From NCBI GenBank assembly GCA_902787185.1, contig CADAFP010000026.1, positions 1 through 53,290 of the forward strand: 53,290 nt of DNA, given 5' to 3'. Shown here piece after piece: positions 1 to 53,290 of this stretch; the stretch's first letter is position 1, and every line of letters begins with the position of its first letter. The position numbers and the translations under genes were made by a program. The notes under the pieces were generated by a model. The model ran no database searches. It saw only the letters and a program-made list of their open reading frames with translations, and was not told the DNA's origin. This DNA is from an uncultured Bacteroidales bacterium (GTDB taxonomy: Bacteria > Bacteroidota > Bacteroidia > Bacteroidales > Muribaculaceae).

Positions 1-165
1 AGTTAATAGTCAACTCCCTGCAGGGTTAAGCGAAAAACCATTCAACTTCTGTCAGGGATAAGGTCAAATCCATTCAACTTTTTTTAGGGTACTACAAACT
101 CTTCACTGTTCCCTGTTCACTGTTAACTCTTCACTGTTCACTGTTCACTGTTCACTGTTCACTGT
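1..165. repeat. Intergenic end region with 7-bp tandem repeat
   Basis: No gene is visible. Two loose copies of a phrase containing CCATTCAACTT lie at 49-85. From 108 onward the sequence is a degenerate tandem array of the 7-bp unit TTCACTG with variants TTAACTC and TTCCCTG. The array runs into the 3' end of the minus-strand transporter: its stop codon (166-168) and last sense codon are repeat units. The same unit recurs at 34.55 kb and 51.7-51.9 kb. Confidence 0.85.
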
Positions 166-1665
166 TCACTGCTTGGCGTGTGGTGTGGGGACGAGGATGG
201 TGAGCAGGGACGCGCCCAGGCCGTAATAGACGGCGTCGCCTGGCAGCGACAGGGCGTTAGCCACCAGCATGGCACCCACGCCCACGGGCATTGACAGCAG
301 CACGCGGCTGGGCTTAAAGCGCCCGGGGCACCACAGGGCGAAGCACAGCGGGAACATGATGGCCACGGCACGCAGGCCCAGCGACAGGAAGCCGAGGTCG
401 TTGATGAAGGCGCTGTGGAACAGCAACGTGGCAAGCACCGCCAACGTGAGGATGCCCACGATGGACAGGCGCGTCTGGGACAGTGGCGACAGCGGCGACG
501 CGGTCATTCCCATGCGTCGCTTGAAGTTGCCATACACGTCCCTCACCAGGATGGTCGCCGCGCCCAGCGACAGGCCACTGCCACACCCCAAGATGTTGAC
601 CAGCATGGTACCCAGCATTAACCCGCCAAGCCAGGCGGGGAGGTGGTGCAGGATAAACGCGGGAAACGCTTGGGCCGAGTTCTCGATGACGCCCAGCCCT
701 GCAGGCAGCGTCTCGCCAGCGGCTTGCATAGCCTTTAACTCTTCGGCGGTGACATAGTGACCGCGCATATAGATGCCCACAAGCGTGCACGCGGCGCCGA
801 TGATGGGCATGAACAGGGCACATAGCATCGAGCCACGGCGGGCCTTGCGGGTATCGGCGGCCGACCAGATGCACTGGGCATAGCTCTGCGTGCATACCAC
901 ACCCAGCACCAGCGACAGGCAGCCGCCCAAGTCCTTGAAGATGCCGCGGGCAAAGGGGGAACCATACCTGTGATGGATGCTCTCGATATCACTCAGGCCG
1001 TTAAATTGGGCGAGGGCAGGGGAGCGGTAAGCGGCGTCTAACCCATCGCGCAGCCCCGACAGCCCTCCTGCCACATGCCACACCACAATGCCCGCCGCCA
1101 GTGAGCACAGGTAGAGCAGCACCAGCTTGACGATGCCCCCGGCGCCCGCACTGCGGATGCCGCCGAACAGCACCATCAGCATGATGAGCACGGCTCCAGT
1201 GACCGATGCCCACACTGTGGACATCCCGAACAGGCTGCCAATCATTGCCGACGAGGACAGCACCTGTGACATGATGCTGATAAAGATGCCGATGAGGAAC
1301 AGCAGCGACCCCACGGTCTCGGCTTTGCGGCCATACTCGCGGCTCACCACCTCGAGCAGCGTCGTGCAGCCGCTGCGCCGCAATGGACCGGCATAGAACA
1401 GCCCCAGCACCAGCGCACCCAGGCCGGCACCGATGGTGAACCACCATGCCGACAGGCCATAGCAGAATGCCAGTTGAGCGGTCCCGATAGTGGATTGCCC
1501 GCCCGCCAGTGTGCCCAGCATCGCGCCACACACCATCCAGCTGCCGCTTGTGCCGCCGGTGGTGAAACTGTGCGCGTCCTTCACTCTCAGCGCCGACAGC
1601 CAACTCACGGCCAGCAGCAGGCCCACGGTGAGCAGGACCCCGATGATATGTACGATGGATACCAT
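166..1665 (-). CDS. Sodium:solute symporter (SSS) family protein
   Basis: About 499 residues, almost entirely hydrophobic with roughly 12-13 predicted membrane segments, typical of the SSS fold. The N-terminal half has the family look: a first helix, then a loop (TTGGTSGSWMVCGAMLGTLAG) leading into helix 2 with small residues and GGQSTIG, as in sodium-coupled transporters. The substrate cannot be read from sequence. I chose the ATG at 1665 (MVSIVHII) because it begins directly at the first membrane helix and lies downstream of a TAACTTTG box; an upstream in-frame start would add a non-hydrophobic leader overlapping the promoter. It is divergent from the PrsW-like gene. Its final codon and stop lie inside a 7-bp repeat. 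Confidence 0.85.
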   Translation of the reverse strand: MVSIVHIIGVLLTVGLLLAVSWLSALRVKDAHSFTTGGTSGSWMVCGAMLGTLAGGQSTIGTAQLAFCYGLSAWWFTIGAGLGALVLGLFYAGPLRRSGCTTLLEVVSREYGRKAETVGSLLFLIGIFISIMSQVLSSSAMIGSLFGMSTVWASVTGAVLIMLMVLFGGIRSAGAGGIVKLVLLYLCSLAAGIVVWHVAGGLSGLRDGLDAAYRSPALAQFNGLSDIESIHHRYGSPFARGIFKDLGGCLSLVLGVVCTQSYAQCIWSAADTRKARRGSMLCALFMPIIGAACTLVGIYMRGHYVTAEELKAMQAAGETLPAGLGVIENSAQAFPAFILHHLPAWLGGLMLGTMLVNILGCGSGLSLGAATILVRDVYGNFKRRMGMTASPLSPLSQTRLSIVGILTLAVLATLLFHSAFINDLGFLSLGLRAVAIMFPLCFALWCPGRFKPSRVLLSMPVGVGAMLVANALSLPGDAVYYGLGASLLTILVPTPHAKQ

Positions 1666-1686
1666 GATATTATCGTTTTCGGCCTG

Positions 1687-1725
1687 CAAAGTTACACAGA
1701 TTTTCAAGAATTATCTGTATCTTTG
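1687..1725. promoter_or_regulatory. Divergent -7 boxes for SSS transporter and PrsW gene
   Basis: Minus strand: TAACTTTG at 1694-1687, 21 nt before the transporter ATG. Plus strand: TATCTTTG at 1718-1725, 31 nt before the PrsW ATG. Both match the Bacteroidota -7 consensus TAnnTTTG; no clear -33 TTTG is seen for either. Confidence 0.55.
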
Positions 1726-1756
1726 TCAATTGTTGAATCAAAAACCGTACCTGATT

Positions 1757-2509
1757 ATGTTACTTATCGTGATTACCGCATTGTTGCCGGTGCTGATTCT
1801 CGGCTGGTGGATATATAACAAGGACTCGGCACGTCCCGAGCCGTTGAAGCAACTCATCCTGGCTTTTTCCTACGGTGTGGGCTCCACTTTCATCTCGGTC
1901 CTCATCGTGGGAGTGATGAAGGCGATGGGCCTCTTCGTTTATGACCTGGAGACCTTTACCGGCGCCGTTTCCACGGCATTGCTAGCGGCGGCAATCCCCG
2001 AAGAACTTGCCAAGCTGGCGATGCTATGGCTCTTTTTGCGCAAGAGTCTCTACTACGACGAGTACCTCGACGGCATCGTCTATGCCGCCTGTGTCGGACT
2101 CGGTTTTGCGGGAGCCGAGAACATCCTCTACCTGCTGCAGAGCGACAATTGGGTGGGTGTGGGCATCGTCAGGGGACTGACTGCTGTGCCGGCCCATTTC
2201 GCGATGGCCTGCGCCATGGGATATTTCTACAGCAAGCGCCACTTTGGCGACCGCAGCAACATCACCGCTTGCTGCATCCTTGCGGTGCCGGTCATCATCC
2301 ACTGGACGTGGGACGCGCTCGCCTTCAGTGGCGGGCTCTTGCCAGCCCTGTCGGTCGTCGTCAATGTCTTGTTTGTCGTTCTCATCTATTATCTTTACAA
2401 GAGCACTAAGCATCGCATCGCCGACCTGACGCAGCAGGACCTGGACCGCAGGACACCGCCGCCCTTCAACCAAGGTGATGGCACCTCAACGCCTCCGCCC
2501 CTGCCATGA
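1757..2509 (+). CDS. PrsW-family intramembrane protease
   Basis: A 250-residue polytopic membrane protein. Diagnostic motifs of the PrsW (CPBP-like, glutamic-type) family are visible: an EELAK motif at about residue 80 (AAIPEELAKLAMLW), a G..AGAEN helix near 120, HFAMACAMGYF near 145 and a late HWTWDAL histidine near 180. These glutamates and histidines are the residues proposed for catalysis in the family. In other bacteria PrsW cleaves anti-sigma factors; the substrate here is unknown. The tail is proline-rich (TPPPF, TPPPLP) and probably cytoplasmic. The ATG at 1757 was chosen since the protein then starts with a first helix (MLLIVITALLPVLILGWW); a longer frame upstream overlaps the promoter and the divergent gene. 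Confidence 0.85.
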   Translation: MLLIVITALLPVLILGWWIYNKDSARPEPLKQLILAFSYGVGSTFISVLIVGVMKAMGLFVYDLETFTGAVSTALLAAAIPEELAKLAMLWLFLRKSLYYDEYLDGIVYAACVGLGFAGAENILYLLQSDNWVGVGIVRGLTAVPAHFAMACAMGYFYSKRHFGDRSNITACCILAVPVIIHWTWDALAFSGGLLPALSVVVNVLFVVLIYYLYKSTKHRIADLTQQDLDRRTPPPFNQGDGTSTPPPLP

Positions 2510-2562
2510 AGCGGCCCTCAGTAAGCACCGTCATTATCTCCAGACACCAATGAAATAATTAG

Positions 2563-2802
2563 GGTGTCCGGTAAAAAATGCGCACACACCATCAAAGTAT
2601 TGTTAATAAGATTATCCACTGCTGTTTCCCATAATGGGGCCTGGTCAAGCCTCGAAGAGGCAGATCGGGCAGTATGCCCGATTTCAAATGCGAAACACCA
2701 TGCGAGTGGGTCGAAGGCCCACGAAGCTTGGTGCACTGCTGATGACTGTCAAGTGCGTCGAAGACGAACTTCAGCCATAGCAAAATGCCTGACCCGGACA
2801 CC
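2563..2802. mobile_element. 240-bp MITE-like element or insertion-sequence remnant
   Basis: Bounded by perfect 9-bp inverted termini GGTGTCCGG (2563-2571) and CCGGACACC (2794-2802). A direct repeat GACACCAATG-AAATAATTA (2543-2561) recurs with two extra bases at 2797-2817, spanning the right terminus and its flank. No convincing open reading frame exists on either strand. This pattern fits a non-autonomous element or the collapsed ends of an insertion sequence. It sits between the PrsW gene and the terminator of the cleaved-adhesin gene. I do not recognise the family. Confidence 0.45.
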
Positions 2803-2812
2803 AATGTAAATA

Positions 2813-2843
2813 AATTAAGGCGGCCCAATGGGTCGCCTTAATT
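2813..2843 (-). terminator. Terminator of cleaved-adhesin gene
   Basis: Inverted repeat TTAAGGCGGCCC / GGGTCGCCTTAA around a 3-nt loop (AAT), one G-U pair, extended by A-T pairs. Read on the minus strand it is followed by the T-rich AATTTATTTAC. It lies about 35 nt past the stop of the minus-strand gene. Confidence 0.8.
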
Positions 2844-2844
2844 A

Positions 2845-2881
2845 TAATGCTATAAGCTATTTGCTAAAAGCTAATTGCTTA
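2845..2881. repeat. Degenerate 9-10 bp repeat at a gene 3' end
   Basis: Four loose copies built on GCTA(A/T)(A/T)(A/T)GCT: GCTATAAGC, TATTTGCTAA, AAGCTAATTGC, then GCTTA. The last three bases give the TAA stop (2879-2881) of the minus-strand gene, as with other repeats of this window. Confidence 0.5.
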
Positions 2882-4726
2882 CTTGATCACCTTAGCAGCG
2901 CTGGTGGTACCGTCGGTGTAGGTGGTAACAACGATGGTCAGGCCATTAGCCTGCTGCATCTCCTGGCCGGCAGCGTTGAAGTAGCGTACGCTGGCAACAG
3001 CCTTCTCACCATTCAGCTCATCGAGACCGGTGCGCGGGGTTACGGTGAACGAGCAGCTTACGTGCAGCGACTCAGTCTTGCCGCTGGCGAGAGCATAAGC
3101 CTCAACTACATAGTAACCGTCCTCCTCGAAGGGGATAACATCGTCGTAAAGCATCCAGTCGCTCCACTCGCCGTTGTCCTTAGCATAGCGGTAGTACAGC
3201 TCACTCTCCTCACTCGGGGTGATGGTTACGAAGTAAGCGTGAACGCCCTGCTGGGTGTCGGCAGCGATGCTGGGAGCCTCGGTCTGCTCGGTAGGAATTA
3301 CCTCTTCCTTCAGAGTGGTGAACAGAACAACGGGAGTCCAGTCGGTCTCAACCTCATTCTCGTTGTAAGCCTGTACCTCAACCTCATAGGTGGTCTCGGG
3401 AGTCAGACCCTCGATGGTGTAGTTGGTGTCGTTCAGGTCATAAACATAGATCCACTCGTTGGGCTCCTCACCGGGAATGGTCAGCTCGATGTCATCAAGG
3501 AAGATGTAGTAATTGTCCTCACTGTCGTGGTGACGGAAAGCGAAGTGACCCATCTGGCCAGCATACTCGCTCAGGTCGAAGGTGTACTGCTCCCATTCTT
3601 CACCGGGCTGCAGGAAGTCAGAGATAGCAACATAGCTATCGAGATCATCAACATCGCCAGTGGTTACGTAAACAGTGAAACCATCAGGGAACCAGCTGGT
3701 GTAGTTAGAAGCCCAGAATGACAGCTGGCCACCCAGAGGTACCTCAGGCGAAATCATCCAGTTGTCGGGATCAAATGAGCCGTAGCCACTGTAGTAGCTA
3801 ACGCCCCAGAATACGTTGTTGCCACCATGAGCACCTTCGTAACCAGTGGTCATCCAATCCAGGCCGTCACCGTCAGCGTCAATCAAAGTGAACTCTGAAT
3901 AGTCATCCTCCTCAGCACCCCAGAAGAAGCTCTGAGCGGCATTGGGATTGTAAACGCGGTAGCGCAGGTTCCAGAAGTTGTCGTCATTGTCGTCCCAGGT
4001 CACAACAGCGGTGGTGGCGGTGGGCTCAGCAACAACGTTCTCGGGCATCGTGGGATCGGGAATGATGATCTCCTCGGTGTTCAGGGTAACGTCGTCAACG
4101 TTCAGCATGAACATGTCATAGGTGTTGTAGTGACGGATAGCGAAGCAACCCATCTGGCCCTGATAGGGAGTCAGGTCGTACTTGTACTCTACATACTCGC
4201 CAGTTGCGGTGTGGTCAACACCAACCTTTACGAAGTTGTTAACGTCGCTGGGATCGCCAACGCAAACGTAAACGGCGAAGGTCTCAGATGCATAGCTGGG
4301 ATCTTGACCCATAGCCCAGAACTTCAGCGTACCGCCAAGCTCCATAACGGGCGAAATCATCCAGTTGTCGGGGGTAAGAGCACCTGCACCGTCATTGTCA
4401 TAGCTCTTGGATGACATAACGCCATCGCCGCTGTGGCAAGTCATGCGGCCAGTCTCCAGACCAGCGTTGTTGTAGTACTCCCAGTTGAAGCCGTCGCCGT
4501 CGTTGTCAACGAACGTCCAGTCAGCGATCTGGCCCTGATCCTCGAAGTCCCAAGAGGTAGCACCCTTGGTCATCTTGTACTGGGCACCGAAATTGTCGCT
4601 CTTTACAACGGCAGCGGGAACTTGAGCCTTACCGCCACGAAGCATCTTGAATGACTCGGGCCTTTGTGCCTGCAGTGCGGGGATAGCTAATGCAGCCATC
4701 AGCAGAATTAAAGATAATTTCTTCAT
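2879..4726 (-). CDS. Secreted cleaved-adhesin/FN3 protein with type IX-like C-terminal tail
   Basis: 615 residues. Signal peptide (MKKLSLILLMAALAIPALQA). Two jellyroll domains of the cleaved-adhesin type at about 45-200 and 265-420; each has the hallmark WDFED or similar opening, DNDGDGFNW, DNWMISP and GQMG(C/H)FA(I/F)RH. A fibronectin III domain appears split: strands up to WNLRYRVYN come before the second jellyroll and the rest (YTIEGLTPETTYEVEVQAYN) after it. An Ig-like region follows (about 480-560), then a tail with VRYFNAAGQEM and GLTIVV that resembles type A sorting domains of the type IX secretion system. Such proteins are surface adhesins or gingipain-type accessory domains; no protease domain is present. 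Start at 4726 puts the signal peptide first. A close paralogue lies at 41608-43884. Confidence 0.85.
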   Translation of the reverse strand: MKKLSLILLMAALAIPALQAQRPESFKMLRGGKAQVPAAVVKSDNFGAQYKMTKGATSWDFEDQGQIADWTFVDNDGDGFNWEYYNNAGLETGRMTCHSGDGVMSSKSYDNDGAGALTPDNWMISPVMELGGTLKFWAMGQDPSYASETFAVYVCVGDPSDVNNFVKVGVDHTATGEYVEYKYDLTPYQGQMGCFAIRHYNTYDMFMLNVDDVTLNTEEIIIPDPTMPENVVAEPTATTAVVTWDDNDDNFWNLRYRVYNPNAAQSFFWGAEEDDYSEFTLIDADGDGLDWMTTGYEGAHGGNNVFWGVSYYSGYGSFDPDNWMISPEVPLGGQLSFWASNYTSWFPDGFTVYVTTGDVDDLDSYVAISDFLQPGEEWEQYTFDLSEYAGQMGHFAFRHHDSEDNYYIFLDDIELTIPGEEPNEWIYVYDLNDTNYTIEGLTPETTYEVEVQAYNENEVETDWTPVVLFTTLKEEVIPTEQTEAPSIAADTQQGVHAYFVTITPSEESELYYRYAKDNGEWSDWMLYDDVIPFEEDGYYVVEAYALASGKTESLHVSCSFTVTPRTGLDELNGEKAVASVRYFNAAGQEMQQANGLTIVVTTYTDGTTSAAKVIK

Positions 4727-4792
4727 ACACACTAAAAATTTAAAGTTAAACAAAAAAAATAATTTATACTTTATCAAATGTTTTCAATGTCG

Positions 4793-4823
4793 CAAAAGTA
4801 GATAAAAAAAATCTAATGCCAAA
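4793..4823 (-). promoter_or_regulatory. Promoter of cleaved-adhesin gene
   Basis: On the minus strand TTTG (4823-4820), 19 nt, TACTTTTG (4800-4793): a full match to the Bacteroidota -33/-7 consensus. It gives an A/T-rich leader of about 60 nt before the ATG at 4726. Confidence 0.7.
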
Positions 4824-5019
4824 GAAAAAAACAATATTTCCTTTGATTTATTTCTCATTTATATCTTTTTCGGTGAATATGGCACACCGATATCGTTCAT
4901 TTCAGCCTTAATCCTTACTATGATAGCCCACTTGAGAGGGGTTTTCTCTTGCTAATAGCCCATGGGTAAACATTCAGCTATTGGGCGTAATTTGGCATTT
5001 TTATGATGCATATGCGCCG
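4824..5019. other. Intergenic gap, no gene seen
   Basis: With the promoter region this forms a 293-bp gap. It holds the downstream region of the S41 protease gene with only a weak 6-bp inverted repeat (AATAGC/GCTATT near 4953-4976). No open reading frame or clear terminator is seen. Confidence 0.5.
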
Positions 5020-6660
5020 TTATTGGTTCTCACGACGCTTCACCAGCCGCTCATACTCGGGGTTGCCCTCGTGCAACAGGCGCTCAAACCGCTCGCGGTC
5101 GTTCAGCACCTCGACAGCAACCTTTAAATCGCGGTTGCGGTGGTTGATGATGACGTTGTAGGCGCTCTGGTCGCCATACACGTCGCGTGCGATCAAGCCT
5201 TTAATGATGTCCTTGAGCAGGCGCTCGCTGGTGCGGTATTTCTCCTCGTCATACTTGACGCTGTCATTCTCGCCCATGGCGATGAAGTCGCGCATCATCT
5301 CGTCGCTCACGACGAATCCGTTGTCAAAGTCGGCAAGCGTCTTGAATTGCTTGCTGATGGCCTTGCGGTTCTTGTCCACATACTTGATGGAGTACTGGTT
5401 CAGGATGCCCTTTGCGCTCAAGTCGCGGTAGTAGGTGCTGTACTCGCTGGTATCGACAGGAACAAACACGTCGGGCATCACGCCTCCGCCACCATAGATG
5501 GTGCGGCCATGCAGGCGCGTCGTGTAGCGCAGCGTGTCGTTAAACTGGATGCTGTCCAAGCAGTAGTATTCGCCTTCATTGTAACGGTCCACCAGCTCGT
5601 GTTCGTAGGCCTTCTTGTCACCGCGGTTGTAGGGCTTCTGGATGCAACGGCCGCTGGGCGTGTAGTAGCGGGCAACGGTTAGGCGCATCATCGAGCCGTC
5701 CTCAAACTTGAACGGACGCTGTACCAGGCCTTTGCCAAAGGTGCGGCGACCAACCACCACAGCGCGGTCCCAGTCCTGCATGGCGCCAGCGAAGATCTCG
5801 GCTGCCGAGGCCGAGTATTGGTTGACTATCACGACCATCGGCAATTCCTTATACTCGCCCCAGCCGTTGGCGTGGGCTTCGCTGCGCGGGGCGTTCTGGC
5901 CTTCGGTATAGACCAGCAACTGGCCGTGGTCCAGAAACTCGTTGCACATGTCGATGGCGGCATTCAAGTAGCCGCCGCCGTTGTCGCTCAGGTCCATCAC
6001 CAGTTGCGTCATGCCTTGTTTCTTCAACACCTTGAGGGCGTCCATCATCTCCTCGTGCGTTTTGGCGCCAAAACGCGAGATGCGCAGGTAGCCAGTGCGT
6101 TCGTCAAGCATATACTTGGCGTCGATGCTGTGCAACGGGATATTGTCGCGCGTGATGCGGAAGGTGATTAGTTCGGGCACGCCGGCACGCTTCACCTTGA
6201 TGGTGACCTGGGTGCCCTTCTTGCCGCGCAAGCGCTTCTGGATGTCGCTGTTGCGCATCTTCACGCCGGCAATCGTCGTGTCGTTGACCATGATGATGCG
6301 GTCGCCCGCCAGCACACCCACGCGCTCGCTGGGGCCGCCGGGGACGGTCTGGATGACGTAGAGCGTGTCCTGATTCATGTTGAACTGGATGCCCACGCCG
6401 CTGAACTCGCCCTGCAGCGGTTCCTCAAGTTCCTTGGTCTCTTTGGCGTCGGTATAGGAAGAGTGGGGGTCCAGGCTTTCGAGCATGCCCTTGATAGCGT
6501 CTTCCACGAGTTTCTCCTCGTTGACCGAGTCCACATACAGACTCGAGATGGCATACTCGGCATTTAACAGTTTCTGCAGCGCCTGGGGCATCGAGCGCTG
6601 GGCTGTAACGGTCATTGACAACGCCGTGAACACGGCTGCGGCAACAAATATCTTTTTCAT
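5020..6660 (-). CDS. S41 family C-terminal processing peptidase
   Basis: 546 residues with a signal peptide (MKKIFVAAAVFTALSMTVTA). Order: N-terminal helical region with LDPHSSY (about 60-70), PDZ domain (about 85-175; GVGIQFNM, GPSERVGVLAGDRI), then the S41 core (about 190-380). Catalytic serine in SASAAEIFAGA and general-base lysine in FGKGLVQ, followed by ARYYTPSGRCIQ, identify an active Ctp/tail-specific protease. It probably acts in the periplasm, trimming or degrading proteins from their C terminus. Two further paralogues sit in tandem at 46638-49881. It lies 57 bp after coaD on the same strand, so it may be read from the parE-coaD unit. Confidence 0.9.
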   Translation of the reverse strand: MKKIFVAAAVFTALSMTVTAQRSMPQALQKLLNAEYAISSLYVDSVNEEKLVEDAIKGMLESLDPHSSYTDAKETKELEEPLQGEFSGVGIQFNMNQDTLYVIQTVPGGPSERVGVLAGDRIIMVNDTTIAGVKMRNSDIQKRLRGKKGTQVTIKVKRAGVPELITFRITRDNIPLHSIDAKYMLDERTGYLRISRFGAKTHEEMMDALKVLKKQGMTQLVMDLSDNGGGYLNAAIDMCNEFLDHGQLLVYTEGQNAPRSEAHANGWGEYKELPMVVIVNQYSASAAEIFAGAMQDWDRAVVVGRRTFGKGLVQRPFKFEDGSMMRLTVARYYTPSGRCIQKPYNRGDKKAYEHELVDRYNEGEYYCLDSIQFNDTLRYTTRLHGRTIYGGGGVMPDVFVPVDTSEYSTYYRDLSAKGILNQYSIKYVDKNRKAISKQFKTLADFDNGFVVSDEMMRDFIAMGENDSVKYDEEKYRTSERLLKDIIKGLIARDVYGDQSAYNVIINHRNRDLKVAVEVLNDRERFERLLHEGNPEYERLVKRRENQ

Positions 6661-6670
6661 GCAATATTCT

Positions 6671-6712
6671 GTAATATAGTTATATAGCCTATATAGTCTA
6701 TATTGATACTTT
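6671..6712. repeat. Degenerate 9-bp repeat between coaD and S41 gene
   Basis: AATATAGTT ATATAGCCT ATATAGTCT ATATTGATA: four 9-bp units ending next to the coaD stop (6718-6720). Short, AT-rich and imperfect, but the 9-bp period matches the arrays near 14.6, 30.0 and 34.5 kb. Confidence 0.45.
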
Positions 6713-6717
6713 AGGTA

Positions 6718-7215
6718 TTAAAACGCTTCCAGGTTAGTTCCCTCGGGCAGATAGCGGCTCACGTCCTGCCCATAGCGGTGCAACTCACGCACGATGCTGC
6801 TGCTGATGTGGCTGTACTCGGGCAGGGTATAGAGCAGGATGGTCTCGATGCCCGTCAGGTCGCGGTTCACCTCGGCCAGGTGCTTCTCGTTCTCGAAGTC
6901 TTGAATCAGGCGCACACCGCGCACGATGAATCCTGCGCCCACCTCGCGGGCCACGTCAACGGTCAATCCGGTGTAGGAAATGACCTCGACGCGAGGGTCG
7001 CCTTTAAACACGCTCTCAATCATCGCCTTGCGCTGCTCCATCGTCAGGAACGAACGCTTGTCGGCATTGACGCCGATGGCGATAATAAACCTGTCGAACA
7101 GCGGTAACGCGCGGCGCACAATCGACTCGTGGCCGCGGGTAAACGGGTCAAACGACCCGGGGAACAGCGCCACGCGCTTCCCTTCATTGTCAATGCACTG
7201 TGATGTCTTCATCAT
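6718..7215 (-). CDS. coaD: Phosphopantetheine adenylyltransferase
   Basis: 165 residues, the usual length is about 160. Nucleotidyltransferase signature [19 protein letters not shown] (T/HxGH motif) near the N terminus, then NADKRSFLT and the family motif Y.GL.VD.A near 80, VRGVR and the late ISSSIVRE. It catalyses the penultimate, ATP-dependent step of coenzyme A synthesis, making dephospho-CoA. The start overlaps the 3' end of parE by 26 bp, suggesting translational coupling; two adjacent ATGs (7215 and 7212) are equally possible. Confidence 0.95.
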
Positions 7216-9175
7216 CCTCGTTCACTAAGTTGTCAATAATGAAACTCTGGCGCTCCATGGTGTTCTTGCCCATAAAGAAGGCGAGCATCTGCTTCACCGA
7301 GTCCTCTTTGCGCAACTGCACGCGGTCAAGACGCATGTCGGGACCGATGAAGTCCTTGAACTCGTCGGGCGAAATCTCTCCTAATCCTTTGAATCGGGTA
7401 ATCTCGGCAGCGTCGCCCAGCTTGTCGAGGGCCCTCATGCGCTCCTCGTCGCTGTAGCAGTAGTAGGTCTCCACCTTTTGTGGCTTGGCCTCGCGCTTGG
7501 TCGAGCGGTTCTTGCGCTTGGCTTCCTTCTTGTTGAGCACGCGGAACAGCGGCGTCTGCAGGATATACAGGTGGCCGGTCTTGATGAGCTCGGGGCAGAA
7601 TTGCAGGAAGTAGGTCAACAGCAGCAGGCGAATGTGCATGCCGTCAACATCGGCATCGGTGGCGATGATGACCTTGTTGTAGCGCAGGCCGTCGATGCCG
7701 TCCTCGATGTTGAGGGCCGACTGCAGCATGGCAAACTCGGCGTTGGTGATCACCTTCTTGGGGTCCAACCCATAGGTGTTCAACGGTTTGCCGCGCAGCG
7801 AGAAGACGGCCTGGGTCTCCACGTCGCGTATCTTGGTGATAGAGCCGCTCGCGCTCAGACCCTCGGTGATGAAGATGGAGCTGTCGCCGCGGCGGTCATT
7901 GTCCTTGGGAGCGCGCGCGTCATTGAAGTGGACACGGCAGTCGCGCAGCTTGTCGTTGTGGAGGGCGGCCTTCTTGACATTCTCGCGCACCTGCTTGCTC
8001 ACGCCGGCGATGGCCTTGCGCTCACGCTCGTTGTCCTGAATCTTCTTCAGCAGCACCTCGGCGGTCTCAGGCGCCTTGTGCAGGTAGTCGTCGAGCTCCT
8101 TCTTGATGAAGTCGTTGATATACTTGTAGATGGTGGGGCCGTCTTTCCACATGATGCTGCTGCCCAACTTGATCTTGGTCTGGGACTCAAACACGGGCTC
8201 CTCGACCTTGATGCTGATGGCGGCGACGATGCCGTTGCGGATGTCGCTGTACTCGAAGTTCTTGCCGTAGAACTCCTTGATGGTCCTCGACAGGGCCTCG
8301 CGGAAGGCGCTCTGGTGGGTGCCGCCCTGAGTGGTGTGCTGGCCGTTGACAAACGAGTAGAATTCCTCGCCCAGCTGGGCCGCATGGGTGATGACCACCT
8401 CGATGTCGTCGCCGGTGAAGTGCATCAGCGGGTACAGCGGGTCGTTGGTCATGTTCTCCTTCACCAGGTCGCTCAAGCCGTTGCGCGAGTGGTATTTCTT
8501 GCCGTTGAACATGAGCGTCAGGCCCGTGTTCAGGTAAGAATAGTTCTTGATCATCTGCTCGATGATGTCCTCGCGGAACTCGTAGTTCTTGAAGATGGTG
8601 CCGTCGGGCTTGAAGCGCACCAGCGTGCCGTTTTCCTCGCCCTCGTTGGCGGCGACAATGCCGCTCTCCTCCTTGGCGACACCCTCGTTATACAGGACTG
8701 ACGAGCATTGGCCGTCGCGCACGCTGCGGATGTAGAACTCGGTGGACAGGGCGTTCACCGCCTTGATGCCCACGCCGTTCAGACCCACCGACCGCTTGTA
8801 GGTCTGCGTGTCATACTTGGCGCCGGTGTTCATCTTGGACGATGCGGCCTTGACCTGGTCCAGCGGGATGCCGCGGCCGTAGTCGCGGATGGTCACCGCG
8901 CCGTCAACCACGTTGATGTCGATGGTCGGCTTGGCGTAGCCTGTGTTGAACTCGTCGATGCTGTTGTCGATAACCTCCTTGATGAGGACATACACGCCGT
9001 CATCATTCTGTGAGCCGTCACCCAGCTTGCCGATGTACATGCCCGGACGCTGACGGATGTGCTCGCGCGGTGACAGCGTCACCAGCCTGTCATAGCCGCC
9101 AAAGTCGCTCGGCGATTGTTGTCCCGCGTCAACAACGGGCTCTTCTATCATTTGATTCTCCTTGTCTTGTGACAT
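7190..9175 (-). CDS. parE: DNA topoisomerase IV subunit B (type IIA topoisomerase ATPase subunit)
   Basis: 661 residues. GHKL ATPase domain with [13 protein letters not shown], the ATP-binding [16 protein letters not shown] and the [14 protein letters not shown] loop; transducer domain in the middle; TOPRIM region (about 415-530) with [11 protein letters not shown] and DADVDG; C-terminal FKGLGE and MGKN motifs. Together with the A subunit (not in this window) it decatenates and relaxes chromosomes. The usual TOPRIM motif EGDSA reads EGLSA here. A Lys/Arg-rich insertion (about 560-580, [19 protein letters not shown]) interrupts the TOPRIM-tail region. The Bacteroidota neighbourhood parE-coaD-S41 protease supports parE over gyrB. 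Confidence 0.9.
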
Positions 9176-9207
9176 TCTGTAGATAACTAAATTCTGCGTT
9201 TAACTTG

Positions 9208-9215
9208 CAAAGATA
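9208..9215 (-). promoter_or_regulatory. -7 box upstream of parE
   Basis: TATCTTTGC read on the minus strand, 32 nt before the parE ATG. No well-spaced -33 TTTG. The rest of the 9176-9442 gap shows no gene. Confidence 0.5.
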
Positions 9216-9442
9216 GCAAAAATCCCGCAAATACCATGCCACCCGCCATCATCTATAAGGTTTATTAACTAAAAACCGCCCAACACGGGGCTATATGTAC
9301 CGAGTGGTAACCGTGGGGCCTCGCCTTGTCGTGGCAGCTACCCGAACATTCCTTTTTTTCACGAAAACTCTGCTTGGAAAACAAGATACCGCCCCCTTTG
9401 TCCGTTAGTTATGATGAACATCGGTCAAAACCGTCTGAAACA

Positions 9443-9907
9443 ATGAAAACAATCAACGCCATAGCGCCCTGGTTTGCGGCTATTTGCCTTCTCGCGAGTC
9501 TCGTGTCGTGCGACCCCTTGTCGTCGGCCGATTTCAAGTTGTACAACAAGACCGACGACACCGTGACGGTTGAGATGTACAAGGAAATCTTGAAATCATC
9601 CTACGGTGGCTACACCGTCATCGAGAATGACAGCGTCAGCACCTCCTACGGGCAGGACGACAGCGTCAGCGTCGCCATTCTGGCGCCCGATCAGGTCTTG
9701 TGGGTGCATAACGAGTGGAACGGCCTCTATCGTGAGGAGCAGATTGTCCCGTTCTGGAAATACATCCGCTCAATCAAGGCCGGTGAAAAGGAATTTCCCA
9801 CCGATTCGTGGGACAACGAGGCGGCATGGCACCTGAAGACCGAAGGAGGGAAAAAGTTTCAAGGAGAGTCCCGCTACTACAGCATCATCCTTCGCTACAA
9901 ACGGTAA
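9443..9907 (+). CDS. Putative lipoprotein of unknown function
   Basis: 154 residues. Starts with a lipoprotein signal peptide with lipobox LVSC around residue 22, so the mature protein should be anchored to a membrane and face the periplasm or surface. The body is rich in beta-type stretches (DFKLYNKTDDTVTVEMYKE, ILAPDQVLWVHNEW, YYSIILRYKR). I recognise no domain. The ATG at 9443 is taken since it opens the signal peptide; an upstream in-frame start at 9326 would add 39 residues lacking any signal character. It stands alone, with parE divergent and the BASS transporter convergent. Confidence 0.7.
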   Translation: MKTINAIAPWFAAICLLASLVSCDPLSSADFKLYNKTDDTVTVEMYKEILKSSYGGYTVIENDSVSTSYGQDDSVSVAILAPDQVLWVHNEWNGLYREEQIVPFWKYIRSIKAGEKEFPTDSWDNEAAWHLKTEGGKKFQGESRYYSIILRYKR

Positions 9908-9978
9908 AGTAAAGCGTTAGATAATGCTTTGCAATCCATTAATAATCTGCTGATTACTGAATAAGTTGCGCCTATTGC

Positions 9979-10824
9979 TCAGCGGTTCTTGACGACTGCG
10001 ACGTAGGTGATGAGGATGACGTTCATCATCAGGGCGTAGATGATGGCGGGGATGGCAATCACATCGTTGTTGAACACCAGCGGGCTGCTCGCGATGGCGA
10101 TGGCCTGGGCGGCGTTCTGCATTCCCACCTCGATGACGATGGTGCGGCGTTCCTTGCCCGTGAGTCGCATGAGGCGGCACAGCAGGGCACCGCTACCCAT
10201 AGCGCACAGGATGAGCACGCTCACCGAGAGGCCCAGTTGACCGAAACTGTCGATGATGGCATCACGGTTCTGGATAAAGAACACGGTGGCGAGGAAAATC
10301 AGGGCAGGGAAGGCGATACGCGACAGCACGTTATGCATCTTCTCGGCGGCAGCCGACCATTTCTTCCGCACGGCGATACCCACGACAATGGGCAGGAACA
10401 TGAGCACAATGTTCTGCATCAACAGTTTACCCACCGGCAGATGAACATTGACGGCACTGCCTGCCGCCAGTGTGACCCATTCCATGATGAGCGGCACGGT
10501 GACCAGCGTGATGATGCTGCTGCAAGCCGTGAGCGACACCGACAGGGCGACATCACCCTTGGCAAGCATCGAGAAGACATTTGACGAACTGCCGCCAGGA
10601 CAGCAGGCGATGAGCACAAAGCCGATGAGGAAAATCGCCTCCAACCCGAAGGCCTTGCCGATGAGCCATGCCAGCAGGGGCAAAATGATGATTTGCCCGA
10701 TGAGGCCTGCAAGCACAGGCAGTGGGCGCGTCTTGAAAAGTTTGAAATCGGCAATCTTAAGGTTCAGGCCCAGCTCAAACATCAGCAGCGTCAGGATGGG
10801 CAGTACAATCCAAATGGTGTTCAT
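9979..10824 (-). CDS. Bile acid:sodium symporter (BASS) family transporter
   Basis: 281 residues, 9-10 hydrophobic helices. Family hallmarks: the early FELGLNL, the helix-breaking ACCPGGSSSNVFS motif near 75 and the later EVGMQNAAQAIAIA motif, which correspond to the two crossing sodium-site helices of the ASBT fold. Family members carry organic anions such as bile acids, pantoate or keto-acids; the substrate here cannot be inferred. Monocistronic by layout. Confidence 0.88.
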   Translation of the reverse strand: MNTIWIVLPILTLLMFELGLNLKIADFKLFKTRPLPVLAGLIGQIIILPLLAWLIGKAFGLEAIFLIGFVLIACCPGGSSSNVFSMLAKGDVALSVSLTACSSIITLVTVPLIMEWVTLAAGSAVNVHLPVGKLLMQNIVLMFLPIVVGIAVRKKWSAAAEKMHNVLSRIAFPALIFLATVFFIQNRDAIIDSFGQLGLSVSVLILCAMGSGALLCRLMRLTGKERRTIVIEVGMQNAAQAIAIASSPLVFNNDVIAIPAIIYALMMNVILITYVAVVKNR

Positions 10825-10852
10825 AGTAGCTTGTTTTTATTAAAATCGCCTG

Positions 10853-10860
10853 CAAAGGTA
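10853..10860 (-). promoter_or_regulatory. -7 box upstream of BASS transporter
   Basis: TACCTTTGC on the minus strand, 28 nt before the ATG at 10824. A -33 TTTG is not evident. Confidence 0.5.
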
Positions 10861-10963
10861 GTGATTTTTTGCATTCACAGGAGATGTTTGATGTGTCTTT
10901 ATCGCACGGCATCCTTATCTTGGCCCATACAGGCTGATGACAGGGTTTTTCCACTAATCAAAA

Positions 10964-11038
10964 ATCGTGCTAACGGGCGAGAATTCAAAAGAACATCCTG
11001 AAGAGTTTGTCCTTTGATTTCTCGTGCGTTAGCACGAT
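10964..11038 (-). terminator. Long inverted repeat, probable terminator of greA-HIT operon
   Basis: Arms 10964-10991 and 11012-11038 pair over about 24 positions: ATCGTGCTAACG is perfect, then 2 mismatches, CGAGAA, then a looser ATTCAAAG part. The loop is 20 nt. On the minus strand the arm is followed by ATTTTTGATTAG. It lies 23 nt beyond the stop of the HIT gene. The stem is much longer than the other terminators of this window. Confidence 0.6.
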
Positions 11039-11061
11039 GATGGTTCCCGACTGTCGCGGGC

Positions 11062-11454
11062 TTAAAGCTTGGCGGCGATGGCGGCGGCGATGGCCTGCAT
11101 CTCCTCGGCGGGCAGCGTGAGTTTAGGACCGCCAAAGGCCATGTCCTTCTCACTCTGCAGCGGCACCAGGTGGATGTGGCAGTGGGGCACTTCCAGGCCC
11201 AGCACGCCAATGCCGATGCGCTTGCAGGGAACGGCCTGCTCAAGAGCCATGGCCACCTTGCGGGCAAACGCCCACAGTCCCATGTACTCCTCCTCGTCGA
11301 GGTCAAACATGTAGTTCACCTCATGCTTGGGGATGACCAGGGTGTGACCTTTGGCCATCGGGTTGATGTCGAGGAACGCATAGTAGCGGTCGTCCTCGGC
11401 CACCTTGTAGCTGGGAATCTCGCCAGCCGCGATTTTGCTGAATATCGTTGCCAT
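11062..11454 (-). CDS. HIT family nucleotide-binding protein
   Basis: 130 residues, a complete single-domain HIT protein. FSKIAAGEIPSYKV is the typical N terminus; the histidine triad HCHIHLVP at about 95-102 gives the nucleotide-binding and catalytic histidines. These are nucleoside phosphoramidase/dinucleotide hydrolase-type enzymes (Hint-like). Starts 5 bp after the greA stop on the same strand, so the two are co-transcribed. Confidence 0.93.
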   Translation of the reverse strand: MATIFSKIAAGEIPSYKVAEDDRYYAFLDINPMAKGHTLVIPKHEVNYMFDLDEEEYMGLWAFARKVAMALEQAVPCKRIGIGVLGLEVPHCHIHLVPLQSEKDMAFGGPKLTLPAEEMQAIAAAIAAKL

Positions 11455-11459
11455 AACGC

Positions 11460-11930
11460 TTATACTTCGATTTTGAGGATTTCAAACTTCATCTTGCCGG
11501 CGGGAGCCTGTACTTCCACCTTCTCACCCACCTTGTGGCCCAGCAGGCCCTTGGCAATAGGGGTGGAAACGGAAATCTTGCCCTCGCGCAGGTTAGCCTC
11601 GGTCTCGGTGACGATGGTATAGGTCATCGTCGCCTTGTTCTTCAGGTTGCGGATGGTTACCTTAGTCAACAGCTGGACCTCGTCGGTGCTGATCTTGCTT
11701 TCATCGATGATGCGGGCCGAGGCAATCAGGGACTTCAATTCGGCGATCTTGGCCTCGAGCATGCCCTGGCGCTCCTTAGCGGCATCATATTCTGCGTTCT
11801 CTGAAAGGTCTCCCTTGTCACGTGCCTCGACAATAGCGCGCACTACCTCGGGACGCTCGACGTTTTCCAGATGGGAAAGCTCTGCCATCTTCTTGTCGTA
11901 GCCTTCCTGTGTCATGTAAGTAATAGCCAT
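11460..11930 (-). CDS. greA: Transcription elongation factor GreA
   Basis: 156 residues, the family's standard length. N-terminal antiparallel coiled coil (YDKKMAELSHLENVERPEVVRAI) with the GreA tip motif ARDKGDLSENAEYDAAKERQ, whose acidic residues help RNA polymerase cleave backtracked RNA; C-terminal FKBP-like domain with SVSTPIAKGLLGHKVGE. First gene of a greA-HIT operon. Confidence 0.96.
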   Translation of the reverse strand: MAITYMTQEGYDKKMAELSHLENVERPEVVRAIVEARDKGDLSENAEYDAAKERQGMLEAKIAELKSLIASARIIDESKISTDEVQLLTKVTIRNLKNKATMTYTIVTETEANLREGKISVSTPIAKGLLGHKVGEKVEVQAPAGKMKFEILKIEV

Positions 11931-12031
11931 GCTAAATACTGTGTTTTTTTAATTTTTAAGATTCAAAAAATTAGAAGAATCTCGTACCCTTGACGGTGAG
12001 ATCCCTCGCGGTTAATATCCTTTAGTCGCTG

Positions 12032-12039
12032 CAAAGGTA
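12032..12039 (-). promoter_or_regulatory. -7 box upstream of greA
   Basis: TACCTTTGC on the minus strand, about 100 nt before the greA ATG. The long leader (11931-12031) is not structured in any way I can see. Confidence 0.5.
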
Positions 12040-12098
12040 GACAAAAAAATGAATTAAACCGCCAAATCGTTAATAAATTGTCGCTGTTTTTTTAAAAA

Positions 12099-12126
12099 TT
12101 AACCAATCACGGTAATGGTTGGTTAA
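12099..12126 (-). terminator. Probable terminator of flippase gene
   Basis: TTAACCA (12099-12105) pairs with TGGTTAA (12120-12126). On the minus strand the hairpin is followed by TTTTTAAAAAAA. It lies just past the flippase stop at 12134. Confidence 0.55.
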
Positions 12127-12133
12127 GTTTCTC

Positions 12134-13570
12134 TTATCGCCGCCACAGGGTGATGACCTGACGCGTTCCCACGACGATGCTCACCACGGTGATGGCAATG
12201 GCCAGCGTCAGTAAGTTATGCTCCATGGCTGCCATGACACCCGCCGCGACAGCGAGCGTCCACAGCAGGTTGTAAAGGCTCGCGTGCGTCACCGTGAGCC
12301 GGTACTGCTTGAAATAGACCACCGCCACGATGGCCGTGTACAGCAAGTAGGACACCATGAAGGCGATACCCAGGCCCGTGAGGCCCCACCAGCGGTAGAA
12401 CACGATGTTCAGCAACAGGTTGATGACAGCGCTGGCGACTTCGGTCCACAGGTAGGTCTTGCCGTCGCCCTTGGCGAGGATGGTAAACGCCAGGCACCAC
12501 GACGCCGTGCGCAGCACGGTACCGATCATTCCCCACGACACAAAGGTCAGGATGACGTTGAATTCTGGGGTATAGAGTACCCACACCACCAGTTCGCGCA
12601 GCAGGATGAACAGCGCCACCACGGGAGCCATGATGGCAATGGCGACGTTGATTTCCTGTGAGACAAAGGCGCGCAGCCGCAGTCGGCTGTCGGCGACCTG
12701 CGACAGGCGAGGGTAGTATTCCATGCCCAGGGCTGTCAAGATCAGTCCAGTATATTTGTTGATTAAGGTGTAGCCAGCCTGATAGAAGCCCACCTGTTCG
12801 GTACCCGCATTGACGTTAAGCCAGGCGTTGAAGGCATAGCTGGCCAGGATGGTCGCAAAATTGCCCAATGTCATGAAAATGCCCAGGCGCACAAACCCCT
12901 TGCCCATGTCAAAGGTCTCGCGCCGACTTACGTGCTCGGCGGGATACTCGCGGTTGCGGAACACCCATGCGAAAATGGCAAGGGCGGCCGCATAGGCGAT
13001 AATCGACGGCAGGATGCTGCGTTCACGCAGCAGGTAGAACAGCGGTATGGACACCGCAAGCCCGACGATGGTGCCCCACAGTGTCACGCTGGCCAGGCGC
13101 TTGAGGCGCGCCGTGCCTTGCAGCACGGCATACTCACCATTGGTCAGTGCCTGCAGCAGCACGGCGATGCTCAGGGCGACAAAGCCCCAGATGTGGGTCG
13201 AGTCGCCAAACGTGAGGCGGCTCAGCAGCGGTGCCAGCGATAGCGTGAGAATGGCGCCCGCCAGTCCCAGCCACATCGACCACTTGCGCACCACGGCAAT
13301 CATGCGTGCCACCAACCTTGAATCATGGCTGCCTAATGCCTGCGAGATGTCGCGGACGCTGCTCGAGCGGATGCCCAGATTGGTGCCCGTCGAAATCATC
13401 TCCAGCGCGTTGTTGAATAATCCGAACAGACCGATGCCCACGGGACCAATCCACATGGCTACGAGCTTGGTGCGTATGATGGAGCACAGGATGCCCATCA
13501 CCTGAACGCCCCCGAACAAGCCCATTGCCTTCATCGCCATGCGAGATATGTTACCGCGGCTGCCAGCCAT
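12134..13570 (-). CDS. Polysaccharide flippase (Wzx/MATE-like, O-antigen translocase family)
   Basis: 478 residues with about 12-14 membrane helices. The N terminus (GLFGGVQVMGILCSIIRTKLVAMWIGPVGIGLFGLFNNALEM) is characteristic of the PST/MVF-type polysaccharide exporters: amphipathic start, RTKLVA and GP.G.G.. motif. The likely role is flipping lipid-linked oligosaccharides across the inner membrane. Followed 40 bp upstream by the FemAB/GNAT-like gene on the same strand, so the pair may be one unit serving surface glycan or envelope assembly. Confidence 0.85.
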   Translation of the reverse strand: MAGSRGNISRMAMKAMGLFGGVQVMGILCSIIRTKLVAMWIGPVGIGLFGLFNNALEMISTGTNLGIRSSSVRDISQALGSHDSRLVARMIAVVRKWSMWLGLAGAILTLSLAPLLSRLTFGDSTHIWGFVALSIAVLLQALTNGEYAVLQGTARLKRLASVTLWGTIVGLAVSIPLFYLLRERSILPSIIAYAAALAIFAWVFRNREYPAEHVSRRETFDMGKGFVRLGIFMTLGNFATILASYAFNAWLNVNAGTEQVGFYQAGYTLINKYTGLILTALGMEYYPRLSQVADSRLRLRAFVSQEINVAIAIMAPVVALFILLRELVVWVLYTPEFNVILTFVSWGMIGTVLRTASWCLAFTILAKGDGKTYLWTEVASAVINLLLNIVFYRWWGLTGLGIAFMVSYLLYTAIVAVVYFKQYRLTVTHASLYNLLWTLAVAAGVMAAMEHNLLTLAIAITVVSIVVGTRQVITLWRR

Positions 13571-13610
13571 GACACATTATATTATTATTGATTTCTTCTT
13601 GGTTTCTGGG

Positions 13611-14552
13611 TTAAAGGAAAAGCTCAAACGTGTTATAGACGATGCCCCGGCCACCCAGGCGCGACTTTTGCCGCACGAGGCCCTCGTTCAGGTAACGGCC
13701 ATGGTCCTCATTGCTGATGCCGAAGTCAAAGTATCTGTATCCCAGCCGTTGATGCTCGCTGATGAGGTGGTCAAACAGCAGCGTCAGCGCCTTGATGTCC
13801 TTGCCCTGCGGCGAAGCGCCGATGTACTGGCAGTGGGCGACAGGCTGTGACAGGTACATCACCACGCCCGCCATCAGTTCGCCGTCGAGTGTGGCGGTGT
13901 ACAGGCGGATGTTGTCGGGGAAACGGCCTTGCAGCAGGCGCATCTCCTCGAGCGTGTGAACCGGGCGTGTGCCGTAGCGGCTGTCAAGCAGCGACGACAG
14001 CAGCTGCCAGTAGCCCTCCCAATCCTCGCTGGGCCCCACCAGGACTCCCGCCTTGCGTGCGGCATTGCTGCCGCTCTTGTTGCCACGGTCCAGTGGCAGC
14101 GGGCACGTCAGGTCGATGGTGGTGGAAATGTTGGTCTCGACGAGCGCCGCATGGTGCCTGAACAGGGCATACAGGTCCTCCTCGCACGGGTAGCGGTGAT
14201 AGATGTGAGGCACCGGTTTATACACGAGGTGATTGATGTCATGGCGTTTCATCCACTCGACAGTGGCATCCATGACCTCGGTCATCACGGTCGCGTCAAA
14301 GTGCTTCAAGGGCACAATCCAGCTGCCGTAGGTCAAGCCGCGGTGCGACCACAGGGTGCCACCCTCAATGTTGGCGGGCAGCAGGGCGCACAGTTTGCCC
14401 TCGCGCAGGGCCACCAGTGAGCAGTCCTCAAAGCGGTCGCTGTGGTACTCCATATAGCCGCGCTCGTGCAGGAAAGTGCCATTGCGGCTCTTTCTCACAA
14501 ACTCGTCCCACTGCGCCCTCATCGCGCTGTCATATTGTAATATCTCCATCAT
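13611..14552 (-). CDS. FemAB/GNAT-like acyltransferase
   Basis: 313 residues, soluble. Architecture resembles the two GNAT folds of FemAB-like or BioF2-like acetyltransferases: an N-terminal part with NGTFLHERGYMEYH and a C-terminal part with DGELMAGVVMYL, QYIGASPQGKDIKALTLLFDHLI and YRYFDFGISNEDHG. Such enzymes move amino-acyl or acyl groups onto peptidoglycan precursors or surface sugars. Here it is next to a polysaccharide flippase, so a glycan-modifying role is reasonable inference. Two adjacent methionines (14552, 14549) are possible starts. Confidence 0.7.
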   Translation of the reverse strand: MMEILQYDSAMRAQWDEFVRKSRNGTFLHERGYMEYHSDRFEDCSLVALREGKLCALLPANIEGGTLWSHRGLTYGSWIVPLKHFDATVMTEVMDATVEWMKRHDINHLVYKPVPHIYHRYPCEEDLYALFRHHAALVETNISTTIDLTCPLPLDRGNKSGSNAARKAGVLVGPSEDWEGYWQLLSSLLDSRYGTRPVHTLEEMRLLQGRFPDNIRLYTATLDGELMAGVVMYLSQPVAHCQYIGASPQGKDIKALTLLFDHLISEHQRLGYRYFDFGISNEDHGRYLNEGLVRQKSRLGGRGIVYNTFELFL

Positions 14553-14567
14553 AATGAAATATCCTCG

Positions 14568-14635
14568 TCAAATCCGTCAATCCCGTAATATCCGTTATAT
14601 CCGTCTATTCCGTTATATCCGTCATTCCCTCAAAT
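14568..14635. repeat. Degenerate 9-bp repeat in divergent promoter region
   Basis: Seven units of 9 bp on the pattern ATATCCGTT/TATTCCGTC: AAATCCGTC, AATCCCGTA, ATATCCGTT, ATATCCGTC, TATTCCGTT, ATATCCGTC, ATTCCCTCA. This is the one array clearly on the 5' side of a gene. The same unit is used at 29.98-30.03 kb. Confidence 0.75.
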
Positions 14636-14664
14636 AAAAACGCAAATTTAATAATAAAAAGTAT

Positions 14665-14672
14665 TACCTTTG
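14665..14672 (+). promoter_or_regulatory. -7 box upstream of DAACS symporter
   Basis: TACCTTTGCC, 22 nt before the ATG at 14695. No clear -33 TTTG. Confidence 0.5.
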
Positions 14673-14694
14673 CCAAAAATTAGCATTAAAACTC

Positions 14695-15864
14695 ATGAAA
14701 CTTTCCAAGATCGGTCTATTGCCACGCGTTATCATCGCCATTATTCTGGGCGTGGTATGCGGTATGTTCTTCCCCGAGTGGGCTGTGAGATGCTTCATCA
14801 CCTTCAACAGCATCTTCAGCCATTTCCTGTCGTTCCTCATTCCGCTCATCATCGTGGGACTGGTGACACCTGCTATTGCCGACATCGGTAAGGGGGCGGG
14901 CAAACTCTTGCTCATCACCACGTTGATAGCCTATGGCGATACGGTGTTCTCGGGATTCCTGAGCTTCTTCACCAGCACCGGCGTTTTCCCGTCGCTCATC
15001 AGCACTGGACATGCGGCCGAGGCGATTGCCGCTGGCGAGGAGTTGCAGCCGTTCTTCACCATCGAGATACCGCCGCTGCTCGACGTCATGAGTGCCCTCA
15101 TTGCCGCCTTTGTCATGGGACTGGGCATCTCTTTCTTTGAGTCGTCCACGTTGAAGAAGGCCTTTGACGAGTTTCGCGACATCATCGCCAAGACCATCGC
15201 TGTGGCGTTAATCCCCATCCTGCCCATCTTCATCTTCTCTATATTCCTGAATATGTCCTACACGGGTCAGGCCTGGAGGGTCATCAATGTGTTTGTGGCA
15301 ATCATTGGTGTCATCTTTGTGATGCACATCCTGCTGCTGGTGTTCCAGTACTGTATTGCTGGTGCCATCTCACGCCGCAACCCGTTCAAGGCGCTCTATA
15401 ACATGCTGCCAGCCTATTTCACCGCTTTGGGAACGTCATCCTCGGCGGCAACTATCCCCGTGACCCTCAATCAGGTCAAGCGCAATGGGGTGACCGACGG
15501 CATTGCCGGCTTTGTAGTGCCCTTGTGTGCCACAATCCACCTCTCGGGCAGTACGATGAAGATTACCGCTTGTGCCGTGGCCCTGATGCTCATGCAGGGC
15601 ATGCCCATCGACCTGGGCCATTTCACGGCCTTCATCCTCATGCTTGGCGTGATGATGGTAGCCGCTCCGGGTGTGCCGGGAGGTGCCATCATGGCGGCAT
15701 TGGGCGTGTTGCAGACCATCCTGGGCTTCAATGCCGACCAGCAGGCTGTGATGATTGCCCTCTATATCACGATGGACAGCTTTGGCACCGCTTGCAATGT
15801 GACAGGCGATGGTGCGATTGCCCTCATTGTGGACCGCATCTACGGCAAGAGGCAAGTCCCTTAG
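14695..15864 (+). CDS. Dicarboxylate/amino acid:cation symporter (DAACS family)
   Basis: 389 residues, about 8 helices plus two re-entrant loops. Recognisable parts: RVIIAIILGVVCGMFFPE at the start, FLIPLIIVGLVTPAI, the serine-rich hairpin GTSSSAATIPVTL near 240, ATIHLSGSTMKI, and the late MDSFGTACNVTGDGAIALIVD. These match the glutamate/C4-dicarboxylate carrier fold (GltP, SstT, DctA). The substrate-binding NMDGT motif is replaced by LSGST, which points away from a classical glutamate/aspartate carrier and toward a serine/threonine or unknown substrate. Confidence 0.88.
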   Translation: MKLSKIGLLPRVIIAIILGVVCGMFFPEWAVRCFITFNSIFSHFLSFLIPLIIVGLVTPAIADIGKGAGKLLLITTLIAYGDTVFSGFLSFFTSTGVFPSLISTGHAAEAIAAGEELQPFFTIEIPPLLDVMSALIAAFVMGLGISFFESSTLKKAFDEFRDIIAKTIAVALIPILPIFIFSIFLNMSYTGQAWRVINVFVAIIGVIFVMHILLLVFQYCIAGAISRRNPFKALYNMLPAYFTALGTSSSAATIPVTLNQVKRNGVTDGIAGFVVPLCATIHLSGSTMKITACAVALMLMQGMPIDLGHFTAFILMLGVMMVAAPGVPGGAIMAALGVLQTILGFNADQQAVMIALYITMDSFGTACNVTGDGAIALIVDRIYGKRQVP

Positions 15865-15902
15865 CCATATCAAAATGATAAATCCTCATTAACCGCATTC
15901 AT

Positions 15903-15946
15903 ATAGGGCTATTTTAGAGGCAATACATTTTGTCAAATAGCCCTAT
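15903..15946 (+). terminator. Hairpin downstream of DAACS gene
   Basis: Perfect 12-bp inverted repeat ATAGGGCTATTT / AAATAGCCCTAT with a 20-nt loop, 38 nt after the stop. The U-tract is poor (TCTTG), so termination may be partial. Confidence 0.6.
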
Positions 15947-16065
15947 TCTTGTAGATATGTGTTAAAATGTAAGCGTGTAAACCGCTGTTTTTATTTATCT
16001 CACGGTGGTTAATGACTTTTTTTCAGCCTTTAGACGTTTTTTTTTGAAAAAAGTACAAAAAAAAT

Positions 16066-16095
16066 TTTGTGGGTGAAAAATTGATATTATCTTTG
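16066..16095 (+). promoter_or_regulatory. Promoter of candidate small RNA
   Basis: TTTG (16066-16069), 18 nt, TATCTTTG (16088-16095): a good match to the Bacteroidota consensus, in a plus-strand stretch with no downstream plus-strand gene for 4.4 kb. Confidence 0.65.
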
Positions 16096-16099
16096 CAGT

Positions 16100-16190
16100 G
16101 CATAAAAGGGAAAAATCTATTCTGATTTATCAAAGAGTTTCGGATTAACTATACTGTTGTTATAATAGGAGTGGTTAATCCATTTTTTTT
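16100..16190 (+). ncRNA. Candidate orphan small RNA (about 90 nt)
   Basis: A start is expected about 5 nt after the TATCTTTG box, near 16100. The transcript would end in a hairpin GGATTAAC (16142-16149) / GTTAATCC (16174-16181), with an inner CTAT/ATAG pairing in the 24-nt loop, followed by A and eight T residues: a textbook intrinsic terminator. No credible open reading frame fits inside. The only neighbours are the end of the plus-strand symporter, already closed by its own hairpin, and the end of the minus-strand LRR gene. The 5' part (16100-16141) is A-rich and unpaired. I do not recognise an RNA family. Confidence 0.55.
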
Positions 16191-16199
16191 GTACCTACT

Positions 16200-16222
16200 T
16201 CAACCTCAACGCTTGAGGTTGA
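16200..16222. other. Perfect 10-bp hairpin
   Basis: TCAACCTCAA / TTGAGGTTGA with a 3-nt loop (CGC), between the small RNA terminator and the LRR-gene terminator. No T-tract on either side; role unknown. Confidence 0.5.
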
Positions 16223-16235
16223 GACAACAATAAAA

Positions 16236-16267
16236 CAGGAGCGCGGGGCAATCGTCCCGCGCTCCTG
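16236..16267 (-). terminator. Terminator of LRR-protein gene
   Basis: CAGGAGCGCGGG / CCCGCGCTCCTG, 12 bp, 8-nt loop, followed on the minus strand by TTTTATTG. It is 30 nt past the stop of the minus-strand gene. Confidence 0.85.
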
Positions 16268-16296
16268 CGTTTATTGGATTTCTGCTTGATGACGCC

Positions 16297-19200
16297 TTAT
16301 CCGCGCAGGATCAGGTCAATCACCATGTTGATGTCGCTGATGTTCACAACACCGTCCTCATTCACATCGGCGGCGGGGCTGTTGGAACCCTTCAGGATCA
16401 GGTCGATGATGACGTTGATGTCGGCGATGTTCACGCTGCCGTCACCGTTCACGTCACCCTTCAAGCCGGCTGCGATCACCTTGACAAGGCAGGTAGCGGT
16501 AATCTCGGGATTGATGCTCAGGGCAGCGGTGATGGTGGCCTCGCCAGCGGCTACGCCAGTGACAACACCGTTCTCGTCAACCGTGGCGATGGTCTCGTCG
16601 CTGCTGCTCCAGATGACGGCCTTGTTGCTCAGGTCCTCGGGCGCTACAGTGGCTACGATCTCTTGGGTCTCGCCAATCTTGACCTCGATGGCTTCCTCAT
16701 TCAAGGTGATGGTGGGGGTCACTACATCGAGCACGACCGTGCCGCAAACGCCATAGGACTCAACATTCTCAACGATATAGGTGATCTCGGTGGGCATGGT
16801 GCCGTCCTCGTTGGGCTTGGCCGAGATGCACTTGATACCGCTCTTGTGCAGCGGGTTCTCGGGATTCAGGGGCAAGCTGTTGGCAATGGCTTCGCCGTCG
16901 TTGGCGGGAGCGATGTAGCTCCAATAGACGTAATTGCCGTCACCGTTAATCTGGGCCACATTGGCAATTTCACCGCTGGCCTCGGCACCCTCGAGCTTGA
17001 TGGGTGAGGCGTCGATGAGTTCGCAGTCGGCGATGCGCAGGTTCTCATTGCCCTCAATGTCGGCACCGGTCTCCATGTTCTCAATCATGTTGAGCGCGAT
17101 GCGGTAGATACCGGGAACGCACTTGCTGATGGGGTCGTTCTGCACTTGCATGTACAGGTAGCCGTTCTCATCGTCGAGATAGAAGGTCTTGATGATAACG
17201 TTCTGGAACAGGGCCTTGAAGCTCTTGGGCTTGCCCACACCGGCCTGGCTGCCGGGATAGATGTCACTCTTGGTGAAGCGCAGCAGACACAGGCCGTTGA
17301 ACTTCTTGCTCATCCAGAAGATGCCGTGCTTGTCCAGCGTGAAGCCGCCAGTGATGGAGCCCCAGCTGATCTCGTCGTTGTAGTAGGGCAGCCACTGGTT
17401 ATCTACCAGGAAGGGCTGCGAACCGTACAGACCTGTGGTGTCGGCGTTGAGTTCGTGGATACCCACGTTGCGGTCACTGATGTAAATCTTGTTCTCGTTC
17501 TCGTCGATAGACATGGTGAACGGGTCCTCGCTGGGATTGCCACCCACATTGTTCAGCACGGTCACGCGGTAGAAGATGCCGTTGGTGTTGTTCACATAGA
17601 ACAGCTCACCGTCGCCCAGGGGCTGGTTGGGATCCTGATAGGTGAAGCGCTGGCCTGCTACGGCGACATACACGCGGTTCTTGTAGCTCTGCAGCGTGAA
17701 GGCGTGCTGACCTGCATTGAAGTTGGTGTTCACGATGTTGCCCATCTCATCCTTGTACATCAGGTCGCCGTTGGTTGTGGCAAAGTACAGGCCCTCGGGG
17801 CATCCAAGCGTGGCGCCTTCGCCCGAGATGGTCTCGTCGCCAACGATGTTCAGGTAACGCCACTGGTTGGCAGCCTTGAAGGCGTCAACCGAACTGGGGG
17901 CCACCTTGCAGATGACCTCGCCCTGGCCCTCGTTGAACACACCTGCTGCAAGGGCGGGAGGATTCACGTTGAGCACGCGCAGCGACTTGATGGTCACGGG
18001 AACCGAACCAGGCTCCATATAGTTGACGTTGGCGGGAATTTCCATCTCCTCCAGCATGGTGCAACCCTCAAAGCAGTTGCGCATCATGTTGGTGGCCGTG
18101 CTGGGCAGCGTCACGTGCTCGAGCTGCGTGCACTGGGCGCACAGGCCCTGAGGAATCTCGTTGCGGCCCTCGGCAATGACAATCACCTTGAGTGCCGAAC
18201 CGGCAAACAGGTTTTGGCCAACGGTGACATGAGCATCAAGCGTGTAGGTCTCGATGTCGCTGTAGGCGAAGCCGTAGTTACCGATATTGGTCAAGGCGGG
18301 CAGGTCAACGCTGGTAAATGGCGCGTAAGCCAGGCCGTAGTTGTCGATGCTGGTCACCGTGGGGTTGCTGTAGGTGGTGGCAAGGTTGCCCTCGTGGGCC
18401 GATACCAGCAGGCGGTTACCGGCGGCATTCAGCAGCACGCCATCGATGAGCTGGAAACTCGGATTGCCCTCAGCCAGGGTGATGTTGGCGAGGGTGGGGA
18501 TGGGGGCAAACGCTCCTTGGCCGATGCTGGTCACGCTGGCGGGGATGCTAACGCCCGTCAGGCGGGTGTTGGCAAACGCCTGGATGCCGATGGCGGTCAG
18601 GCTGCCGGGCAGCACGATGTCGCCTGCCAGCGGACTGTTCTCAAAGGCGCTCTGGCCAATCGAGGTCAACGCGCTGGGGAAGGTGAACGACGTCAAGCCC
18701 GTGTTGTAGAATGCGGTGATGCCGATGCTCGTCACCCCGTCACCCATGGTAGCGTAGCGCAGGTTGCGGCAACCGTTGAATGTGCTTTGCTCGATGGTGG
18801 TGACAGCAGCGGGAATGTCGATGCCGGTCAGCGATGAGCAGCCCATAAACACGCTACCGCCAATGCTGACCACCTTGTTGCCTTCCTCAAAGGTCACCGT
18901 CTCCAGTGCCGTGCAGCCCTGGAACGCGGTACTCTGGATGCTGTCGGTCTCGCCGCCAATAACCAGCGTTTTCAAGGCGCCCATGTTGTGGAATGGCTTC
19001 TCATTGTTGAGGTAAAGGTGAGCGTCAACCTTGCGGCCCATATAGATGTACTCGATGCTGTTGAGTGCCACGCGGGCATCGCTGTTGGCACCAAAGGCAT
19101 TGATCTTCATCTCAACGGGTGTCGGGCCGTCGGCGATGATGAGGCGCTTCAGGTTAGGACAGTTGGCAAACTCCTCGCTCACAGGCTTTTTCCAGCCAGC

Positions 19201-19659
19201 AACGATGGTAACCTGCTCAAGGCTGGAACAGCCGTTGAACACACCGCTGCCCACGCTTGTCGCTGTCTCGGGAATCGGGTCGTTAGTCAGGCTCGAACAC
19301 CCCTTGAAGCAGTTGCGGCCGATGGTGACACAGGTGGCGGGCAGCGAAATCGTCGTCACGTCCTTGCAGTCAACAAAGGCGTTTGTCGCCGTGGCAACCA
19401 CGGTATATTCCACGCCCTCATAGGTGACCTTCTCGGGAATCACGATGTCGCCGGTGTAGAACAACGTGTCGGCGGGCTGGTCGCCGCTCGCTTTGATGAT
19501 AGTGTACTTGGCAACGGTGGCGGTGCCGTCGGTCTTGGTCGTGTAGTTGATGCCGTCAACGGTGATGTTGGCTGCCTGTACCGCCGTCAGTGCGGCAAGG
19601 CATCCCGCTATCAGCAGCAGACGCCGCGACAATAGTCTTGTGGTAACTGATTTTTTCAT
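16297..19659 (-). CDS. Secreted BspA-like leucine-rich repeat protein with Ig-like and dockerin-like domains
   Basis: 1120 residues. Signal peptide (LLLIAGCLAALTAVQA). From about 60 to 600 there are many BspA/TpLRR repeats with FxGCSSL, IGxxAFxN and ITSIGxxAF motifs, typical of Bacteroidales and spirochaete surface adhesins. The middle (about 620-960) is a beta-propeller-like region with repeated strands (ENKIYISDRNVGIHEL, GFTLDKHGIFWMSKK). A Big_2 bacterial Ig domain follows (about 965-1045; VIWSSSDETIATVDENGVV). The C terminus is a two-repeat dockerin-like Ca-binding module (GDVNGDGSVNIADINVIIDLIL and DVNEDGVVNISDINMVIDLIL). Probably cell-surface or secreted, binding host or dietary ligands. 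Confidence 0.9.
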   Translation of the reverse strand: MKKSVTTRLLSRRLLLIAGCLAALTAVQAANITVDGINYTTKTDGTATVAKYTIIKASGDQPADTLFYTGDIVIPEKVTYEGVEYTVVATATNAFVDCKDVTTISLPATCVTIGRNCFKGCSSLTNDPIPETATSVGSGVFNGCSSLEQVTIVAGWKKPVSEEFANCPNLKRLIIADGPTPVEMKINAFGANSDARVALNSIEYIYMGRKVDAHLYLNNEKPFHNMGALKTLVIGGETDSIQSTAFQGCTALETVTFEEGNKVVSIGGSVFMGCSSLTGIDIPAAVTTIEQSTFNGCRNLRYATMGDGVTSIGITAFYNTGLTSFTFPSALTSIGQSAFENSPLAGDIVLPGSLTAIGIQAFANTRLTGVSIPASVTSIGQGAFAPIPTLANITLAEGNPSFQLIDGVLLNAAGNRLLVSAHEGNLATTYSNPTVTSIDNYGLAYAPFTSVDLPALTNIGNYGFAYSDIETYTLDAHVTVGQNLFAGSALKVIVIAEGRNEIPQGLCAQCTQLEHVTLPSTATNMMRNCFEGCTMLEEMEIPANVNYMEPGSVPVTIKSLRVLNVNPPALAAGVFNEGQGEVICKVAPSSVDAFKAANQWRYLNIVGDETISGEGATLGCPEGLYFATTNGDLMYKDEMGNIVNTNFNAGQHAFTLQSYKNRVYVAVAGQRFTYQDPNQPLGDGELFYVNNTNGIFYRVTVLNNVGGNPSEDPFTMSIDENENKIYISDRNVGIHELNADTTGLYGSQPFLVDNQWLPYYNDEISWGSITGGFTLDKHGIFWMSKKFNGLCLLRFTKSDIYPGSQAGVGKPKSFKALFQNVIIKTFYLDDENGYLYMQVQNDPISKCVPGIYRIALNMIENMETGADIEGNENLRIADCELIDASPIKLEGAEASGEIANVAQINGDGNYVYWSYIAPANDGEAIANSLPLNPENPLHKSGIKCISAKPNEDGTMPTEITYIVENVESYGVCGTVVLDVVTPTITLNEEAIEVKIGETQEIVATVAPEDLSNKAVIWSSSDETIATVDENGVVTGVAAGEATITAALSINPEITATCLVKVIAAGLKGDVNGDGSVNIADINVIIDLILKGSNSPAADVNEDGVVNISDINMVIDLILRG

Positions 19660-19709
19660 AAGCGTTTACTGTTATTGGTTATAAAAAATTGTTGTTCAGA
19701 TTAATTCGA

Positions 19710-19741
19710 CAAAAATAGCAAAAAAATGTACCAATCACAAA
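19710..19741 (-). promoter_or_regulatory. Promoter of LRR-protein gene
   Basis: Minus strand: TTTG (19741-19738), 20 nt, TATTTTTG (19717-19710). About 50 nt before the ATG. Confidence 0.6.
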
Positions 19742-19781
19742 AAAAATGAAAAAAAACTTTCCCCTCACTTCTCTACCACCC

Positions 19782-19886
19782 GCCGGGTCCCCTGTGCCGC
19801 GACTCAGTCGCGGCCATAATATCCCTCACCCGCTCACCCCAGCCCGTTGCCGGGTCCCCCGTGCCGCGACTCAGTCGCGGCCATAA
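19782..19886. repeat. Two REP-like palindromic repeats
   Basis: Two 38-bp copies (19782-19819 and 19849-19886) that differ at a single base. Each starts GCCGGGTCCCC and holds the palindrome CCGCGAC-TCA-GTCGCGG followed by CCATAA. They are 29 bp apart in the same orientation, between the LRR promoter and the HU terminator. Confidence 0.75.
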
Positions 19887-19910
19887 CAACACCCCCGCGG
19901 CTACGACACT

Positions 19911-19954
19911 AAAAAAAGTAACCTGCCGAACTCTCTCACGAGAATCGGCAGGTT
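19911..19954 (-). terminator. Terminator of HU gene
   Basis: AACCTGCCGA / TCGGCAGGTT with an inner TCTC/GAGA stem; on the minus strand it is followed by TACTTTTTTT. It lies 52 nt past the HU stop. Confidence 0.85.
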
Positions 19955-20006
19955 ATGAATCATAGTCAGGGCCCAAACGCCCTTGACTGTCGTGCAAGCA
20001 ATATGA

Positions 20007-20282
20007 TTACTTGTTCACCTTCTCAGCGAGCTCAGCACCGGCTTTGAACTTAACCACCTTCTTTGCGGGGATAACGATCTTGGCCTTGGTAGCGGGGTTG
20101 ATGCCTTCGCGAGCATCCTTCTTAACTACCTGGAAGGTACCGAAGCCGATCAGAGCGACTTTCTTTCCATCCTTCAAGGCGCAGCCCATCGAGCAGAGCA
20201 TAGCGTCGAGAGCAGCCTTGGCTTGAACCTTGGTGAGACCAGCCTTTTCAGCGATTGCTTGTACTAATTCAGTCTTGTTCAT
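20007..20282 (-). CDS. HU family DNA-binding protein
   Basis: 91 residues, full HU length. N-terminal helices MNKTELVQAIAEKAGLTKVQ and the beta-arm region with the conserved GFGTF, then GINPATKAKIVIPAKKVVKFKAG, which is the DNA-intercalating arm and the family signature. It bends and compacts the nucleoid. The start at 20282 gives the standard N terminus; the upstream frame overlaps the promoter. Strong consensus promoter and terminator fit a highly expressed gene. Divergent from the rhomboid pair. Confidence 0.96.
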   Translation of the reverse strand: MNKTELVQAIAEKAGLTKVQAKAALDAMLCSMGCALKDGKKVALIGFGTFQVVKKDAREGINPATKAKIVIPAKKVVKFKAGAELAEKVNK

Positions 20283-20342
20283 AGTGTAATTTTTTTTAAT
20301 AAAATTTGTTATGTGAATAAAATAAAAGTGTCGTTTCTCCCG

Positions 20343-20373
20343 CAAATATAAGTAAAACAACACGTTCACCAAA
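20343..20373 (-). promoter_or_regulatory. Promoter of HU gene
   Basis: Minus strand: TTTG (20373-20370), exactly 19 nt, TATATTTG (20350-20343). About 60 nt before the ATG. Confidence 0.8.
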
Positions 20374-20465
20374 AAAAATCGCAAAAAAAATGCTATTTTT
20401 CAGCGAAAAAACCGTTTTTTGGGGTTTTTTAGTAGCCAAAATACGCTAAATCGGTAGTTTTTAGT

Positions 20466-20473
20466 TACTTTTG
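20466..20473 (+). promoter_or_regulatory. -7 box of rhomboid operon
   Basis: TACTTTTGC, 34 nt before the first rhomboid ATG at 20508. The expected -33 position has no TTTG. Confidence 0.5.
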
Positions 20474-20507
20474 CACTGCTTTTAAAGACAATGTATCAAC
20501 ACTGAAT

Positions 20508-21257
20508 ATGCAATATACAAATCGTTCGTTTTTGGGTTCGATGCCGCCTGTGACTCGGCACCTACTCATTATCAATGTGCTCATGTATTTGGCGACCTTT
20601 GTTTTGCAACAAAGGGGCATCATGGACCTCAATAGTTGGCTCGGTCTCCACTTTTGGAAAGCAAGCGACTTCAACCCTTACCAGTTCTTCACCTATATGT
20701 TTATGCATGGTGGAGTGTGGCACCTGTTTGTTAATATGTTCTCGCTTTGGATGTTTGGTGCCCTTCTCGAGAGGGTGCTTGGCTCCAACCGTTTTTTGCT
20801 TTACTATATCGTCTGCGGTCTTGGGGCAGGCTTGGCTCAAGAGCTCATGTGGCAGTTCACCTGGCAAGACATCCTGGTGAGCCACGTGACAGGTCCGGCT
20901 GCAACCTCGGCCCAGGAAATCATCGAGGCCATCAACTCGGGACATGCGGCATTCACTATGGACGAGTTTTATAATTCTATGATCACCATCGGTGCCTCGG
21001 GTGCCGCATTTGGCATCTTGCTCGCCTTTGCCATGATATTCCCCGAAATGCCCATCTACATCATGTTCATTCCGGTCCCCGTCAAGGCCAAATGGGCGGT
21101 GCTGGGCTTTGGCGTTCTCGAGCTGTTCTTCGGCGTTACGGGGACCATGAGCGGAATAGCACACTATGCCCACATCGGAGGTATGATAGCGGGTATCTTC
21201 TTGATACTCTATTGGAAACATAACGGCACGCTCAGGAAAAGGTATGGCTCTTATTGA
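20508..21257 (+). CDS. Rhomboid family intramembrane serine protease (first of pair)
   Basis: 249 residues, six membrane helices. Key rhomboid features: MHGGVWHLFVNMFSLWMFG (the L1/TM2 H and N motif), GASGAAFGIL with the catalytic serine in TM4, and HYAHIGGMIAGIF with the catalytic histidine in TM6. It should cleave membrane proteins within or near their helices. An unusual loop of about 45 residues (QDILVSHVTGPAATSAQEI...) sits before TM4. Its 3' end overlaps the next rhomboid by 14 bp, implying coupled translation. Confidence 0.92.
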   Translation: MQYTNRSFLGSMPPVTRHLLIINVLMYLATFVLQQRGIMDLNSWLGLHFWKASDFNPYQFFTYMFMHGGVWHLFVNMFSLWMFGALLERVLGSNRFLLYYIVCGLGAGLAQELMWQFTWQDILVSHVTGPAATSAQEIIEAINSGHAAFTMDEFYNSMITIGASGAAFGILLAFAMIFPEMPIYIMFIPVPVKAKWAVLGFGVLELFFGVTGTMSGIAHYAHIGGMIAGIFLILYWKHNGTLRKRYGSY

Positions 21258-22191
21258 CGATATCAAGCGCACTTATTCGGGCAGTTCGATGCTGATGAGG
21301 ATTATCTTCATCAACATCGCCGTGTTTGTGTTGATACGTGTCTTGGCCTTAGGGTCCTGGATGGTCAGTGGAGATGCAACGTCACTGCTGCAGTGGGTAG
21401 CGGTGCCGGGTGACCTGTGGCTGCTGTTGAAGCGTCCCTGGACGCTGGTGACCTATATGTTCACCCATGCCGGCCTGTTGCACATCCTGTTCAACATGTT
21501 GTGGCTCTACTGGATGGGGCGCATCTTCATGGAATTTTTCTCCTCCAAGCACCTCACGGGACTGTATCTCCTGGGAGGGTGGGGTGGAGCAGCCCTTTAC
21601 CTGCTGGCAGCCATTCTGTTGCCGCGGTTGGCAGGTGGACCCGCTGGAATGTTGATCGGCTCATCGGCCGCGGTGATAGCCATTGTGGTGGCGGTAGCGG
21701 TCTATGTGCCTGATTACAAAATCGGACTCTTGTTCCTGGGTGAGGTGGCCATCAAGTGGGTGGCGATTGTCACAGTGGCTATCGCGGTGCTCAGCCTGGA
21801 TGGCATCAATTCAGGTGGCAATATCGCCCACATCGGCGGTGCCCTTGTCGGGGCATGGTTTGCCTTACGCATCAAGCAGGGACGGGACATCACCCGCCCG
21901 CTCAATGCGGCCATTGACGCTATCGTGGGACTGTTCAACGGCAGGTCTTGGTCGTTCCCTCGTGCCAATCACGGCAACTCCCGGCAGCAACAGTGGAGCA
22001 GGCCGTCGGGCAAGACATCAGGCAATCCGTCTGGGCAGCAATCCCGACCCGCTGCTCGCCCCAATCGCCCTGCCGATGAGGTGAGTGAGCAGGAGTTGGA
22101 TGCCATCCTCGACAAGATCAAGGCGGCTGGTTATGATGCCCTCACCGACGAGGAACGGGACAAACTCTTCAAGGTGTCAAGGCGCCGATAG
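21244..22191 (+). CDS. Rhomboid family intramembrane serine protease (second of pair)
   Basis: 315 residues: six helices, then a cytoplasmic tail of about 85 residues. FTHAGLLHILFNMLWLYWMG is the TM2 motif, IGSSAAVIAIV replaces the canonical GxSG with G-S-S-A but keeps the serine, and NIAHIGGALVGAWFA keeps the histidine. The tail is Q/S/R-rich (about 240-280), then has a helical end with EVSEQELDAILDKIKAAGYDALTDEE, a motif often seen after rhomboids in Bacteroidota. Probably active, though with a relaxed active-site loop. Overlaps the first rhomboid. Confidence 0.88.
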   Translation: MALIDDIKRTYSGSSMLMRIIFINIAVFVLIRVLALGSWMVSGDATSLLQWVAVPGDLWLLLKRPWTLVTYMFTHAGLLHILFNMLWLYWMGRIFMEFFSSKHLTGLYLLGGWGGAALYLLAAILLPRLAGGPAGMLIGSSAAVIAIVVAVAVYVPDYKIGLLFLGEVAIKWVAIVTVAIAVLSLDGINSGGNIAHIGGALVGAWFALRIKQGRDITRPLNAAIDAIVGLFNGRSWSFPRANHGNSRQQQWSRPSGKTSGNPSGQQSRPAARPNRPADEVSEQELDAILDKIKAAGYDALTDEERDKLFKVSRRR

Positions 22192-22278
22192 ACACTTGTT
22201 TTCACATTATTTATAATAAAAAAGATAGTTAAGCGTTAATTAATAGTATCGTATTTATCGTTAGGTATATGCGTTGAC

Positions 22279-23442
22279 ATGTCAAAAAAGGAAATTTATA
22301 AATACAGAAATCGGCCCAAGCTGTTCAGGACTTTCGACATCGTGATGACTGTCTTGGCGGTGCTGCTCGTGGCTTGTGCCTATGCGGGAATGGTGGATCC
22401 GAAGGATTTTTTTCTGGCACCATTCATGATGCTGGCTTTCATGCCCTTGCTGGTGCTCACGTTGATTATGCTGGTGGTCGCCCTGGTGGGCCGCAGGTTT
22501 TTGTCGGTGACGGTATTGCTCGTCGCCCTGGTTGCCACCTTGCCCATCAGCCACAAGTTCTTCCCCATCAACACGAGTGAGAACAATCCTGCCATGCCTG
22601 TCGATGAATCCTCGATGCTCAAGGTGATGACCTATAACGTGCTGGGATTCAACCACCATGAGTCGGCAACAAAGTCTCAGCCCTCCAAGACGATGAAGCT
22701 CATCCTGGACTCCGACCCCGATGTCGTGCTCATGCAGGAAGGCGGAGCAGGTGGCGTGGAGTGGGAAGAATTACCTTCGCTGGCTCCTTATCGCCGTCAG
22801 ATTGAAGCAAAGTACCCTTACCGCTATGAGAGCACCGAGGGCCTGAACATCTTGTCCAAATACCCGTTCACCACCGTGCCTTTGGGTAATCCGTCACAGG
22901 GGCGCTCGCCAATGGGCTATAATAGGAACCTGACCTCTCATCTCGCGAGGGCTTACGACCTGCAGTTGCCCAATGGTAAGCAACTCAGGCTCATCGACTT
23001 CAGACTACAGTCCTTCCACTTGAGTTTCGGCAAGAATATGAGCGTGAGGGTGTCGCCCGACGTCAAGCCGTCAGCCATAGAGCGCATGCGCCGCTCCTTT
23101 GCCCTGCGTGGCGACAATGCCGCTGCCCTGCGTCAGGAAATCGACAAGTCTCCCAAGAACGTCATCGTCTGCGGTGACATGAACGATGTTTCAACGTCCC
23201 ATGTCTATCGCCTCATTGCTGGCGATGACCTGCAGGACGCTTGGAGCAAGGTGGGCTTGGGATATGGCAACACCTACAACCGCCATGGCTTGTGTTACCG
23301 CATCGACCATGTCCTGTACCGCGGCGACTTGAGAGCCCTGCGTGCCAAGCGCATCAAGGGCGGAAGCAGTGACCATTATCCCTTGATGGTGACCTTTGAC
23401 ATCGATGTCACAAGTGAGACTGCAGATACCGAGCAAAAATAG
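22279..23442 (+). CDS. Membrane-anchored endonuclease/exonuclease/phosphatase (EEP) family protein
   Basis: 387 residues. Three N-terminal membrane helices (about 18-95), then an EEP catalytic domain outside. Conserved blocks: MTYNV, LMQE (metal-binding Glu), ILSKYP, DFRLQSFH, ICGDMND (Asp/Asn), YRIDHVLY and SSDHYPLMV (catalytic His). EEP enzymes hydrolyse phosphodiesters of nucleic acids, lipids or phosphoinositides; the substrate here is unknown. It follows the rhomboid pair by 87 bp on the same strand, and this HU/rhomboid/rhomboid/EEP grouping is familiar from Bacteroidales. Confidence 0.88.
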   Translation: MSKKEIYKYRNRPKLFRTFDIVMTVLAVLLVACAYAGMVDPKDFFLAPFMMLAFMPLLVLTLIMLVVALVGRRFLSVTVLLVALVATLPISHKFFPINTSENNPAMPVDESSMLKVMTYNVLGFNHHESATKSQPSKTMKLILDSDPDVVLMQEGGAGGVEWEELPSLAPYRRQIEAKYPYRYESTEGLNILSKYPFTTVPLGNPSQGRSPMGYNRNLTSHLARAYDLQLPNGKQLRLIDFRLQSFHLSFGKNMSVRVSPDVKPSAIERMRRSFALRGDNAAALRQEIDKSPKNVIVCGDMNDVSTSHVYRLIAGDDLQDAWSKVGLGYGNTYNRHGLCYRIDHVLYRGDLRALRAKRIKGGSSDHYPLMVTFDIDVTSETADTEQK

Positions 23443-23476
23443 TATTAACTAATTATAAATGAGTGATTTAATTATT

Positions 23477-25521
23477 ATGAAAAAAGTTTTATTCACTGTT
23501 CTTGCTCTGGCAGCCATCGTGCTGGTGAGCTGCAGCGAGAAAAAATCAACAACTGAGAACAATCCGTTTATGTCGGAGTATGAGAACGAGTACGGCATCC
23601 CGCCGTTTGACAAAATTACCTATGCTGACTACGAGCCCGCTGTTGAGGCTGGTATCCTGGAGCAGAACGCCGAGATTGATTCCATCATCAAGAACACGGC
23701 CGAGCCTAACTTCGAGAACACCATCCTGGCGCTGGACAACAGTGGCGAAATCCTGAGCAGGGTTTCGGGCGTGTTGTTTGCCCTGGGCGAGAGCGACAAT
23801 ACCAAGGAGATGCAGGCGCTCACCGAGAAGCTGTTGCCCAAGTTGACAGCACAGAGCGACGGCATGTACATGAACGACAGCCTCTTCGCCAAGGTGAAGG
23901 CCGTCTATGACAACGCCGACAAGCTGGGCATGGATCCCATCCAGAAGCGTCTCACCGAGAAGTATTACAAGAGATTTGTGCGCAACGGTGCCCTCTTGAC
24001 CGCTGCCCAGAAGGACTCCCTCAAGGAGATCAACCGCAAGTTGGGTGAGGTTAACCTCAAGTTCGGTAACAACATCCAGCATGACCTGAGCGAGTGCGTC
24101 TTCTTTGTCGAGAACAAGGATGAGCTCAAGGGCCTGCCCGAGACCATCATCGAGAACGCTGCCAAGCTCGCTGCCGATAAGGGCAAGAAGGGCCAGTGGG
24201 CATTCAATGCCATTGCTGCTACCCGCCTTCCCGTGCTGACCTATGCCGACAGCCGCGACCTGCGCCGTAAGATGTACGAGACCTACACCACCACCGCCAG
24301 CCACGGCGATGAGTTTGACAACAGCGAGAACATCCGCCAAATCCTGCTCCTGCGTCAGCAGAAGGCTAACCTGCTCGGTTTCAACACCTATGCCGACTAT
24401 GCCGTTGATCCCTATATGGCCAAGACTCCCAAGGCTGCCGAGGATCTGCTGATGCAACTCTGGCGCCCTGCCATCAAGAAGGTGGACGAGGAGGTTGCCG
24501 ACATGCAGAAGTATGCTGCTGCCCACGGCGACACCGCCCAGATCGAGGCTTGCGACTATTACTACTATGCCGAGAAGGTGAAGAAGGAGAAATTCAACTT
24601 CAGCGAGGATGACGTGCGTCCCTATTTCGCTCTCGACAGCGTGGTGAAGAACGGTATCTTCTTTGCCGCCAACAAGCTCTACGGCATCACCTTTGAGGAG
24701 ATGCCCGATGCTCCCAAGTACAACCCCGAGGTTAAGGTCTATGACGTGAAGGATGCCGAGGGCAAGCACCTCGCCGTCTTCATGACCGACTACCTGCCCC
24801 GTCCCGTCAAGAGCCCCGGATGCCCTCGGGCGACACCCCCTCGCTCCTCACCTGGGACGATGTTCAGACCGTCTTCCACGAGTTTGGTCACGCCCTCCAC
24901 GGCATGCTGACTCGCGTTCAGTATCGCGGCCTCGCCGGTACCAACACTGACCGTGACCTCGTCGAGATGCCCTCACAGATCAACGAGCACTGGGCATTTG
25001 AGCCCGAGGTGCTCAAGAGCTATGCCCGTCACTACAAGACTGGTGAGGTGATTCCTGACAGCCTCGTGAAGAAGCTCAATGAGAGCGCTCAGTTCAATAT
25101 GGGCTTTATGACCACCGAGCTCGTGGGTGCCGCCCTGATGGATATGTTCTGGCACAAGAAGGCCTGGACGCCCGAAGAGGTGAAGAACATCGATGTCAAG
25201 GCCTTTGAGCAGGAGGTGAAGAACCAGCTCAACATGCCCGCACTCGTCGAGTTCCGCTATCGCAGCCCCTACTTCAAGCACGTCTTCGCCAGTGACGAGT
25301 ATGCTTGCGGTTACTACACCTACCTGTGGGCACAGGTGCTCGAGGCCGACGGCTACCTCGCATTTGAGAAGGCCGGTTGCTTCGACAAGGCTACCGCCGA
25401 CCGCTATCGCATCAACATCCTTGAGGCCGGTGACACCGAGGATCCCATGGTACTCTATAAGAAGTTCCGTGGCCAGGCTCCCACCGTCGATGCCCTGCTC
25501 CGCAACCGCGGCCTCAAGTAA
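23477..25521 (+). pseudogene. M3 family oligopeptidase (Dcp-like), broken by deletion and frameshift
   Basis: Frame 1 runs from the lipoprotein signal (MKKVLFTVLALAAIVLVSC) at 23477 through about 440 residues of a Dcp/oligopeptidase A-type protein, ending sensibly at AVFMTDYLPRP near 24807. The rest of the protein continues in another frame from about 24820 (SGDTPSLLTWDDVQTVFHEFGHALHG) to the stop at 25521. HEFGH is the zinc site and is cut off from the start codon. The usual stretch between them (GGAWM...NVCN...KP, about 30 residues in Dcp) is missing. So roughly 90 bp was lost, in a number not divisible by three. It could be a real pseudogene or an assembly error; everything else in both halves is intact. 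Confidence 0.85.
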
Positions 25522-25572
25522 AACCAACTCCCGCACTGTAGAGGCGCACAATCCCGCGCCTCCCAACCCATT

Positions 25573-25617
25573 AAAATATCGGGACCTTGCTTGCAACGGC
25601 AAGGTCCCGATATTTTT
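25573..25617. terminator. Strong bidirectional terminator
   Basis: AAAATATCGGGACCTTGC / GCAAGGTCCCGATATTTT, 18 bp, 8-nt loop, T-run of seven on the plus strand. Closes the M3 gene and faces the convergent ATPase gene. Confidence 0.9.
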
Positions 25618-25662
25618 TTGACCGCTATTCACTCAGCTCTCAGGATGAAGCAGAATGAGCGT

Positions 25663-25760
25663 AGATGCCTAAAACAACAAGTTGTTCCTGTTGTTCAATG
25701 TTGTTCAAGTTGTTTGATAAGTTGCCTGATAAGTTGTTTGAGAATTAATGGTTGTTTGAT
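25663..25760. repeat. Degenerate GTTGTT-based repeat reaching into the ATPase 3' end
   Basis: About eight imperfect copies, 9-12 bp, of (A)AGTTGTT(C/T)(C/G)A-type units. The array covers the TAA stop (25745-25747) of the minus-strand ATPase and the codons for its last residues Asn-Asn-His (CAT, AAC, AAC read on the minus strand). Confidence 0.7.
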
Positions 25761-27658
25761 GAGCGCATCAAGCGCAGGGAGTTGAGGACGCACAGCAGGG
25801 CAACGCCCACGTCGGCAAACACCGCTTCCCACATATTGGCCACGCCCAACACGCCCAGCACCATCACAATCAGCTTCACGGCGATGGCAAACACGATGTT
25901 CTGCACAACGATGCGGCGCGTGCGGCGGCCCAGCGTCACTGCGTCGGCGACTCTCGACGGCTGGTCGGTCTGGATGACCACGTCGGCGGTTTCCACGGCC
26001 ATATCACTGCCCAGTCCGCCCATCGCGATACCCACGTCACTCATTGCCAGCACGGGCGCGTCATTGATGCCGTCGCCCACAAAGGCCACCTGATGACCGC
26101 TCTTTTTCACCTCCTCGATGTGTTCGACCTTGCCTTGGGGTAGCAGGTCGCCATGGGCTTGATGCACGCCCAGTTGCCTTGCCGTTTCATCGACCAACGC
26201 CTGCTTGTCGCCCGACAGCATCACCGTCTCGACACCCAGGCGGCTCAAGTCGGCAATGCCGCGTGCCGCATCTTGCTTGGGCACGTCGCTCAGCACGATG
26301 TGTCCGGCATATCGCCCGCCGATGGCGACAGCGACCATTGTCCCGACGATATCATGCAATTCTTTAGGGTATGGGATGCCCTCTTTCTCCAGCAGGCGTG
26401 TCGTTCCCACCAGCCACGTCTCGCCGTCCACCATAGCGCTCAGGCCGTAGCCCGCGATATTCTTCATCTCGCTGACCGTTGCCGCAGCGGGCTGGCGGTG
26501 GTTGATGATGGCTTGGGCGATGGGGTGGGGACTGTCCTGCTCGATGGCGGCAACCGTGGCCACCTGCGCCTCGCTCAGGCCGACAACCTCGCTCACGGCA
26601 AAATGGCCCGTCGTCAAGGTTCCCGTCTTGTCAAAGCAGACGGTATCCACTCCTGCGATAGCGTCCAAGTAGTTGCTGCCCTTGAACAGGATGCCGCGGC
26701 GCGATGCCGCTCCGATGCCTGCAAAGTAACTCAACGGAATGCTGATGACAAGGGCGCATGGGCACGAAATCACCAGGAAGACGAGTGCGCGGTGAAGCCA
26801 CTCGGCAAAGCTGTAGCTATAGGCGGGCGCAATGAGGGAGTACAGCCACGGCAGAGCAACCACCAGCGCGGCAAGACCCACCACGATAGGCGTGTAAATC
26901 CGTGCAAACCGCCTGATGAGGAGCTCGGCAGGTGCCTTTCGCTCGGTGGCTTCCTCGACCAGATGCAGGATACGTGACACGGCGCTCTCGCTGGCGGGGC
27001 GCGTCGCCTGAAGCCTCACGGTGCTCTCACTGACAATCATGCCTGCTAATACCTCGTCGCCACACTCGATGACGCGTGGCATACTCTCGCCCGTAAGCGC
27101 CGATGTGTCAAACGTGGCGGCTTCGCCGGTCAGGGTACCGTCGATGGGAACCCGTTCGCCAGGTTTCACTTCGACAATGTCACCCACTTTGACGTCGGCG
27201 GGAGCCACGGTATTTCGCTTGTTATTCTCTATAATCACGGCATGGTCGGGACGGAAGGCAATCAGCGATTTGATATTGCCATGGGCACGGCTCACCGCAC
27301 GGTCCTGCAACGCCTCGCCGATGCAATATAGTGCCATCACCGCTACGGCCTCGGGAAATTCGCCGATGGCAAACGCGCCGATGCTGGCCACGGACATCAG
27401 CAAGAACTCGCTGAACACCTCGCCCTCACGGGCTTCCTCGATGGCCTCGCGCAGCACGCCCAACCCAGTGGGTAGCCATGCCACGGCATACCATGCCAGC
27501 CTCACCCATGTGTTTTGGAACCACGCCACGTCCATCGCGCTCATGGCGATGCCCGCCACAAGCAGTGCCAGCGACAAGGCCGGTTTCCACCAGCTCATCT
27601 CTTCGTCGTGTTCGTGTTCATGTTGATGTTCGTGTTTGTGTTCGTGTTGATGTGCCAT
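25745..27658 (-). CDS. Heavy-metal P-type ATPase (P1B, zinc/cadmium/cobalt-type)
   Basis: 637 residues. A His/Glu-rich N terminus (about 20 residues, HQHEHKHEHQHEHEH) replaces the usual HMA metal-binding domain. Membrane helices, then the actuator domain with SALTGES, the ion-path motif SCPCAL, the phosphorylation site DKTGTLTTG, the HPIAQAI helix that carries the P1B HP motif, GDGINDAPVLA and a final pair of helices. It exports soft divalent metals using ATP. The CPC motif plus His-rich start favours zinc, cadmium or cobalt over copper. No regulator is adjacent. Confidence 0.92.
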   Translation of the reverse strand: MAHQHEHKHEHQHEHEHDEEMSWWKPALSLALLVAGIAMSAMDVAWFQNTWVRLAWYAVAWLPTGLGVLREAIEEAREGEVFSEFLLMSVASIGAFAIGEFPEAVAVMALYCIGEALQDRAVSRAHGNIKSLIAFRPDHAVIIENNKRNTVAPADVKVGDIVEVKPGERVPIDGTLTGEAATFDTSALTGESMPRVIECGDEVLAGMIVSESTVRLQATRPASESAVSRILHLVEEATERKAPAELLIRRFARIYTPIVVGLAALVVALPWLYSLIAPAYSYSFAEWLHRALVFLVISCPCALVISIPLSYFAGIGAASRRGILFKGSNYLDAIAGVDTVCFDKTGTLTTGHFAVSEVVGLSEAQVATVAAIEQDSPHPIAQAIINHRQPAAATVSEMKNIAGYGLSAMVDGETWLVGTTRLLEKEGIPYPKELHDIVGTMVAVAIGGRYAGHIVLSDVPKQDAARGIADLSRLGVETVMLSGDKQALVDETARQLGVHQAHGDLLPQGKVEHIEEVKKSGHQVAFVGDGINDAPVLAMSDVGIAMGGLGSDMAVETADVVIQTDQPSRVADAVTLGRRTRRIVVQNIVFAIAVKLIVMVLGVLGVANMWEAVFADVGVALLCVLNSLRLMRSSNNH

Positions 27659-27710
27659 TTATGTTTTCTCTAATTTTTGGGAAAATCCTCCCTCACAACT
27701 TCCATATCCC

Positions 27711-27748
27711 CTAAAGCCTAAAACCTAAAACCTAAAGCCTAAAGCCTA
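27711..27748. repeat. 7-bp CCTAAAA/CCTAAAG repeat at glycosyltransferase 3' end
   Basis: Five to six units CCTAAAG/CCTAAAA. The TAG stop (27746-27748, minus strand) of the GT2 gene is part of the last unit. Confidence 0.75.
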
Positions 27749-28726
27749 ATAAATCAAACGTGCGACACGTGCCGACCCGCGTTTCCCCGAAGCGATGCGG
27801 GCGAACAGGCGGCGTGTCACGGGTGCGACAAACCATCGCCAGCGTCGTGAATTGCTGTAGCTTTTCCCTAAAGCGTGGTAGGCTTGCTGGCAAAGCGGCT
27901 TGGCCAGTTCGGAATGCCCTTCGCGCTCATACTGTGCGGCGAGCACCAAGCGGCGGTAATGCAGCAACCGCTCAAAGCGGCGTTTGTGTTCGGGTTTGAG
28001 TTTAGAGCAGCGCACCTCGTTCAGCATGACGTCGATGACGTGCTCCCACCTTCCCTGGCGGCTATGGAACTCGGTGCCCGTGATGGAGTCGGCACCGTTA
28101 TGATTGATGATGACGTGCGACTTGCCGCGGTTATAGGCGACACGGGGGGCCGCCAGCAACAGCCGCAGTCCCAGTTCCCAGTCGTTCCACCCGGGCAGGT
28201 CGATGTTCCAGCCATCGGTCGAGGCAAAGAACTCCCGCCTCACGGCATAGCGTTGTGTTGCCAATTGTCCGTGCAGGATGTGGTTGGCAAACAGGTCGCC
28301 CTTGTGGAAAGGCGCTTGACGGCTGCTGCCGTCAGGGAATACGAGTGTTGAGCGGGAACTGATCAGGTCCAGCGTCTTCCCTTTTTTCGCGGCGCGTTCA
28401 ATCACGTGCACGTAGGACTCCACCAGTTCAGGCTCCATCACGTCGTCGCTGTCAAAGAACAGCACCCACTCGCCCGTAGCGTGCTCAAATCCGCGGTTGC
28501 GGGCGGCACCGGCGGTGTGGTGGCTCTCGCTGGTAATGACCACATTGAACCCGTCGCCGGGATGCTCCTTCTTGAAGGTCTCCAGCACCTGCATCGTGTC
28601 GTCGGTGCTGTCATTATCCACCAGCACCAACTGCAGCGGGCGGTGAGTTTGTGCAACGACGCTCTCCAAGGTCTCCTTGACGATGGCGGCACGGTTATAT
28701 ACGGGTATGATGACGGTGACTTCCAT
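27746..28726 (-). CDS. Family 2 glycosyltransferase
   Basis: 326 residues. GT-A fold start MEVTVIIPVYNRAAIVKETL, DNDSTDDT, AARNRGFEHATGEWVLFFDSDD with the DxD metal/nucleotide-sugar motif, then DLPGWNDWELGLRLL, the ED/WE acceptor region. The C-terminal 100 residues are Arg/Lys-rich and helical. It probably adds a sugar to a surface polysaccharide or lipid. The start at 28726 is chosen because the GT2 fold begins there and a consensus promoter lies immediately upstream; a longer frame would run through the divergent gene's promoter. Confidence 0.88.
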   Translation of the reverse strand: MEVTVIIPVYNRAAIVKETLESVVAQTHRPLQLVLVDNDSTDDTMQVLETFKKEHPGDGFNVVITSESHHTAGAARNRGFEHATGEWVLFFDSDDVMEPELVESYVHVIERAAKKGKTLDLISSRSTLVFPDGSSRQAPFHKGDLFANHILHGQLATQRYAVRREFFASTDGWNIDLPGWNDWELGLRLLLAAPRVAYNRGKSHVIINHNGADSITGTEFHSRQGRWEHVIDVMLNEVRCSKLKPEHKRRFERLLHYRRLVLAAQYEREGHSELAKPLCQQAYHALGKSYSNSRRWRWFVAPVTRRLFARIASGKRGSARVARLIY

Positions 28727-28735
28727 AAATCGTGG

Positions 28736-28766
28736 TAAAGGTACTGCTTTTTTTGATAAAAGCAAA
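28736..28766 (-). promoter_or_regulatory. Promoter of GT2 gene
   Basis: Minus strand: TTTG (28766-28763), 19 nt, TACCTTTA (28743-28736). It ends 9 nt before the ATG, so the leader would be only about 5 nt. Confidence 0.65.
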
Positions 28767-28782
28767 AAATAATCTAACTTTG
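28752..28782 (+). promoter_or_regulatory. Promoter of GT4-like gene
   Basis: TTTG (28752-28755), 19 nt, TAACTTTG (28775-28782), 8 nt before the ATG. It interleaves with the opposite promoter. Confidence 0.75.
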
Positions 28783-28790
28783 CAAGCGCA

Positions 28791-29906
28791 ATGAAGATAC
28801 TGTTCGCTGGCGATGCCAGCAATATGCATAATTGCCTCGCCCAGCAGCTGCGGCGCATGGGACATGAGGCGACGGTGGCGTCCGACGGCTCCCGTTGGAT
28901 GGACACAGGGCGTGACATCAACCTGTTGCGGCGTCCCGGGCGCTTGGGCACTCTGCGTTACCTGTGGGACATCAAGCGTGCCTTGCCGTTGATGACAGGC
29001 TATGACATCGTCGAGATTGCTTCGCCCATCTTCCTCCGCCTCAGGCCTCATCGCGTTGCCCGCGTTTTTGATTACCTCAAGGCCCATAACCGCCACGTCG
29101 TGCTCTCGGCGCTGGCAACCGACATGGTCTATTATGACGCCTGCCACGACGGACACACTTTCCGCTACAGCGACTATAAGCTCGGCGACCAACCGTCGCC
29201 CTACGTCGGCTCCAGCGAATACATCGCCCAACAGCAGGATAACTGGAAGGAACCGTTTATGCGTGAGCACAGCGACCACATCCTGGCTGGCATCGACGGT
29301 GCCGTGGCTTGCCTTTATGAGTACTATGCTGCCTACAAACCTGTCCTGGGCGACCGCGTGGCCTACGGTGGCATCCCCATCGACATCGAGGCGCTGGATT
29401 TCCGTCCGCTGGAGCAGGTTCCCGACAAGGTGCGCCTGTTCATCGGCATCCAGCGCGACCGTCATGTCATCAAGGGCACCGACAAACTCCTGGCGGCCAT
29501 GAAGCGCATTCACGCCCGTTATCCTGACCTCACCGAGCTCGAGGTGGTCGAGAACCTGCCTTATGCCGAATATACCCGCCGCATGCGCGACTCGCACGTC
29601 ATCCTCGACCAGCTCTACAGCTACACCCCTGGCACCAATGCCCTCATCGCGATGGCACAGGGACTGGTTGCCGTCTCAGGTGCCGAGCCCGAGTACTATG
29701 ACCTCATCGGCGAAACCTCCAACAAACCCATCATCAACGTCTCACCCCTCGTCGAGGGCGACATCGACGACAAACTCGCATGGCTCGTCGAGCACCGCGA
29801 TCAGCTGCCGCAACTGGCACGTGCCAGCCGCGCCTTCGTCGAGAAACACAACGCCGCCCCCGTCGTCGCCCAGCGCTACCTCGACTTCTGGAACACCCTC
29901 ATCTGA
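28791..29906 (+). CDS. Glycosyltransferase, GT-B (GT4-like)
   Basis: 371 residues. N-terminal Rossmann-type half (MKILFAGDASNMHNCLAQQLRRMGHE); C-terminal half with FIGIQRDRHVIKGTDKLLAAM, ELEVVENLPYAEYTRRM and the family 4-like acceptor/donor block LDQLYSYTPGTNALIAMAQGL..SGAEPEYYD. These resemble group 1 glycosyltransferases, with ExxxxxG in a relaxed form. It is divergent from the GT2 gene, 64 bp apart, suggesting both serve one surface-glycan pathway. Confidence 0.8.
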   Translation: MKILFAGDASNMHNCLAQQLRRMGHEATVASDGSRWMDTGRDINLLRRPGRLGTLRYLWDIKRALPLMTGYDIVEIASPIFLRLRPHRVARVFDYLKAHNRHVVLSALATDMVYYDACHDGHTFRYSDYKLGDQPSPYVGSSEYIAQQQDNWKEPFMREHSDHILAGIDGAVACLYEYYAAYKPVLGDRVAYGGIPIDIEALDFRPLEQVPDKVRLFIGIQRDRHVIKGTDKLLAAMKRIHARYPDLTELEVVENLPYAEYTRRMRDSHVILDQLYSYTPGTNALIAMAQGLVAVSGAEPEYYDLIGETSNKPIINVSPLVEGDIDDKLAWLVEHRDQLPQLARASRAFVEKHNAAPVVAQRYLDFWNTLI

Positions 29907-29923
29907 TTGAATACCCATCAACA

Positions 29924-29968
29924 AGGCGTGCCATCATTCTTACCAAATGGAAGAATGATGGCACGCCT
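29924..29968. terminator. Perfect 18-bp hairpin between convergent genes
   Basis: AGGCGTGCCATCATTCTT / AAGAATGATGGCACGCCT with a 9-nt loop. It separates the GT4-like gene from the convergent amylase. No long T-tract on either side. Confidence 0.75.
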
Positions 29969-29973
29969 GCCTA

Positions 29974-30031
29974 ATTGATTCCGTAATATCCGTAAAATCC
30001 GTTATCTCCGTCCTCTCCGTCTATTCCGTCA
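29974..30031. repeat. 9-bp repeat next to amylase stop
   Basis: Six units: ATTCCGTAA, TATCCGTAA, AATCCGTTA, TCTCCGTCC, TCTCCGTCT, ATTCCGTCA. The last base pairs touch the amylase stop (30032-30034). Same unit family as at 14568-14635. Confidence 0.8.
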
Positions 30032-33000
30032 TCAGTTCAAGATGAGGTCCACGAGGCCTGTGACGTCGGCAATGCCGATGACTCCGTCGCCATCGACGTC
30101 GGCGCGCTGCAGTGTGTCGGCATCAGCTTGACCGTCAAATATCAGGTCAATCAGGGCTGTCACGTCAGAAATTCCCAAAGAGCCGTCGTTATCCACGTCT
30201 CCCAGCAGGAACGCGTACTGGTCGGTGATGTCGCCAACGGTGTATTTGTTGCTGGTCGAGGTGATTTCAAGATAGATGTCCTTAGTGATACCTGTCACAT
30301 CGACACTTTGGTGCTCGCTGTCGCCCTGGCTGAGCACGACGTTGAAGGTGTAGCCCTCGCTGCCCACGTTGAACGTGCGGTAGTAGAACTTTTGGCCCTT
30401 GACAATTTTGGTGCCTGTGATTTGCACGCCAGGCCAGGTGTCGCTGATAACGCCTGAGTCGTCCCACGCATATACCCAAACACTGCTCCAGCGGTTGGGC
30501 GCAACGGTCGGATCCTTGATATAGACGGTGGCGGTGTAGGGCACAAAGCCGTGGAAGATGTACTCGCGCTGTACCACGTTGCGCACCTTGCCCTGATAGA
30601 GCACGCCTGCCGTCAGCACGGTGTTGTCGGTGAAGGTGAGGCGCACTTGGCCAGTTGCCTGGCGGCTGCTGGCGGTGGGGGTGCTGCCGTCGGTGGTATA
30701 GACGATGACGGCATTGCTCTCGCTGGCGGTGACAGTTACCGTCACGCTACCCTCATAATGGCCCGACTCCTTGTCAATCGTCAGGGTGGGGGCGGGCGAG
30801 GTGTAGTTGGTCACCTCGTGGTGCCAGGTGCCGTCGATGTAGTAACCGTGGTTGCGGAAGGTCAGGTCGGCGGTCTGTTGGCCGTCGGTGACAAAGATGA
30901 TGCCCGTGGGTGTGCTGGTCAACGTGCCCCCATACTGCCACTTCCAGATTTTGCGCGTGCCGTCGCTGTTGGTGCCCATCAGCGTCATTGCCTGGCCAGG
31001 CCAGGTGCCGCCGGTGAAGTTGCTGCTGCTGTTCCACACCCAGGTGGTCACGCTGCTCACGCTGGTGCTCGTCTCGAGGAACACGCTCATGTCATCCTCC
31101 TCACAACTGGGCTCATACACGTCGATGGGAACGACCGGCGATGTGCCGTTGCCCTCGCCGTCGTTGCTCGACAACTCCTCTTCGGTGCCGTCATAGCTCA
31201 GCACGGTGCCGGCATTGGGGCTGCTGGTGTACAGGTAAGGACCATCAGTGCCGATTTTGCCCGGGGCGGGGGTGAGGCTCGTGGAGAGCACATAGATGCG
31301 CATATTGCCCTTGCCACTGCACGACGTGGTGGTCAGCGTGCCGTCGGTGACGGTCTTCACGTCGCCGGTCACACAGTCGGTGTAGGTGCCGTTGAGCACA
31401 CCCGTGAAGGTGGCGGGGCCGTTGATGGTCACGAGCACATAGCTGTCGGTTGTGCCGTCGGTATAGCGGCGCTTGAAGGCATAACCACCACTCGAGGAAC
31501 AGCCGCTGGTGCTATACTGGCCCTTGCGCAATGCGGGCACGGCCTGGCGGATGCGGTTCAATCGCTGCAGGTGTTTCACCAGGGGCTTGCTCAGCGTGGC
31601 GGCGAGGTTTCCGGTGGCACCGCTGGCGACACCAAAGTCGTTGGTCGTCACGTTGCCCTTGATATAGCCGCCGTAATAGGCGCGGCCGCTGTTCCTGAGC
31701 GAACCGTTGCCACCCGGGTCGATGGTCTTGCCGGCCTTGAATTCAACCTCGCTGCCGTAGTACAGGCACGGGATGCCGCGGAAGGTGAACATGAATGACA
31801 GGTTCTCGGCCCACTGCTCGGTGCCCTCGTTAAAGCGTATGTTATCGTTGGGACCGGGGCTGTAGTCGTGGCTATCGACATACACGACATTATAGGTGGC
31901 GTCATTATAGTATTTGTCACCGTTGATGGCGAGGTTCCACACGCTCGAGATATTGTGGAATGAGTAATGCACGGGGAAGTCGATGACATTCAGGCCCGAA
32001 GCGCGGCTCACGTCGGGAGTGTGGTAGCTGTTGCCGTTGAGCGTGGCGTTGCTTGAGGTGGGCATGGCACTGCTCGTCTCGGTATGGTTGTCGGCATATT
32101 GCTGTTGGCACGAGCTGATGTTGTCGAGCGTGCTCAGGTCGGTGCTCTCATAGATGGCCTTGGTGTCCCAATAGGCGGCACTGTTGTTCCAACTGTAGCT
32201 CTTGTTCTCGGCCCAGGTGTAGAAATAGGGTGACAAGACGGGCTGGTTGCGGTAGGTCACGCTGCCCTGGTAGCGGGCGCACACCTCAGTGCACATGAAG
32301 AAGTCGGCCCCGTTCAGACGCTTGCTGCGGTATTGCTCGCCCAAGGCTTGGAAGGCGGGAATGTATATCTTATTGAACGTCAGGCGTGCGATGTGGCCAC
32401 CAGTGTCGATGCGGAAACCGTCAACACCCATCTTGATGAACGAGCCGTAGCAGTCGATGAGATATTGGGCCACTGCGGGATTCTCGGTATTCAGGTCCAC
32501 GCAGTCGCCGGCGATTTGTGCCCACCAGCGCGTGTTGTCATCCCAGTTGAATTGACCGAAGTGGTGCCAATAGTTGTGGTTGTCGTGGTTCTGGTTATCG
32601 GTATTCTTCATCTGCTTCAACCGCGCGTCATACTGCTGACCTGCGGGCAGACTCAGGTAATTGGTCGGCAGACGGCCGCCCACCGAGTCGGTGGTGTAGG
32701 GCAGCATGCACTCGTTGAGCTTGAACTGGTTGGCTTCGCGGTCACGTGTGAACAGTTTGCACAAGTGCTCCTCTCCGAAGTTGCCTGTGTGGTTCAGCAC
32801 CACGTCGAGCAGGATTTTCATCCCGCGGGCATGGGCGGCGTCGATGAGCGTCTGGAACGTCGTGTCGCCGCTCTCGTAGCGGTGGTCAACGCGGCTGAAG
32901 TTGCTCGCATGATAGCCGTGGTAGTCCAGGCCCGATGCGTTCTCGACAATGGGGGTCACCCAGATGGCGGTGAATCCCAGCGCCTTGATGTAGTCCAGTT

Positions 33001-33244
33001 TGTCGATAAGTCCCTTGAAGTCGCCGCGCCAGCACGGGTCGCCATGGTTGGCGCTCGCACCGTCCCAACATTGAGCATTGTTGTTGGGATCGCCGTCATA
33101 GAAACGCGTCGTCATCACAAAATAGATACTCTCGTCACGGAAGTCATTTCGAGGCCCCACAAACGCGGCCCACGCCTGCTGCCCTGCAATAGCTATGGCT
33201 AATAACAGGAAAAACAGTCTGAATTTGGTCATTTTGTTTTTCAT
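30032..33244 (-). CDS. Secreted GH13 alpha-amylase with starch-binding and dockerin-like modules
   Basis: 1070 residues. Signal peptide (FRLFFLLLAIAIAGQQAWA). GH13 barrel at about 35-620: AIWVTPI, DVVLNHTG, nucleophile in GVDGFRIDTGGHI, acid/base in FFMCTEV, and the third carboxylate in VYVDSHD. Then two CBM26-like starch-binding modules (about 705-790 with TTWVWNSSSNFTGGTWPGQAM, and about 905-1000 with VWVYAWDDSGVISDTWPG) around a chitobiase/FN3-like module (about 800-885, VIVYTTDGSTPTAS). The C terminus is a dockerin-like pair (GDVDNDGSLGISDVTALIDLIF and DVDGDGVIGIADVTGLVDLIL). It should cleave starch or maltodextrin outside the cell. Start either 33244 or the Met four codons later. Confidence 0.93.
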   Translation of the reverse strand: MKNKMTKFRLFFLLLAIAIAGQQAWAAFVGPRNDFRDESIYFVMTTRFYDGDPNNNAQCWDGASANHGDPCWRGDFKGLIDKLDYIKALGFTAIWVTPIVENASGLDYHGYHASNFSRVDHRYESGDTTFQTLIDAAHARGMKILLDVVLNHTGNFGEEHLCKLFTRDREANQFKLNECMLPYTTDSVGGRLPTNYLSLPAGQQYDARLKQMKNTDNQNHDNHNYWHHFGQFNWDDNTRWWAQIAGDCVDLNTENPAVAQYLIDCYGSFIKMGVDGFRIDTGGHIARLTFNKIYIPAFQALGEQYRSKRLNGADFFMCTEVCARYQGSVTYRNQPVLSPYFYTWAENKSYSWNNSAAYWDTKAIYESTDLSTLDNISSCQQQYADNHTETSSAMPTSSNATLNGNSYHTPDVSRASGLNVIDFPVHYSFHNISSVWNLAINGDKYYNDATYNVVYVDSHDYSPGPNDNIRFNEGTEQWAENLSFMFTFRGIPCLYYGSEVEFKAGKTIDPGGNGSLRNSGRAYYGGYIKGNVTTNDFGVASGATGNLAATLSKPLVKHLQRLNRIRQAVPALRKGQYSTSGCSSSGGYAFKRRYTDGTTDSYVLVTINGPATFTGVLNGTYTDCVTGDVKTVTDGTLTTTSCSGKGNMRIYVLSTSLTPAPGKIGTDGPYLYTSSPNAGTVLSYDGTEEELSSNDGEGNGTSPVVPIDVYEPSCEEDDMSVFLETSTSVSSVTTWVWNSSSNFTGGTWPGQAMTLMGTNSDGTRKIWKWQYGGTLTSTPTGIIFVTDGQQTADLTFRNHGYYIDGTWHHEVTNYTSPAPTLTIDKESGHYEGSVTVTVTASESNAVIVYTTDGSTPTASSRQATGQVRLTFTDNTVLTAGVLYQGKVRNVVQREYIFHGFVPYTATVYIKDPTVAPNRWSSVWVYAWDDSGVISDTWPGVQITGTKIVKGQKFYYRTFNVGSEGYTFNVVLSQGDSEHQSVDVTGITKDIYLEITSTSNKYTVGDITDQYAFLLGDVDNDGSLGISDVTALIDLIFDGQADADTLQRADVDGDGVIGIADVTGLVDLILN

Positions 33245-33440
33245 CTTGTACAGTCAATGGTTAATGAATAGAAAATAAAAACTGTGACAAATAAATACAA
33301 GAATCATGTTTAAACTCTTATAATCATCTCATTATCGTGCAAGATAGTTACGCAATCGTTTGCACACATTTTTCACTATCCTCATTAATTACCGACCTAT
33401 TTTCATGTTTAGTTGGGTGGTGTAACTGCAAAATGATTGT
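33245..33440. other. Intergenic gap, no gene seen
   Basis: About 200 bp, AT-rich, between divergent amylase and ATP-grasp-like genes. I see no hairpin, and no well-formed promoter for the amylase. Confidence 0.5.
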
Positions 33441-33448
33441 TATCTTTG
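33441..33448 (+). promoter_or_regulatory. -7 box of ATP-grasp-like gene
   Basis: TATCTTTGC, 10 nt before the ATG at 33459; the leader would be about 6 nt. No well-placed -33 TTTG. Confidence 0.5.
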
Positions 33449-33458
33449 CACATTGGTT

Positions 33459-34493
33459 ATGGTTGACGTTTATCTTTTCAATCCTGAGCATGATTTGGCG
33501 CTGGCACATGGGGCGCATAACTATACCGCTCCGCCGTTTGCCCGCCAATTCAGACGAGACATGAGGCTGTTGCCGGCTTGGCTGGCTCCAGCGGGCTCGT
33601 TTGTCGCGGTTCCCGACGATGCTCCGATTGATGAAGACAGCCGTTGGCTCAGCGACCGTCACCTGGATGTCACCCCAATCCCGATGAGCCAAATTGCCGA
33701 TTTAGATCCCTGCCGCATCCACCCCTGGGGCTGGGATGCCACGCTGCGTCACCAATTGTCGGCCCTGGGCGTTTCACCCCAATTTCTCCCCACCGACGAA
33801 CAACTGGAATGGATCCGCCACCTGTCGCATCGCCGCGTCACCATTGCTGTGCATCGGGCTCTGGGAGAGGCGTTTTCTCCTTGCCCGATGGAGTTGACCA
33901 CCCCTGACGATGTCAGCGCCTTTATGGAGTCGCACCCGGGCTGCTACTTGAAGATGCCGTGGTCGGGTAGCGGCAAGGGTATCTACCGCGTCATCGACCC
34001 GCATGGCGACAACCATGTGCCCCGCTGGATAGACGGAGCCCTGCGCCGTCAGGGTTCGCTCTTATGTGAGGTGGGGCTGGACCGGGTGCAGGATTTCGCC
34101 ATCGAGTGCCAAATTGATAACGGCAAGACCTTGTTGACCGGTTATTCGGTGTTCGACAGCGACTTCCACAGCCAGTTCGGCGCGGGTAGGGTAGCCCCAA
34201 AGGAGGAATTGCACCAATTCCTGCTCAATCAGTATCCCGCTCTTGACCAAGTGGTTGATAACGTGTTAACGGCAATAGACAGCATCATCGCACCACATTA
34301 TCATGGCCCATTAGGCATCGACATGATGCTTTATAAGAGAGAAAACGGAGAAATCGCCTTAAATCCCTGTGTCGAGGTCAATCTGCGCATGACCATGGGC
34401 ATGGTCACCGCCGCCATGGGCGACCGCCACCACCTGCGCGGCCATTTCAAAATAGAAAACACCTCCTCCCGCTATCACACCCTCCTTCAATAA
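33459..34493 (+). CDS. ATP-grasp-like protein of unknown function
   Basis: 344 residues, soluble. The N-terminal half begins VDVYLFNPEHDLALAHG and contains PWGWDATLRHQL. The C-terminal half has an ATP-grasp feel: GCYLKMPWSGSGKGIYRV (glycine-rich, Lys), LLCEVGLDRVQDFAIECQID, and GPLGIDMMLY..NGEIALNPCVEVNLRMTMG, where Asp, Glu and Asn would bind Mg-ATP. Such enzymes ligate a carboxylate to an amine or thiol. I do not recognise the specific family. ATG at 33459 chosen over the upstream TTG at 33453. It ends just before a tandem repeat. Confidence 0.6.
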   Translation: MVDVYLFNPEHDLALAHGAHNYTAPPFARQFRRDMRLLPAWLAPAGSFVAVPDDAPIDEDSRWLSDRHLDVTPIPMSQIADLDPCRIHPWGWDATLRHQLSALGVSPQFLPTDEQLEWIRHLSHRRVTIAVHRALGEAFSPCPMELTTPDDVSAFMESHPGCYLKMPWSGSGKGIYRVIDPHGDNHVPRWIDGALRRQGSLLCEVGLDRVQDFAIECQIDNGKTLLTGYSVFDSDFHSQFGAGRVAPKEELHQFLLNQYPALDQVVDNVLTAIDSIIAPHYHGPLGIDMMLYKRENGEIALNPCVEVNLRMTMGMVTAAMGDRHHLRGHFKIENTSSRYHTLLQ

Positions 34494-34500
34494 TCTCTTT

Positions 34501-34587
34501 AGCCCCTATAGCCCCTATAGCCCCTATAGCCCCTATAGCCTCTATAGTTTCTGTTAACTGTTCACTATTCACTATTAACTGTTCTCT
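34501..34587. repeat. Compound 9-bp and 7-bp tandem repeats between convergent genes
   Basis: 34501-34545 holds five 9-bp units AGCCCCTAT (the fifth AGCCTCTAT). 34550-34587 holds the 7-bp family TGTTAACTG, TTCACTA, TTCACTA, TTAACTG, TTCTCT. The latter covers the TAA stop of the M15 peptidase (34575-34577) and its last codons. Confidence 0.85.
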
Positions 34588-35546
34588 ATATAAAAGGCAT
34601 AGTACTCATCATAGGTGATTCCCTCGTCGTGGACGCGGGTCGCCGTCTTCACGCCCACATAGCGCAGGTGCCATGGCTCATAGCTGTAGCCCAGGATGTG
34701 CGATTGCTTTTTGGGATAACGCAGGATGAAGCCGTACTTGTGGCAGTTTTCCCGCATCCAAACCCCCTCCGCTGAGGTGTCGAATGGCCCTCGCATGGGA
34801 TGCTGCAACGACGTGATGTCGAGGGCAAGGCCTGTCTGATGCTCGCTTTTTCCAGCTCGAGCGACAAACCGCTTGTCGTTGCGCTTGTAGGTCGAAATCT
34901 GTTGCTGAAAAGAACGATAGGCCGAATTGACCATCAGTTGTGCGCCCGTCTGCTGTTTGCAGTCCTCTTGCATGGCCACGAAAGCCTCGACCGCTGCGCT
35001 GTCGGCCTTGTTTTCCTCATAGGTGAAGTTCTTGTTGATAGTTACCAGATGGCGTGGCTTGTAGTTCTCGTCAAGGTAATGGAGCCGGTTGACCAGCATC
35101 AGGTAGCCCTTGGTGGTGTCGCAATGCGTTGCGTACTCCTCAGGGTCAAGGTCGCGCCCCACGTTGACCACGGCGATGATGTCGCTTGTCGAGGCGCCCA
35201 GCGTATCCCTCTTGTGATAGGCGAGGTAGCGGTCAAAGTTGGCGGCGATGAAATAGCGCTCCTTGACGAGGGGAACGGCAAGGGTGTCATGCTCTTGACG
35301 GGCGATGAGGCTATCGGCCTGAGCCTCGTTAAGCACCGTTACCAGCAAGCGGGCCTCCTCGAGAGGGTAGCCCAGGCGGTTAATTTTGTGCTCATTGCTG
35401 TTGAGGTACACGATGCCCTGGCAACTCTTGACCGCAACTGCCAGAACCAGCAGGGCCGCAATGGTGCATGGCACCGCCAGCCAGCGGTTGTCGCGGCCAG
35501 TCCAGGTCTTGAAGAATTGTTTGATGTGTAGCAATGTCTCGTGCAT
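34575..35546 (-). CDS. M15 family D-alanyl-D-alanine carboxypeptidase-like protein
   Basis: 323 residues. A membrane anchor near the N terminus (about 22-45, WLAVPCTIAALLVLAVAV) and a VanY-type domain at the C terminus (about 200-310). Zinc-site motifs are intact: SEHQTGLALDI (His and Asp) and EPWHLRYVG (catalytic Glu, His). Such enzymes trim cell-wall peptides in the periplasm. The middle (about 50-190) has no recognised domain. The stop lies in a 7-bp repeat, and the last residues (Asn-Ser) are repeat-encoded. Ends 3 bp before msrA (minus strand order msrA, then this). Confidence 0.88.
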   Translation of the reverse strand: MHETLLHIKQFFKTWTGRDNRWLAVPCTIAALLVLAVAVKSCQGIVYLNSNEHKINRLGYPLEEARLLVTVLNEAQADSLIARQEHDTLAVPLVKERYFIAANFDRYLAYHKRDTLGASTSDIIAVVNVGRDLDPEEYATHCDTTKGYLMLVNRLHYLDENYKPRHLVTINKNFTYEENKADSAAVEAFVAMQEDCKQQTGAQLMVNSAYRSFQQQISTYKRNDKRFVARAGKSEHQTGLALDITSLQHPMRGPFDTSAEGVWMRENCHKYGFILRYPKKQSHILGYSYEPWHLRYVGVKTATRVHDEGITYDEYYAFYIENS

Positions 35547-35549
35547 CGC

Positions 35550-36053
35550 TTACCGGTTGGCGCGTTTTGCCATCTCAAACAGCTCCAGCGGCAGGTGGCA
35601 GTATCCGTCGGGGTTTTTGTCCAGATAATCCTGGTGGTACTCCTCGGCAGGGTAGAAATTCTTCAGGGGCAGCAATTCCACGGCAAGACGCAGCTTCACC
35701 TCGGCCTGAATGCGGTTATACACCGCCTGCAGCGTCGGCACGTCGGCCTCGTCGGTATAGTAGATGCCCGTGCGGTATTGGGTGCCCTTGTCGTGCCCTT
35801 GCTGGTTGACACTCGTCGGGTCGATGGCCTTGAAGTACATCTCGGTCAGGAACTCCAGCGAGATCACCTCGGGGTCATAGGCGATGCGTACCGTCTCGGC
35901 AAAGCCTGTCTTGTCGGTACACACGTCCTGATAGGTGGGATTCTCAGTATGCCCGTTGGCATAGCCCACCTCGGTCTCTTTCACACCATTCACCAGTTTG
36001 AAGTAATGCTCTGTTCCCCAGAAGCATCCTCCTGCAAAATAAATCTCTTTCAT
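35550..36053 (-). CDS. msrA: Peptide-methionine (S)-S-oxide reductase
   Basis: 167 residues. The catalytic motif GCFWG is at residues 9-13, then VGYANGHTENPTYQDVCT and YFKAIDPTSVNQQGHDKGTQYRTGIYY, all standard for MsrA. It reduces methionine-S-sulfoxide with thioredoxin. No fused MsrB domain. Upstream of the M15 peptidase with a 3-bp gap, so probably a two-gene operon. Confidence 0.96.
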   Translation of the reverse strand: MKEIYFAGGCFWGTEHYFKLVNGVKETEVGYANGHTENPTYQDVCTDKTGFAETVRIAYDPEVISLEFLTEMYFKAIDPTSVNQQGHDKGTQYRTGIYYTDEADVPTLQAVYNRIQAEVKLRLAVELLPLKNFYPAEEYHQDYLDKNPDGYCHLPLELFEMAKRANR

Positions 36054-36232
36054 CTGTTGAATTATTATCTATGGGACAAAGATAAAACAATTTCTTCAAT
36101 CATCAAATCATCAAAATGGTTTTATTTTTTAACCTTGTAATCATGGCCCTTCTGTGTGGTCGGGGTAATGCAAGCCTTTGGCTTGTACAAGTAAAATTGT
36201 TAAACTTTCTTGCCTATTTTCAGTCTTAATAG

Positions 36233-36240
36233 TAACTTTG
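36233..36240 (+). promoter_or_regulatory. -7 box of DUF2520-Maf-ABC unit
   Basis: TAACTTTGCC, 11 nt before the ATG at 36252; a loose CTTG stands 20 nt upstream. A leader of about 7 nt is expected. The rest of the 36054-36251 gap shows nothing. Confidence 0.55.
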
Positions 36241-36251
36241 CCTTGTATTTA

Positions 36252-37016
36252 ATGAAACGTGTGGTAATCATCGGTTCAGGTAACGTGGCGACAAGTCTGG
36301 CACATGGCTTGGTGGCACGCTGCGAGGTGGCTCAGATTTACAGTCGCCAGTTGGCTCATGCTCAGGCATTAGCCGATGCCGTCGGCTGTAAAAATGCTAC
36401 CGATGACCTGACTGCCCTGGTCCCTGATGCCGACGCCTACATCATCGCCGTGCGTGACGATGCCATCGCCGACGTCATCGCCGCAACGCCCGATAACGGC
36501 GCCCTGTGGGTACACACCTCGGGTAGCAAACCCATCGACCTGTTCGCGGGCCATCGCTCACGCTATGGTGTGCTGTATCCCATGCAGTCGTTCTCTCGCC
36601 AGGTGGTGACGCCCCTCGACGAGGTTCACTTTTTTATCGAGGCCTGCGACACTACGACGCTGAGCGACGTTCTCACATTGGGCGAACTGCTCTCCTGCAA
36701 TGTGCATGAGGCCACCAGCGACCAGCGCCGACAGTTGCATGTCGCCGCAGTCTTCTGCTGCAACTTCGCCAACCACCTGTGGACCCTCGCCGACGAGGTG
36801 CTCTCCGAGGCGGGACTGCCCTTTGACGCGATGAAACCGCTCATCCGCACCACTGTCGAGAAACTCGACCACTTGACGCCCTCACAGTCCCAAACGGGGC
36901 CCGCCGTGCGTCACGATACGCAGGTCATCGACAGCCACTTGGCGATGCTCGACGGTGACAAACACGACATTTACCGCCTGTTGACCGATTCCATCATCAA
37001 CCGCACTAAAGTCTAA
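36252..37016 (+). CDS. Rossmann-fold DUF2520 protein
   Basis: 254 residues. N-terminal nucleotide-binding domain beginning MKRVVIIGSGNVATSLAHGL (GxGNxA, an NADP-type fingerprint), AYIIAVRDDAI and WVHTSGSKPID; C-terminal helical domain with GVLYPMQSFSR, HVAAVFCCNFANHLW and LTPSQSQTGPAVRHD, which match the Rossmann-like/DUF2520 pair related to F420-type reductases and ketopantoate reductase. Its reaction is not established. First gene of a tight plus-strand unit. Confidence 0.88.
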   Translation: MKRVVIIGSGNVATSLAHGLVARCEVAQIYSRQLAHAQALADAVGCKNATDDLTALVPDADAYIIAVRDDAIADVIAATPDNGALWVHTSGSKPIDLFAGHRSRYGVLYPMQSFSRQVVTPLDEVHFFIEACDTTTLSDVLTLGELLSCNVHEATSDQRRQLHVAAVFCCNFANHLWTLADEVLSEAGLPFDAMKPLIRTTVEKLDHLTPSQSQTGPAVRHDTQVIDSHLAMLDGDKHDIYRLLTDSIINRTKV

Positions 37017-37025
37017 CGTCTATCT

Positions 37026-37601
37026 ATGCTTAACAATCTCGATAAATATGATGTGGTACTGGGAAGCAACTCGCCCCGTCGCCGTGAACTCTTGAACGAT
37101 ATGGGCGTGACCTTCAGGGTCGAGGCCATCAAGGGGATTGACGAGACCTATCCCGCCAACCTGCCCGTCGAGGAGGTACCCGTCTATCTCGCTCGCATCA
37201 AGGCCGAGGGGCACCCCTTGAAGCCTAACGAACTGCTCATCACCGCCGACACCGTCGTCGTGCTCGATGAAACCGTGTTGGGCAAACCGACAGGCGACGC
37301 CGACGCCCATCGTATGCTGCGAGCCCTCTCGGGCCGTGCCCACCGCGTCATCAGTGGCGTCTGTGTCTCCACTGTGGACCGCGTCGAGTCCTTTGCCGAC
37401 ACCAGCATCGTCCACTTTGCCAACCTCACCGACGACGAGATTGACTATTACATCAAGCATTACCGCCCCTTGGACAAAGCGGGTGCCTACGGCATCCAGG
37501 AGTGGATTGGCAACATCGGCATCAGTGGCATCAATGGCGACTTCTATAACGTGATGGGCTTGCCCACACGCAAACTATATCAACTGTTGAAAACATTTTA
37601 A
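37026..37601 (+). CDS. Maf-like nucleotide pyrophosphatase
   Basis: 191 residues. Maf signature LGSNSPRRRELL at the N terminus, the metal/catalytic block TADTVVVLD, RMLRALSGRAHRVISGV and the terminal GAYGIQEWIGNIGISGINGDFYNVMGLP. Maf proteins hydrolyse non-canonical or UTP/dTTP-type nucleotides to monophosphates. Starts 9 bp after the DUF2520 gene. Confidence 0.94.
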   Translation: MLNNLDKYDVVLGSNSPRRRELLNDMGVTFRVEAIKGIDETYPANLPVEEVPVYLARIKAEGHPLKPNELLITADTVVVLDETVLGKPTGDADAHRMLRALSGRAHRVISGVCVSTVDRVESFADTSIVHFANLTDDEIDYYIKHYRPLDKAGAYGIQEWIGNIGISGINGDFYNVMGLPTRKLYQLLKTF

Positions 37602-37612
37602 AACTAAAAGAT

Positions 37613-38263
37613 ATGAAAACCAATCTCAAATACCTCTTGTCGATAATTACCGTGGCATTGAGTGCCCTCTGTGGACATGCCACTGGTTCGTTGCCCCAGG
37701 ACACGGTCTATTTCTACGGCACATGGAATCAGATGCTCGACATGGAGCCAATGACAACACTGCTCAACCCGTATGTTGAAATCTATACGCCATTTGAACT
37801 CTTCATCGGGTCCAACGACGAGCGGGTGAATCAGACTATTCGCGAAAATGGCTTTGTGGCCGTCTCGCTGGGGGATAGCATATGGTTTGCCAACAGTGAT
37901 TATCTCCAGTATGAGTTCACGGGCGATGTGTCCTCCTTCACCAATTTCGTGCCCGTCTTTTTTAACGAGAGGATTGCTTACCTGGTTTATCCCAGCCAGT
38001 TGAGTGTCAAGGAAATGCTTATGGGAGAAAGCGAGAGCGAGAACATTGACTATTACTATATTGACTTCAAGTATAAGAATGTGAAAAAGGTGACGCACAA
38101 TTACTTGAGCAAGTTGCTCGAGGATTATCACGACCTGAAGGTGCGCTACGAGGGCATGAAGGATTACAAGAAGCGCAACATCATCGAGTATTTCTTTATC
38201 GAGTACGTTAACCGTGCCACTCAGGATTATATGCGTCCCTCTATCACCGAATACATCGAGTAA
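37613..38263 (+). CDS. Secreted protein of unknown function
   Basis: 216 residues. A signal peptide (YLLSIITVALSALCGHA) is clear. The body includes DTVYFYGTWNQMLDMEPM, IYTPFELFIGSNDERVN, FTNFVPVFFNERIAYLVYPSQ and a Lys/Tyr-rich helical end. I recognise no family. It lies 11 bp after maf and 11 bp before the binding-protein gene, so it is inside the operon. Confidence 0.75.
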   Translation: MKTNLKYLLSIITVALSALCGHATGSLPQDTVYFYGTWNQMLDMEPMTTLLNPYVEIYTPFELFIGSNDERVNQTIRENGFVAVSLGDSIWFANSDYLQYEFTGDVSSFTNFVPVFFNERIAYLVYPSQLSVKEMLMGESESENIDYYYIDFKYKNVKKVTHNYLSKLLEDYHDLKVRYEGMKDYKKRNIIEYFFIEYVNRATQDYMRPSITEYIE

Positions 38264-38274
38264 TCCAATCAATA

Positions 38275-39402
38275 ATGATGCCTCACAATCGCAACCGTTT
38301 AATTCTCTTCCTCCTATCGACATTGATGCTGACCGCCTGTTTGCGTGGCGGCCACAGTGCTGGCAACGTCCTTGAGCAGCAGGATTCGGTGATAACCGCT
38401 GCCAGGCTGCTCTCGATGGAGCGGGCCGACGACTATACCGTGGTCACGGTGGGCAACCCGTGGAAGGGTGGGGTGCTTCACCGCTATGTGTTAGTGCCGC
38501 GGGATTCGGTCTTGCCCAAGGATTTGCCCGATGGAACCCTGGTGCGCACGCCCGTCAGCAACGCGTTGGTCTATTCGTCGGTTCACACGAGCCTGATGCG
38601 TGAACTGGGCGCTATCGATGCGGTGCGCGGCGTGGTGGACAGCCAGTACTTCATCGATCAGGACATCATCGACGGCGTTAAGTCGGGCAAGATTGCCGAC
38701 TGTGGCAACTCGATGAATCCCACCGTGGAGCGCGTCATCAATATGCAGCCCGACGCTATCCTCCTCTCGCCTTATCAGGATGCCAGCTACGGTCAGATTA
38801 CCAGCCTGGACATCCCCATCATCGAGTGTGCCGACTATCTGGAGTATGACCCGATGGGACGTGCCGAGTGGGTGAAGTTCTATGGCGAGCTGGTGGGAAA
38901 ACGTGATCAGGCCGACAGCCTCTATCATGCTGTCGTCACTGCCTATAACGAGATGAAAGCCAAAGCTGCTGGGGCCAAGAACCGTCCCACGGTCGTTACC
39001 GAGATGGTTATCAATGGCGTGTGGAACGTCCCTGGAGGACAGAGCTACATGGCGCGCATCCTCAATGATGCGGGTGGCAAGTACCTGTGGGCCGATGACG
39101 AGAATACGGGGTCGTTGGCACTGGACTTCAACCAGGTGCTCGCTGTGGCCCAGAATGCCGACTACTGGTTCATCAAGTGGACCAACATCAACTCGCTGAA
39201 GGACTTGCAGGGCGCTTTTGACCTCAACAAGGAAATGGCGGCCTTCCAAAACAAGCACGTCTATGTCTGCGACACCGACAAGACGCGATTCTTTGACCGC
39301 ATCCCGTTCCACCCCGAGGTGCTGCTGCGTGAGTTCGCCGCCATCCTGCACCCCGAACTCTTCCCTGATTACCAACCGCAAATGTACCACCACATCAACT
39401 GA
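38275..39402 (+). CDS. Iron/cobalamin-type ABC transporter substrate-binding lipoprotein
   Basis: 375 residues. Lipoprotein signal with LTAC near residue 22. Class III periplasmic-binding fold: first lobe with VSNALVYSSVHTSLMRELGA and NMQPDAILLSPY, a long helix, second lobe with NGVWNVPGGQSYMARILNDAGG and YWFIKWTNINSL. It belongs to the BtuF/FepB family and hands a ferric chelate, heme or cobalamin to the adjacent permease. Ligand not determinable. Confidence 0.9.
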   Translation: MMPHNRNRLILFLLSTLMLTACLRGGHSAGNVLEQQDSVITAARLLSMERADDYTVVTVGNPWKGGVLHRYVLVPRDSVLPKDLPDGTLVRTPVSNALVYSSVHTSLMRELGAIDAVRGVVDSQYFIDQDIIDGVKSGKIADCGNSMNPTVERVINMQPDAILLSPYQDASYGQITSLDIPIIECADYLEYDPMGRAEWVKFYGELVGKRDQADSLYHAVVTAYNEMKAKAAGAKNRPTVVTEMVINGVWNVPGGQSYMARILNDAGGKYLWADDENTGSLALDFNQVLAVAQNADYWFIKWTNINSLKDLQGAFDLNKEMAAFQNKHVYVCDTDKTRFFDRIPFHPEVLLREFAAILHPELFPDYQPQMYHHIN

Positions 39403-39427
39403 ACTCCTAATTTCTAATTTCTAACTG
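39403..39427. repeat. Short 7-bp CTAATTT repeat
   Basis: CTCCTAA TTTCTAA TTTCTAA CTG, between the binding-protein stop and the permease start. It resembles the array at 49896-49938. Confidence 0.55.
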
Positions 39428-39430
39428 AAT

Positions 39431-40465
39431 ATGTCCAGCAACCGATATATCCTCACCCTGATAGCCCTCACGGCCCTGCTTGTGCTCTTGGCGCTGGCTT
39501 GTCTCGTGTTTGGCTCGGTGGATATCCCCGTGAGCAAGATTCTTGACATCCTTGCGGGCAAGGGTAGTGGTAACAAGGCTTGGGACATCATCATCCTGCA
39601 ATCCCGCATTCCCATGATCATCACCGCCGCGCTGGCGGGTGCCGCGCTTTCGGTCTCTGGACTGCTGTTGCAGACGACCTTTAACAACCCGTTGGCAGGA
39701 CCTTCCATCCTCGGCGTCTCGTCGGGCGCGGGACTGGGTGTTGCCATCGTCATTTTGGCGTTAGGAGGCTCGCTGGGCGGCATTTTCGGTGAGAGTATGG
39801 GCAGTTACATGGCCGTGCTTGTCGGTGCCCTCTTGGGTGCAGGCGTGGTACTGTCGGTGCTCATCGCCTTCTCGGCAATCGTGCGCAGCAACACCATGCT
39901 GCTCATTATCGGCATCCTCGTGAGTTACCTCACCTCCAGCGTGGTGCAGCTTCTCAACTCGGTGGCTACCGAGGAGGGCGTTCACAACTACGTCTCGTGG
40001 GGATTCGGCAACTTCTCGGGTGTGAGCGTGGCTCAGATGCCAATCTATGCGGGCATCATCATCCTTGCGCTCATCGGGGCGGCCCTCATGGTCAAGCCCC
40101 TGAATGCCCTCTTGCTCGGTACCCGATATGCCCGCAATCTGGGCATCAATGTGTCCCGCACGCGCAACATCCTGCTGCTCATCACGGGAGTGCTCACCGC
40201 CGTTGTGACGGCCTTCTGTGGTCCCATCGGCTTTATCGGACTCGTGGTGCCCCACATCGCGCGCATGACGTTGGGCACAAGCAACCATTCACGTCTCGTT
40301 CCTGCCACCATACTGGCGGGAGCCGACATCGCCCTGTTGTGTGCCGTGGCAAGCGTGAGCAACCCTCACGGCATCATTCCCATCAATGCCATCACGCCCA
40401 TCATCGGCGTGCCCATTATCCTGTATGTCATCCTTAATCGACGCCGCATTCAATATTTTAACTGA
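39431..40465 (+). CDS. FecCD/BtuC-family ABC permease
   Basis: 344 residues, about ten helices. Hallmarks: RIPMIITAALAGAALSVSGLLLQTTFNNPLAGPSILGVSSGAGLG (helix 2-3 region) and the late GPIGFIGLVVPHIARM cytoplasmic coupling motif. Forms the membrane channel for the siderophore, heme or cobalamin importer. The stop TGA overlaps the ATPase start by one base (TGATG). Confidence 0.95.
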   Translation: MSSNRYILTLIALTALLVLLALACLVFGSVDIPVSKILDILAGKGSGNKAWDIIILQSRIPMIITAALAGAALSVSGLLLQTTFNNPLAGPSILGVSSGAGLGVAIVILALGGSLGGIFGESMGSYMAVLVGALLGAGVVLSVLIAFSAIVRSNTMLLIIGILVSYLTSSVVQLLNSVATEEGVHNYVSWGFGNFSGVSVAQMPIYAGIIILALIGAALMVKPLNALLLGTRYARNLGINVSRTRNILLLITGVLTAVVTAFCGPIGFIGLVVPHIARMTLGTSNHSRLVPATILAGADIALLCAVASVSNPHGIIPINAITPIIGVPIILYVILNRRRIQYFN

Positions 40466-41250
40466 TGAACAACGAGAACACCATATTTCAAACGCATGAC
40501 CTCGCGGTGGGATACCGCAACGCTAAGCAAGTGGTCACCTTGCTGCAACACTTGAATCTTGTGCTTGAGAAGGGCAAGTTAGTTGCCCTGCTCGGGCAGA
40601 ACGGAGCGGGCAAGTCAACCCTCCTGCGCGCCCTCACCTGTGACGAGCGCCCCTTGTCGGGAACCGTCGAGGCAGGTGGCAAGAACCTGCATGACATGAG
40701 TCAGAAAGACCGCTCACGCCTCATCGGGCTCGTCTCGACCGAGCGCATCCAGGCGGGCGCCCTCACCGTTAGGGAACTCGTCGGCCTCGGCCGCCAGCCT
40801 CACACGGGCTTCCTGGGACGCCTCGACGACGAGGATCGTGCCATCGTCGAACAGGCAATGGTGGATTCAGGCATCATCGGCAAGGCCAATGACTACATGG
40901 CCTCACTGAGCGACGGCGAGCGCCAGAAGGCGATGATTGCCCGCGCCCTGGCACAGCAGACGCCCATCATCATCCTCGACGAGCCCACCGCCTTCCTCGA
41001 CGTGGCAAGCCGCATCGAGACCATGCGCCTGTTGCAAACCCTGGCACACGACCGTGGTAAGGCCGTGCTTCTATCCAGCCACGACATATCCCAGTCCCTC
41101 ATGCTTGCCGACGAACTCTGGCTCATCACCACCGACCGCCAAGTCCTCACTGGCACCCCCAAGCAACTGGTATCTGACGGCGCCATGGACCACCTCTTCA
41201 CCAACCGCGACATCCACTTCAACCCCACCATCCTCGACTACTCCTTCTAA
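40465..41250 (+). CDS. FecE/BtuD-type ABC ATPase
   Basis: 261 residues. Walker A GQNGAGKST, Q-loop near LVSTERIQ, signature LSDGERQKAMIARAL (LSGGQ variant), Walker B IIILDEPTAFLD and H-loop SSHDISQSL. It powers the preceding permease. Last gene of the six-gene unit. No TonB-dependent receptor for the same ligand lies in the window. Confidence 0.95.
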   Translation: MNNENTIFQTHDLAVGYRNAKQVVTLLQHLNLVLEKGKLVALLGQNGAGKSTLLRALTCDERPLSGTVEAGGKNLHDMSQKDRSRLIGLVSTERIQAGALTVRELVGLGRQPHTGFLGRLDDEDRAIVEQAMVDSGIIGKANDYMASLSDGERQKAMIARALAQQTPIIILDEPTAFLDVASRIETMRLLQTLAHDRGKAVLLSSHDISQSLMLADELWLITTDRQVLTGTPKQLVSDGAMDHLFTNRDIHFNPTILDYSF

Positions 41251-41335
41251 ATCCCCCATAATCCCGCCCCAGTACACCCCCGCAGCAGCCGTTTCGCCCC
41301 CTGCTGTCCCTCGGCTGCTGTCCCTCGCCTTCAGT

Positions 41336-41427
41336 CCCGTGCGGCGGCTCCGTCGCCGTTACCCCTTGTAGTGCGCCATTTTTCCTTCCATTTTTTTGTT
41401 AATGAATAGAAAATGTTGTATCTTTGC
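41336..41427 (+). repeat. Promoter cassette, copy 1
   Basis: About 92 bp nearly matched by 43970-44061. Both begin CCCGTG-CGGCGGCT, continue with a hairpin, then TTGTAGT-CGCCATTTTT and TTTTTTTGTTAATGAAT-GAAAATG, and end in the -7 box. Copy 2 differs by scattered substitutions and small indels. Confidence 0.8.
41395..41426 (+). promoter_or_regulatory. Promoter of dockerin-tailed cleaved-adhesin gene
   Basis: TTTG (41395-41398), 20 nt, TATCTTTG (41419-41426). The ATG at 41608 is 181 nt further on, an unusually long leader for this window. Confidence 0.75.
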
Positions 41428-41607
41428 GAGATGTGGTAGTATCTATTTTATCTGTCACATTTATAAAACAAAAGGAATGGGTGTTTTTGCTATTTCCAAC
41501 TTTGCAAAATTCTGTCCTCTCACCCCGTCCTATTGTTACCATACCCTAACTATTAACACTGCCGGACCTGATGAGGACCAGCTGCGGCTCAAAAAACTTG
41601 AATGCAT

Positions 41608-43884
41608 ATGAAAAGATTTATGTTTGGGGTATTGATGGCTGTATTAGTCATCCCAGTGATGCAGGCAGACGGGCCTGAATCATTTATGATGCATCGTGGT
41701 TCCAAGGCCAAGTCACATGCCACTCTTGTGAAAAGCGAGAAATTTGGTGCCAAGCACAGGATGTCCAAAGGTTCTACGTATTGGGACTTTGAGGACGCAA
41801 GCCAGCTCGATGACTGGACGTTTGTTGACAACGATGGCGATGGATTCAACTGGGAGTATCACAACAACTACGGTCTTGAGTATGGTCTCATGAGTTGTTT
41901 TAGCGGCGATGGCATGATGAGATCCCTGAGCTATTCCCTGGAAGAATCAAGTGTCCTTTTCCCCGACAACTGGATGATTTCACCTATAGTTGAATTGGGC
42001 GGCACCCTGAGGTTTTGGTCGAGGGGACAGGATCCTGTTTTCTGTCAAGAGGTATTTGCTGTTTACGTTTGCGTTGGCGACCCAACCGACCTCGACAACT
42101 TCATTAAGATTTCTCCGGACTACAAAGCTACAGACGAATATTTACAGTACAAGTTCGACTTGACTCCCTATCAGGGCCAGATGGGCTGCTTCGCTATCCG
42201 TCACTACAATGTTAGCGATATGTTCATGCTCAACATTGACGACGTTTGGCTGGACACCAACGAAGTCTGTGTTCCTGATCCCACAACCCCCGAAAACCTG
42301 ACAGTGGTGCCTACAGCTGAAACTGCTCTTGTTTCTTGGGTAGAATATGACGATAGCCGCTGGAATCTCCGCTACAGGGAATATCATCACCAGTATTTCT
42401 GGATTTTTGACTCTTCGGCTGGTGCCGATGATTGGATTACCATCGATGCTGACGGTGATGGCTACAACTGGAATATCGGACCCCAAAATGGTAATATTGT
42501 GTTTTATTCTGAGAGCGATCATAACGGTATGTACTTGAGACCTGACGATTGGCTGATTTCGCCCGAGGTGCCGCTGAATGGTGAGTTATTGTTTAGGGCA
42601 AAGTCCTTCTCGCCACAATTCTTCGACAATTTTGCTGTATATGTAACCACAGGCGATGTTAATGATATCAGTAGCTATGTCCTGATTAGTAGTGAGTTAA
42701 TAGCCGCTCCCTATGATGAGACACAGTTCATCTTTGACTTGGGACAGTTTGGTGGCCAGATGGGTCATTTCGCTATTCGTCACTATGATAGCAATGACTT
42801 ATACGGCCTGTCAGTTGATAACATTTTGCTTAATCTACCCGGAGAGGAACCCTTTGAGTGGAATTATGTTTACGACCTGAATGCCACCAACTGCACTATC
42901 GAGGGGCTGACTCCCGAGACCAACTATGAAGTACAGGTTCAGGCCTTAAATAATAATAACGTTGAGAGCTCGTGGACCGAATCCGTCCTGTTCACCACTC
43001 TGGCCGGAGAACTGCCTCCAATCACTCCGGCCCCCAATATGAATTTTGGTGAAGAAATTGATGATAATGGCCTTAACCATGGCATAGTTGTTATTGAACC
43101 AATCGAGGGCTGCGATATTTATTATCGCATCGGGGTTAGTGATGATAATGGAGAATGGGTGTTCGGCGATTGGATGGAATACTTAGAGCCCATTAATTTC
43201 AACGAACCCGGTTACTACCAAATTGAGGCATACGCAATTACTGATGGCAGCGAGGAATCTCCTCACGTCAGCATATTCTTTGTTTTCAGTTACAACCCCA
43301 CTTGGTATGATCAGTGGTTGATACTCAAGGATAAAAATGGAAATCTGAATTGGAACAAGTTGGAACAGGATGTTGATGGAAACTACGTGACAACCGTCAC
43401 CCTGGACTATGCTACCTACGGTGGTTATCGTCCTGGTATTGACCCTGTTCGCCAAGTGTCATTCTACTATATGTTAGTTGGCGACCAATTTGGCGCCGAT
43501 GAGCCCATGAAGCAGACCCAATTAGGAAATGCTACGGCAAATCCCTTGGAGTTGATGTCTGGCAATGATTACACCTTACCCGTTGGCTATACTTACACTT
43601 TAGGGGTAACTAACATGGACGGATATTACTATGTATTTGCTGCTCAGGGAACTAAAGTGGATGGCAATCCAGCTGACTATGCCGACGATGTCACCTCTTA
43701 TATGGGTGATGCTGATGGCGACGGTGTGATTACCATCACCGATGTGGTTAGGATTATCGATTACATACTGAGTCCTGATGACACCATTATCGACCTATAT
43801 GGGGCAGACTGTAACAATGACGGTGTTGTCTCCATCTCTGATGCCGTTGCCTTAATTGACTATATCTTGTATAAGACCTGGTAA
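41608..43884 (+). CDS. Secreted cleaved-adhesin/FN3 protein with dockerin-like tail
   Basis: 758 residues. Signal peptide (MKRFMFGVLMAVLVIPVMQA). The first about 560 residues parallel the protein at 2879-4726: jellyroll with WDFEDASQLDDWTFVDNDGD, GQMGCFAIRHYNVSDMFMLN, a FN3 domain split around a second jellyroll (GQFGGQMGHFAIRHYD), then an Ig-like part. From about 570 it differs: a module with NWNKLEQDVDGNYVTTVTLDYATYGGYRPGIDPVRQ, shared with the next gene, then two dockerin-like Ca loops (DADGDGVITITDVVRIIDYIL, DCNNDGVVSISDAVALIDYIL). No type IX-like tail. Likely a surface-associated adhesin. ATG at 41608 is preferred to 41602 since it opens the signal peptide. Confidence 0.85.
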   Translation: MKRFMFGVLMAVLVIPVMQADGPESFMMHRGSKAKSHATLVKSEKFGAKHRMSKGSTYWDFEDASQLDDWTFVDNDGDGFNWEYHNNYGLEYGLMSCFSGDGMMRSLSYSLEESSVLFPDNWMISPIVELGGTLRFWSRGQDPVFCQEVFAVYVCVGDPTDLDNFIKISPDYKATDEYLQYKFDLTPYQGQMGCFAIRHYNVSDMFMLNIDDVWLDTNEVCVPDPTTPENLTVVPTAETALVSWVEYDDSRWNLRYREYHHQYFWIFDSSAGADDWITIDADGDGYNWNIGPQNGNIVFYSESDHNGMYLRPDDWLISPEVPLNGELLFRAKSFSPQFFDNFAVYVTTGDVNDISSYVLISSELIAAPYDETQFIFDLGQFGGQMGHFAIRHYDSNDLYGLSVDNILLNLPGEEPFEWNYVYDLNATNCTIEGLTPETNYEVQVQALNNNNVESSWTESVLFTTLAGELPPITPAPNMNFGEEIDDNGLNHGIVVIEPIEGCDIYYRIGVSDDNGEWVFGDWMEYLEPINFNEPGYYQIEAYAITDGSEESPHVSIFFVFSYNPTWYDQWLILKDKNGNLNWNKLEQDVDGNYVTTVTLDYATYGGYRPGIDPVRQVSFYYMLVGDQFGADEPMKQTQLGNATANPLELMSGNDYTLPVGYTYTLGVTNMDGYYYVFAAQGTKVDGNPADYADDVTSYMGDADGDGVITITDVVRIIDYILSPDDTIIDLYGADCNNDGVVSISDAVALIDYILYKTW

Positions 43885-43951
43885 CTCAAGAGGATGACAA
43901 TTAGTCCTTTTTAGCACTACGACGGGCTGTTCTTTATGATAAAACGGCCCG
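43875..43951 (+). repeat. 3'-end cassette, copy A, with hairpin
   Basis: 74 bp from GACCTGGTAACTCAAG to AAAACGG, matched at 45288-45361 with two substitutions. Includes the last codons, the stop and a 9-bp hairpin CGGGCTGTT / AAAACGGCCCG (43923-43951), a probable terminator. Confidence 0.8.
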
Positions 43952-43969
43952 CCCCTGCGCCCCTGCTAT

Positions 43970-44061
43970 CCCGTGGGCGGCGGCTTCGCCGCCGTTACCT
44001 TGTAGTACGCCATTTTTTCTCCCATTTTTTTGTTAATGAATGGAAAATGTAGTAACTTTGC
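43970..44061 (+). repeat. Promoter cassette, copy 2
   Basis: Matches copy 1 at 41336-41427. Here the hairpin is a perfect GGCGGCGGCTTCGCCGCC. Confidence 0.8.
44029..44060 (+). promoter_or_regulatory. Promoter of second dockerin-tailed gene
   Basis: TTTG (44029-44032), 20 nt, TAACTTTG (44053-44060), same spacing as copy 1; leader about 33 nt to the ATG at 44098. Confidence 0.75.
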
Positions 44062-44097
44062 AGCATGAGTTAGTATAATTATTAAACTTGTTTGCTT

Positions 44098-45297
44098 ATG
44101 AAAAAATTACTGTTTTTATTCCTGATGCTGACGACCGCCAGCATCATGTGGGCTAATGAAGTAACTCCCATGCCCGAGATTTCCTACTATGACACTGGCG
44201 AATCGGTTGTCGTCACCGCTACCGGTTATGGGCACATCTGCCTCTATTGGGATGACATGTTGATGGCCGAGGGAGAAGACGGGGCTTTATGGGAGATTCC
44301 TTACGGTGAAGACCCTGAAGGTGAAGAATTCGGCATCGCTGCCACCGCTCAAGAAGAAGGTAAAGAAGTCAGCGACTATGCCCTCGCAACCGTCTACGTT
44401 CCCGGCAAGCAACAGTACCAGACTCCTGCTCCCGAAATTTACGCCGAATTGACCGATGACGCTTTAGTTCTCTATGCTTATGGTGAAGGCATCGTTACCC
44501 TGTACATCCAATTTATTGATAATTTCACAGGGAATATGACCACCGAGAGCTTCACTGACGAGAATGAGGTGATTTTTTCCATTGAACGTGCCGAAGAAGA
44601 TACCTACATCAACTTTTGGGCTACGGCTCAGGCCGATGAAAACGCATATCTTGGCACCACTAATACAGAATACTATTTCCTTATCCCAGCTAAGGAAAAT
44701 TCAGAACCAGACCCTCACTATATTGATAATTGGGTAGTCTTTATTGACAGGAATGGAGAAGAGAATTGGTTCGAGCTTTATAAAGGTTCCGATGGTAGCT
44801 ACACGGCAACTCTCGCCCTTGACTATGCCACCTATGGCGGCTACCGTCCTGGCATCGATCCGGTGCGGCAAGTACCCTTGTACTTTATGATAGACGGCAT
44901 GAGGTATGGCGCCGCTGATGACAATACGGAAGTAGTTATCGGTAATTTGATGGCAAATCCCCTGTCTGAGTCTGACGGAAATTATACCCTTCCTGTTGGT
45001 TACAACTACACGGTAGGTGTCTATTTTGATTGGGAGAATGGATTTTATGTCTATGCTGCTAAAGGTTCCCGACTGCCAGGCGATCCTTCGGAGTATGCCG
45101 ATGATGATGCCTTGCGAGGGGATGCTGACGGTGACGGCGCGGTATCTATCGCCGACATAGTTCTTATCGTCGATTACCTGCTCAACCCCAATACTACCGA
45201 AATCAATCTTGTGGGTGCCGACGCCGACTTGGACGGCGCGGTATCTATCGCAGATATTGTGGCCATCGTTGACTATATGTTGGCAGCGACCTGGTAA
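44098..45297 (+). CDS. Secreted Ig-like protein with dockerin-like tail
   Basis: 399 residues. Signal peptide (LLFLFLMLTTASIMWA). Two small acidic Ig-like domains (about 20-105 and 108-205), then the module shared with the preceding gene (NWVVFIDRNGEENWFELY, LDYATYGGYRPGIDPVRQVP, NYTLPVGYNYTVGVY), then a dockerin-like pair (DADGDGAVSIADIVLIVDYLL, DADLDGAVSIADIVAIVDYML). Very acidic overall. No enzyme motif. It shares promoter and 3'-end cassettes with its neighbour, so the two arose by local duplication and then diverged in their N-terminal domains. The TTG at 44092 is rejected as start in favour of ATG 44098. Confidence 0.8.
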   Translation: MKKLLFLFLMLTTASIMWANEVTPMPEISYYDTGESVVVTATGYGHICLYWDDMLMAEGEDGALWEIPYGEDPEGEEFGIAATAQEEGKEVSDYALATVYVPGKQQYQTPAPEIYAELTDDALVLYAYGEGIVTLYIQFIDNFTGNMTTESFTDENEVIFSIERAEEDTYINFWATAQADENAYLGTTNTEYYFLIPAKENSEPDPHYIDNWVVFIDRNGEENWFELYKGSDGSYTATLALDYATYGGYRPGIDPVRQVPLYFMIDGMRYGAADDNTEVVIGNLMANPLSESDGNYTLPVGYNYTVGVYFDWENGFYVYAAKGSRLPGDPSEYADDDALRGDADGDGAVSIADIVLIVDYLLNPNTTEINLVGADADLDGAVSIADIVAIVDYMLAATW

Positions 45298-45364
45298 CTC
45301 AAGAGGATGACAATTAGTCCTTTTTAGCATCACGACGGGCTGTTCTTTATGATAAAACGGTCCG
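45288..45364 (+). repeat. 3'-end cassette, copy B, with hairpin
   Basis: Matches 43875-43951. The hairpin is kept: the one stem change (C to T at 45361) turns a G-C pair into G-U. Confidence 0.8.
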
Positions 45365-45450
45365 TCGTCATTGTTGTATGCAATCGTCTGTGGATGAGTT
45401 ATTTGCATGTTATGTTGCATGATTGGTGAGGGCAATTAATGCCTTGAAAA

Positions 45451-45482
45451 TTTGGTCAATTCAAATATTTGGCTTACCTTTG
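45451..45482 (+). promoter_or_regulatory. Promoter of small secreted protein gene
   Basis: TTTG (45451-45454), 20 nt, TACCTTTG (45475-45482), 26 nt before the ATG. Confidence 0.7.
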
Positions 45483-45508
45483 CACTACAAACCAATTACT
45501 AACAACTT

Positions 45509-45910
45509 ATGCTAAGACGATTTTTTTTAGCGCTTGCTGTTGTGATTGCTGTGTCTGCCGTGGGGCAGGATTTTAAGTTGCATGCCACCAAATATCACCC
45601 GGGACAGGGTGGTGCTGGTTGGGTAACAGCAAGTGGAGACCGAATCAATTATGATAAGTTGAAAAACTATCAGATTCGATGGGTCGCCCTCTCGCATGAC
45701 ATGTTCAAGCAACATGGATTCAAAATGGGCGATGTGATTATTGTGGAGAGTGAGTCCACGCCGTCCCTCAATGGTGAGTGGGTGGTTAAGGACAAAATGG
45801 GTCCCAGATTGCGCAAGCGCATCGATTTTCTCACTCCCAGAGGTGACAAGTACAACTTCCGTAACGGAGCCGTCACCATTCGTAAGAAGAGATCTGAGCG
45901 AGCTCAATAA
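45509..45910 (+). CDS. Small secreted RlpA-like protein (tentative)
   Basis: 133 residues. Signal peptide (MLRRFFLALAVVIAVSAVGQ). The body is basic: HATKYHPGQGGAGWVTASGDRI, WVALSHDMFKQHGFKMGDVIIV, LNGEWVVKDKMGPRLRKRIDFL. The pattern (T..G..., A.S...F, G...V.V....N..WVV.D.M) resembles the double-psi beta-barrel of RlpA/3D-domain proteins, which bind or cut peptidoglycan, but I could not confirm the catalytic Asp positions. Monocistronic with its own promoter and terminator. Confidence 0.6.
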   Translation: MLRRFFLALAVVIAVSAVGQDFKLHATKYHPGQGGAGWVTASGDRINYDKLKNYQIRWVALSHDMFKQHGFKMGDVIIVESESTPSLNGEWVVKDKMGPRLRKRIDFLTPRGDKYNFRNGAVTIRKKRSERAQ

Positions 45911-45935
45911 TTAATGAGTTCCCTTTTTAAAGAAA

Positions 45936-45975
45936 TGAAGATGACGAGACAGAAAAACCTGCCTCGTCATCTTCA
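45936..45975. terminator. Bidirectional terminator
   Basis: TGAAGATGACGAG / CTCGTCATCTTCA, 13 bp with a 14-nt loop, between convergent genes. Confidence 0.8.
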
Positions 45976-46004
45976 TAATAACTATGTCCTAATCCAAATA
46001 GATT

Positions 46005-46424
46005 TTAGAGATATTTCTCAATTTCACTGTTCTTGGCTTGGGTGTAGGTAACGGAATAACCAGCCTGGCTGACGATTAATTGTTTGCCCTTGATCTGGAA
46101 TCTCACGCTATACGTGTCAACTTCACCATCGTAGTTTTCGGTAATGGTGATGACGTCACCGTTCACGGTGTAGGTTCCTTTTACTACTTCAACTTCGGTC
46201 TCACCATCCTCAGTATAGATTTCAACGTTGTTGAATTTGCCGTCCTTGGTGAATTGAATAAGCGAAGTGTAGCTGTAACCGCCTTCGGTACCAGTCATTT
46301 TCCAGGTTCCAACGAGGTCTGCATTGGTGCTCTCGGGTTCGTCTTTGTCATCACCACATGCGGTAAGTCCCAAGGACAGGATAGCCATGATCATGGCCAT
46401 GGATAAAAACAAAAATTTTTTCAT
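46005..46424 (-). CDS. Lipocalin-like lipoprotein
   Basis: 139 residues. Lipoprotein signal with LTAC at about residue 23, followed by acidic GDDKDEPES. Then a short beta-barrel pattern: LVGTWKMTGTEG, LIQFTKDGKF, GTYTVNGDVITIT, YSVRFQIKGKQLIVS. LVGTW and this strand order are typical of lipocalin-like/DUF5640-type lipoproteins common in Bacteroidota. Ligand unknown. Probably surface- or periplasm-facing. Confidence 0.8.
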   Translation of the reverse strand: MKKFLFLSMAMIMAILSLGLTACGDDKDEPESTNADLVGTWKMTGTEGGYSYTSLIQFTKDGKFNNVEIYTEDGETEVEVVKGTYTVNGDVITITENYDGEVDTYSVRFQIKGKQLIVSQAGYSVTYTQAKNSEIEKYL

Positions 46425-46474
46425 TGTGATTGTGATTGAAATTAAAAGTTAATAAATAAACATTGTATTATTTG

Positions 46475-46482
46475 CAAAGATA
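46475..46482 (-). promoter_or_regulatory. -7 box of lipocalin-like gene
   Basis: TATCTTTGC on the minus strand, 50 nt before the ATG. The gap to the S41 gene end (46483-46637) has no gene. Confidence 0.5.
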
Positions 46483-46637
46483 GCACGATGGTTTCACACT
46501 TTGCTCAGATGCAGGAAATATCTTGACGGATTTTATCGTTTTCGGTAGTATAAGATGACAAACACCAGCTTGAAATGATGAAGTGGCCAGTTTTTGATAT
46601 ACTGGACGCCACAGCGCGTGGCGTTGTCAAGCACATT

Positions 46638-48254
46638 TTATTCGGTAATGGGGAATGCGGCCTGATGCCTGTTCAGCGCCTTGAGGGCTGCCTGCACAGT
46701 GTTGTCGTTGCGGTTTACGATGGCAGAATAGGCATCTGGGCCGAAGATGTCGTGGGCGATAATTGACTTGATCTTGGTCAAAATGCGGTCACGAGACTGG
46801 TTGATGTAGTACCATCGCGGAAGTATGCCGGCTTCAGAGGCAAATCCGGCAAATTCTTTGATAATGTCATTATCGATTGGCGTCGTACGCAGGAATTGCT
46901 TGTAGTCGCTCATTTGCTCAAGGGTCGAGCGGTTTTTCTCACAATAGGTGAAGGCAAAACGCTGTAACAGACCAGCATTTTCAACATCAATGTAGTAATT
47001 GGTGATTCCTGCCGTGTCGCGAGCGACAAAGACGTCGGGGATGATGCCGCCACCGCCATAGACGGTGCGGCCATGCCGCGTGGTAAATATCTGGCTCTTG
47101 TCAATCCTTATGCTGTCTCGGTTGTAATATTCGCCGTGCTTTAAGCGTTCCAGCAGTTCGTCTTCATAGCGGGTCTCGGCATGCTTGAAATCCTTCTGGA
47201 TGCAACGGCCGCTTGGGGTGTAGTAGCGGGCTACGGCGAGTCGGATGGTACTGCTGTCGGGCAGAGTGAAATCGTTCTGCACCAAGCCTTTGCCAAACGA
47301 ACGGCGCCCCACGACGAGGGCTCGGTCATTGTCCTGTAGCGCTCCGGCAAAAATCTCGCTGGCGCTGGCGCTGTACTCGTCGATAAGGACCGCAAGCTCG
47401 ACATTCTGGAATTGCCCTTTTCCGTCACTTTTATATTGATGATTGTACTGCTTGCGCCTGCCGCGTATGGTGACAATGGGCTGTCCTGCCGGCAAGAACT
47501 CGTTAGCCATGAGCATAGCAATCTCCATATAGCCCCCACCATTGCCTCTCAGGTCAATCATGAAGCGCTTGGCGCCTTGGGCTTGCAACTGGGTTAAAGC
47601 CTGCACAAATTCTTGATGGGTGTTGCGTTCAAACTGGTTGACTTTGACATATCCTATGTTCTTGTCGAGCATGTAGTAGGAATCTAAGGTTTTCTTTATA
47701 ATCCTGTTGCGCGTCACAGTGAAGTCAAGAATTTTGGGATAGCCATGGCGTTTCACGCTCAACGTGAGCTGGCTCCCATCGGGCCCACTCAAGAGTTTGA
47801 AGACCTCGCCTAAGGTTTTCTTGATGTCGGCAGCGGGTTGCCCGTCAATTTTCACGATACAGTCACCAGGCAGGATGCCTGCGATATCGCTTGGACCGGC
47901 AGGAACGATGCATTCAACATGTATCGTGTCGTTGAAGATGATGAGGACAACGCCGATGTCAGGAATCACGCCATCGGGATGATCTTTGGATATCTTGGAT
48001 ACCTTCGCGTCAAAGTAGCTGGTGTGGGGATCCAGTCCTCTCAGGATGAGGGGAATGCTCCTCTCCATGAGCTGATCGGGACTCACGGTGTCCACATACT
48101 CTCGCATGATGAGGTCGAGGATGGCATTGACTTTGGGGTCGGTGACGCCAAACTTTGACGTGCTGTTCAGATACTGACGGTCAATGAGCACACCTGCCCC
48201 GAACGCGATCAGAGCGATGGCGATTGCTATCCAGATGGGCAGGCGTGTTTTCAT
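46638..48254 (-). CDS. S41 family peptidase, membrane-anchored (second of tandem pair)
   Basis: 538 residues. N-terminal anchor (PIWIAIAIALIAFGAGVLI). LDPHTSYFDAKV region, PDZ domain (about 85-180) with GPSDIAGILPGDCIVKIDG, then S41 core with catalytic SASASEIFAGA and lysine in RRSFGKGLVQ and the ARYYTPSGRCIQ motif. It lies 16 bp downstream of a close paralogue in the same orientation and both end in ALN-H-AAFPI. It should cut periplasmic substrates near the inner membrane. Confidence 0.9.
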   Translation of the reverse strand: MKTRLPIWIAIAIALIAFGAGVLIDRQYLNSTSKFGVTDPKVNAILDLIMREYVDTVSPDQLMERSIPLILRGLDPHTSYFDAKVSKISKDHPDGVIPDIGVVLIIFNDTIHVECIVPAGPSDIAGILPGDCIVKIDGQPAADIKKTLGEVFKLLSGPDGSQLTLSVKRHGYPKILDFTVTRNRIIKKTLDSYYMLDKNIGYVKVNQFERNTHQEFVQALTQLQAQGAKRFMIDLRGNGGGYMEIAMLMANEFLPAGQPIVTIRGRRKQYNHQYKSDGKGQFQNVELAVLIDEYSASASEIFAGALQDNDRALVVGRRSFGKGLVQNDFTLPDSSTIRLAVARYYTPSGRCIQKDFKHAETRYEDELLERLKHGEYYNRDSIRIDKSQIFTTRHGRTVYGGGGIIPDVFVARDTAGITNYYIDVENAGLLQRFAFTYCEKNRSTLEQMSDYKQFLRTTPIDNDIIKEFAGFASEAGILPRWYYINQSRDRILTKIKSIIAHDIFGPDAYSAIVNRNDNTVQAALKALNRHQAAFPITE

Positions 48255-48270
48255 GGTTACCGTTATGTCA

Positions 48271-49881
48271 TTAGTCCATAATCGGGAAGGCAGCTTTGTG
48301 CTTGTTCAGCGCTTTCAGGGCGGCCTGAACGGTCTTGTCTTGGCGGTTCAAAATCGGGTAGAGCGCCTCGTTGCCAAAGATGTCGCGCGCTATCAGCGCC
48401 TTCAGGTTGGTCACAATCACGTTCTGTGACTGGTTGATGTAGTACCATCGCGGCGGAATGCCGTTAGCGGCGGCAAAGTCGGCAAAGTCTCTCGTCAACG
48501 CCTCATCGCTCGGGGCGGTGCGCAGGAACTGGTTGTAGTCTTCGAGTTTGTTGAGCGCGGCGCGGTTGTTGTTGCAGTAATTGAAGGCATAGCGTTGCAG
48601 CAGGCCAGCGTTCATCACCTCGATATAGTAGCTCGAGATGCCGCTGGTGTCGCGGGGAACAAACAGGTCAGGAATGATGCCCCCACCGCCATACACGGTG
48701 CGGCCGTGCAACGTCCTGTACACCTTGCTCTTATCGATTTTAATGCTGTCGCGGCTGAAGAGTTCGCCATTCTTGCGGTAGCGGTTCAGCATCTCTTGCT
48801 CATAGTCCTTGTAATCCTTCTGGATGCAGCGGCCGCTGGGGGTGTAGTAACGGGCGGTCGTCAGGCGGATGGCACTGCTGTCGGGCAGCACAAATTCCTT
48901 CTGCACCAAGCCCTTACCGAACGAGCGGCATCCCACAATCAGGCCACGGTCATTGTCCTGCAGGGCTCCGGCAAAAATCTCGCTGGCGCTGGCGCTGAAC
49001 TCGTCGATGAGCACTGCCACCTCGGCATCCTGGAAGGATCCGTTGCCGTCGCTCCACACTTCACCATCGTCACGTTTGTAACGGCCCTTGGTGAACACGA
49101 TGGGCTGGTCGGCGGGCAGGAACTCGTTGACCATCAGCACCGCCATCTCCATAAAGCCGCCGCCGTTGCCGCGCAGGTCTATCATATAACGCTTGGCACC
49201 TTCTTCCTGAAGGCTCGCCATCGCGGTGATAAATTCGTCATAGGTGTGGCGCCCGAACTGGTTCACCTTGATGTATCCCGTGTTCTTGTCAATCATGTAG
49301 AAGGCGTCCACGGTATTGACGGGAATGTCGCCGCGGGTCACGGTAAAGTTCAGCAACTTGCTGGAACTTTGGCGCTTAATGCCCAATTTCACCTTGGTGC
49401 CTTTGTTGCCGCGCAGGCGCTTCATCACCTCGCCGTTGGTCATCTTGGAACCGGTGGCGACCGAGTCGTCAATCATGACAATCTTGTCACCCGCCATCAG
49501 TCCCACTTTCTCGCTGGGACCGCCGGGAATGACCTCCACAACGCCGATAGTGTCGTTGACCATGACAAACGAGATGCCGATGCCGCTGAACGAGCCGTTC
49601 AGGTCCTCGGTGGACGCTTTAAGCTCATCGGTGCTGAAGTAGTTGGTGTGGGGATCCAGCTTGCTCAGGATTTGAGGGATGCTCATCTCGATGAGGTCGT
49701 GCATGTTGGTCGTGTCAACATAGTCCTGCGCAATCAGGTTAAGGATCGCGTTGAGTTTGCGGTCGTTTTCGGCAACAGGCTTGTTGGCGGCGAAACGACT
49801 GCCTATAAAGATGCCCACCACCACCGCCGCGGCTATGGCGAGGGGTAACCAGATGGGTTGACGTGTGGACTTCTGTTTCAT
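48271..49881 (-). CDS. S41 family peptidase, membrane-anchored (first of tandem pair)
   Basis: 536 residues. N-terminal anchor (WLPLAIAAAVVVGIFIG), LDPHTNYFSTDEL, PDZ (GIGISFVMVNDT, GPSEKVGLMAGDKIVMIDD), S41 core with SASASEIFAGA, SFGKGLVQ and ARYYTPSGRCIQ. ATG at 49881 is preferred: the longer frame would need a TTG at 49902 that lies in the 7-bp repeat next door. Downstream of the dCMP deaminase gene, a Bacteroidota arrangement. Confidence 0.92.
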   Translation of the reverse strand: MKQKSTRQPIWLPLAIAAAVVVGIFIGSRFAANKPVAENDRKLNAILNLIAQDYVDTTNMHDLIEMSIPQILSKLDPHTNYFSTDELKASTEDLNGSFSGIGISFVMVNDTIGVVEVIPGGPSEKVGLMAGDKIVMIDDSVATGSKMTNGEVMKRLRGNKGTKVKLGIKRQSSSKLLNFTVTRGDIPVNTVDAFYMIDKNTGYIKVNQFGRHTYDEFITAMASLQEEGAKRYMIDLRGNGGGFMEMAVLMVNEFLPADQPIVFTKGRYKRDDGEVWSDGNGSFQDAEVAVLIDEFSASASEIFAGALQDNDRGLIVGCRSFGKGLVQKEFVLPDSSAIRLTTARYYTPSGRCIQKDYKDYEQEMLNRYRKNGELFSRDSIKIDKSKVYRTLHGRTVYGGGGIIPDLFVPRDTSGISSYYIEVMNAGLLQRYAFNYCNNNRAALNKLEDYNQFLRTAPSDEALTRDFADFAAANGIPPRWYYINQSQNVIVTNLKALIARDIFGNEALYPILNRQDKTVQAALKALNKHKAAFPIMD

Positions 49882-49895
49882 CGGTTTAAAAGAAT

Positions 49896-49938
49896 TCTCC
49901 AATTCCTAATTCCTAACTTCTAACTCCTAACTTTTAAC
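49896..49938. repeat. 7-bp TCCTAAT/TTCTAAC repeat at dCMP deaminase 3' end
   Basis: Units ATTCCTA, ATTCCTA, ACTTCTA, ACTCCTA, ACTTTTA, ACTG. The TAG stop (49927-49929) and codons for the last residues Val-Lys-Ser are inside the array. Confidence 0.8.
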
Positions 49939-50442
49939 TGACTCTCGTGCCACTTCCTGATAATGGCTCTCGCTGTTCTCGACGGTGATGGGCACTTGCT
50001 CATACTCGCCGTCACGCTTCCACAGGTGAATCACCTCGATGCCCGCGCGGCACAGCAGGTCAACACCGTCGTGCATGCGGTAATACTCGCCGAACACCAC
50101 GCGCCGGATGCCGGCCTGGATGATAAGTTTGCTGCACTCCATGCAGGGCGAGGTGGTGACATACAAGGTCGCGCCGTCGCTGCTGTTGTTGCTGCGGGCC
50201 ACCTTGGTGATGGCGTTGGCCTCGGCATGCAGCACATAGGGCTTGGAGTGGTCGGCGTCTTCCTCACACACGTTCTCAAACCCCGAAGGCGTGCCGTTGT
50301 AGCCGTCACTGATGATCATCTTGTCCTTGACCAGCAACGCGCCCACTTGGCGGCGGCGGCAATATGAGTTTTCGGCCCAAATCTGCGTCATGCGCAGGTA
50401 TCTGGAGTCGAGTATCAACTGTTTTTTCTCGCGAGAGTCCAT
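49927..50442 (-). CDS. Deoxycytidylate (dCMP) deaminase family protein
   Basis: 171 residues. Zinc-dependent cytidine deaminase fold: HAEANAI (His zinc ligand and catalytic Glu), then TSPCMECSKLII (two Cys ligands). NGTPSGFENVCEED upstream is the dCMP-deaminase/ComE-type substrate loop with an extra Cys. It makes dUMP for thymidylate synthesis. ATG at 50442 is preferred over a GTG three codons upstream. The C-terminal tail is encoded by repeat DNA. Confidence 0.93.
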   Translation of the reverse strand: MDSREKKQLILDSRYLRMTQIWAENSYCRRRQVGALLVKDKMIISDGYNGTPSGFENVCEEDADHSKPYVLHAEANAITKVARSNNSSDGATLYVTTSPCMECSKLIIQAGIRRVVFGEYYRMHDGVDLLCRAGIEVIHLWKRDGEYEQVPITVENSESHYQEVARESVKS

Positions 50443-50461
50443 TCGTATCACTTTTAATCGG

Positions 50462-50469
50462 CAAAATTA
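50462..50469 (-). promoter_or_regulatory. -7 box of dCMP deaminase gene
   Basis: TAATTTTGCC on the minus strand, 19 nt before the ATG. Confidence 0.5.
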
Positions 50470-50749
50470 GTGATTTTTTTGGCTATTATTGCTTCATCAG
50501 CCGTTTTTCTCAAATAAAAAGTAATTTTTTTTCATTTCCACGACTAACCGTTCACCCAATCCCTGATCCACTCCCCATCAATAATCGGCCGATCTCGGCC
50601 GATAAAAAGAAGATAAATTGTTTTGATTTCTTGCTCGCTCCAGCGAGCTATCCCATTTTAGGGGAAGCTTATTGTGGCGACGGTGAAGTGTGAAAAATAG
50701 GTAAGAATCTACCAAATTAGGTTAAATCCTATGTAATGAATGCAACATT
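50470..50749. other. Intergenic region with two short hairpins
   Basis: No gene. ATCGGCCGAT-CTCGGCCGAT (50584-50603) is two abutting palindromes that can also pair with each other. GCTCGC / GCGAGC (50633-50648) is a 6-bp hairpin. Function unknown; the short ORF 50364-50693 is not supported. Confidence 0.55.
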
Positions 50750-50781
50750 TTTGCCCATTCTACGTCTAATATATAAATTTG
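50750..50781 (+). promoter_or_regulatory. Promoter of OmpA-family gene
   Basis: TTTG (50750-50753), 20 nt, TAAATTTG (50774-50781), 39 nt before the ATG at 50821. Confidence 0.75.
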
Positions 50782-50820
50782 CAAAAACTAATGAGATTAT
50801 TTACTTATTTATTCACTAAT

Positions 50821-51675
50821 ATGAAAAAAAGTGTTTTGATGATGACCCTGCTGGCAGGTCTTTTGCTCGTGAGCAGTTGTGCCAGCAAGAAGGATTTGGA
50901 GGATTGCCGTCAGCGCAATCAGGGAATGATAGAATCCCTCAAGGAGATGAATGTCAATTATCAGGGTGCAAAGGAGCAGTTGGCGGCCGCCAACGCACGC
51001 GTCTCCTCGCTCGAGCAGCAGCTGTCCGAGTCTAAGGCCGCTTATGAGCGCCTGCAGCAGTCTCTCGACAAGAGCCTCGTCAATTCCAGCCAGAGCAACG
51101 TTTCCATCGAGAAGCTCGTGGACCAGATCAACGAGAGCAACCAGTATATCCGTCACCTCACCGACCTCAAGACCAAGAGCGACTCGCTCAACCTGGCGCT
51201 GACCAACAAGTTGACACGCTCCCTCTCCAAGGAGGAACTCAAGGATGTGGACGTGCAGGTGCTCAAGGGTGTGGTTTATATCTCCCTGGCCGATAACATG
51301 CTCTACAAGAGCGGCTCCTATGAGATCAGTGACCGCGCCGCCGAGACCCTGTCCAAGATTGCCAAGATTATTAACGACTACGAGGACTATGATGTACTCA
51401 TCGAGGGTAATACCGACGATGTGCCCATCTATCGTGAGAACATCCGCAACAACTGGGACCTCTCCTGTCTGCGCGCCTCTTCGGTCGTACAAGCCCTCCA
51501 GAACGACTACGGTGTCAACCCCAAGCGCTTGACCGCCGGCGGACGTGGTGAGTACAACCCCGTGGCCACCAATAGCACAGCGACCGGCAAGCAGCGCAAC
51601 CGCCGCACCCAGATTATCATCACCCCCAAACTCGATCAGTTCCTCGAACTCATCGACGATGCCCCCGAAGACTGA
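50821..51675 (+). CDS. OmpA-family lipoprotein
   Basis: 284 residues. Lipoprotein signal with LVSSC at residue 19. A coiled-coil stalk (about 28-135, many Leu/Glu/Gln heptads), then an OmpA C-terminal peptidoglycan-binding domain (about 155-265) with IEGNTDDVPI, NWDLSCLRASSVVQAL and NRRTQIII, the TD...N..LS..RA..V..L...G and NRR diagnostic pattern. It links the outer membrane to peptidoglycan. The start at 50821 gives the signal peptide; the frame from 50779 adds residues of no signal type. Confidence 0.92.
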   Translation: MKKSVLMMTLLAGLLLVSSCASKKDLEDCRQRNQGMIESLKEMNVNYQGAKEQLAAANARVSSLEQQLSESKAAYERLQQSLDKSLVNSSQSNVSIEKLVDQINESNQYIRHLTDLKTKSDSLNLALTNKLTRSLSKEELKDVDVQVLKGVVYISLADNMLYKSGSYEISDRAAETLSKIAKIINDYEDYDVLIEGNTDDVPIYRENIRNNWDLSCLRASSVVQALQNDYGVNPKRLTAGGRGEYNPVATNSTATGKQRNRRTQIIITPKLDQFLELIDDAPED

Positions 51676-51679
51676 CACA

Positions 51680-51712
51680 ACCCAGTTAACAGTTAAAAGT
51701 GAACAGTGAACA
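51680..51712. repeat. 7-bp repeat, inverted orientation
   Basis: CAGTTAACAGTTAAAAGTGAACAGTGAACAA: the reverse complement of the array that follows the terminator, starting 5 nt after the OmpA stop. Confidence 0.7.
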
Positions 51713-51714
51713 AT

Positions 51715-51754
51715 TGGCATCCGCACCCCTACAATAACAGGCGTGCGGATGCCA
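51715..51754 (+). terminator. Terminator of OmpA-family gene
   Basis: TGGCATCCGCAC / GTGCGGATGCCA, 12 bp, 16-nt loop, followed by TCTGTTTGC. Flanking inverted repeats could extend the stem considerably. Confidence 0.75.
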
Positions 51755-51761
51755 TCTGTTT

Positions 51762-51912
51762 GCTAACTGTTCACTATTCACTGTTAACGGTTAACTATTA
51801 ACTGTTCACTATTAACTGTTCACTCTTCACTGTTCACTGTTCACTGTTCACTGTTCACTGTTAACTGTTCACTGTTAACTGTTCACTGTTAACTGTTCAC
51901 TGTTAACTGTCT
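51762..51912. repeat. Large 7-bp TTCACTG/TTAACTG array
   Basis: About 21 tandem units alternating TTCACTG, TTAACTG, TTCACTA and TTAACGG across 150 bp. It lies between the OmpA terminator and the sigma factor gene, whose upstream DNA shows no consensus promoter outside the array. Confidence 0.9.
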
Positions 51913-51960
51913 TTACTTTTTCTCTTCTTGAAACGTCTATAGTGTGTAATTGATTCACAA

Positions 51961-52455
51961 ATGATGACAAGACAAGAGACTGAGATATTATTCAAGACCC
52001 ATTACTCGGCAATGTATCGCCTGGCGATGTCGCTCCTCTATGACGAGGACGAGAGCAAGGACGTCGTCAGCGATGTCTTCGCCTCACTGCTCGATGGCAG
52101 CATGACGTTCAGCAGCGACAATGCCCGCGGCTTCCTGTTGACCTGCGTGCGCAATAGCTGCATCAACGTGATTCGGCACAAGCGGGTGAAGGAGCGCTTT
52201 GCAGGCTTGTACTGCACGTCTGGTGAGCCCTTGACCGATGGCCCCGACGACACGATGATGCTTGCCGAGTTGCGGGACTATATCAACAAGCACCTGCCGC
52301 CCCTCACCTGCCGAATCTTCACCCTGCGCTACTTGCAGGACATGACCTGCCAGCAGGTCGCCGACGCTGTGGGCGTGAGCCGTGTGACGGTTCATCATCA
52401 CTTGTCTCAGTCATTGGAAAAAATCAATGCCTATTTCAACAACTCAAAACTATAG
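51961..52455 (+). CDS. ECF RNA polymerase sigma factor
   Basis: 164 residues. Region 2 at about 10-75 (FKTHYSAMYRLAMSLLYDEDESKDVVSDVF, ARGFLLTCVRNSCINVIRHK) and region 4 at about 105-155 (PPLTCRIFTLRYLQDMTCQQVADAVGVSRVTVHHHLSQSL). No region 3, typical of sigma-70 group 4. Six bp before an anti-sigma-like gene, the standard Bacteroidota regulatory arrangement for surface nutrient-uptake systems. Confidence 0.93.
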   Translation: MMTRQETEILFKTHYSAMYRLAMSLLYDEDESKDVVSDVFASLLDGSMTFSSDNARGFLLTCVRNSCINVIRHKRVKERFAGLYCTSGEPLTDGPDDTMMLAELRDYINKHLPPLTCRIFTLRYLQDMTCQQVADAVGVSRVTVHHHLSQSLEKINAYFNNSKL

Positions 52456-52460
52456 ACGCA

Positions 52461-53087
52461 ATGGAACAGAACGACAACATCCGTCTTTTGCTCGACATGC
52501 ACGAGCATCCTGAGAATTACACCGACGAGCAGTTGGCAGCCATGCTCGATGATGAAATGCAGGAGCAACTGGCTACGGCCAAGCGCGCCATGACCGATAT
52601 CCCTGAGCCTGATGTCGATGCCGAGTGGCAACGCTTTGAACAGGAGCATTTCGCCCCGGTGAAAAATCGTCGTTGGCTCAAAGTAGCCGCTATGATTGCC
52701 GGCGTACTCATGCTCTCGGCTTTCACCTATGCCGCCATCCATGCCGTGCGCCACAACGCCGTTGATAAAGCCAAAGAACCCACCGAGACCGTCGCCCCCG
52801 AGTCGCAGACCGAATCAACCTTAGGACCTCGCCAAGGCGTGGCCGATACTGTAGCAGTAGTGGAGGGCAACCCCGTCGTGTTCGACAATCAGCCATTAGA
52901 CCAGATGATGGAAAACATAGCGCCCCACTACGGCATGCAGGTCGAGTTCCGCAACGAGGACGCCCGCGCGCTGCGCTTCTATTTCGTGTGGCAGCCCGAT
53001 GAGGACCTGGATGCGACGCTGGAGCGCCTCAACCTGTTCGAGAGTGTAAATATCAGCAAGGAGGGCAATACAATCGTGGTGGAATGA
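52461..53087 (+). CDS. Short FecR-like anti-sigma factor with DUF4974-type domain
   Basis: 208 residues. N-terminal cytoplasmic part (about 1-70), one membrane helix (about 73-96, VAAMIAGVLMLSAFTYAAI), then a Ser/Thr/Pro/Glu-rich linker and a C-terminal domain (about 138-208, FDNQPLDQMMENIAPHYG...LEATLERLN-like) of the DUF4974/STN type. Full-length FecR proteins of this group are usually over 300 residues with a FecR domain in the middle; it is absent here. It should tether the preceding sigma factor and sense a signal from an outer-membrane partner. Overlaps the next gene by 4 bp. Confidence 0.82.
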   Translation: MEQNDNIRLLLDMHEHPENYTDEQLAAMLDDEMQEQLATAKRAMTDIPEPDVDAEWQRFEQEHFAPVKNRRWLKVAAMIAGVLMLSAFTYAAIHAVRHNAVDKAKEPTETVAPESQTESTLGPRQGVADTVAVVEGNPVVFDNQPLDQMMENIAPHYGMQVEFRNEDARALRFYFVWQPDEDLDATLERLNLFESVNISKEGNTIVVE

Positions 53088-53290
53088 TGGCAAGGCGCAT
53101 GATTTTTATCGTGGCATGCTGGTGCATCGCCACGGCTGTCTTTGGGCAGCGGGTGACGCGGTCGTTCAATGACGTGTCGATGAGCGAGGCACTCAAGTGG
53201 CTCAACGAGCGGGGTGGGGAATACAACATCAGTTTTCTCTACAACGAGTTGGAGGACTTCAGGGTGACGACCTCGGTCAAGAACAAGTCG
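53084..53290 (+). CDS. Partial STN-domain outer-membrane protein (5' end only)
   Basis: The first 69 residues, cut by the window end. Signal peptide (MIFIVACWCIATAVFG), then an STN-like start (RSFNDVSMSEALKWLNERGG, ISFLYNELEDFRVTTSV). In Bacteroidota this is the N terminus of a TonB-dependent receptor or of an STN/carboxypeptidase-like protein, the partner of the sigma/anti-sigma pair. ATG at 53084 overlaps the preceding TGA (ATGA). Confidence 0.8.
   Translation, partial: MMARRMIFIVACWCIATAVFGQRVTRSFNDVSMSEALKWLNERGGEYNISFLYNELEDFRVTTSVKNKS

What the first reader, a model, noticed from the sequence alone, without database searches (positions are those of the whole stretch)
108..51912. Degenerate 7- and 9-bp intergenic repeats that supply stop codons
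At least ten sites carry tandem units of 7 bp (TTCACTG, CCTAAAG, ATTCCTA) or 9 bp (ATATCCGTT, AGCCCCTAT, CTATATAGT): 108-171, 2845-2881, 6671-6712, 14568-14635, 25663-25760, 27711-27748, 29974-30031, 34501-34587, 39403-39427, 49896-49938 and 51680-51912. Units differ between sites yet share period and a pyrimidine-C-T style. At six sites on the minus strand (166, 2879, 25745, 27746, 34575, 49927) the stop codon lies in the array. Inference: a replication-slippage or template-switch process seeded at gene ends, or selection for repeats that build a 3' end. I know of no named repeat class that fits.
Basis: partly seen in the sequence, partly recalled or inferred. Interest (0 to 1): 0.72.

Follow-up and report, generated by a model that had tools for sequence, protein, structure and literature searches.

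The report
Stop-bearing heptad arrays at gene ends
Between its genes this uncultured gut bacterium carries many short tandem repeats, mostly seven letters long, that tend to point away from the genes and sometimes contain the gene's stop codon; repeats of this kind are known in other bacteria, but here the units are several and differ between sister species.

Summary
The arrays are real and genome-wide. In 851 kb of this genome (an uncultured Bacteroidales MAG), period 7 gives 72 intergenic and 2 coding arrays, period 9 gives 14 and 4, and periods 8, 10 and 11 give none. Of 458 stop codons facing gaps of at least 40 bp, 26 lie inside a heptad array; 17 of those 26 are TAG, against 59 of 432 elsewhere. 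Of 78 arrays in co-directional gaps, 37 lie within 10 bp of the stop (15.3±3.0 expected from uniform placement). Units have a conserved core (such as TTAG or CTATAG) and variable spacers, mostly read outward from genes, are rare in divergent gaps, and partly form inverted pairs. Sister species use different units. Published GGGAATC heptads of Xanthomonas and Nostoc share this layout, and TAACTGA heptads share part of it, so this is a new variant of heptanucleotide repeats. Best reading: recurrent template switching or slippage anchored on the core, with stop supply a consequence. The outward polarity is unexplained.

The parts
98..171 (-). Heptad array (ACTGTTC on +, GAACAGT in gene sense), 10.6 copies; holds the TGA stop (166-168) of the SSF symporter gene 166-1689(-)
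2848..2879 (-). 14-bp repeat TGCTAAAAGCTAAT, 2.3 copies, touching the TAA stop (2879-2881) of the cleaved-adhesin gene
6681..6703 (.). Short 9-bp array TATATAGCC, 2.6 copies, between the stop at 6718 and the start of the S41 peptidase gene (ORF 5020-6660)
14566..14635 (.). Loose 9-bp TCCGT-N4 array between divergent genes
25681..25741 (-). Mixed 9-/12-bp repeats ending 3 bp from the TAA stop (25745-25747) of the P-type ATPase gene
27710..27749 (-). Heptad array CCTAAAG (CTTTAGG in gene sense), 5.7 copies; holds the TAG stop (27746-27748) of a glycosyltransferase gene
29980..30021 (-). 9-bp TCCGT-N4 array, 10 bp from the stop of the alpha-amylase gene (30032)
34497..34547 (.). 9-bp CTATAG-N3 array (CTATAGCCC), about 5 copies, between convergent genes
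34551..34589 (-). Heptad array (ACTATTC/CTGTTAA on +); holds the TAA stop (34575-34577) of the VanY-type carboxypeptidase gene; the orthologous RUG12777 gap is 12 bp with no heptad array
39407..39424 (+). Weak heptad array CTAATTT, 2.6 copies, in the 28-bp gap between Peripla_BP_2 and FecCD genes
49901..49939 (-). Heptad array (TTAGGAG/TTAGAAG in gene sense); holds the TAG stop (49927-49929) of a deaminase gene; stands where four relatives have a different, array-less C-terminal tail
51683..51712 (+). Stop-side heptad arm CAGTTAA/CAGTGAA, 7 bp after the OmpA gene stop
51716..51753 (.). Hairpin GGCATCCGC...GCGGATGCC between the two inverted heptad arms
51766..51910 (+). Inverted heptad arm ACTGTTM, 20.7 copies, opposite the 51683-51712 arm

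Best explanation
These are fast-changing tandem arrays with a 7-bp (less often 9-bp) step that occupy spaces between genes. Shown: the step, the place, the outward polarity near genes, the conserved core with variable spacers, a set of units shared across the genome, and array-supplied stop codons. Inferred: new units arise by replication template switching or slippage in which a 4-6-nt core (TTAG, ACTGTT, AACTGA, CTATAG, TCCGT) is the re-annealing anchor, so cores persist and spacers drift; units may also pass between loci in patches of one to three units, for which the evidence is weak. Genes limit where arrays can grow. At the 3' end arrays can run into the gene because almost every heptad carries a stop codon and a 7-bp step puts it in all three frames, so the old stop and a few C-terminal residues can be replaced. 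Supplying stops is then a consequence and a licence to grow, not the purpose. This model does not explain the outward polarity; RNA stem-loops may contribute.
For: Period spectrum: p7 72 intergenic against 2 coding; p8, p10, p11 none; p9 14 and 4; shuffled intergenic DNA 0.1 against 48 in the first 453 kb. The 7-bp excess recurs in 72 named loci outside the nearest group (31, against 7 for p8, 3 for p11, 2 for p9, 0 for p10; genic and intergenic together). In 15 of 17 orthologous gaps with an array in one species only, that gap is the longer, median 63 bp. Stops inside arrays: TAG 17 of 26 against 59 of 432 elsewhere (Fisher p 1e-8). Array-coded C-terminal tails. Core against spacer mismatch rates: TTAG .07/.04/.01/.03, other positions .15/.18/.23. 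Two arrays of this genome share a unit with probability .058 against .0015 for random intergenic heptamers. Exact 21-mers are shared by 135 locus pairs here against 98 in unit-order shuffles (maximum 116 of 40). Units differ at 7 of 9 sites that bear arrays in both sister species (my reading). Units two apart are more alike than expected, 166 against 137±8.4.
Against: Adjacent units are not more alike than random ones (160 against 156±8.5), core mismatches are not concentrated at array ends, and array-less gene ends show no TTAGG seed words; plain local slippage predicts the opposite. Patch exchange is not seen in RUG12777 (21-mers 63, shuffle maximum 65), and 28-mers are in range in both genomes. 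Outward polarity (63:9 on the stop side) is not predicted. No strain-level copy-number change could be examined, because only one genome per species was at hand. Template switching itself was not observed.
Confidence: 0.47

Rival explanations
1. The arrays are selected RNA elements: inverted arms (TTAGG... ...CCTAA) form stem-loops between stop and start codons, acting on termination, mRNA ends or uncoupling of neighbouring genes.
For: Gaps with two or more arrays fold more stably with native than with flipped array orientation (30 against 9 of 41; single arrays 60 against 37 of 99). Arrays are rare in divergent gaps here (2 of 74) beside 12 of 67 convergent and 55 of 324 co-directional ones. 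Cores are constrained. Arm pairs in RUG12777 are more complementary than partner-shuffled ones (2 of 200 shuffles as low).
Against: In this genome partner shuffling explains the complementarity (43 of 200). Of 26 orthologous gaps with an array in either species, 17 have it in one only. TTAGGNN counts run from 0 to 363 between close sisters (G002, G035). Some arms abut start codons, where a stem should hinder initiation. Single arrays predominate (99 gaps against 41). In the small G033 sample 3 of 15 divergent gaps have arrays.
Confidence: 0.27
2. The arrays are selected to supply back-up stop codons in all reading frames (near to the reader's second option).
For: Units read in gene sense contain a stop in 194 of 215 arrays against 81 expected from array-less intergenic heptamers; units with a sense stop only outnumber those with an antisense stop only, 41 to 17. 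Mismatches on the stop side spare the stop word: 125 windows without a stop against 395 when the same changes are re-dealt (minimum 314). This sparing is clear only with arrays touching genes included: for the 39 stop-side arrays more than 3 bp from a gene it is 67 against 105, inside the shuffle range (minimum 58).
Against: On the start side it is the antisense word that is spared (32 against 100, minimum 37), also away from genes (27 against 88, minimum 54), and not the sense stop (140 against 172, inside the range). ATG and CAT are avoided alike relative to array-less intergenic heptamers. Antisense stops are enriched too (170 against 78). Nonamer arrays show no stop excess (25 of 50 against 22). 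Array stops are mostly TAG, the genome's rarest stop.
Confidence: 0.1
3. Units are added by a trans-acting templated activity (telomerase-like reverse transcription) whose template differs between species.
For: Genome-wide shared units without long shared blocks, nearly independent neighbouring units and no local seeds, and species with sharply different unit sets (AACTGAN 1 here against 223 in G009; GGACTAN 93 against 5). A bacterial RT that makes tandem-repeat DNA is reported (DRT10, PMC12632851, preprint; passages only).
Against: No such RT or template RNA was sought here. Several different cores coexist in one genome. Spacers vary, whereas a template would fix them. The passages seen describe cDNA for phage defence, not chromosomal arrays.
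Confidence: 0.04
4. Assembly or binning artefact of a MAG.
For: The genome is an 81%-complete draft of 102 contigs.
Against: The complete chromosome of the isolate Prevotella communis E15-14 shows a p7 excess too (400 kb: 14 intergenic and 10 coding; other periods 0-4 intergenic except the double period 14) and 6 stops inside arrays. Array sites coincide between two separate MAGs more than chance (9 shared of 26, odds ratio 6.8).
Confidence: 0.02

Closest known systems
GGGAATC / GGGGA(C/T)T heptad repeats of Xanthomonas and Nostoc (Rehm et al. 2015, PMC4692102; sections 10, 13, 16 and passages read)
   Same: 7-bp step; core plus variable positions (GGGANTN in Xanthomonas); mostly intergenic; within 50 bp of the stop on the coding strand or of the start on the non-coding strand, including the repeats over stop codons; convergent inverted pairs; few between divergent genes; length and sequence vary between related species
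   Different: That paper studies one G-quadruplex-forming unit type per genome; here several cores coexist, the commonest units have no GGG tract, and there is a 9-bp class, so quadruplexes cannot be the general reason for the layout
TAACTGA direct repeats of Beggiatoaceae, Cyanobacteria and some Bacteroidetes (MacGregor 2015, PMC4679880; abstract, sections 7, 12, 15 and passages read)
   Same: Heptad; mostly intergenic; stops in all three frames; [quoted passage not shown] the AACTGAN family of other species of this genus includes TAACTGA units
   Different: That paper follows one unit, mostly forward upstream of start codons; here there are many units and the stop side is the stronger in this genome
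Long simple sequence repeats of 5-11 bp in prokaryotes (Mrazek et al. 2007, known here only through passages of PMC4679880 and PMC4692102)
   Same: Heptanucleotides are reported as the most abundant class in most genomes rich in such repeats; polymerase slippage proposed
   Different: No gene-end polarity, core/spacer constraint or species-specific unit sets in the passages seen
DRT10 tandem-repeat synthesis (PMC12632851, preprint, passages only)
   Same: Short tandem units with a re-alignment sequence needed for repeat addition; 9-nt step in one system
   Different: cDNA made by a defence system; no chromosomal arrays in the passages read; no link tested here

Membership tests
Heptanucleotide long simple sequence repeats | Tandem 7-bp units far above chance | tested here: met
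   48 against 0.1 per shuffle in 453 kb; 72 intergenic in 851 kb
Heptanucleotide long simple sequence repeats | Mostly intergenic, no other basic period as frequent | tested here: met
   p7 72 intergenic / 2 coding; p8, p10, p11 0/0; p9 14/4; in P. communis p7 is 14/10, less clearly intergenic
Heptanucleotide long simple sequence repeats | Copy-number change by slippage | not testable with these tools
   One genome per species; adjacent-unit similarity gave no one-unit slippage signal
GGGAATC-type heptads | G-richer strand reads away from the gene at both ends | tested here: met
   Genus set, 5 bp or less: 77 outward, 18 inward at stops; 16 and 5 at starts. Exceptions: starts at 21-50 bp 2 and 6; stops beyond 50 bp 5 and 6; P. 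communis starts 2 and 5; G015 stop side 1 and 6
GGGAATC-type heptads | Under-represented between divergent genes | tested here: met
   2 of 74 divergent, 12 of 67 convergent, 55 of 324 co-directional gaps; RUG12777 3 of 40, 4 of 34, 33 of 130; against it the small G033 sample, 3 of 15, 2 of 12, 4 of 49
GGGAATC-type heptads | GGG tracts able to form G-quadruplexes | tested here: not met
   The four commonest units AAGGACT, AAAGCCT, AACTCCT, AACAGTG have no GGG on either strand (units; read off by eye)
TAACTGA repeats | Unit TAACTGA in tandem in this genome | tested here: not met
   AACTGAN x3: 1 match here; present in other genus members, for example G001 and G015, with TAACTGA units
TAACTGA repeats | Mostly just upstream of start codons, forward | tested here: not met
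   11 of 78 co-directional arrays within 10 bp of a start against 37 at stops
RAYT/REP elements | Abundance follows RAYT (Y1_Tnp) genes | tested here: not met
   Spearman 0.12, p 0.49 over 37 genomes, four heptad families summed
Telomerase-like (DRT10) products | Cognate RT and template RNA | not tested

The most novel reading that the evidence does not exclude
A cell-wide activity with a species-specific anchor or template builds heptad and nonad arrays at gene borders, adding units one by one from a common pool, so that sister species differ in unit set at many loci at once. The like layout in Bacteroidales, Xanthomonas and Nostoc would then reflect one general, undescribed DNA process.
Probability: 0.08. 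Interest if true: 0.9.

Novelty: new variant of a known kind. Interest (0 to 1): 0.52.

Why it matters
Heptad arrays with the same step, outward polarity, inverted pairs and rarity in divergent gaps are on record in distant phyla with an unrelated unit. This case, with several cores in one genome and different ones in sister species, separates the layout from the unit sequence. It makes G-quadruplexes, or one horizontally spread TAACTGA unit, unlikely as general causes, and makes the old question of why bacteria prefer 7-bp repeats testable in culturable Prevotella. It also shows a way in which gene 3' ends and stop codons can turn over.

Tried and rejected
RRM RNA-binding proteins as readers of UUAG: PF00076 matched in 0 of 37 genus genomes; among 14 control genomes it matched Bacteroides ihuae and Synechococcus elongatus. 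RAYT-type transposases as drivers: no correlation. Rfam: no match in the window at gathering thresholds. Long block copying between loci: 28-, 35- and 42-mers are in the shuffle range in both genomes tested. Unit-set test on samples of seven genomes: within-genome unit sharing .047 against .021 between genomes, but 200 of 1000 label permutations reach it, so not significant; the claim of species-specific units rests on whole-genome pattern counts, which count overlapping matches, not arrays. Decayed arrays in array-less gaps: no residual period 7, largest z 1.3. Directional growth: no mismatch gradient along 95 arrays (.106 gene-proximal.104 distal). Selection against start codons: ATG and CAT are avoided alike against array-less heptamers. 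The plain share of stops within 10 bp of an array (50 of 458.109) against random interior intergenic positions (.086) is unimpressive, because an edge can be reached from one side only; the placement test is the fairer one and I rely on it. P. communis placement counts (12 stop, 10 start of 19; 8.8±1.1 expected) are weak for stops over starts. The TCCGT pattern as I wrote it found 0 matches in this genome and matches in 5 of 61 genomes, so that family's wider spread is not shown. In the tree rows G004 and G005 were taken in a wrong frame and should be ignored, and 7 of 37 genomes are missing because loci were capped at 30 or matches were partial. Gene calls come from my own hexamer scorer: starts are approximate (the ATPase start is called at 27598 although an in-frame ATG stands at 27658), and the lower coding share of the second fetch (.824 overall against .860 for the first 453 kb) means some gaps may hold uncalled genes. 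Papers seen in passages only and not used as support: PMC11697453 (RbpB), PMC4060949 (which notes 6-11-bp repeats over-represented in intergenic DNA of a few archaea).
Full report
WHAT IS THERE. The window is contig C26 of a 3.22-Mb, 81%-complete draft of 102 contigs. Its nearest named relatives at one deaminase gene are the Bacteroidales MAGs L009-L016 (88-95% identity); 7 of these 8 bear ruminant-gut or RUG names (RUG taken from recall as a rumen series). Seven period-7 and three period-9 arrays pass a threshold at which 30 block-shuffled windows give means of 0.07 and 0.03. The stop codons at 166, 27746, 34575 and 49927 lie inside arrays; those at 2879 and 25745 lie at an array's edge, outside it.

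GENOME SCALE. I fetched 798 kb more of this genome, 400 kb of the RUG12777 genome behind L009, 400 kb of the complete chromosome of the isolate Prevotella communis E15-14 behind L084 and 160 kb each of five unnamed genus members. Genes were called with my own hexamer scorer. Intergenic/coding array counts in this genome (score 14 or more) are 72/2 for period 7, 14/4 for period 9 and 0/0 for periods 8, 10 and 11. Dinucleotide-shuffled intergenic DNA gave 0.1 against 48 in the first 453 kb. RUG12777 gives 45/3 and P. communis 14/10 for period 7; P. communis also has 4 intergenic arrays each of period 8 and 11. Period 7 leads in 72 named loci across Bacteroidales (31, against 7 for period 8, 3 for period 11, 2 for period 9, 0 for period 10; genic and intergenic together). 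So it is not merely a MAG artefact.

PLACE. At a slightly looser threshold, arrays occur in 55 of 324 co-directional, 12 of 67 convergent and 2 of 74 divergent gaps of 40 bp or more; in RUG12777 33 of 130, 4 of 34 and 3 of 40. The small G033 sample goes against this (4 of 49, 2 of 12, 3 of 15). Among 78 arrays in co-directional gaps, 37 lie within 10 bp of the stop and 11 within 10 bp of the start; uniform placement predicts 15.3±3.0 for each. RUG12777 gives 25 and 19 of 48 (14.3±2.4), P. communis 12 and 10 of 19 (8.8±1.1). The five small genus samples give 4 of 8, 4 of 8, 3 of 5, 8 of 17 and 5 of 6 at stops against 1.3, 1.8, 0.7, 2.5 and 3.0.

STOP CODONS. Of 458 stops facing gaps of 40 bp or more, 26 lie inside a heptad array: 17 TAG, 6 TAA, 3 TGA, against 59 TAG, 256 TAA and 117 TGA elsewhere. 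RUG12777 has 11 (6 TAG, 4 TGA, 1 TAA) and P. communis 6 (4 TGA, 2 TAA). Orthologous pairs show tails changing. At the deaminase gene four relatives (L010, L011, L014, L015) end in tails such as QYLSTQQ without an array, while the window and L009 end in array-coded residues (sequences, translated by eye). Of 110 own/RUG ortholog pairs compared, 16 have the stop in an array in one species only; 7 of these 16 keep the same stop codon, against 59 of 92 pairs without arrays, and the last eight columns are .70 (5 pairs) and .59 (11 pairs) identical against .74; the groups are small and were not tested. Read in gene sense, 194 of 215 heptad units of the genus set contain a stop, against 81 expected from array-less intergenic heptamers; by distinct unit it is 68 of 83 against 31. 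Antisense stops are enriched too (170 against 78), and nonamers show no such excess (25 of 50 against 22).

CORE AND SPACER. Mismatches inside arrays avoid a core: TTAG .068/.041/.012/.032 against .147/.182/.229 at the three other positions. CTATAG repeats every 9 bp with a freely varying N3, TCCGT every 9 bp with N4, TTAGG every 7 bp with N2. When the same base changes are re-dealt within each array, stop-side windows without a sense stop number 125 observed against 395 (minimum 314 in 200 shuffles). On the start side the antisense word is spared (32 against 100, minimum 37) and the sense stop is not (140 against 172, minimum 128). Dropping arrays within 3 bp of a gene, the stop-side sense effect shrinks to 67 against 105 (minimum 58, so in range), while the start-side antisense effect stays (27 against 88, minimum 54). 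Thus much of the constraint follows the motif rather than translation, but part of the stop-side constraint is concentrated where arrays touch genes, which favours some selection for stops there.

POLARITY AND INVERTED PAIRS. Read in gene sense, stop-side arrays are G-richer than C in 63 against 9 (RUG12777 28 against 7), and start-side arrays lean the other way (11:16 and 3:16). Put as 'G-richer strand points away from the gene', the genus counts within 5 bp are 77:18 at stops and 16:5 at starts; at 21-50 bp from starts it is 2:6, and beyond 50 bp from stops 5:6. P. communis agrees at stops (10:3) but not at starts (2:5), and the small G015 sample is opposite at stops (1:6). Of 140 array-bearing non-divergent gaps of 40-500 bp, 41 hold two or more arrays; native orientation folds better than flipped in 30 against 9 of these, and in 60 against 37 of the 99 with one (examples). 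Arm complementarity exceeds partner shuffling in RUG12777 (2 of 200) but not in this genome (43 of 200).

TURNOVER. In 76 orthologous gaps between this genome and RUG12777 (128 reciprocal best hits at median 87% identity), 9 have arrays in both, 6 only here, 11 only there and 50 in neither (odds ratio 6.8, p 0.002). In 7 of the 9 shared sites the consensus units differ in family by my reading. Whole-genome pattern counts differ sharply between close species: TTAGGNN 355 here, 0 to 363 in the genus; AACTGAN 1 here and 223 in G009, whose parE is 97% identical; GGACTAN 93 and 5. A test of unit sharing on the smaller samples was not significant. Two arrays of this genome share a unit with probability .058 against .0015 for random intergenic heptamers. 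Long exact blocks are not shared between loci beyond unit-order shuffles (28-mers 26 against 16, maximum 29); 21-mers are in excess here (135 against 98, maximum 116) but not in RUG12777 (63 against 50, maximum 65). Adjacent units are not more alike than random ones (160 against 156±8.5), units two apart are (166 against 137±8.4), array-less gene ends carry no excess of TTAGG seed words, and array-less gaps show no residual periodicity.

INTERPRETATION. The pattern needs a process that makes 7- or 9-bp steps in gaps between genes, keeps a short core, draws on units common to the genome and leaves neighbouring units nearly independent. Template switching or slippage anchored on the core fits most of this; plain local slippage does not, and exchange of small patches between loci is only hinted at in one genome. 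Gene-end invasion can be tolerated because heptads carry stops in every frame. The outward polarity is not explained; stem-loop formation is the leading candidate and also the main rival as a function. A telomerase-like templated process, of the kind reported for DRT10 (PMC12632851, preprint, passages), is a bold alternative that I could not test.

KNOWN RELATIVES. MacGregor 2015 (PMC4679880; abstract, sections 7, 12 and 15, passages) describes TAACTGA heptads, with 13 forward sets over upstream stop codons and occurrences in five Bacteroidetes. Rehm et al. 2015 (PMC4692102; sections 10, 13, 16 and passages) describe GGGAATC-type heptads with the same layout, including outward polarity, inverted pairs and rarity between divergent genes. 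Mrazek 2007 was seen only through these papers. Full-text searches of the held library for heptads in Prevotella, Bacteroidales or Bacteroidetes listed nothing nearer by title (in only 15 of 19 and 8 of 49 papers were listed). The finding is thus a new variant of a known kind. What it adds is several cores without G-quadruplex tracts, core/spacer constraint and species-specific unit sets, which separate the layout from any one unit.

Noticed in passing
window 51716-51753; also G000:C10:59319, C18:14823, C51:282, C51:4582, C83:1064: A dispersed hairpin GGCATCCGC-N-GCGGATGCC: 6 exact places in this genome and 1-5 in 9 of the 24 other genus genomes searched. The window copy lies between inverted heptad arms; partial forms do so in gaps of L095, L101, L104 and L106.
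   Followed up: partly
window 27606-27653: A 6/12-bp repeat (TCGTGT...) lies in the 5' end of the P-type ATPase ORF 25745-27658 and would code a His/Glu-rich N-terminus (read by eye); my gene caller trimmed it.
   Followed up: no
window 16297-19659: A 1120-aa protein with BspA-type leucine-rich repeats, a Big_2 domain and a C-terminal type I dockerin.
   Followed up: no
window 5020-6660 and 48271-49902: Two S41 peptidase/PDZ genes; the second follows the deaminase gene, and the DNA after the deaminase looks alike in L009-L016 (by eye).
   Followed up: no
L040, L082, L034, L060, L072, L086: Some Prevotella-type loci carry period-8 arrays (4, 2, 1, 1, 1 and 1 at score 12), a period with no array in the 851 kb of this genome.
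   Followed up: no
G062 (RUG12777): 123 matches to the reversed control word AGTTTNNAGTTTNNAGTTT show a large family of AAACTNN-type heptads.
   Followed up: partly
37 genus genomes: No RRM_1 match in any of 37 genus genomes, although a Bacteroides control genome has one.
   Followed up: no
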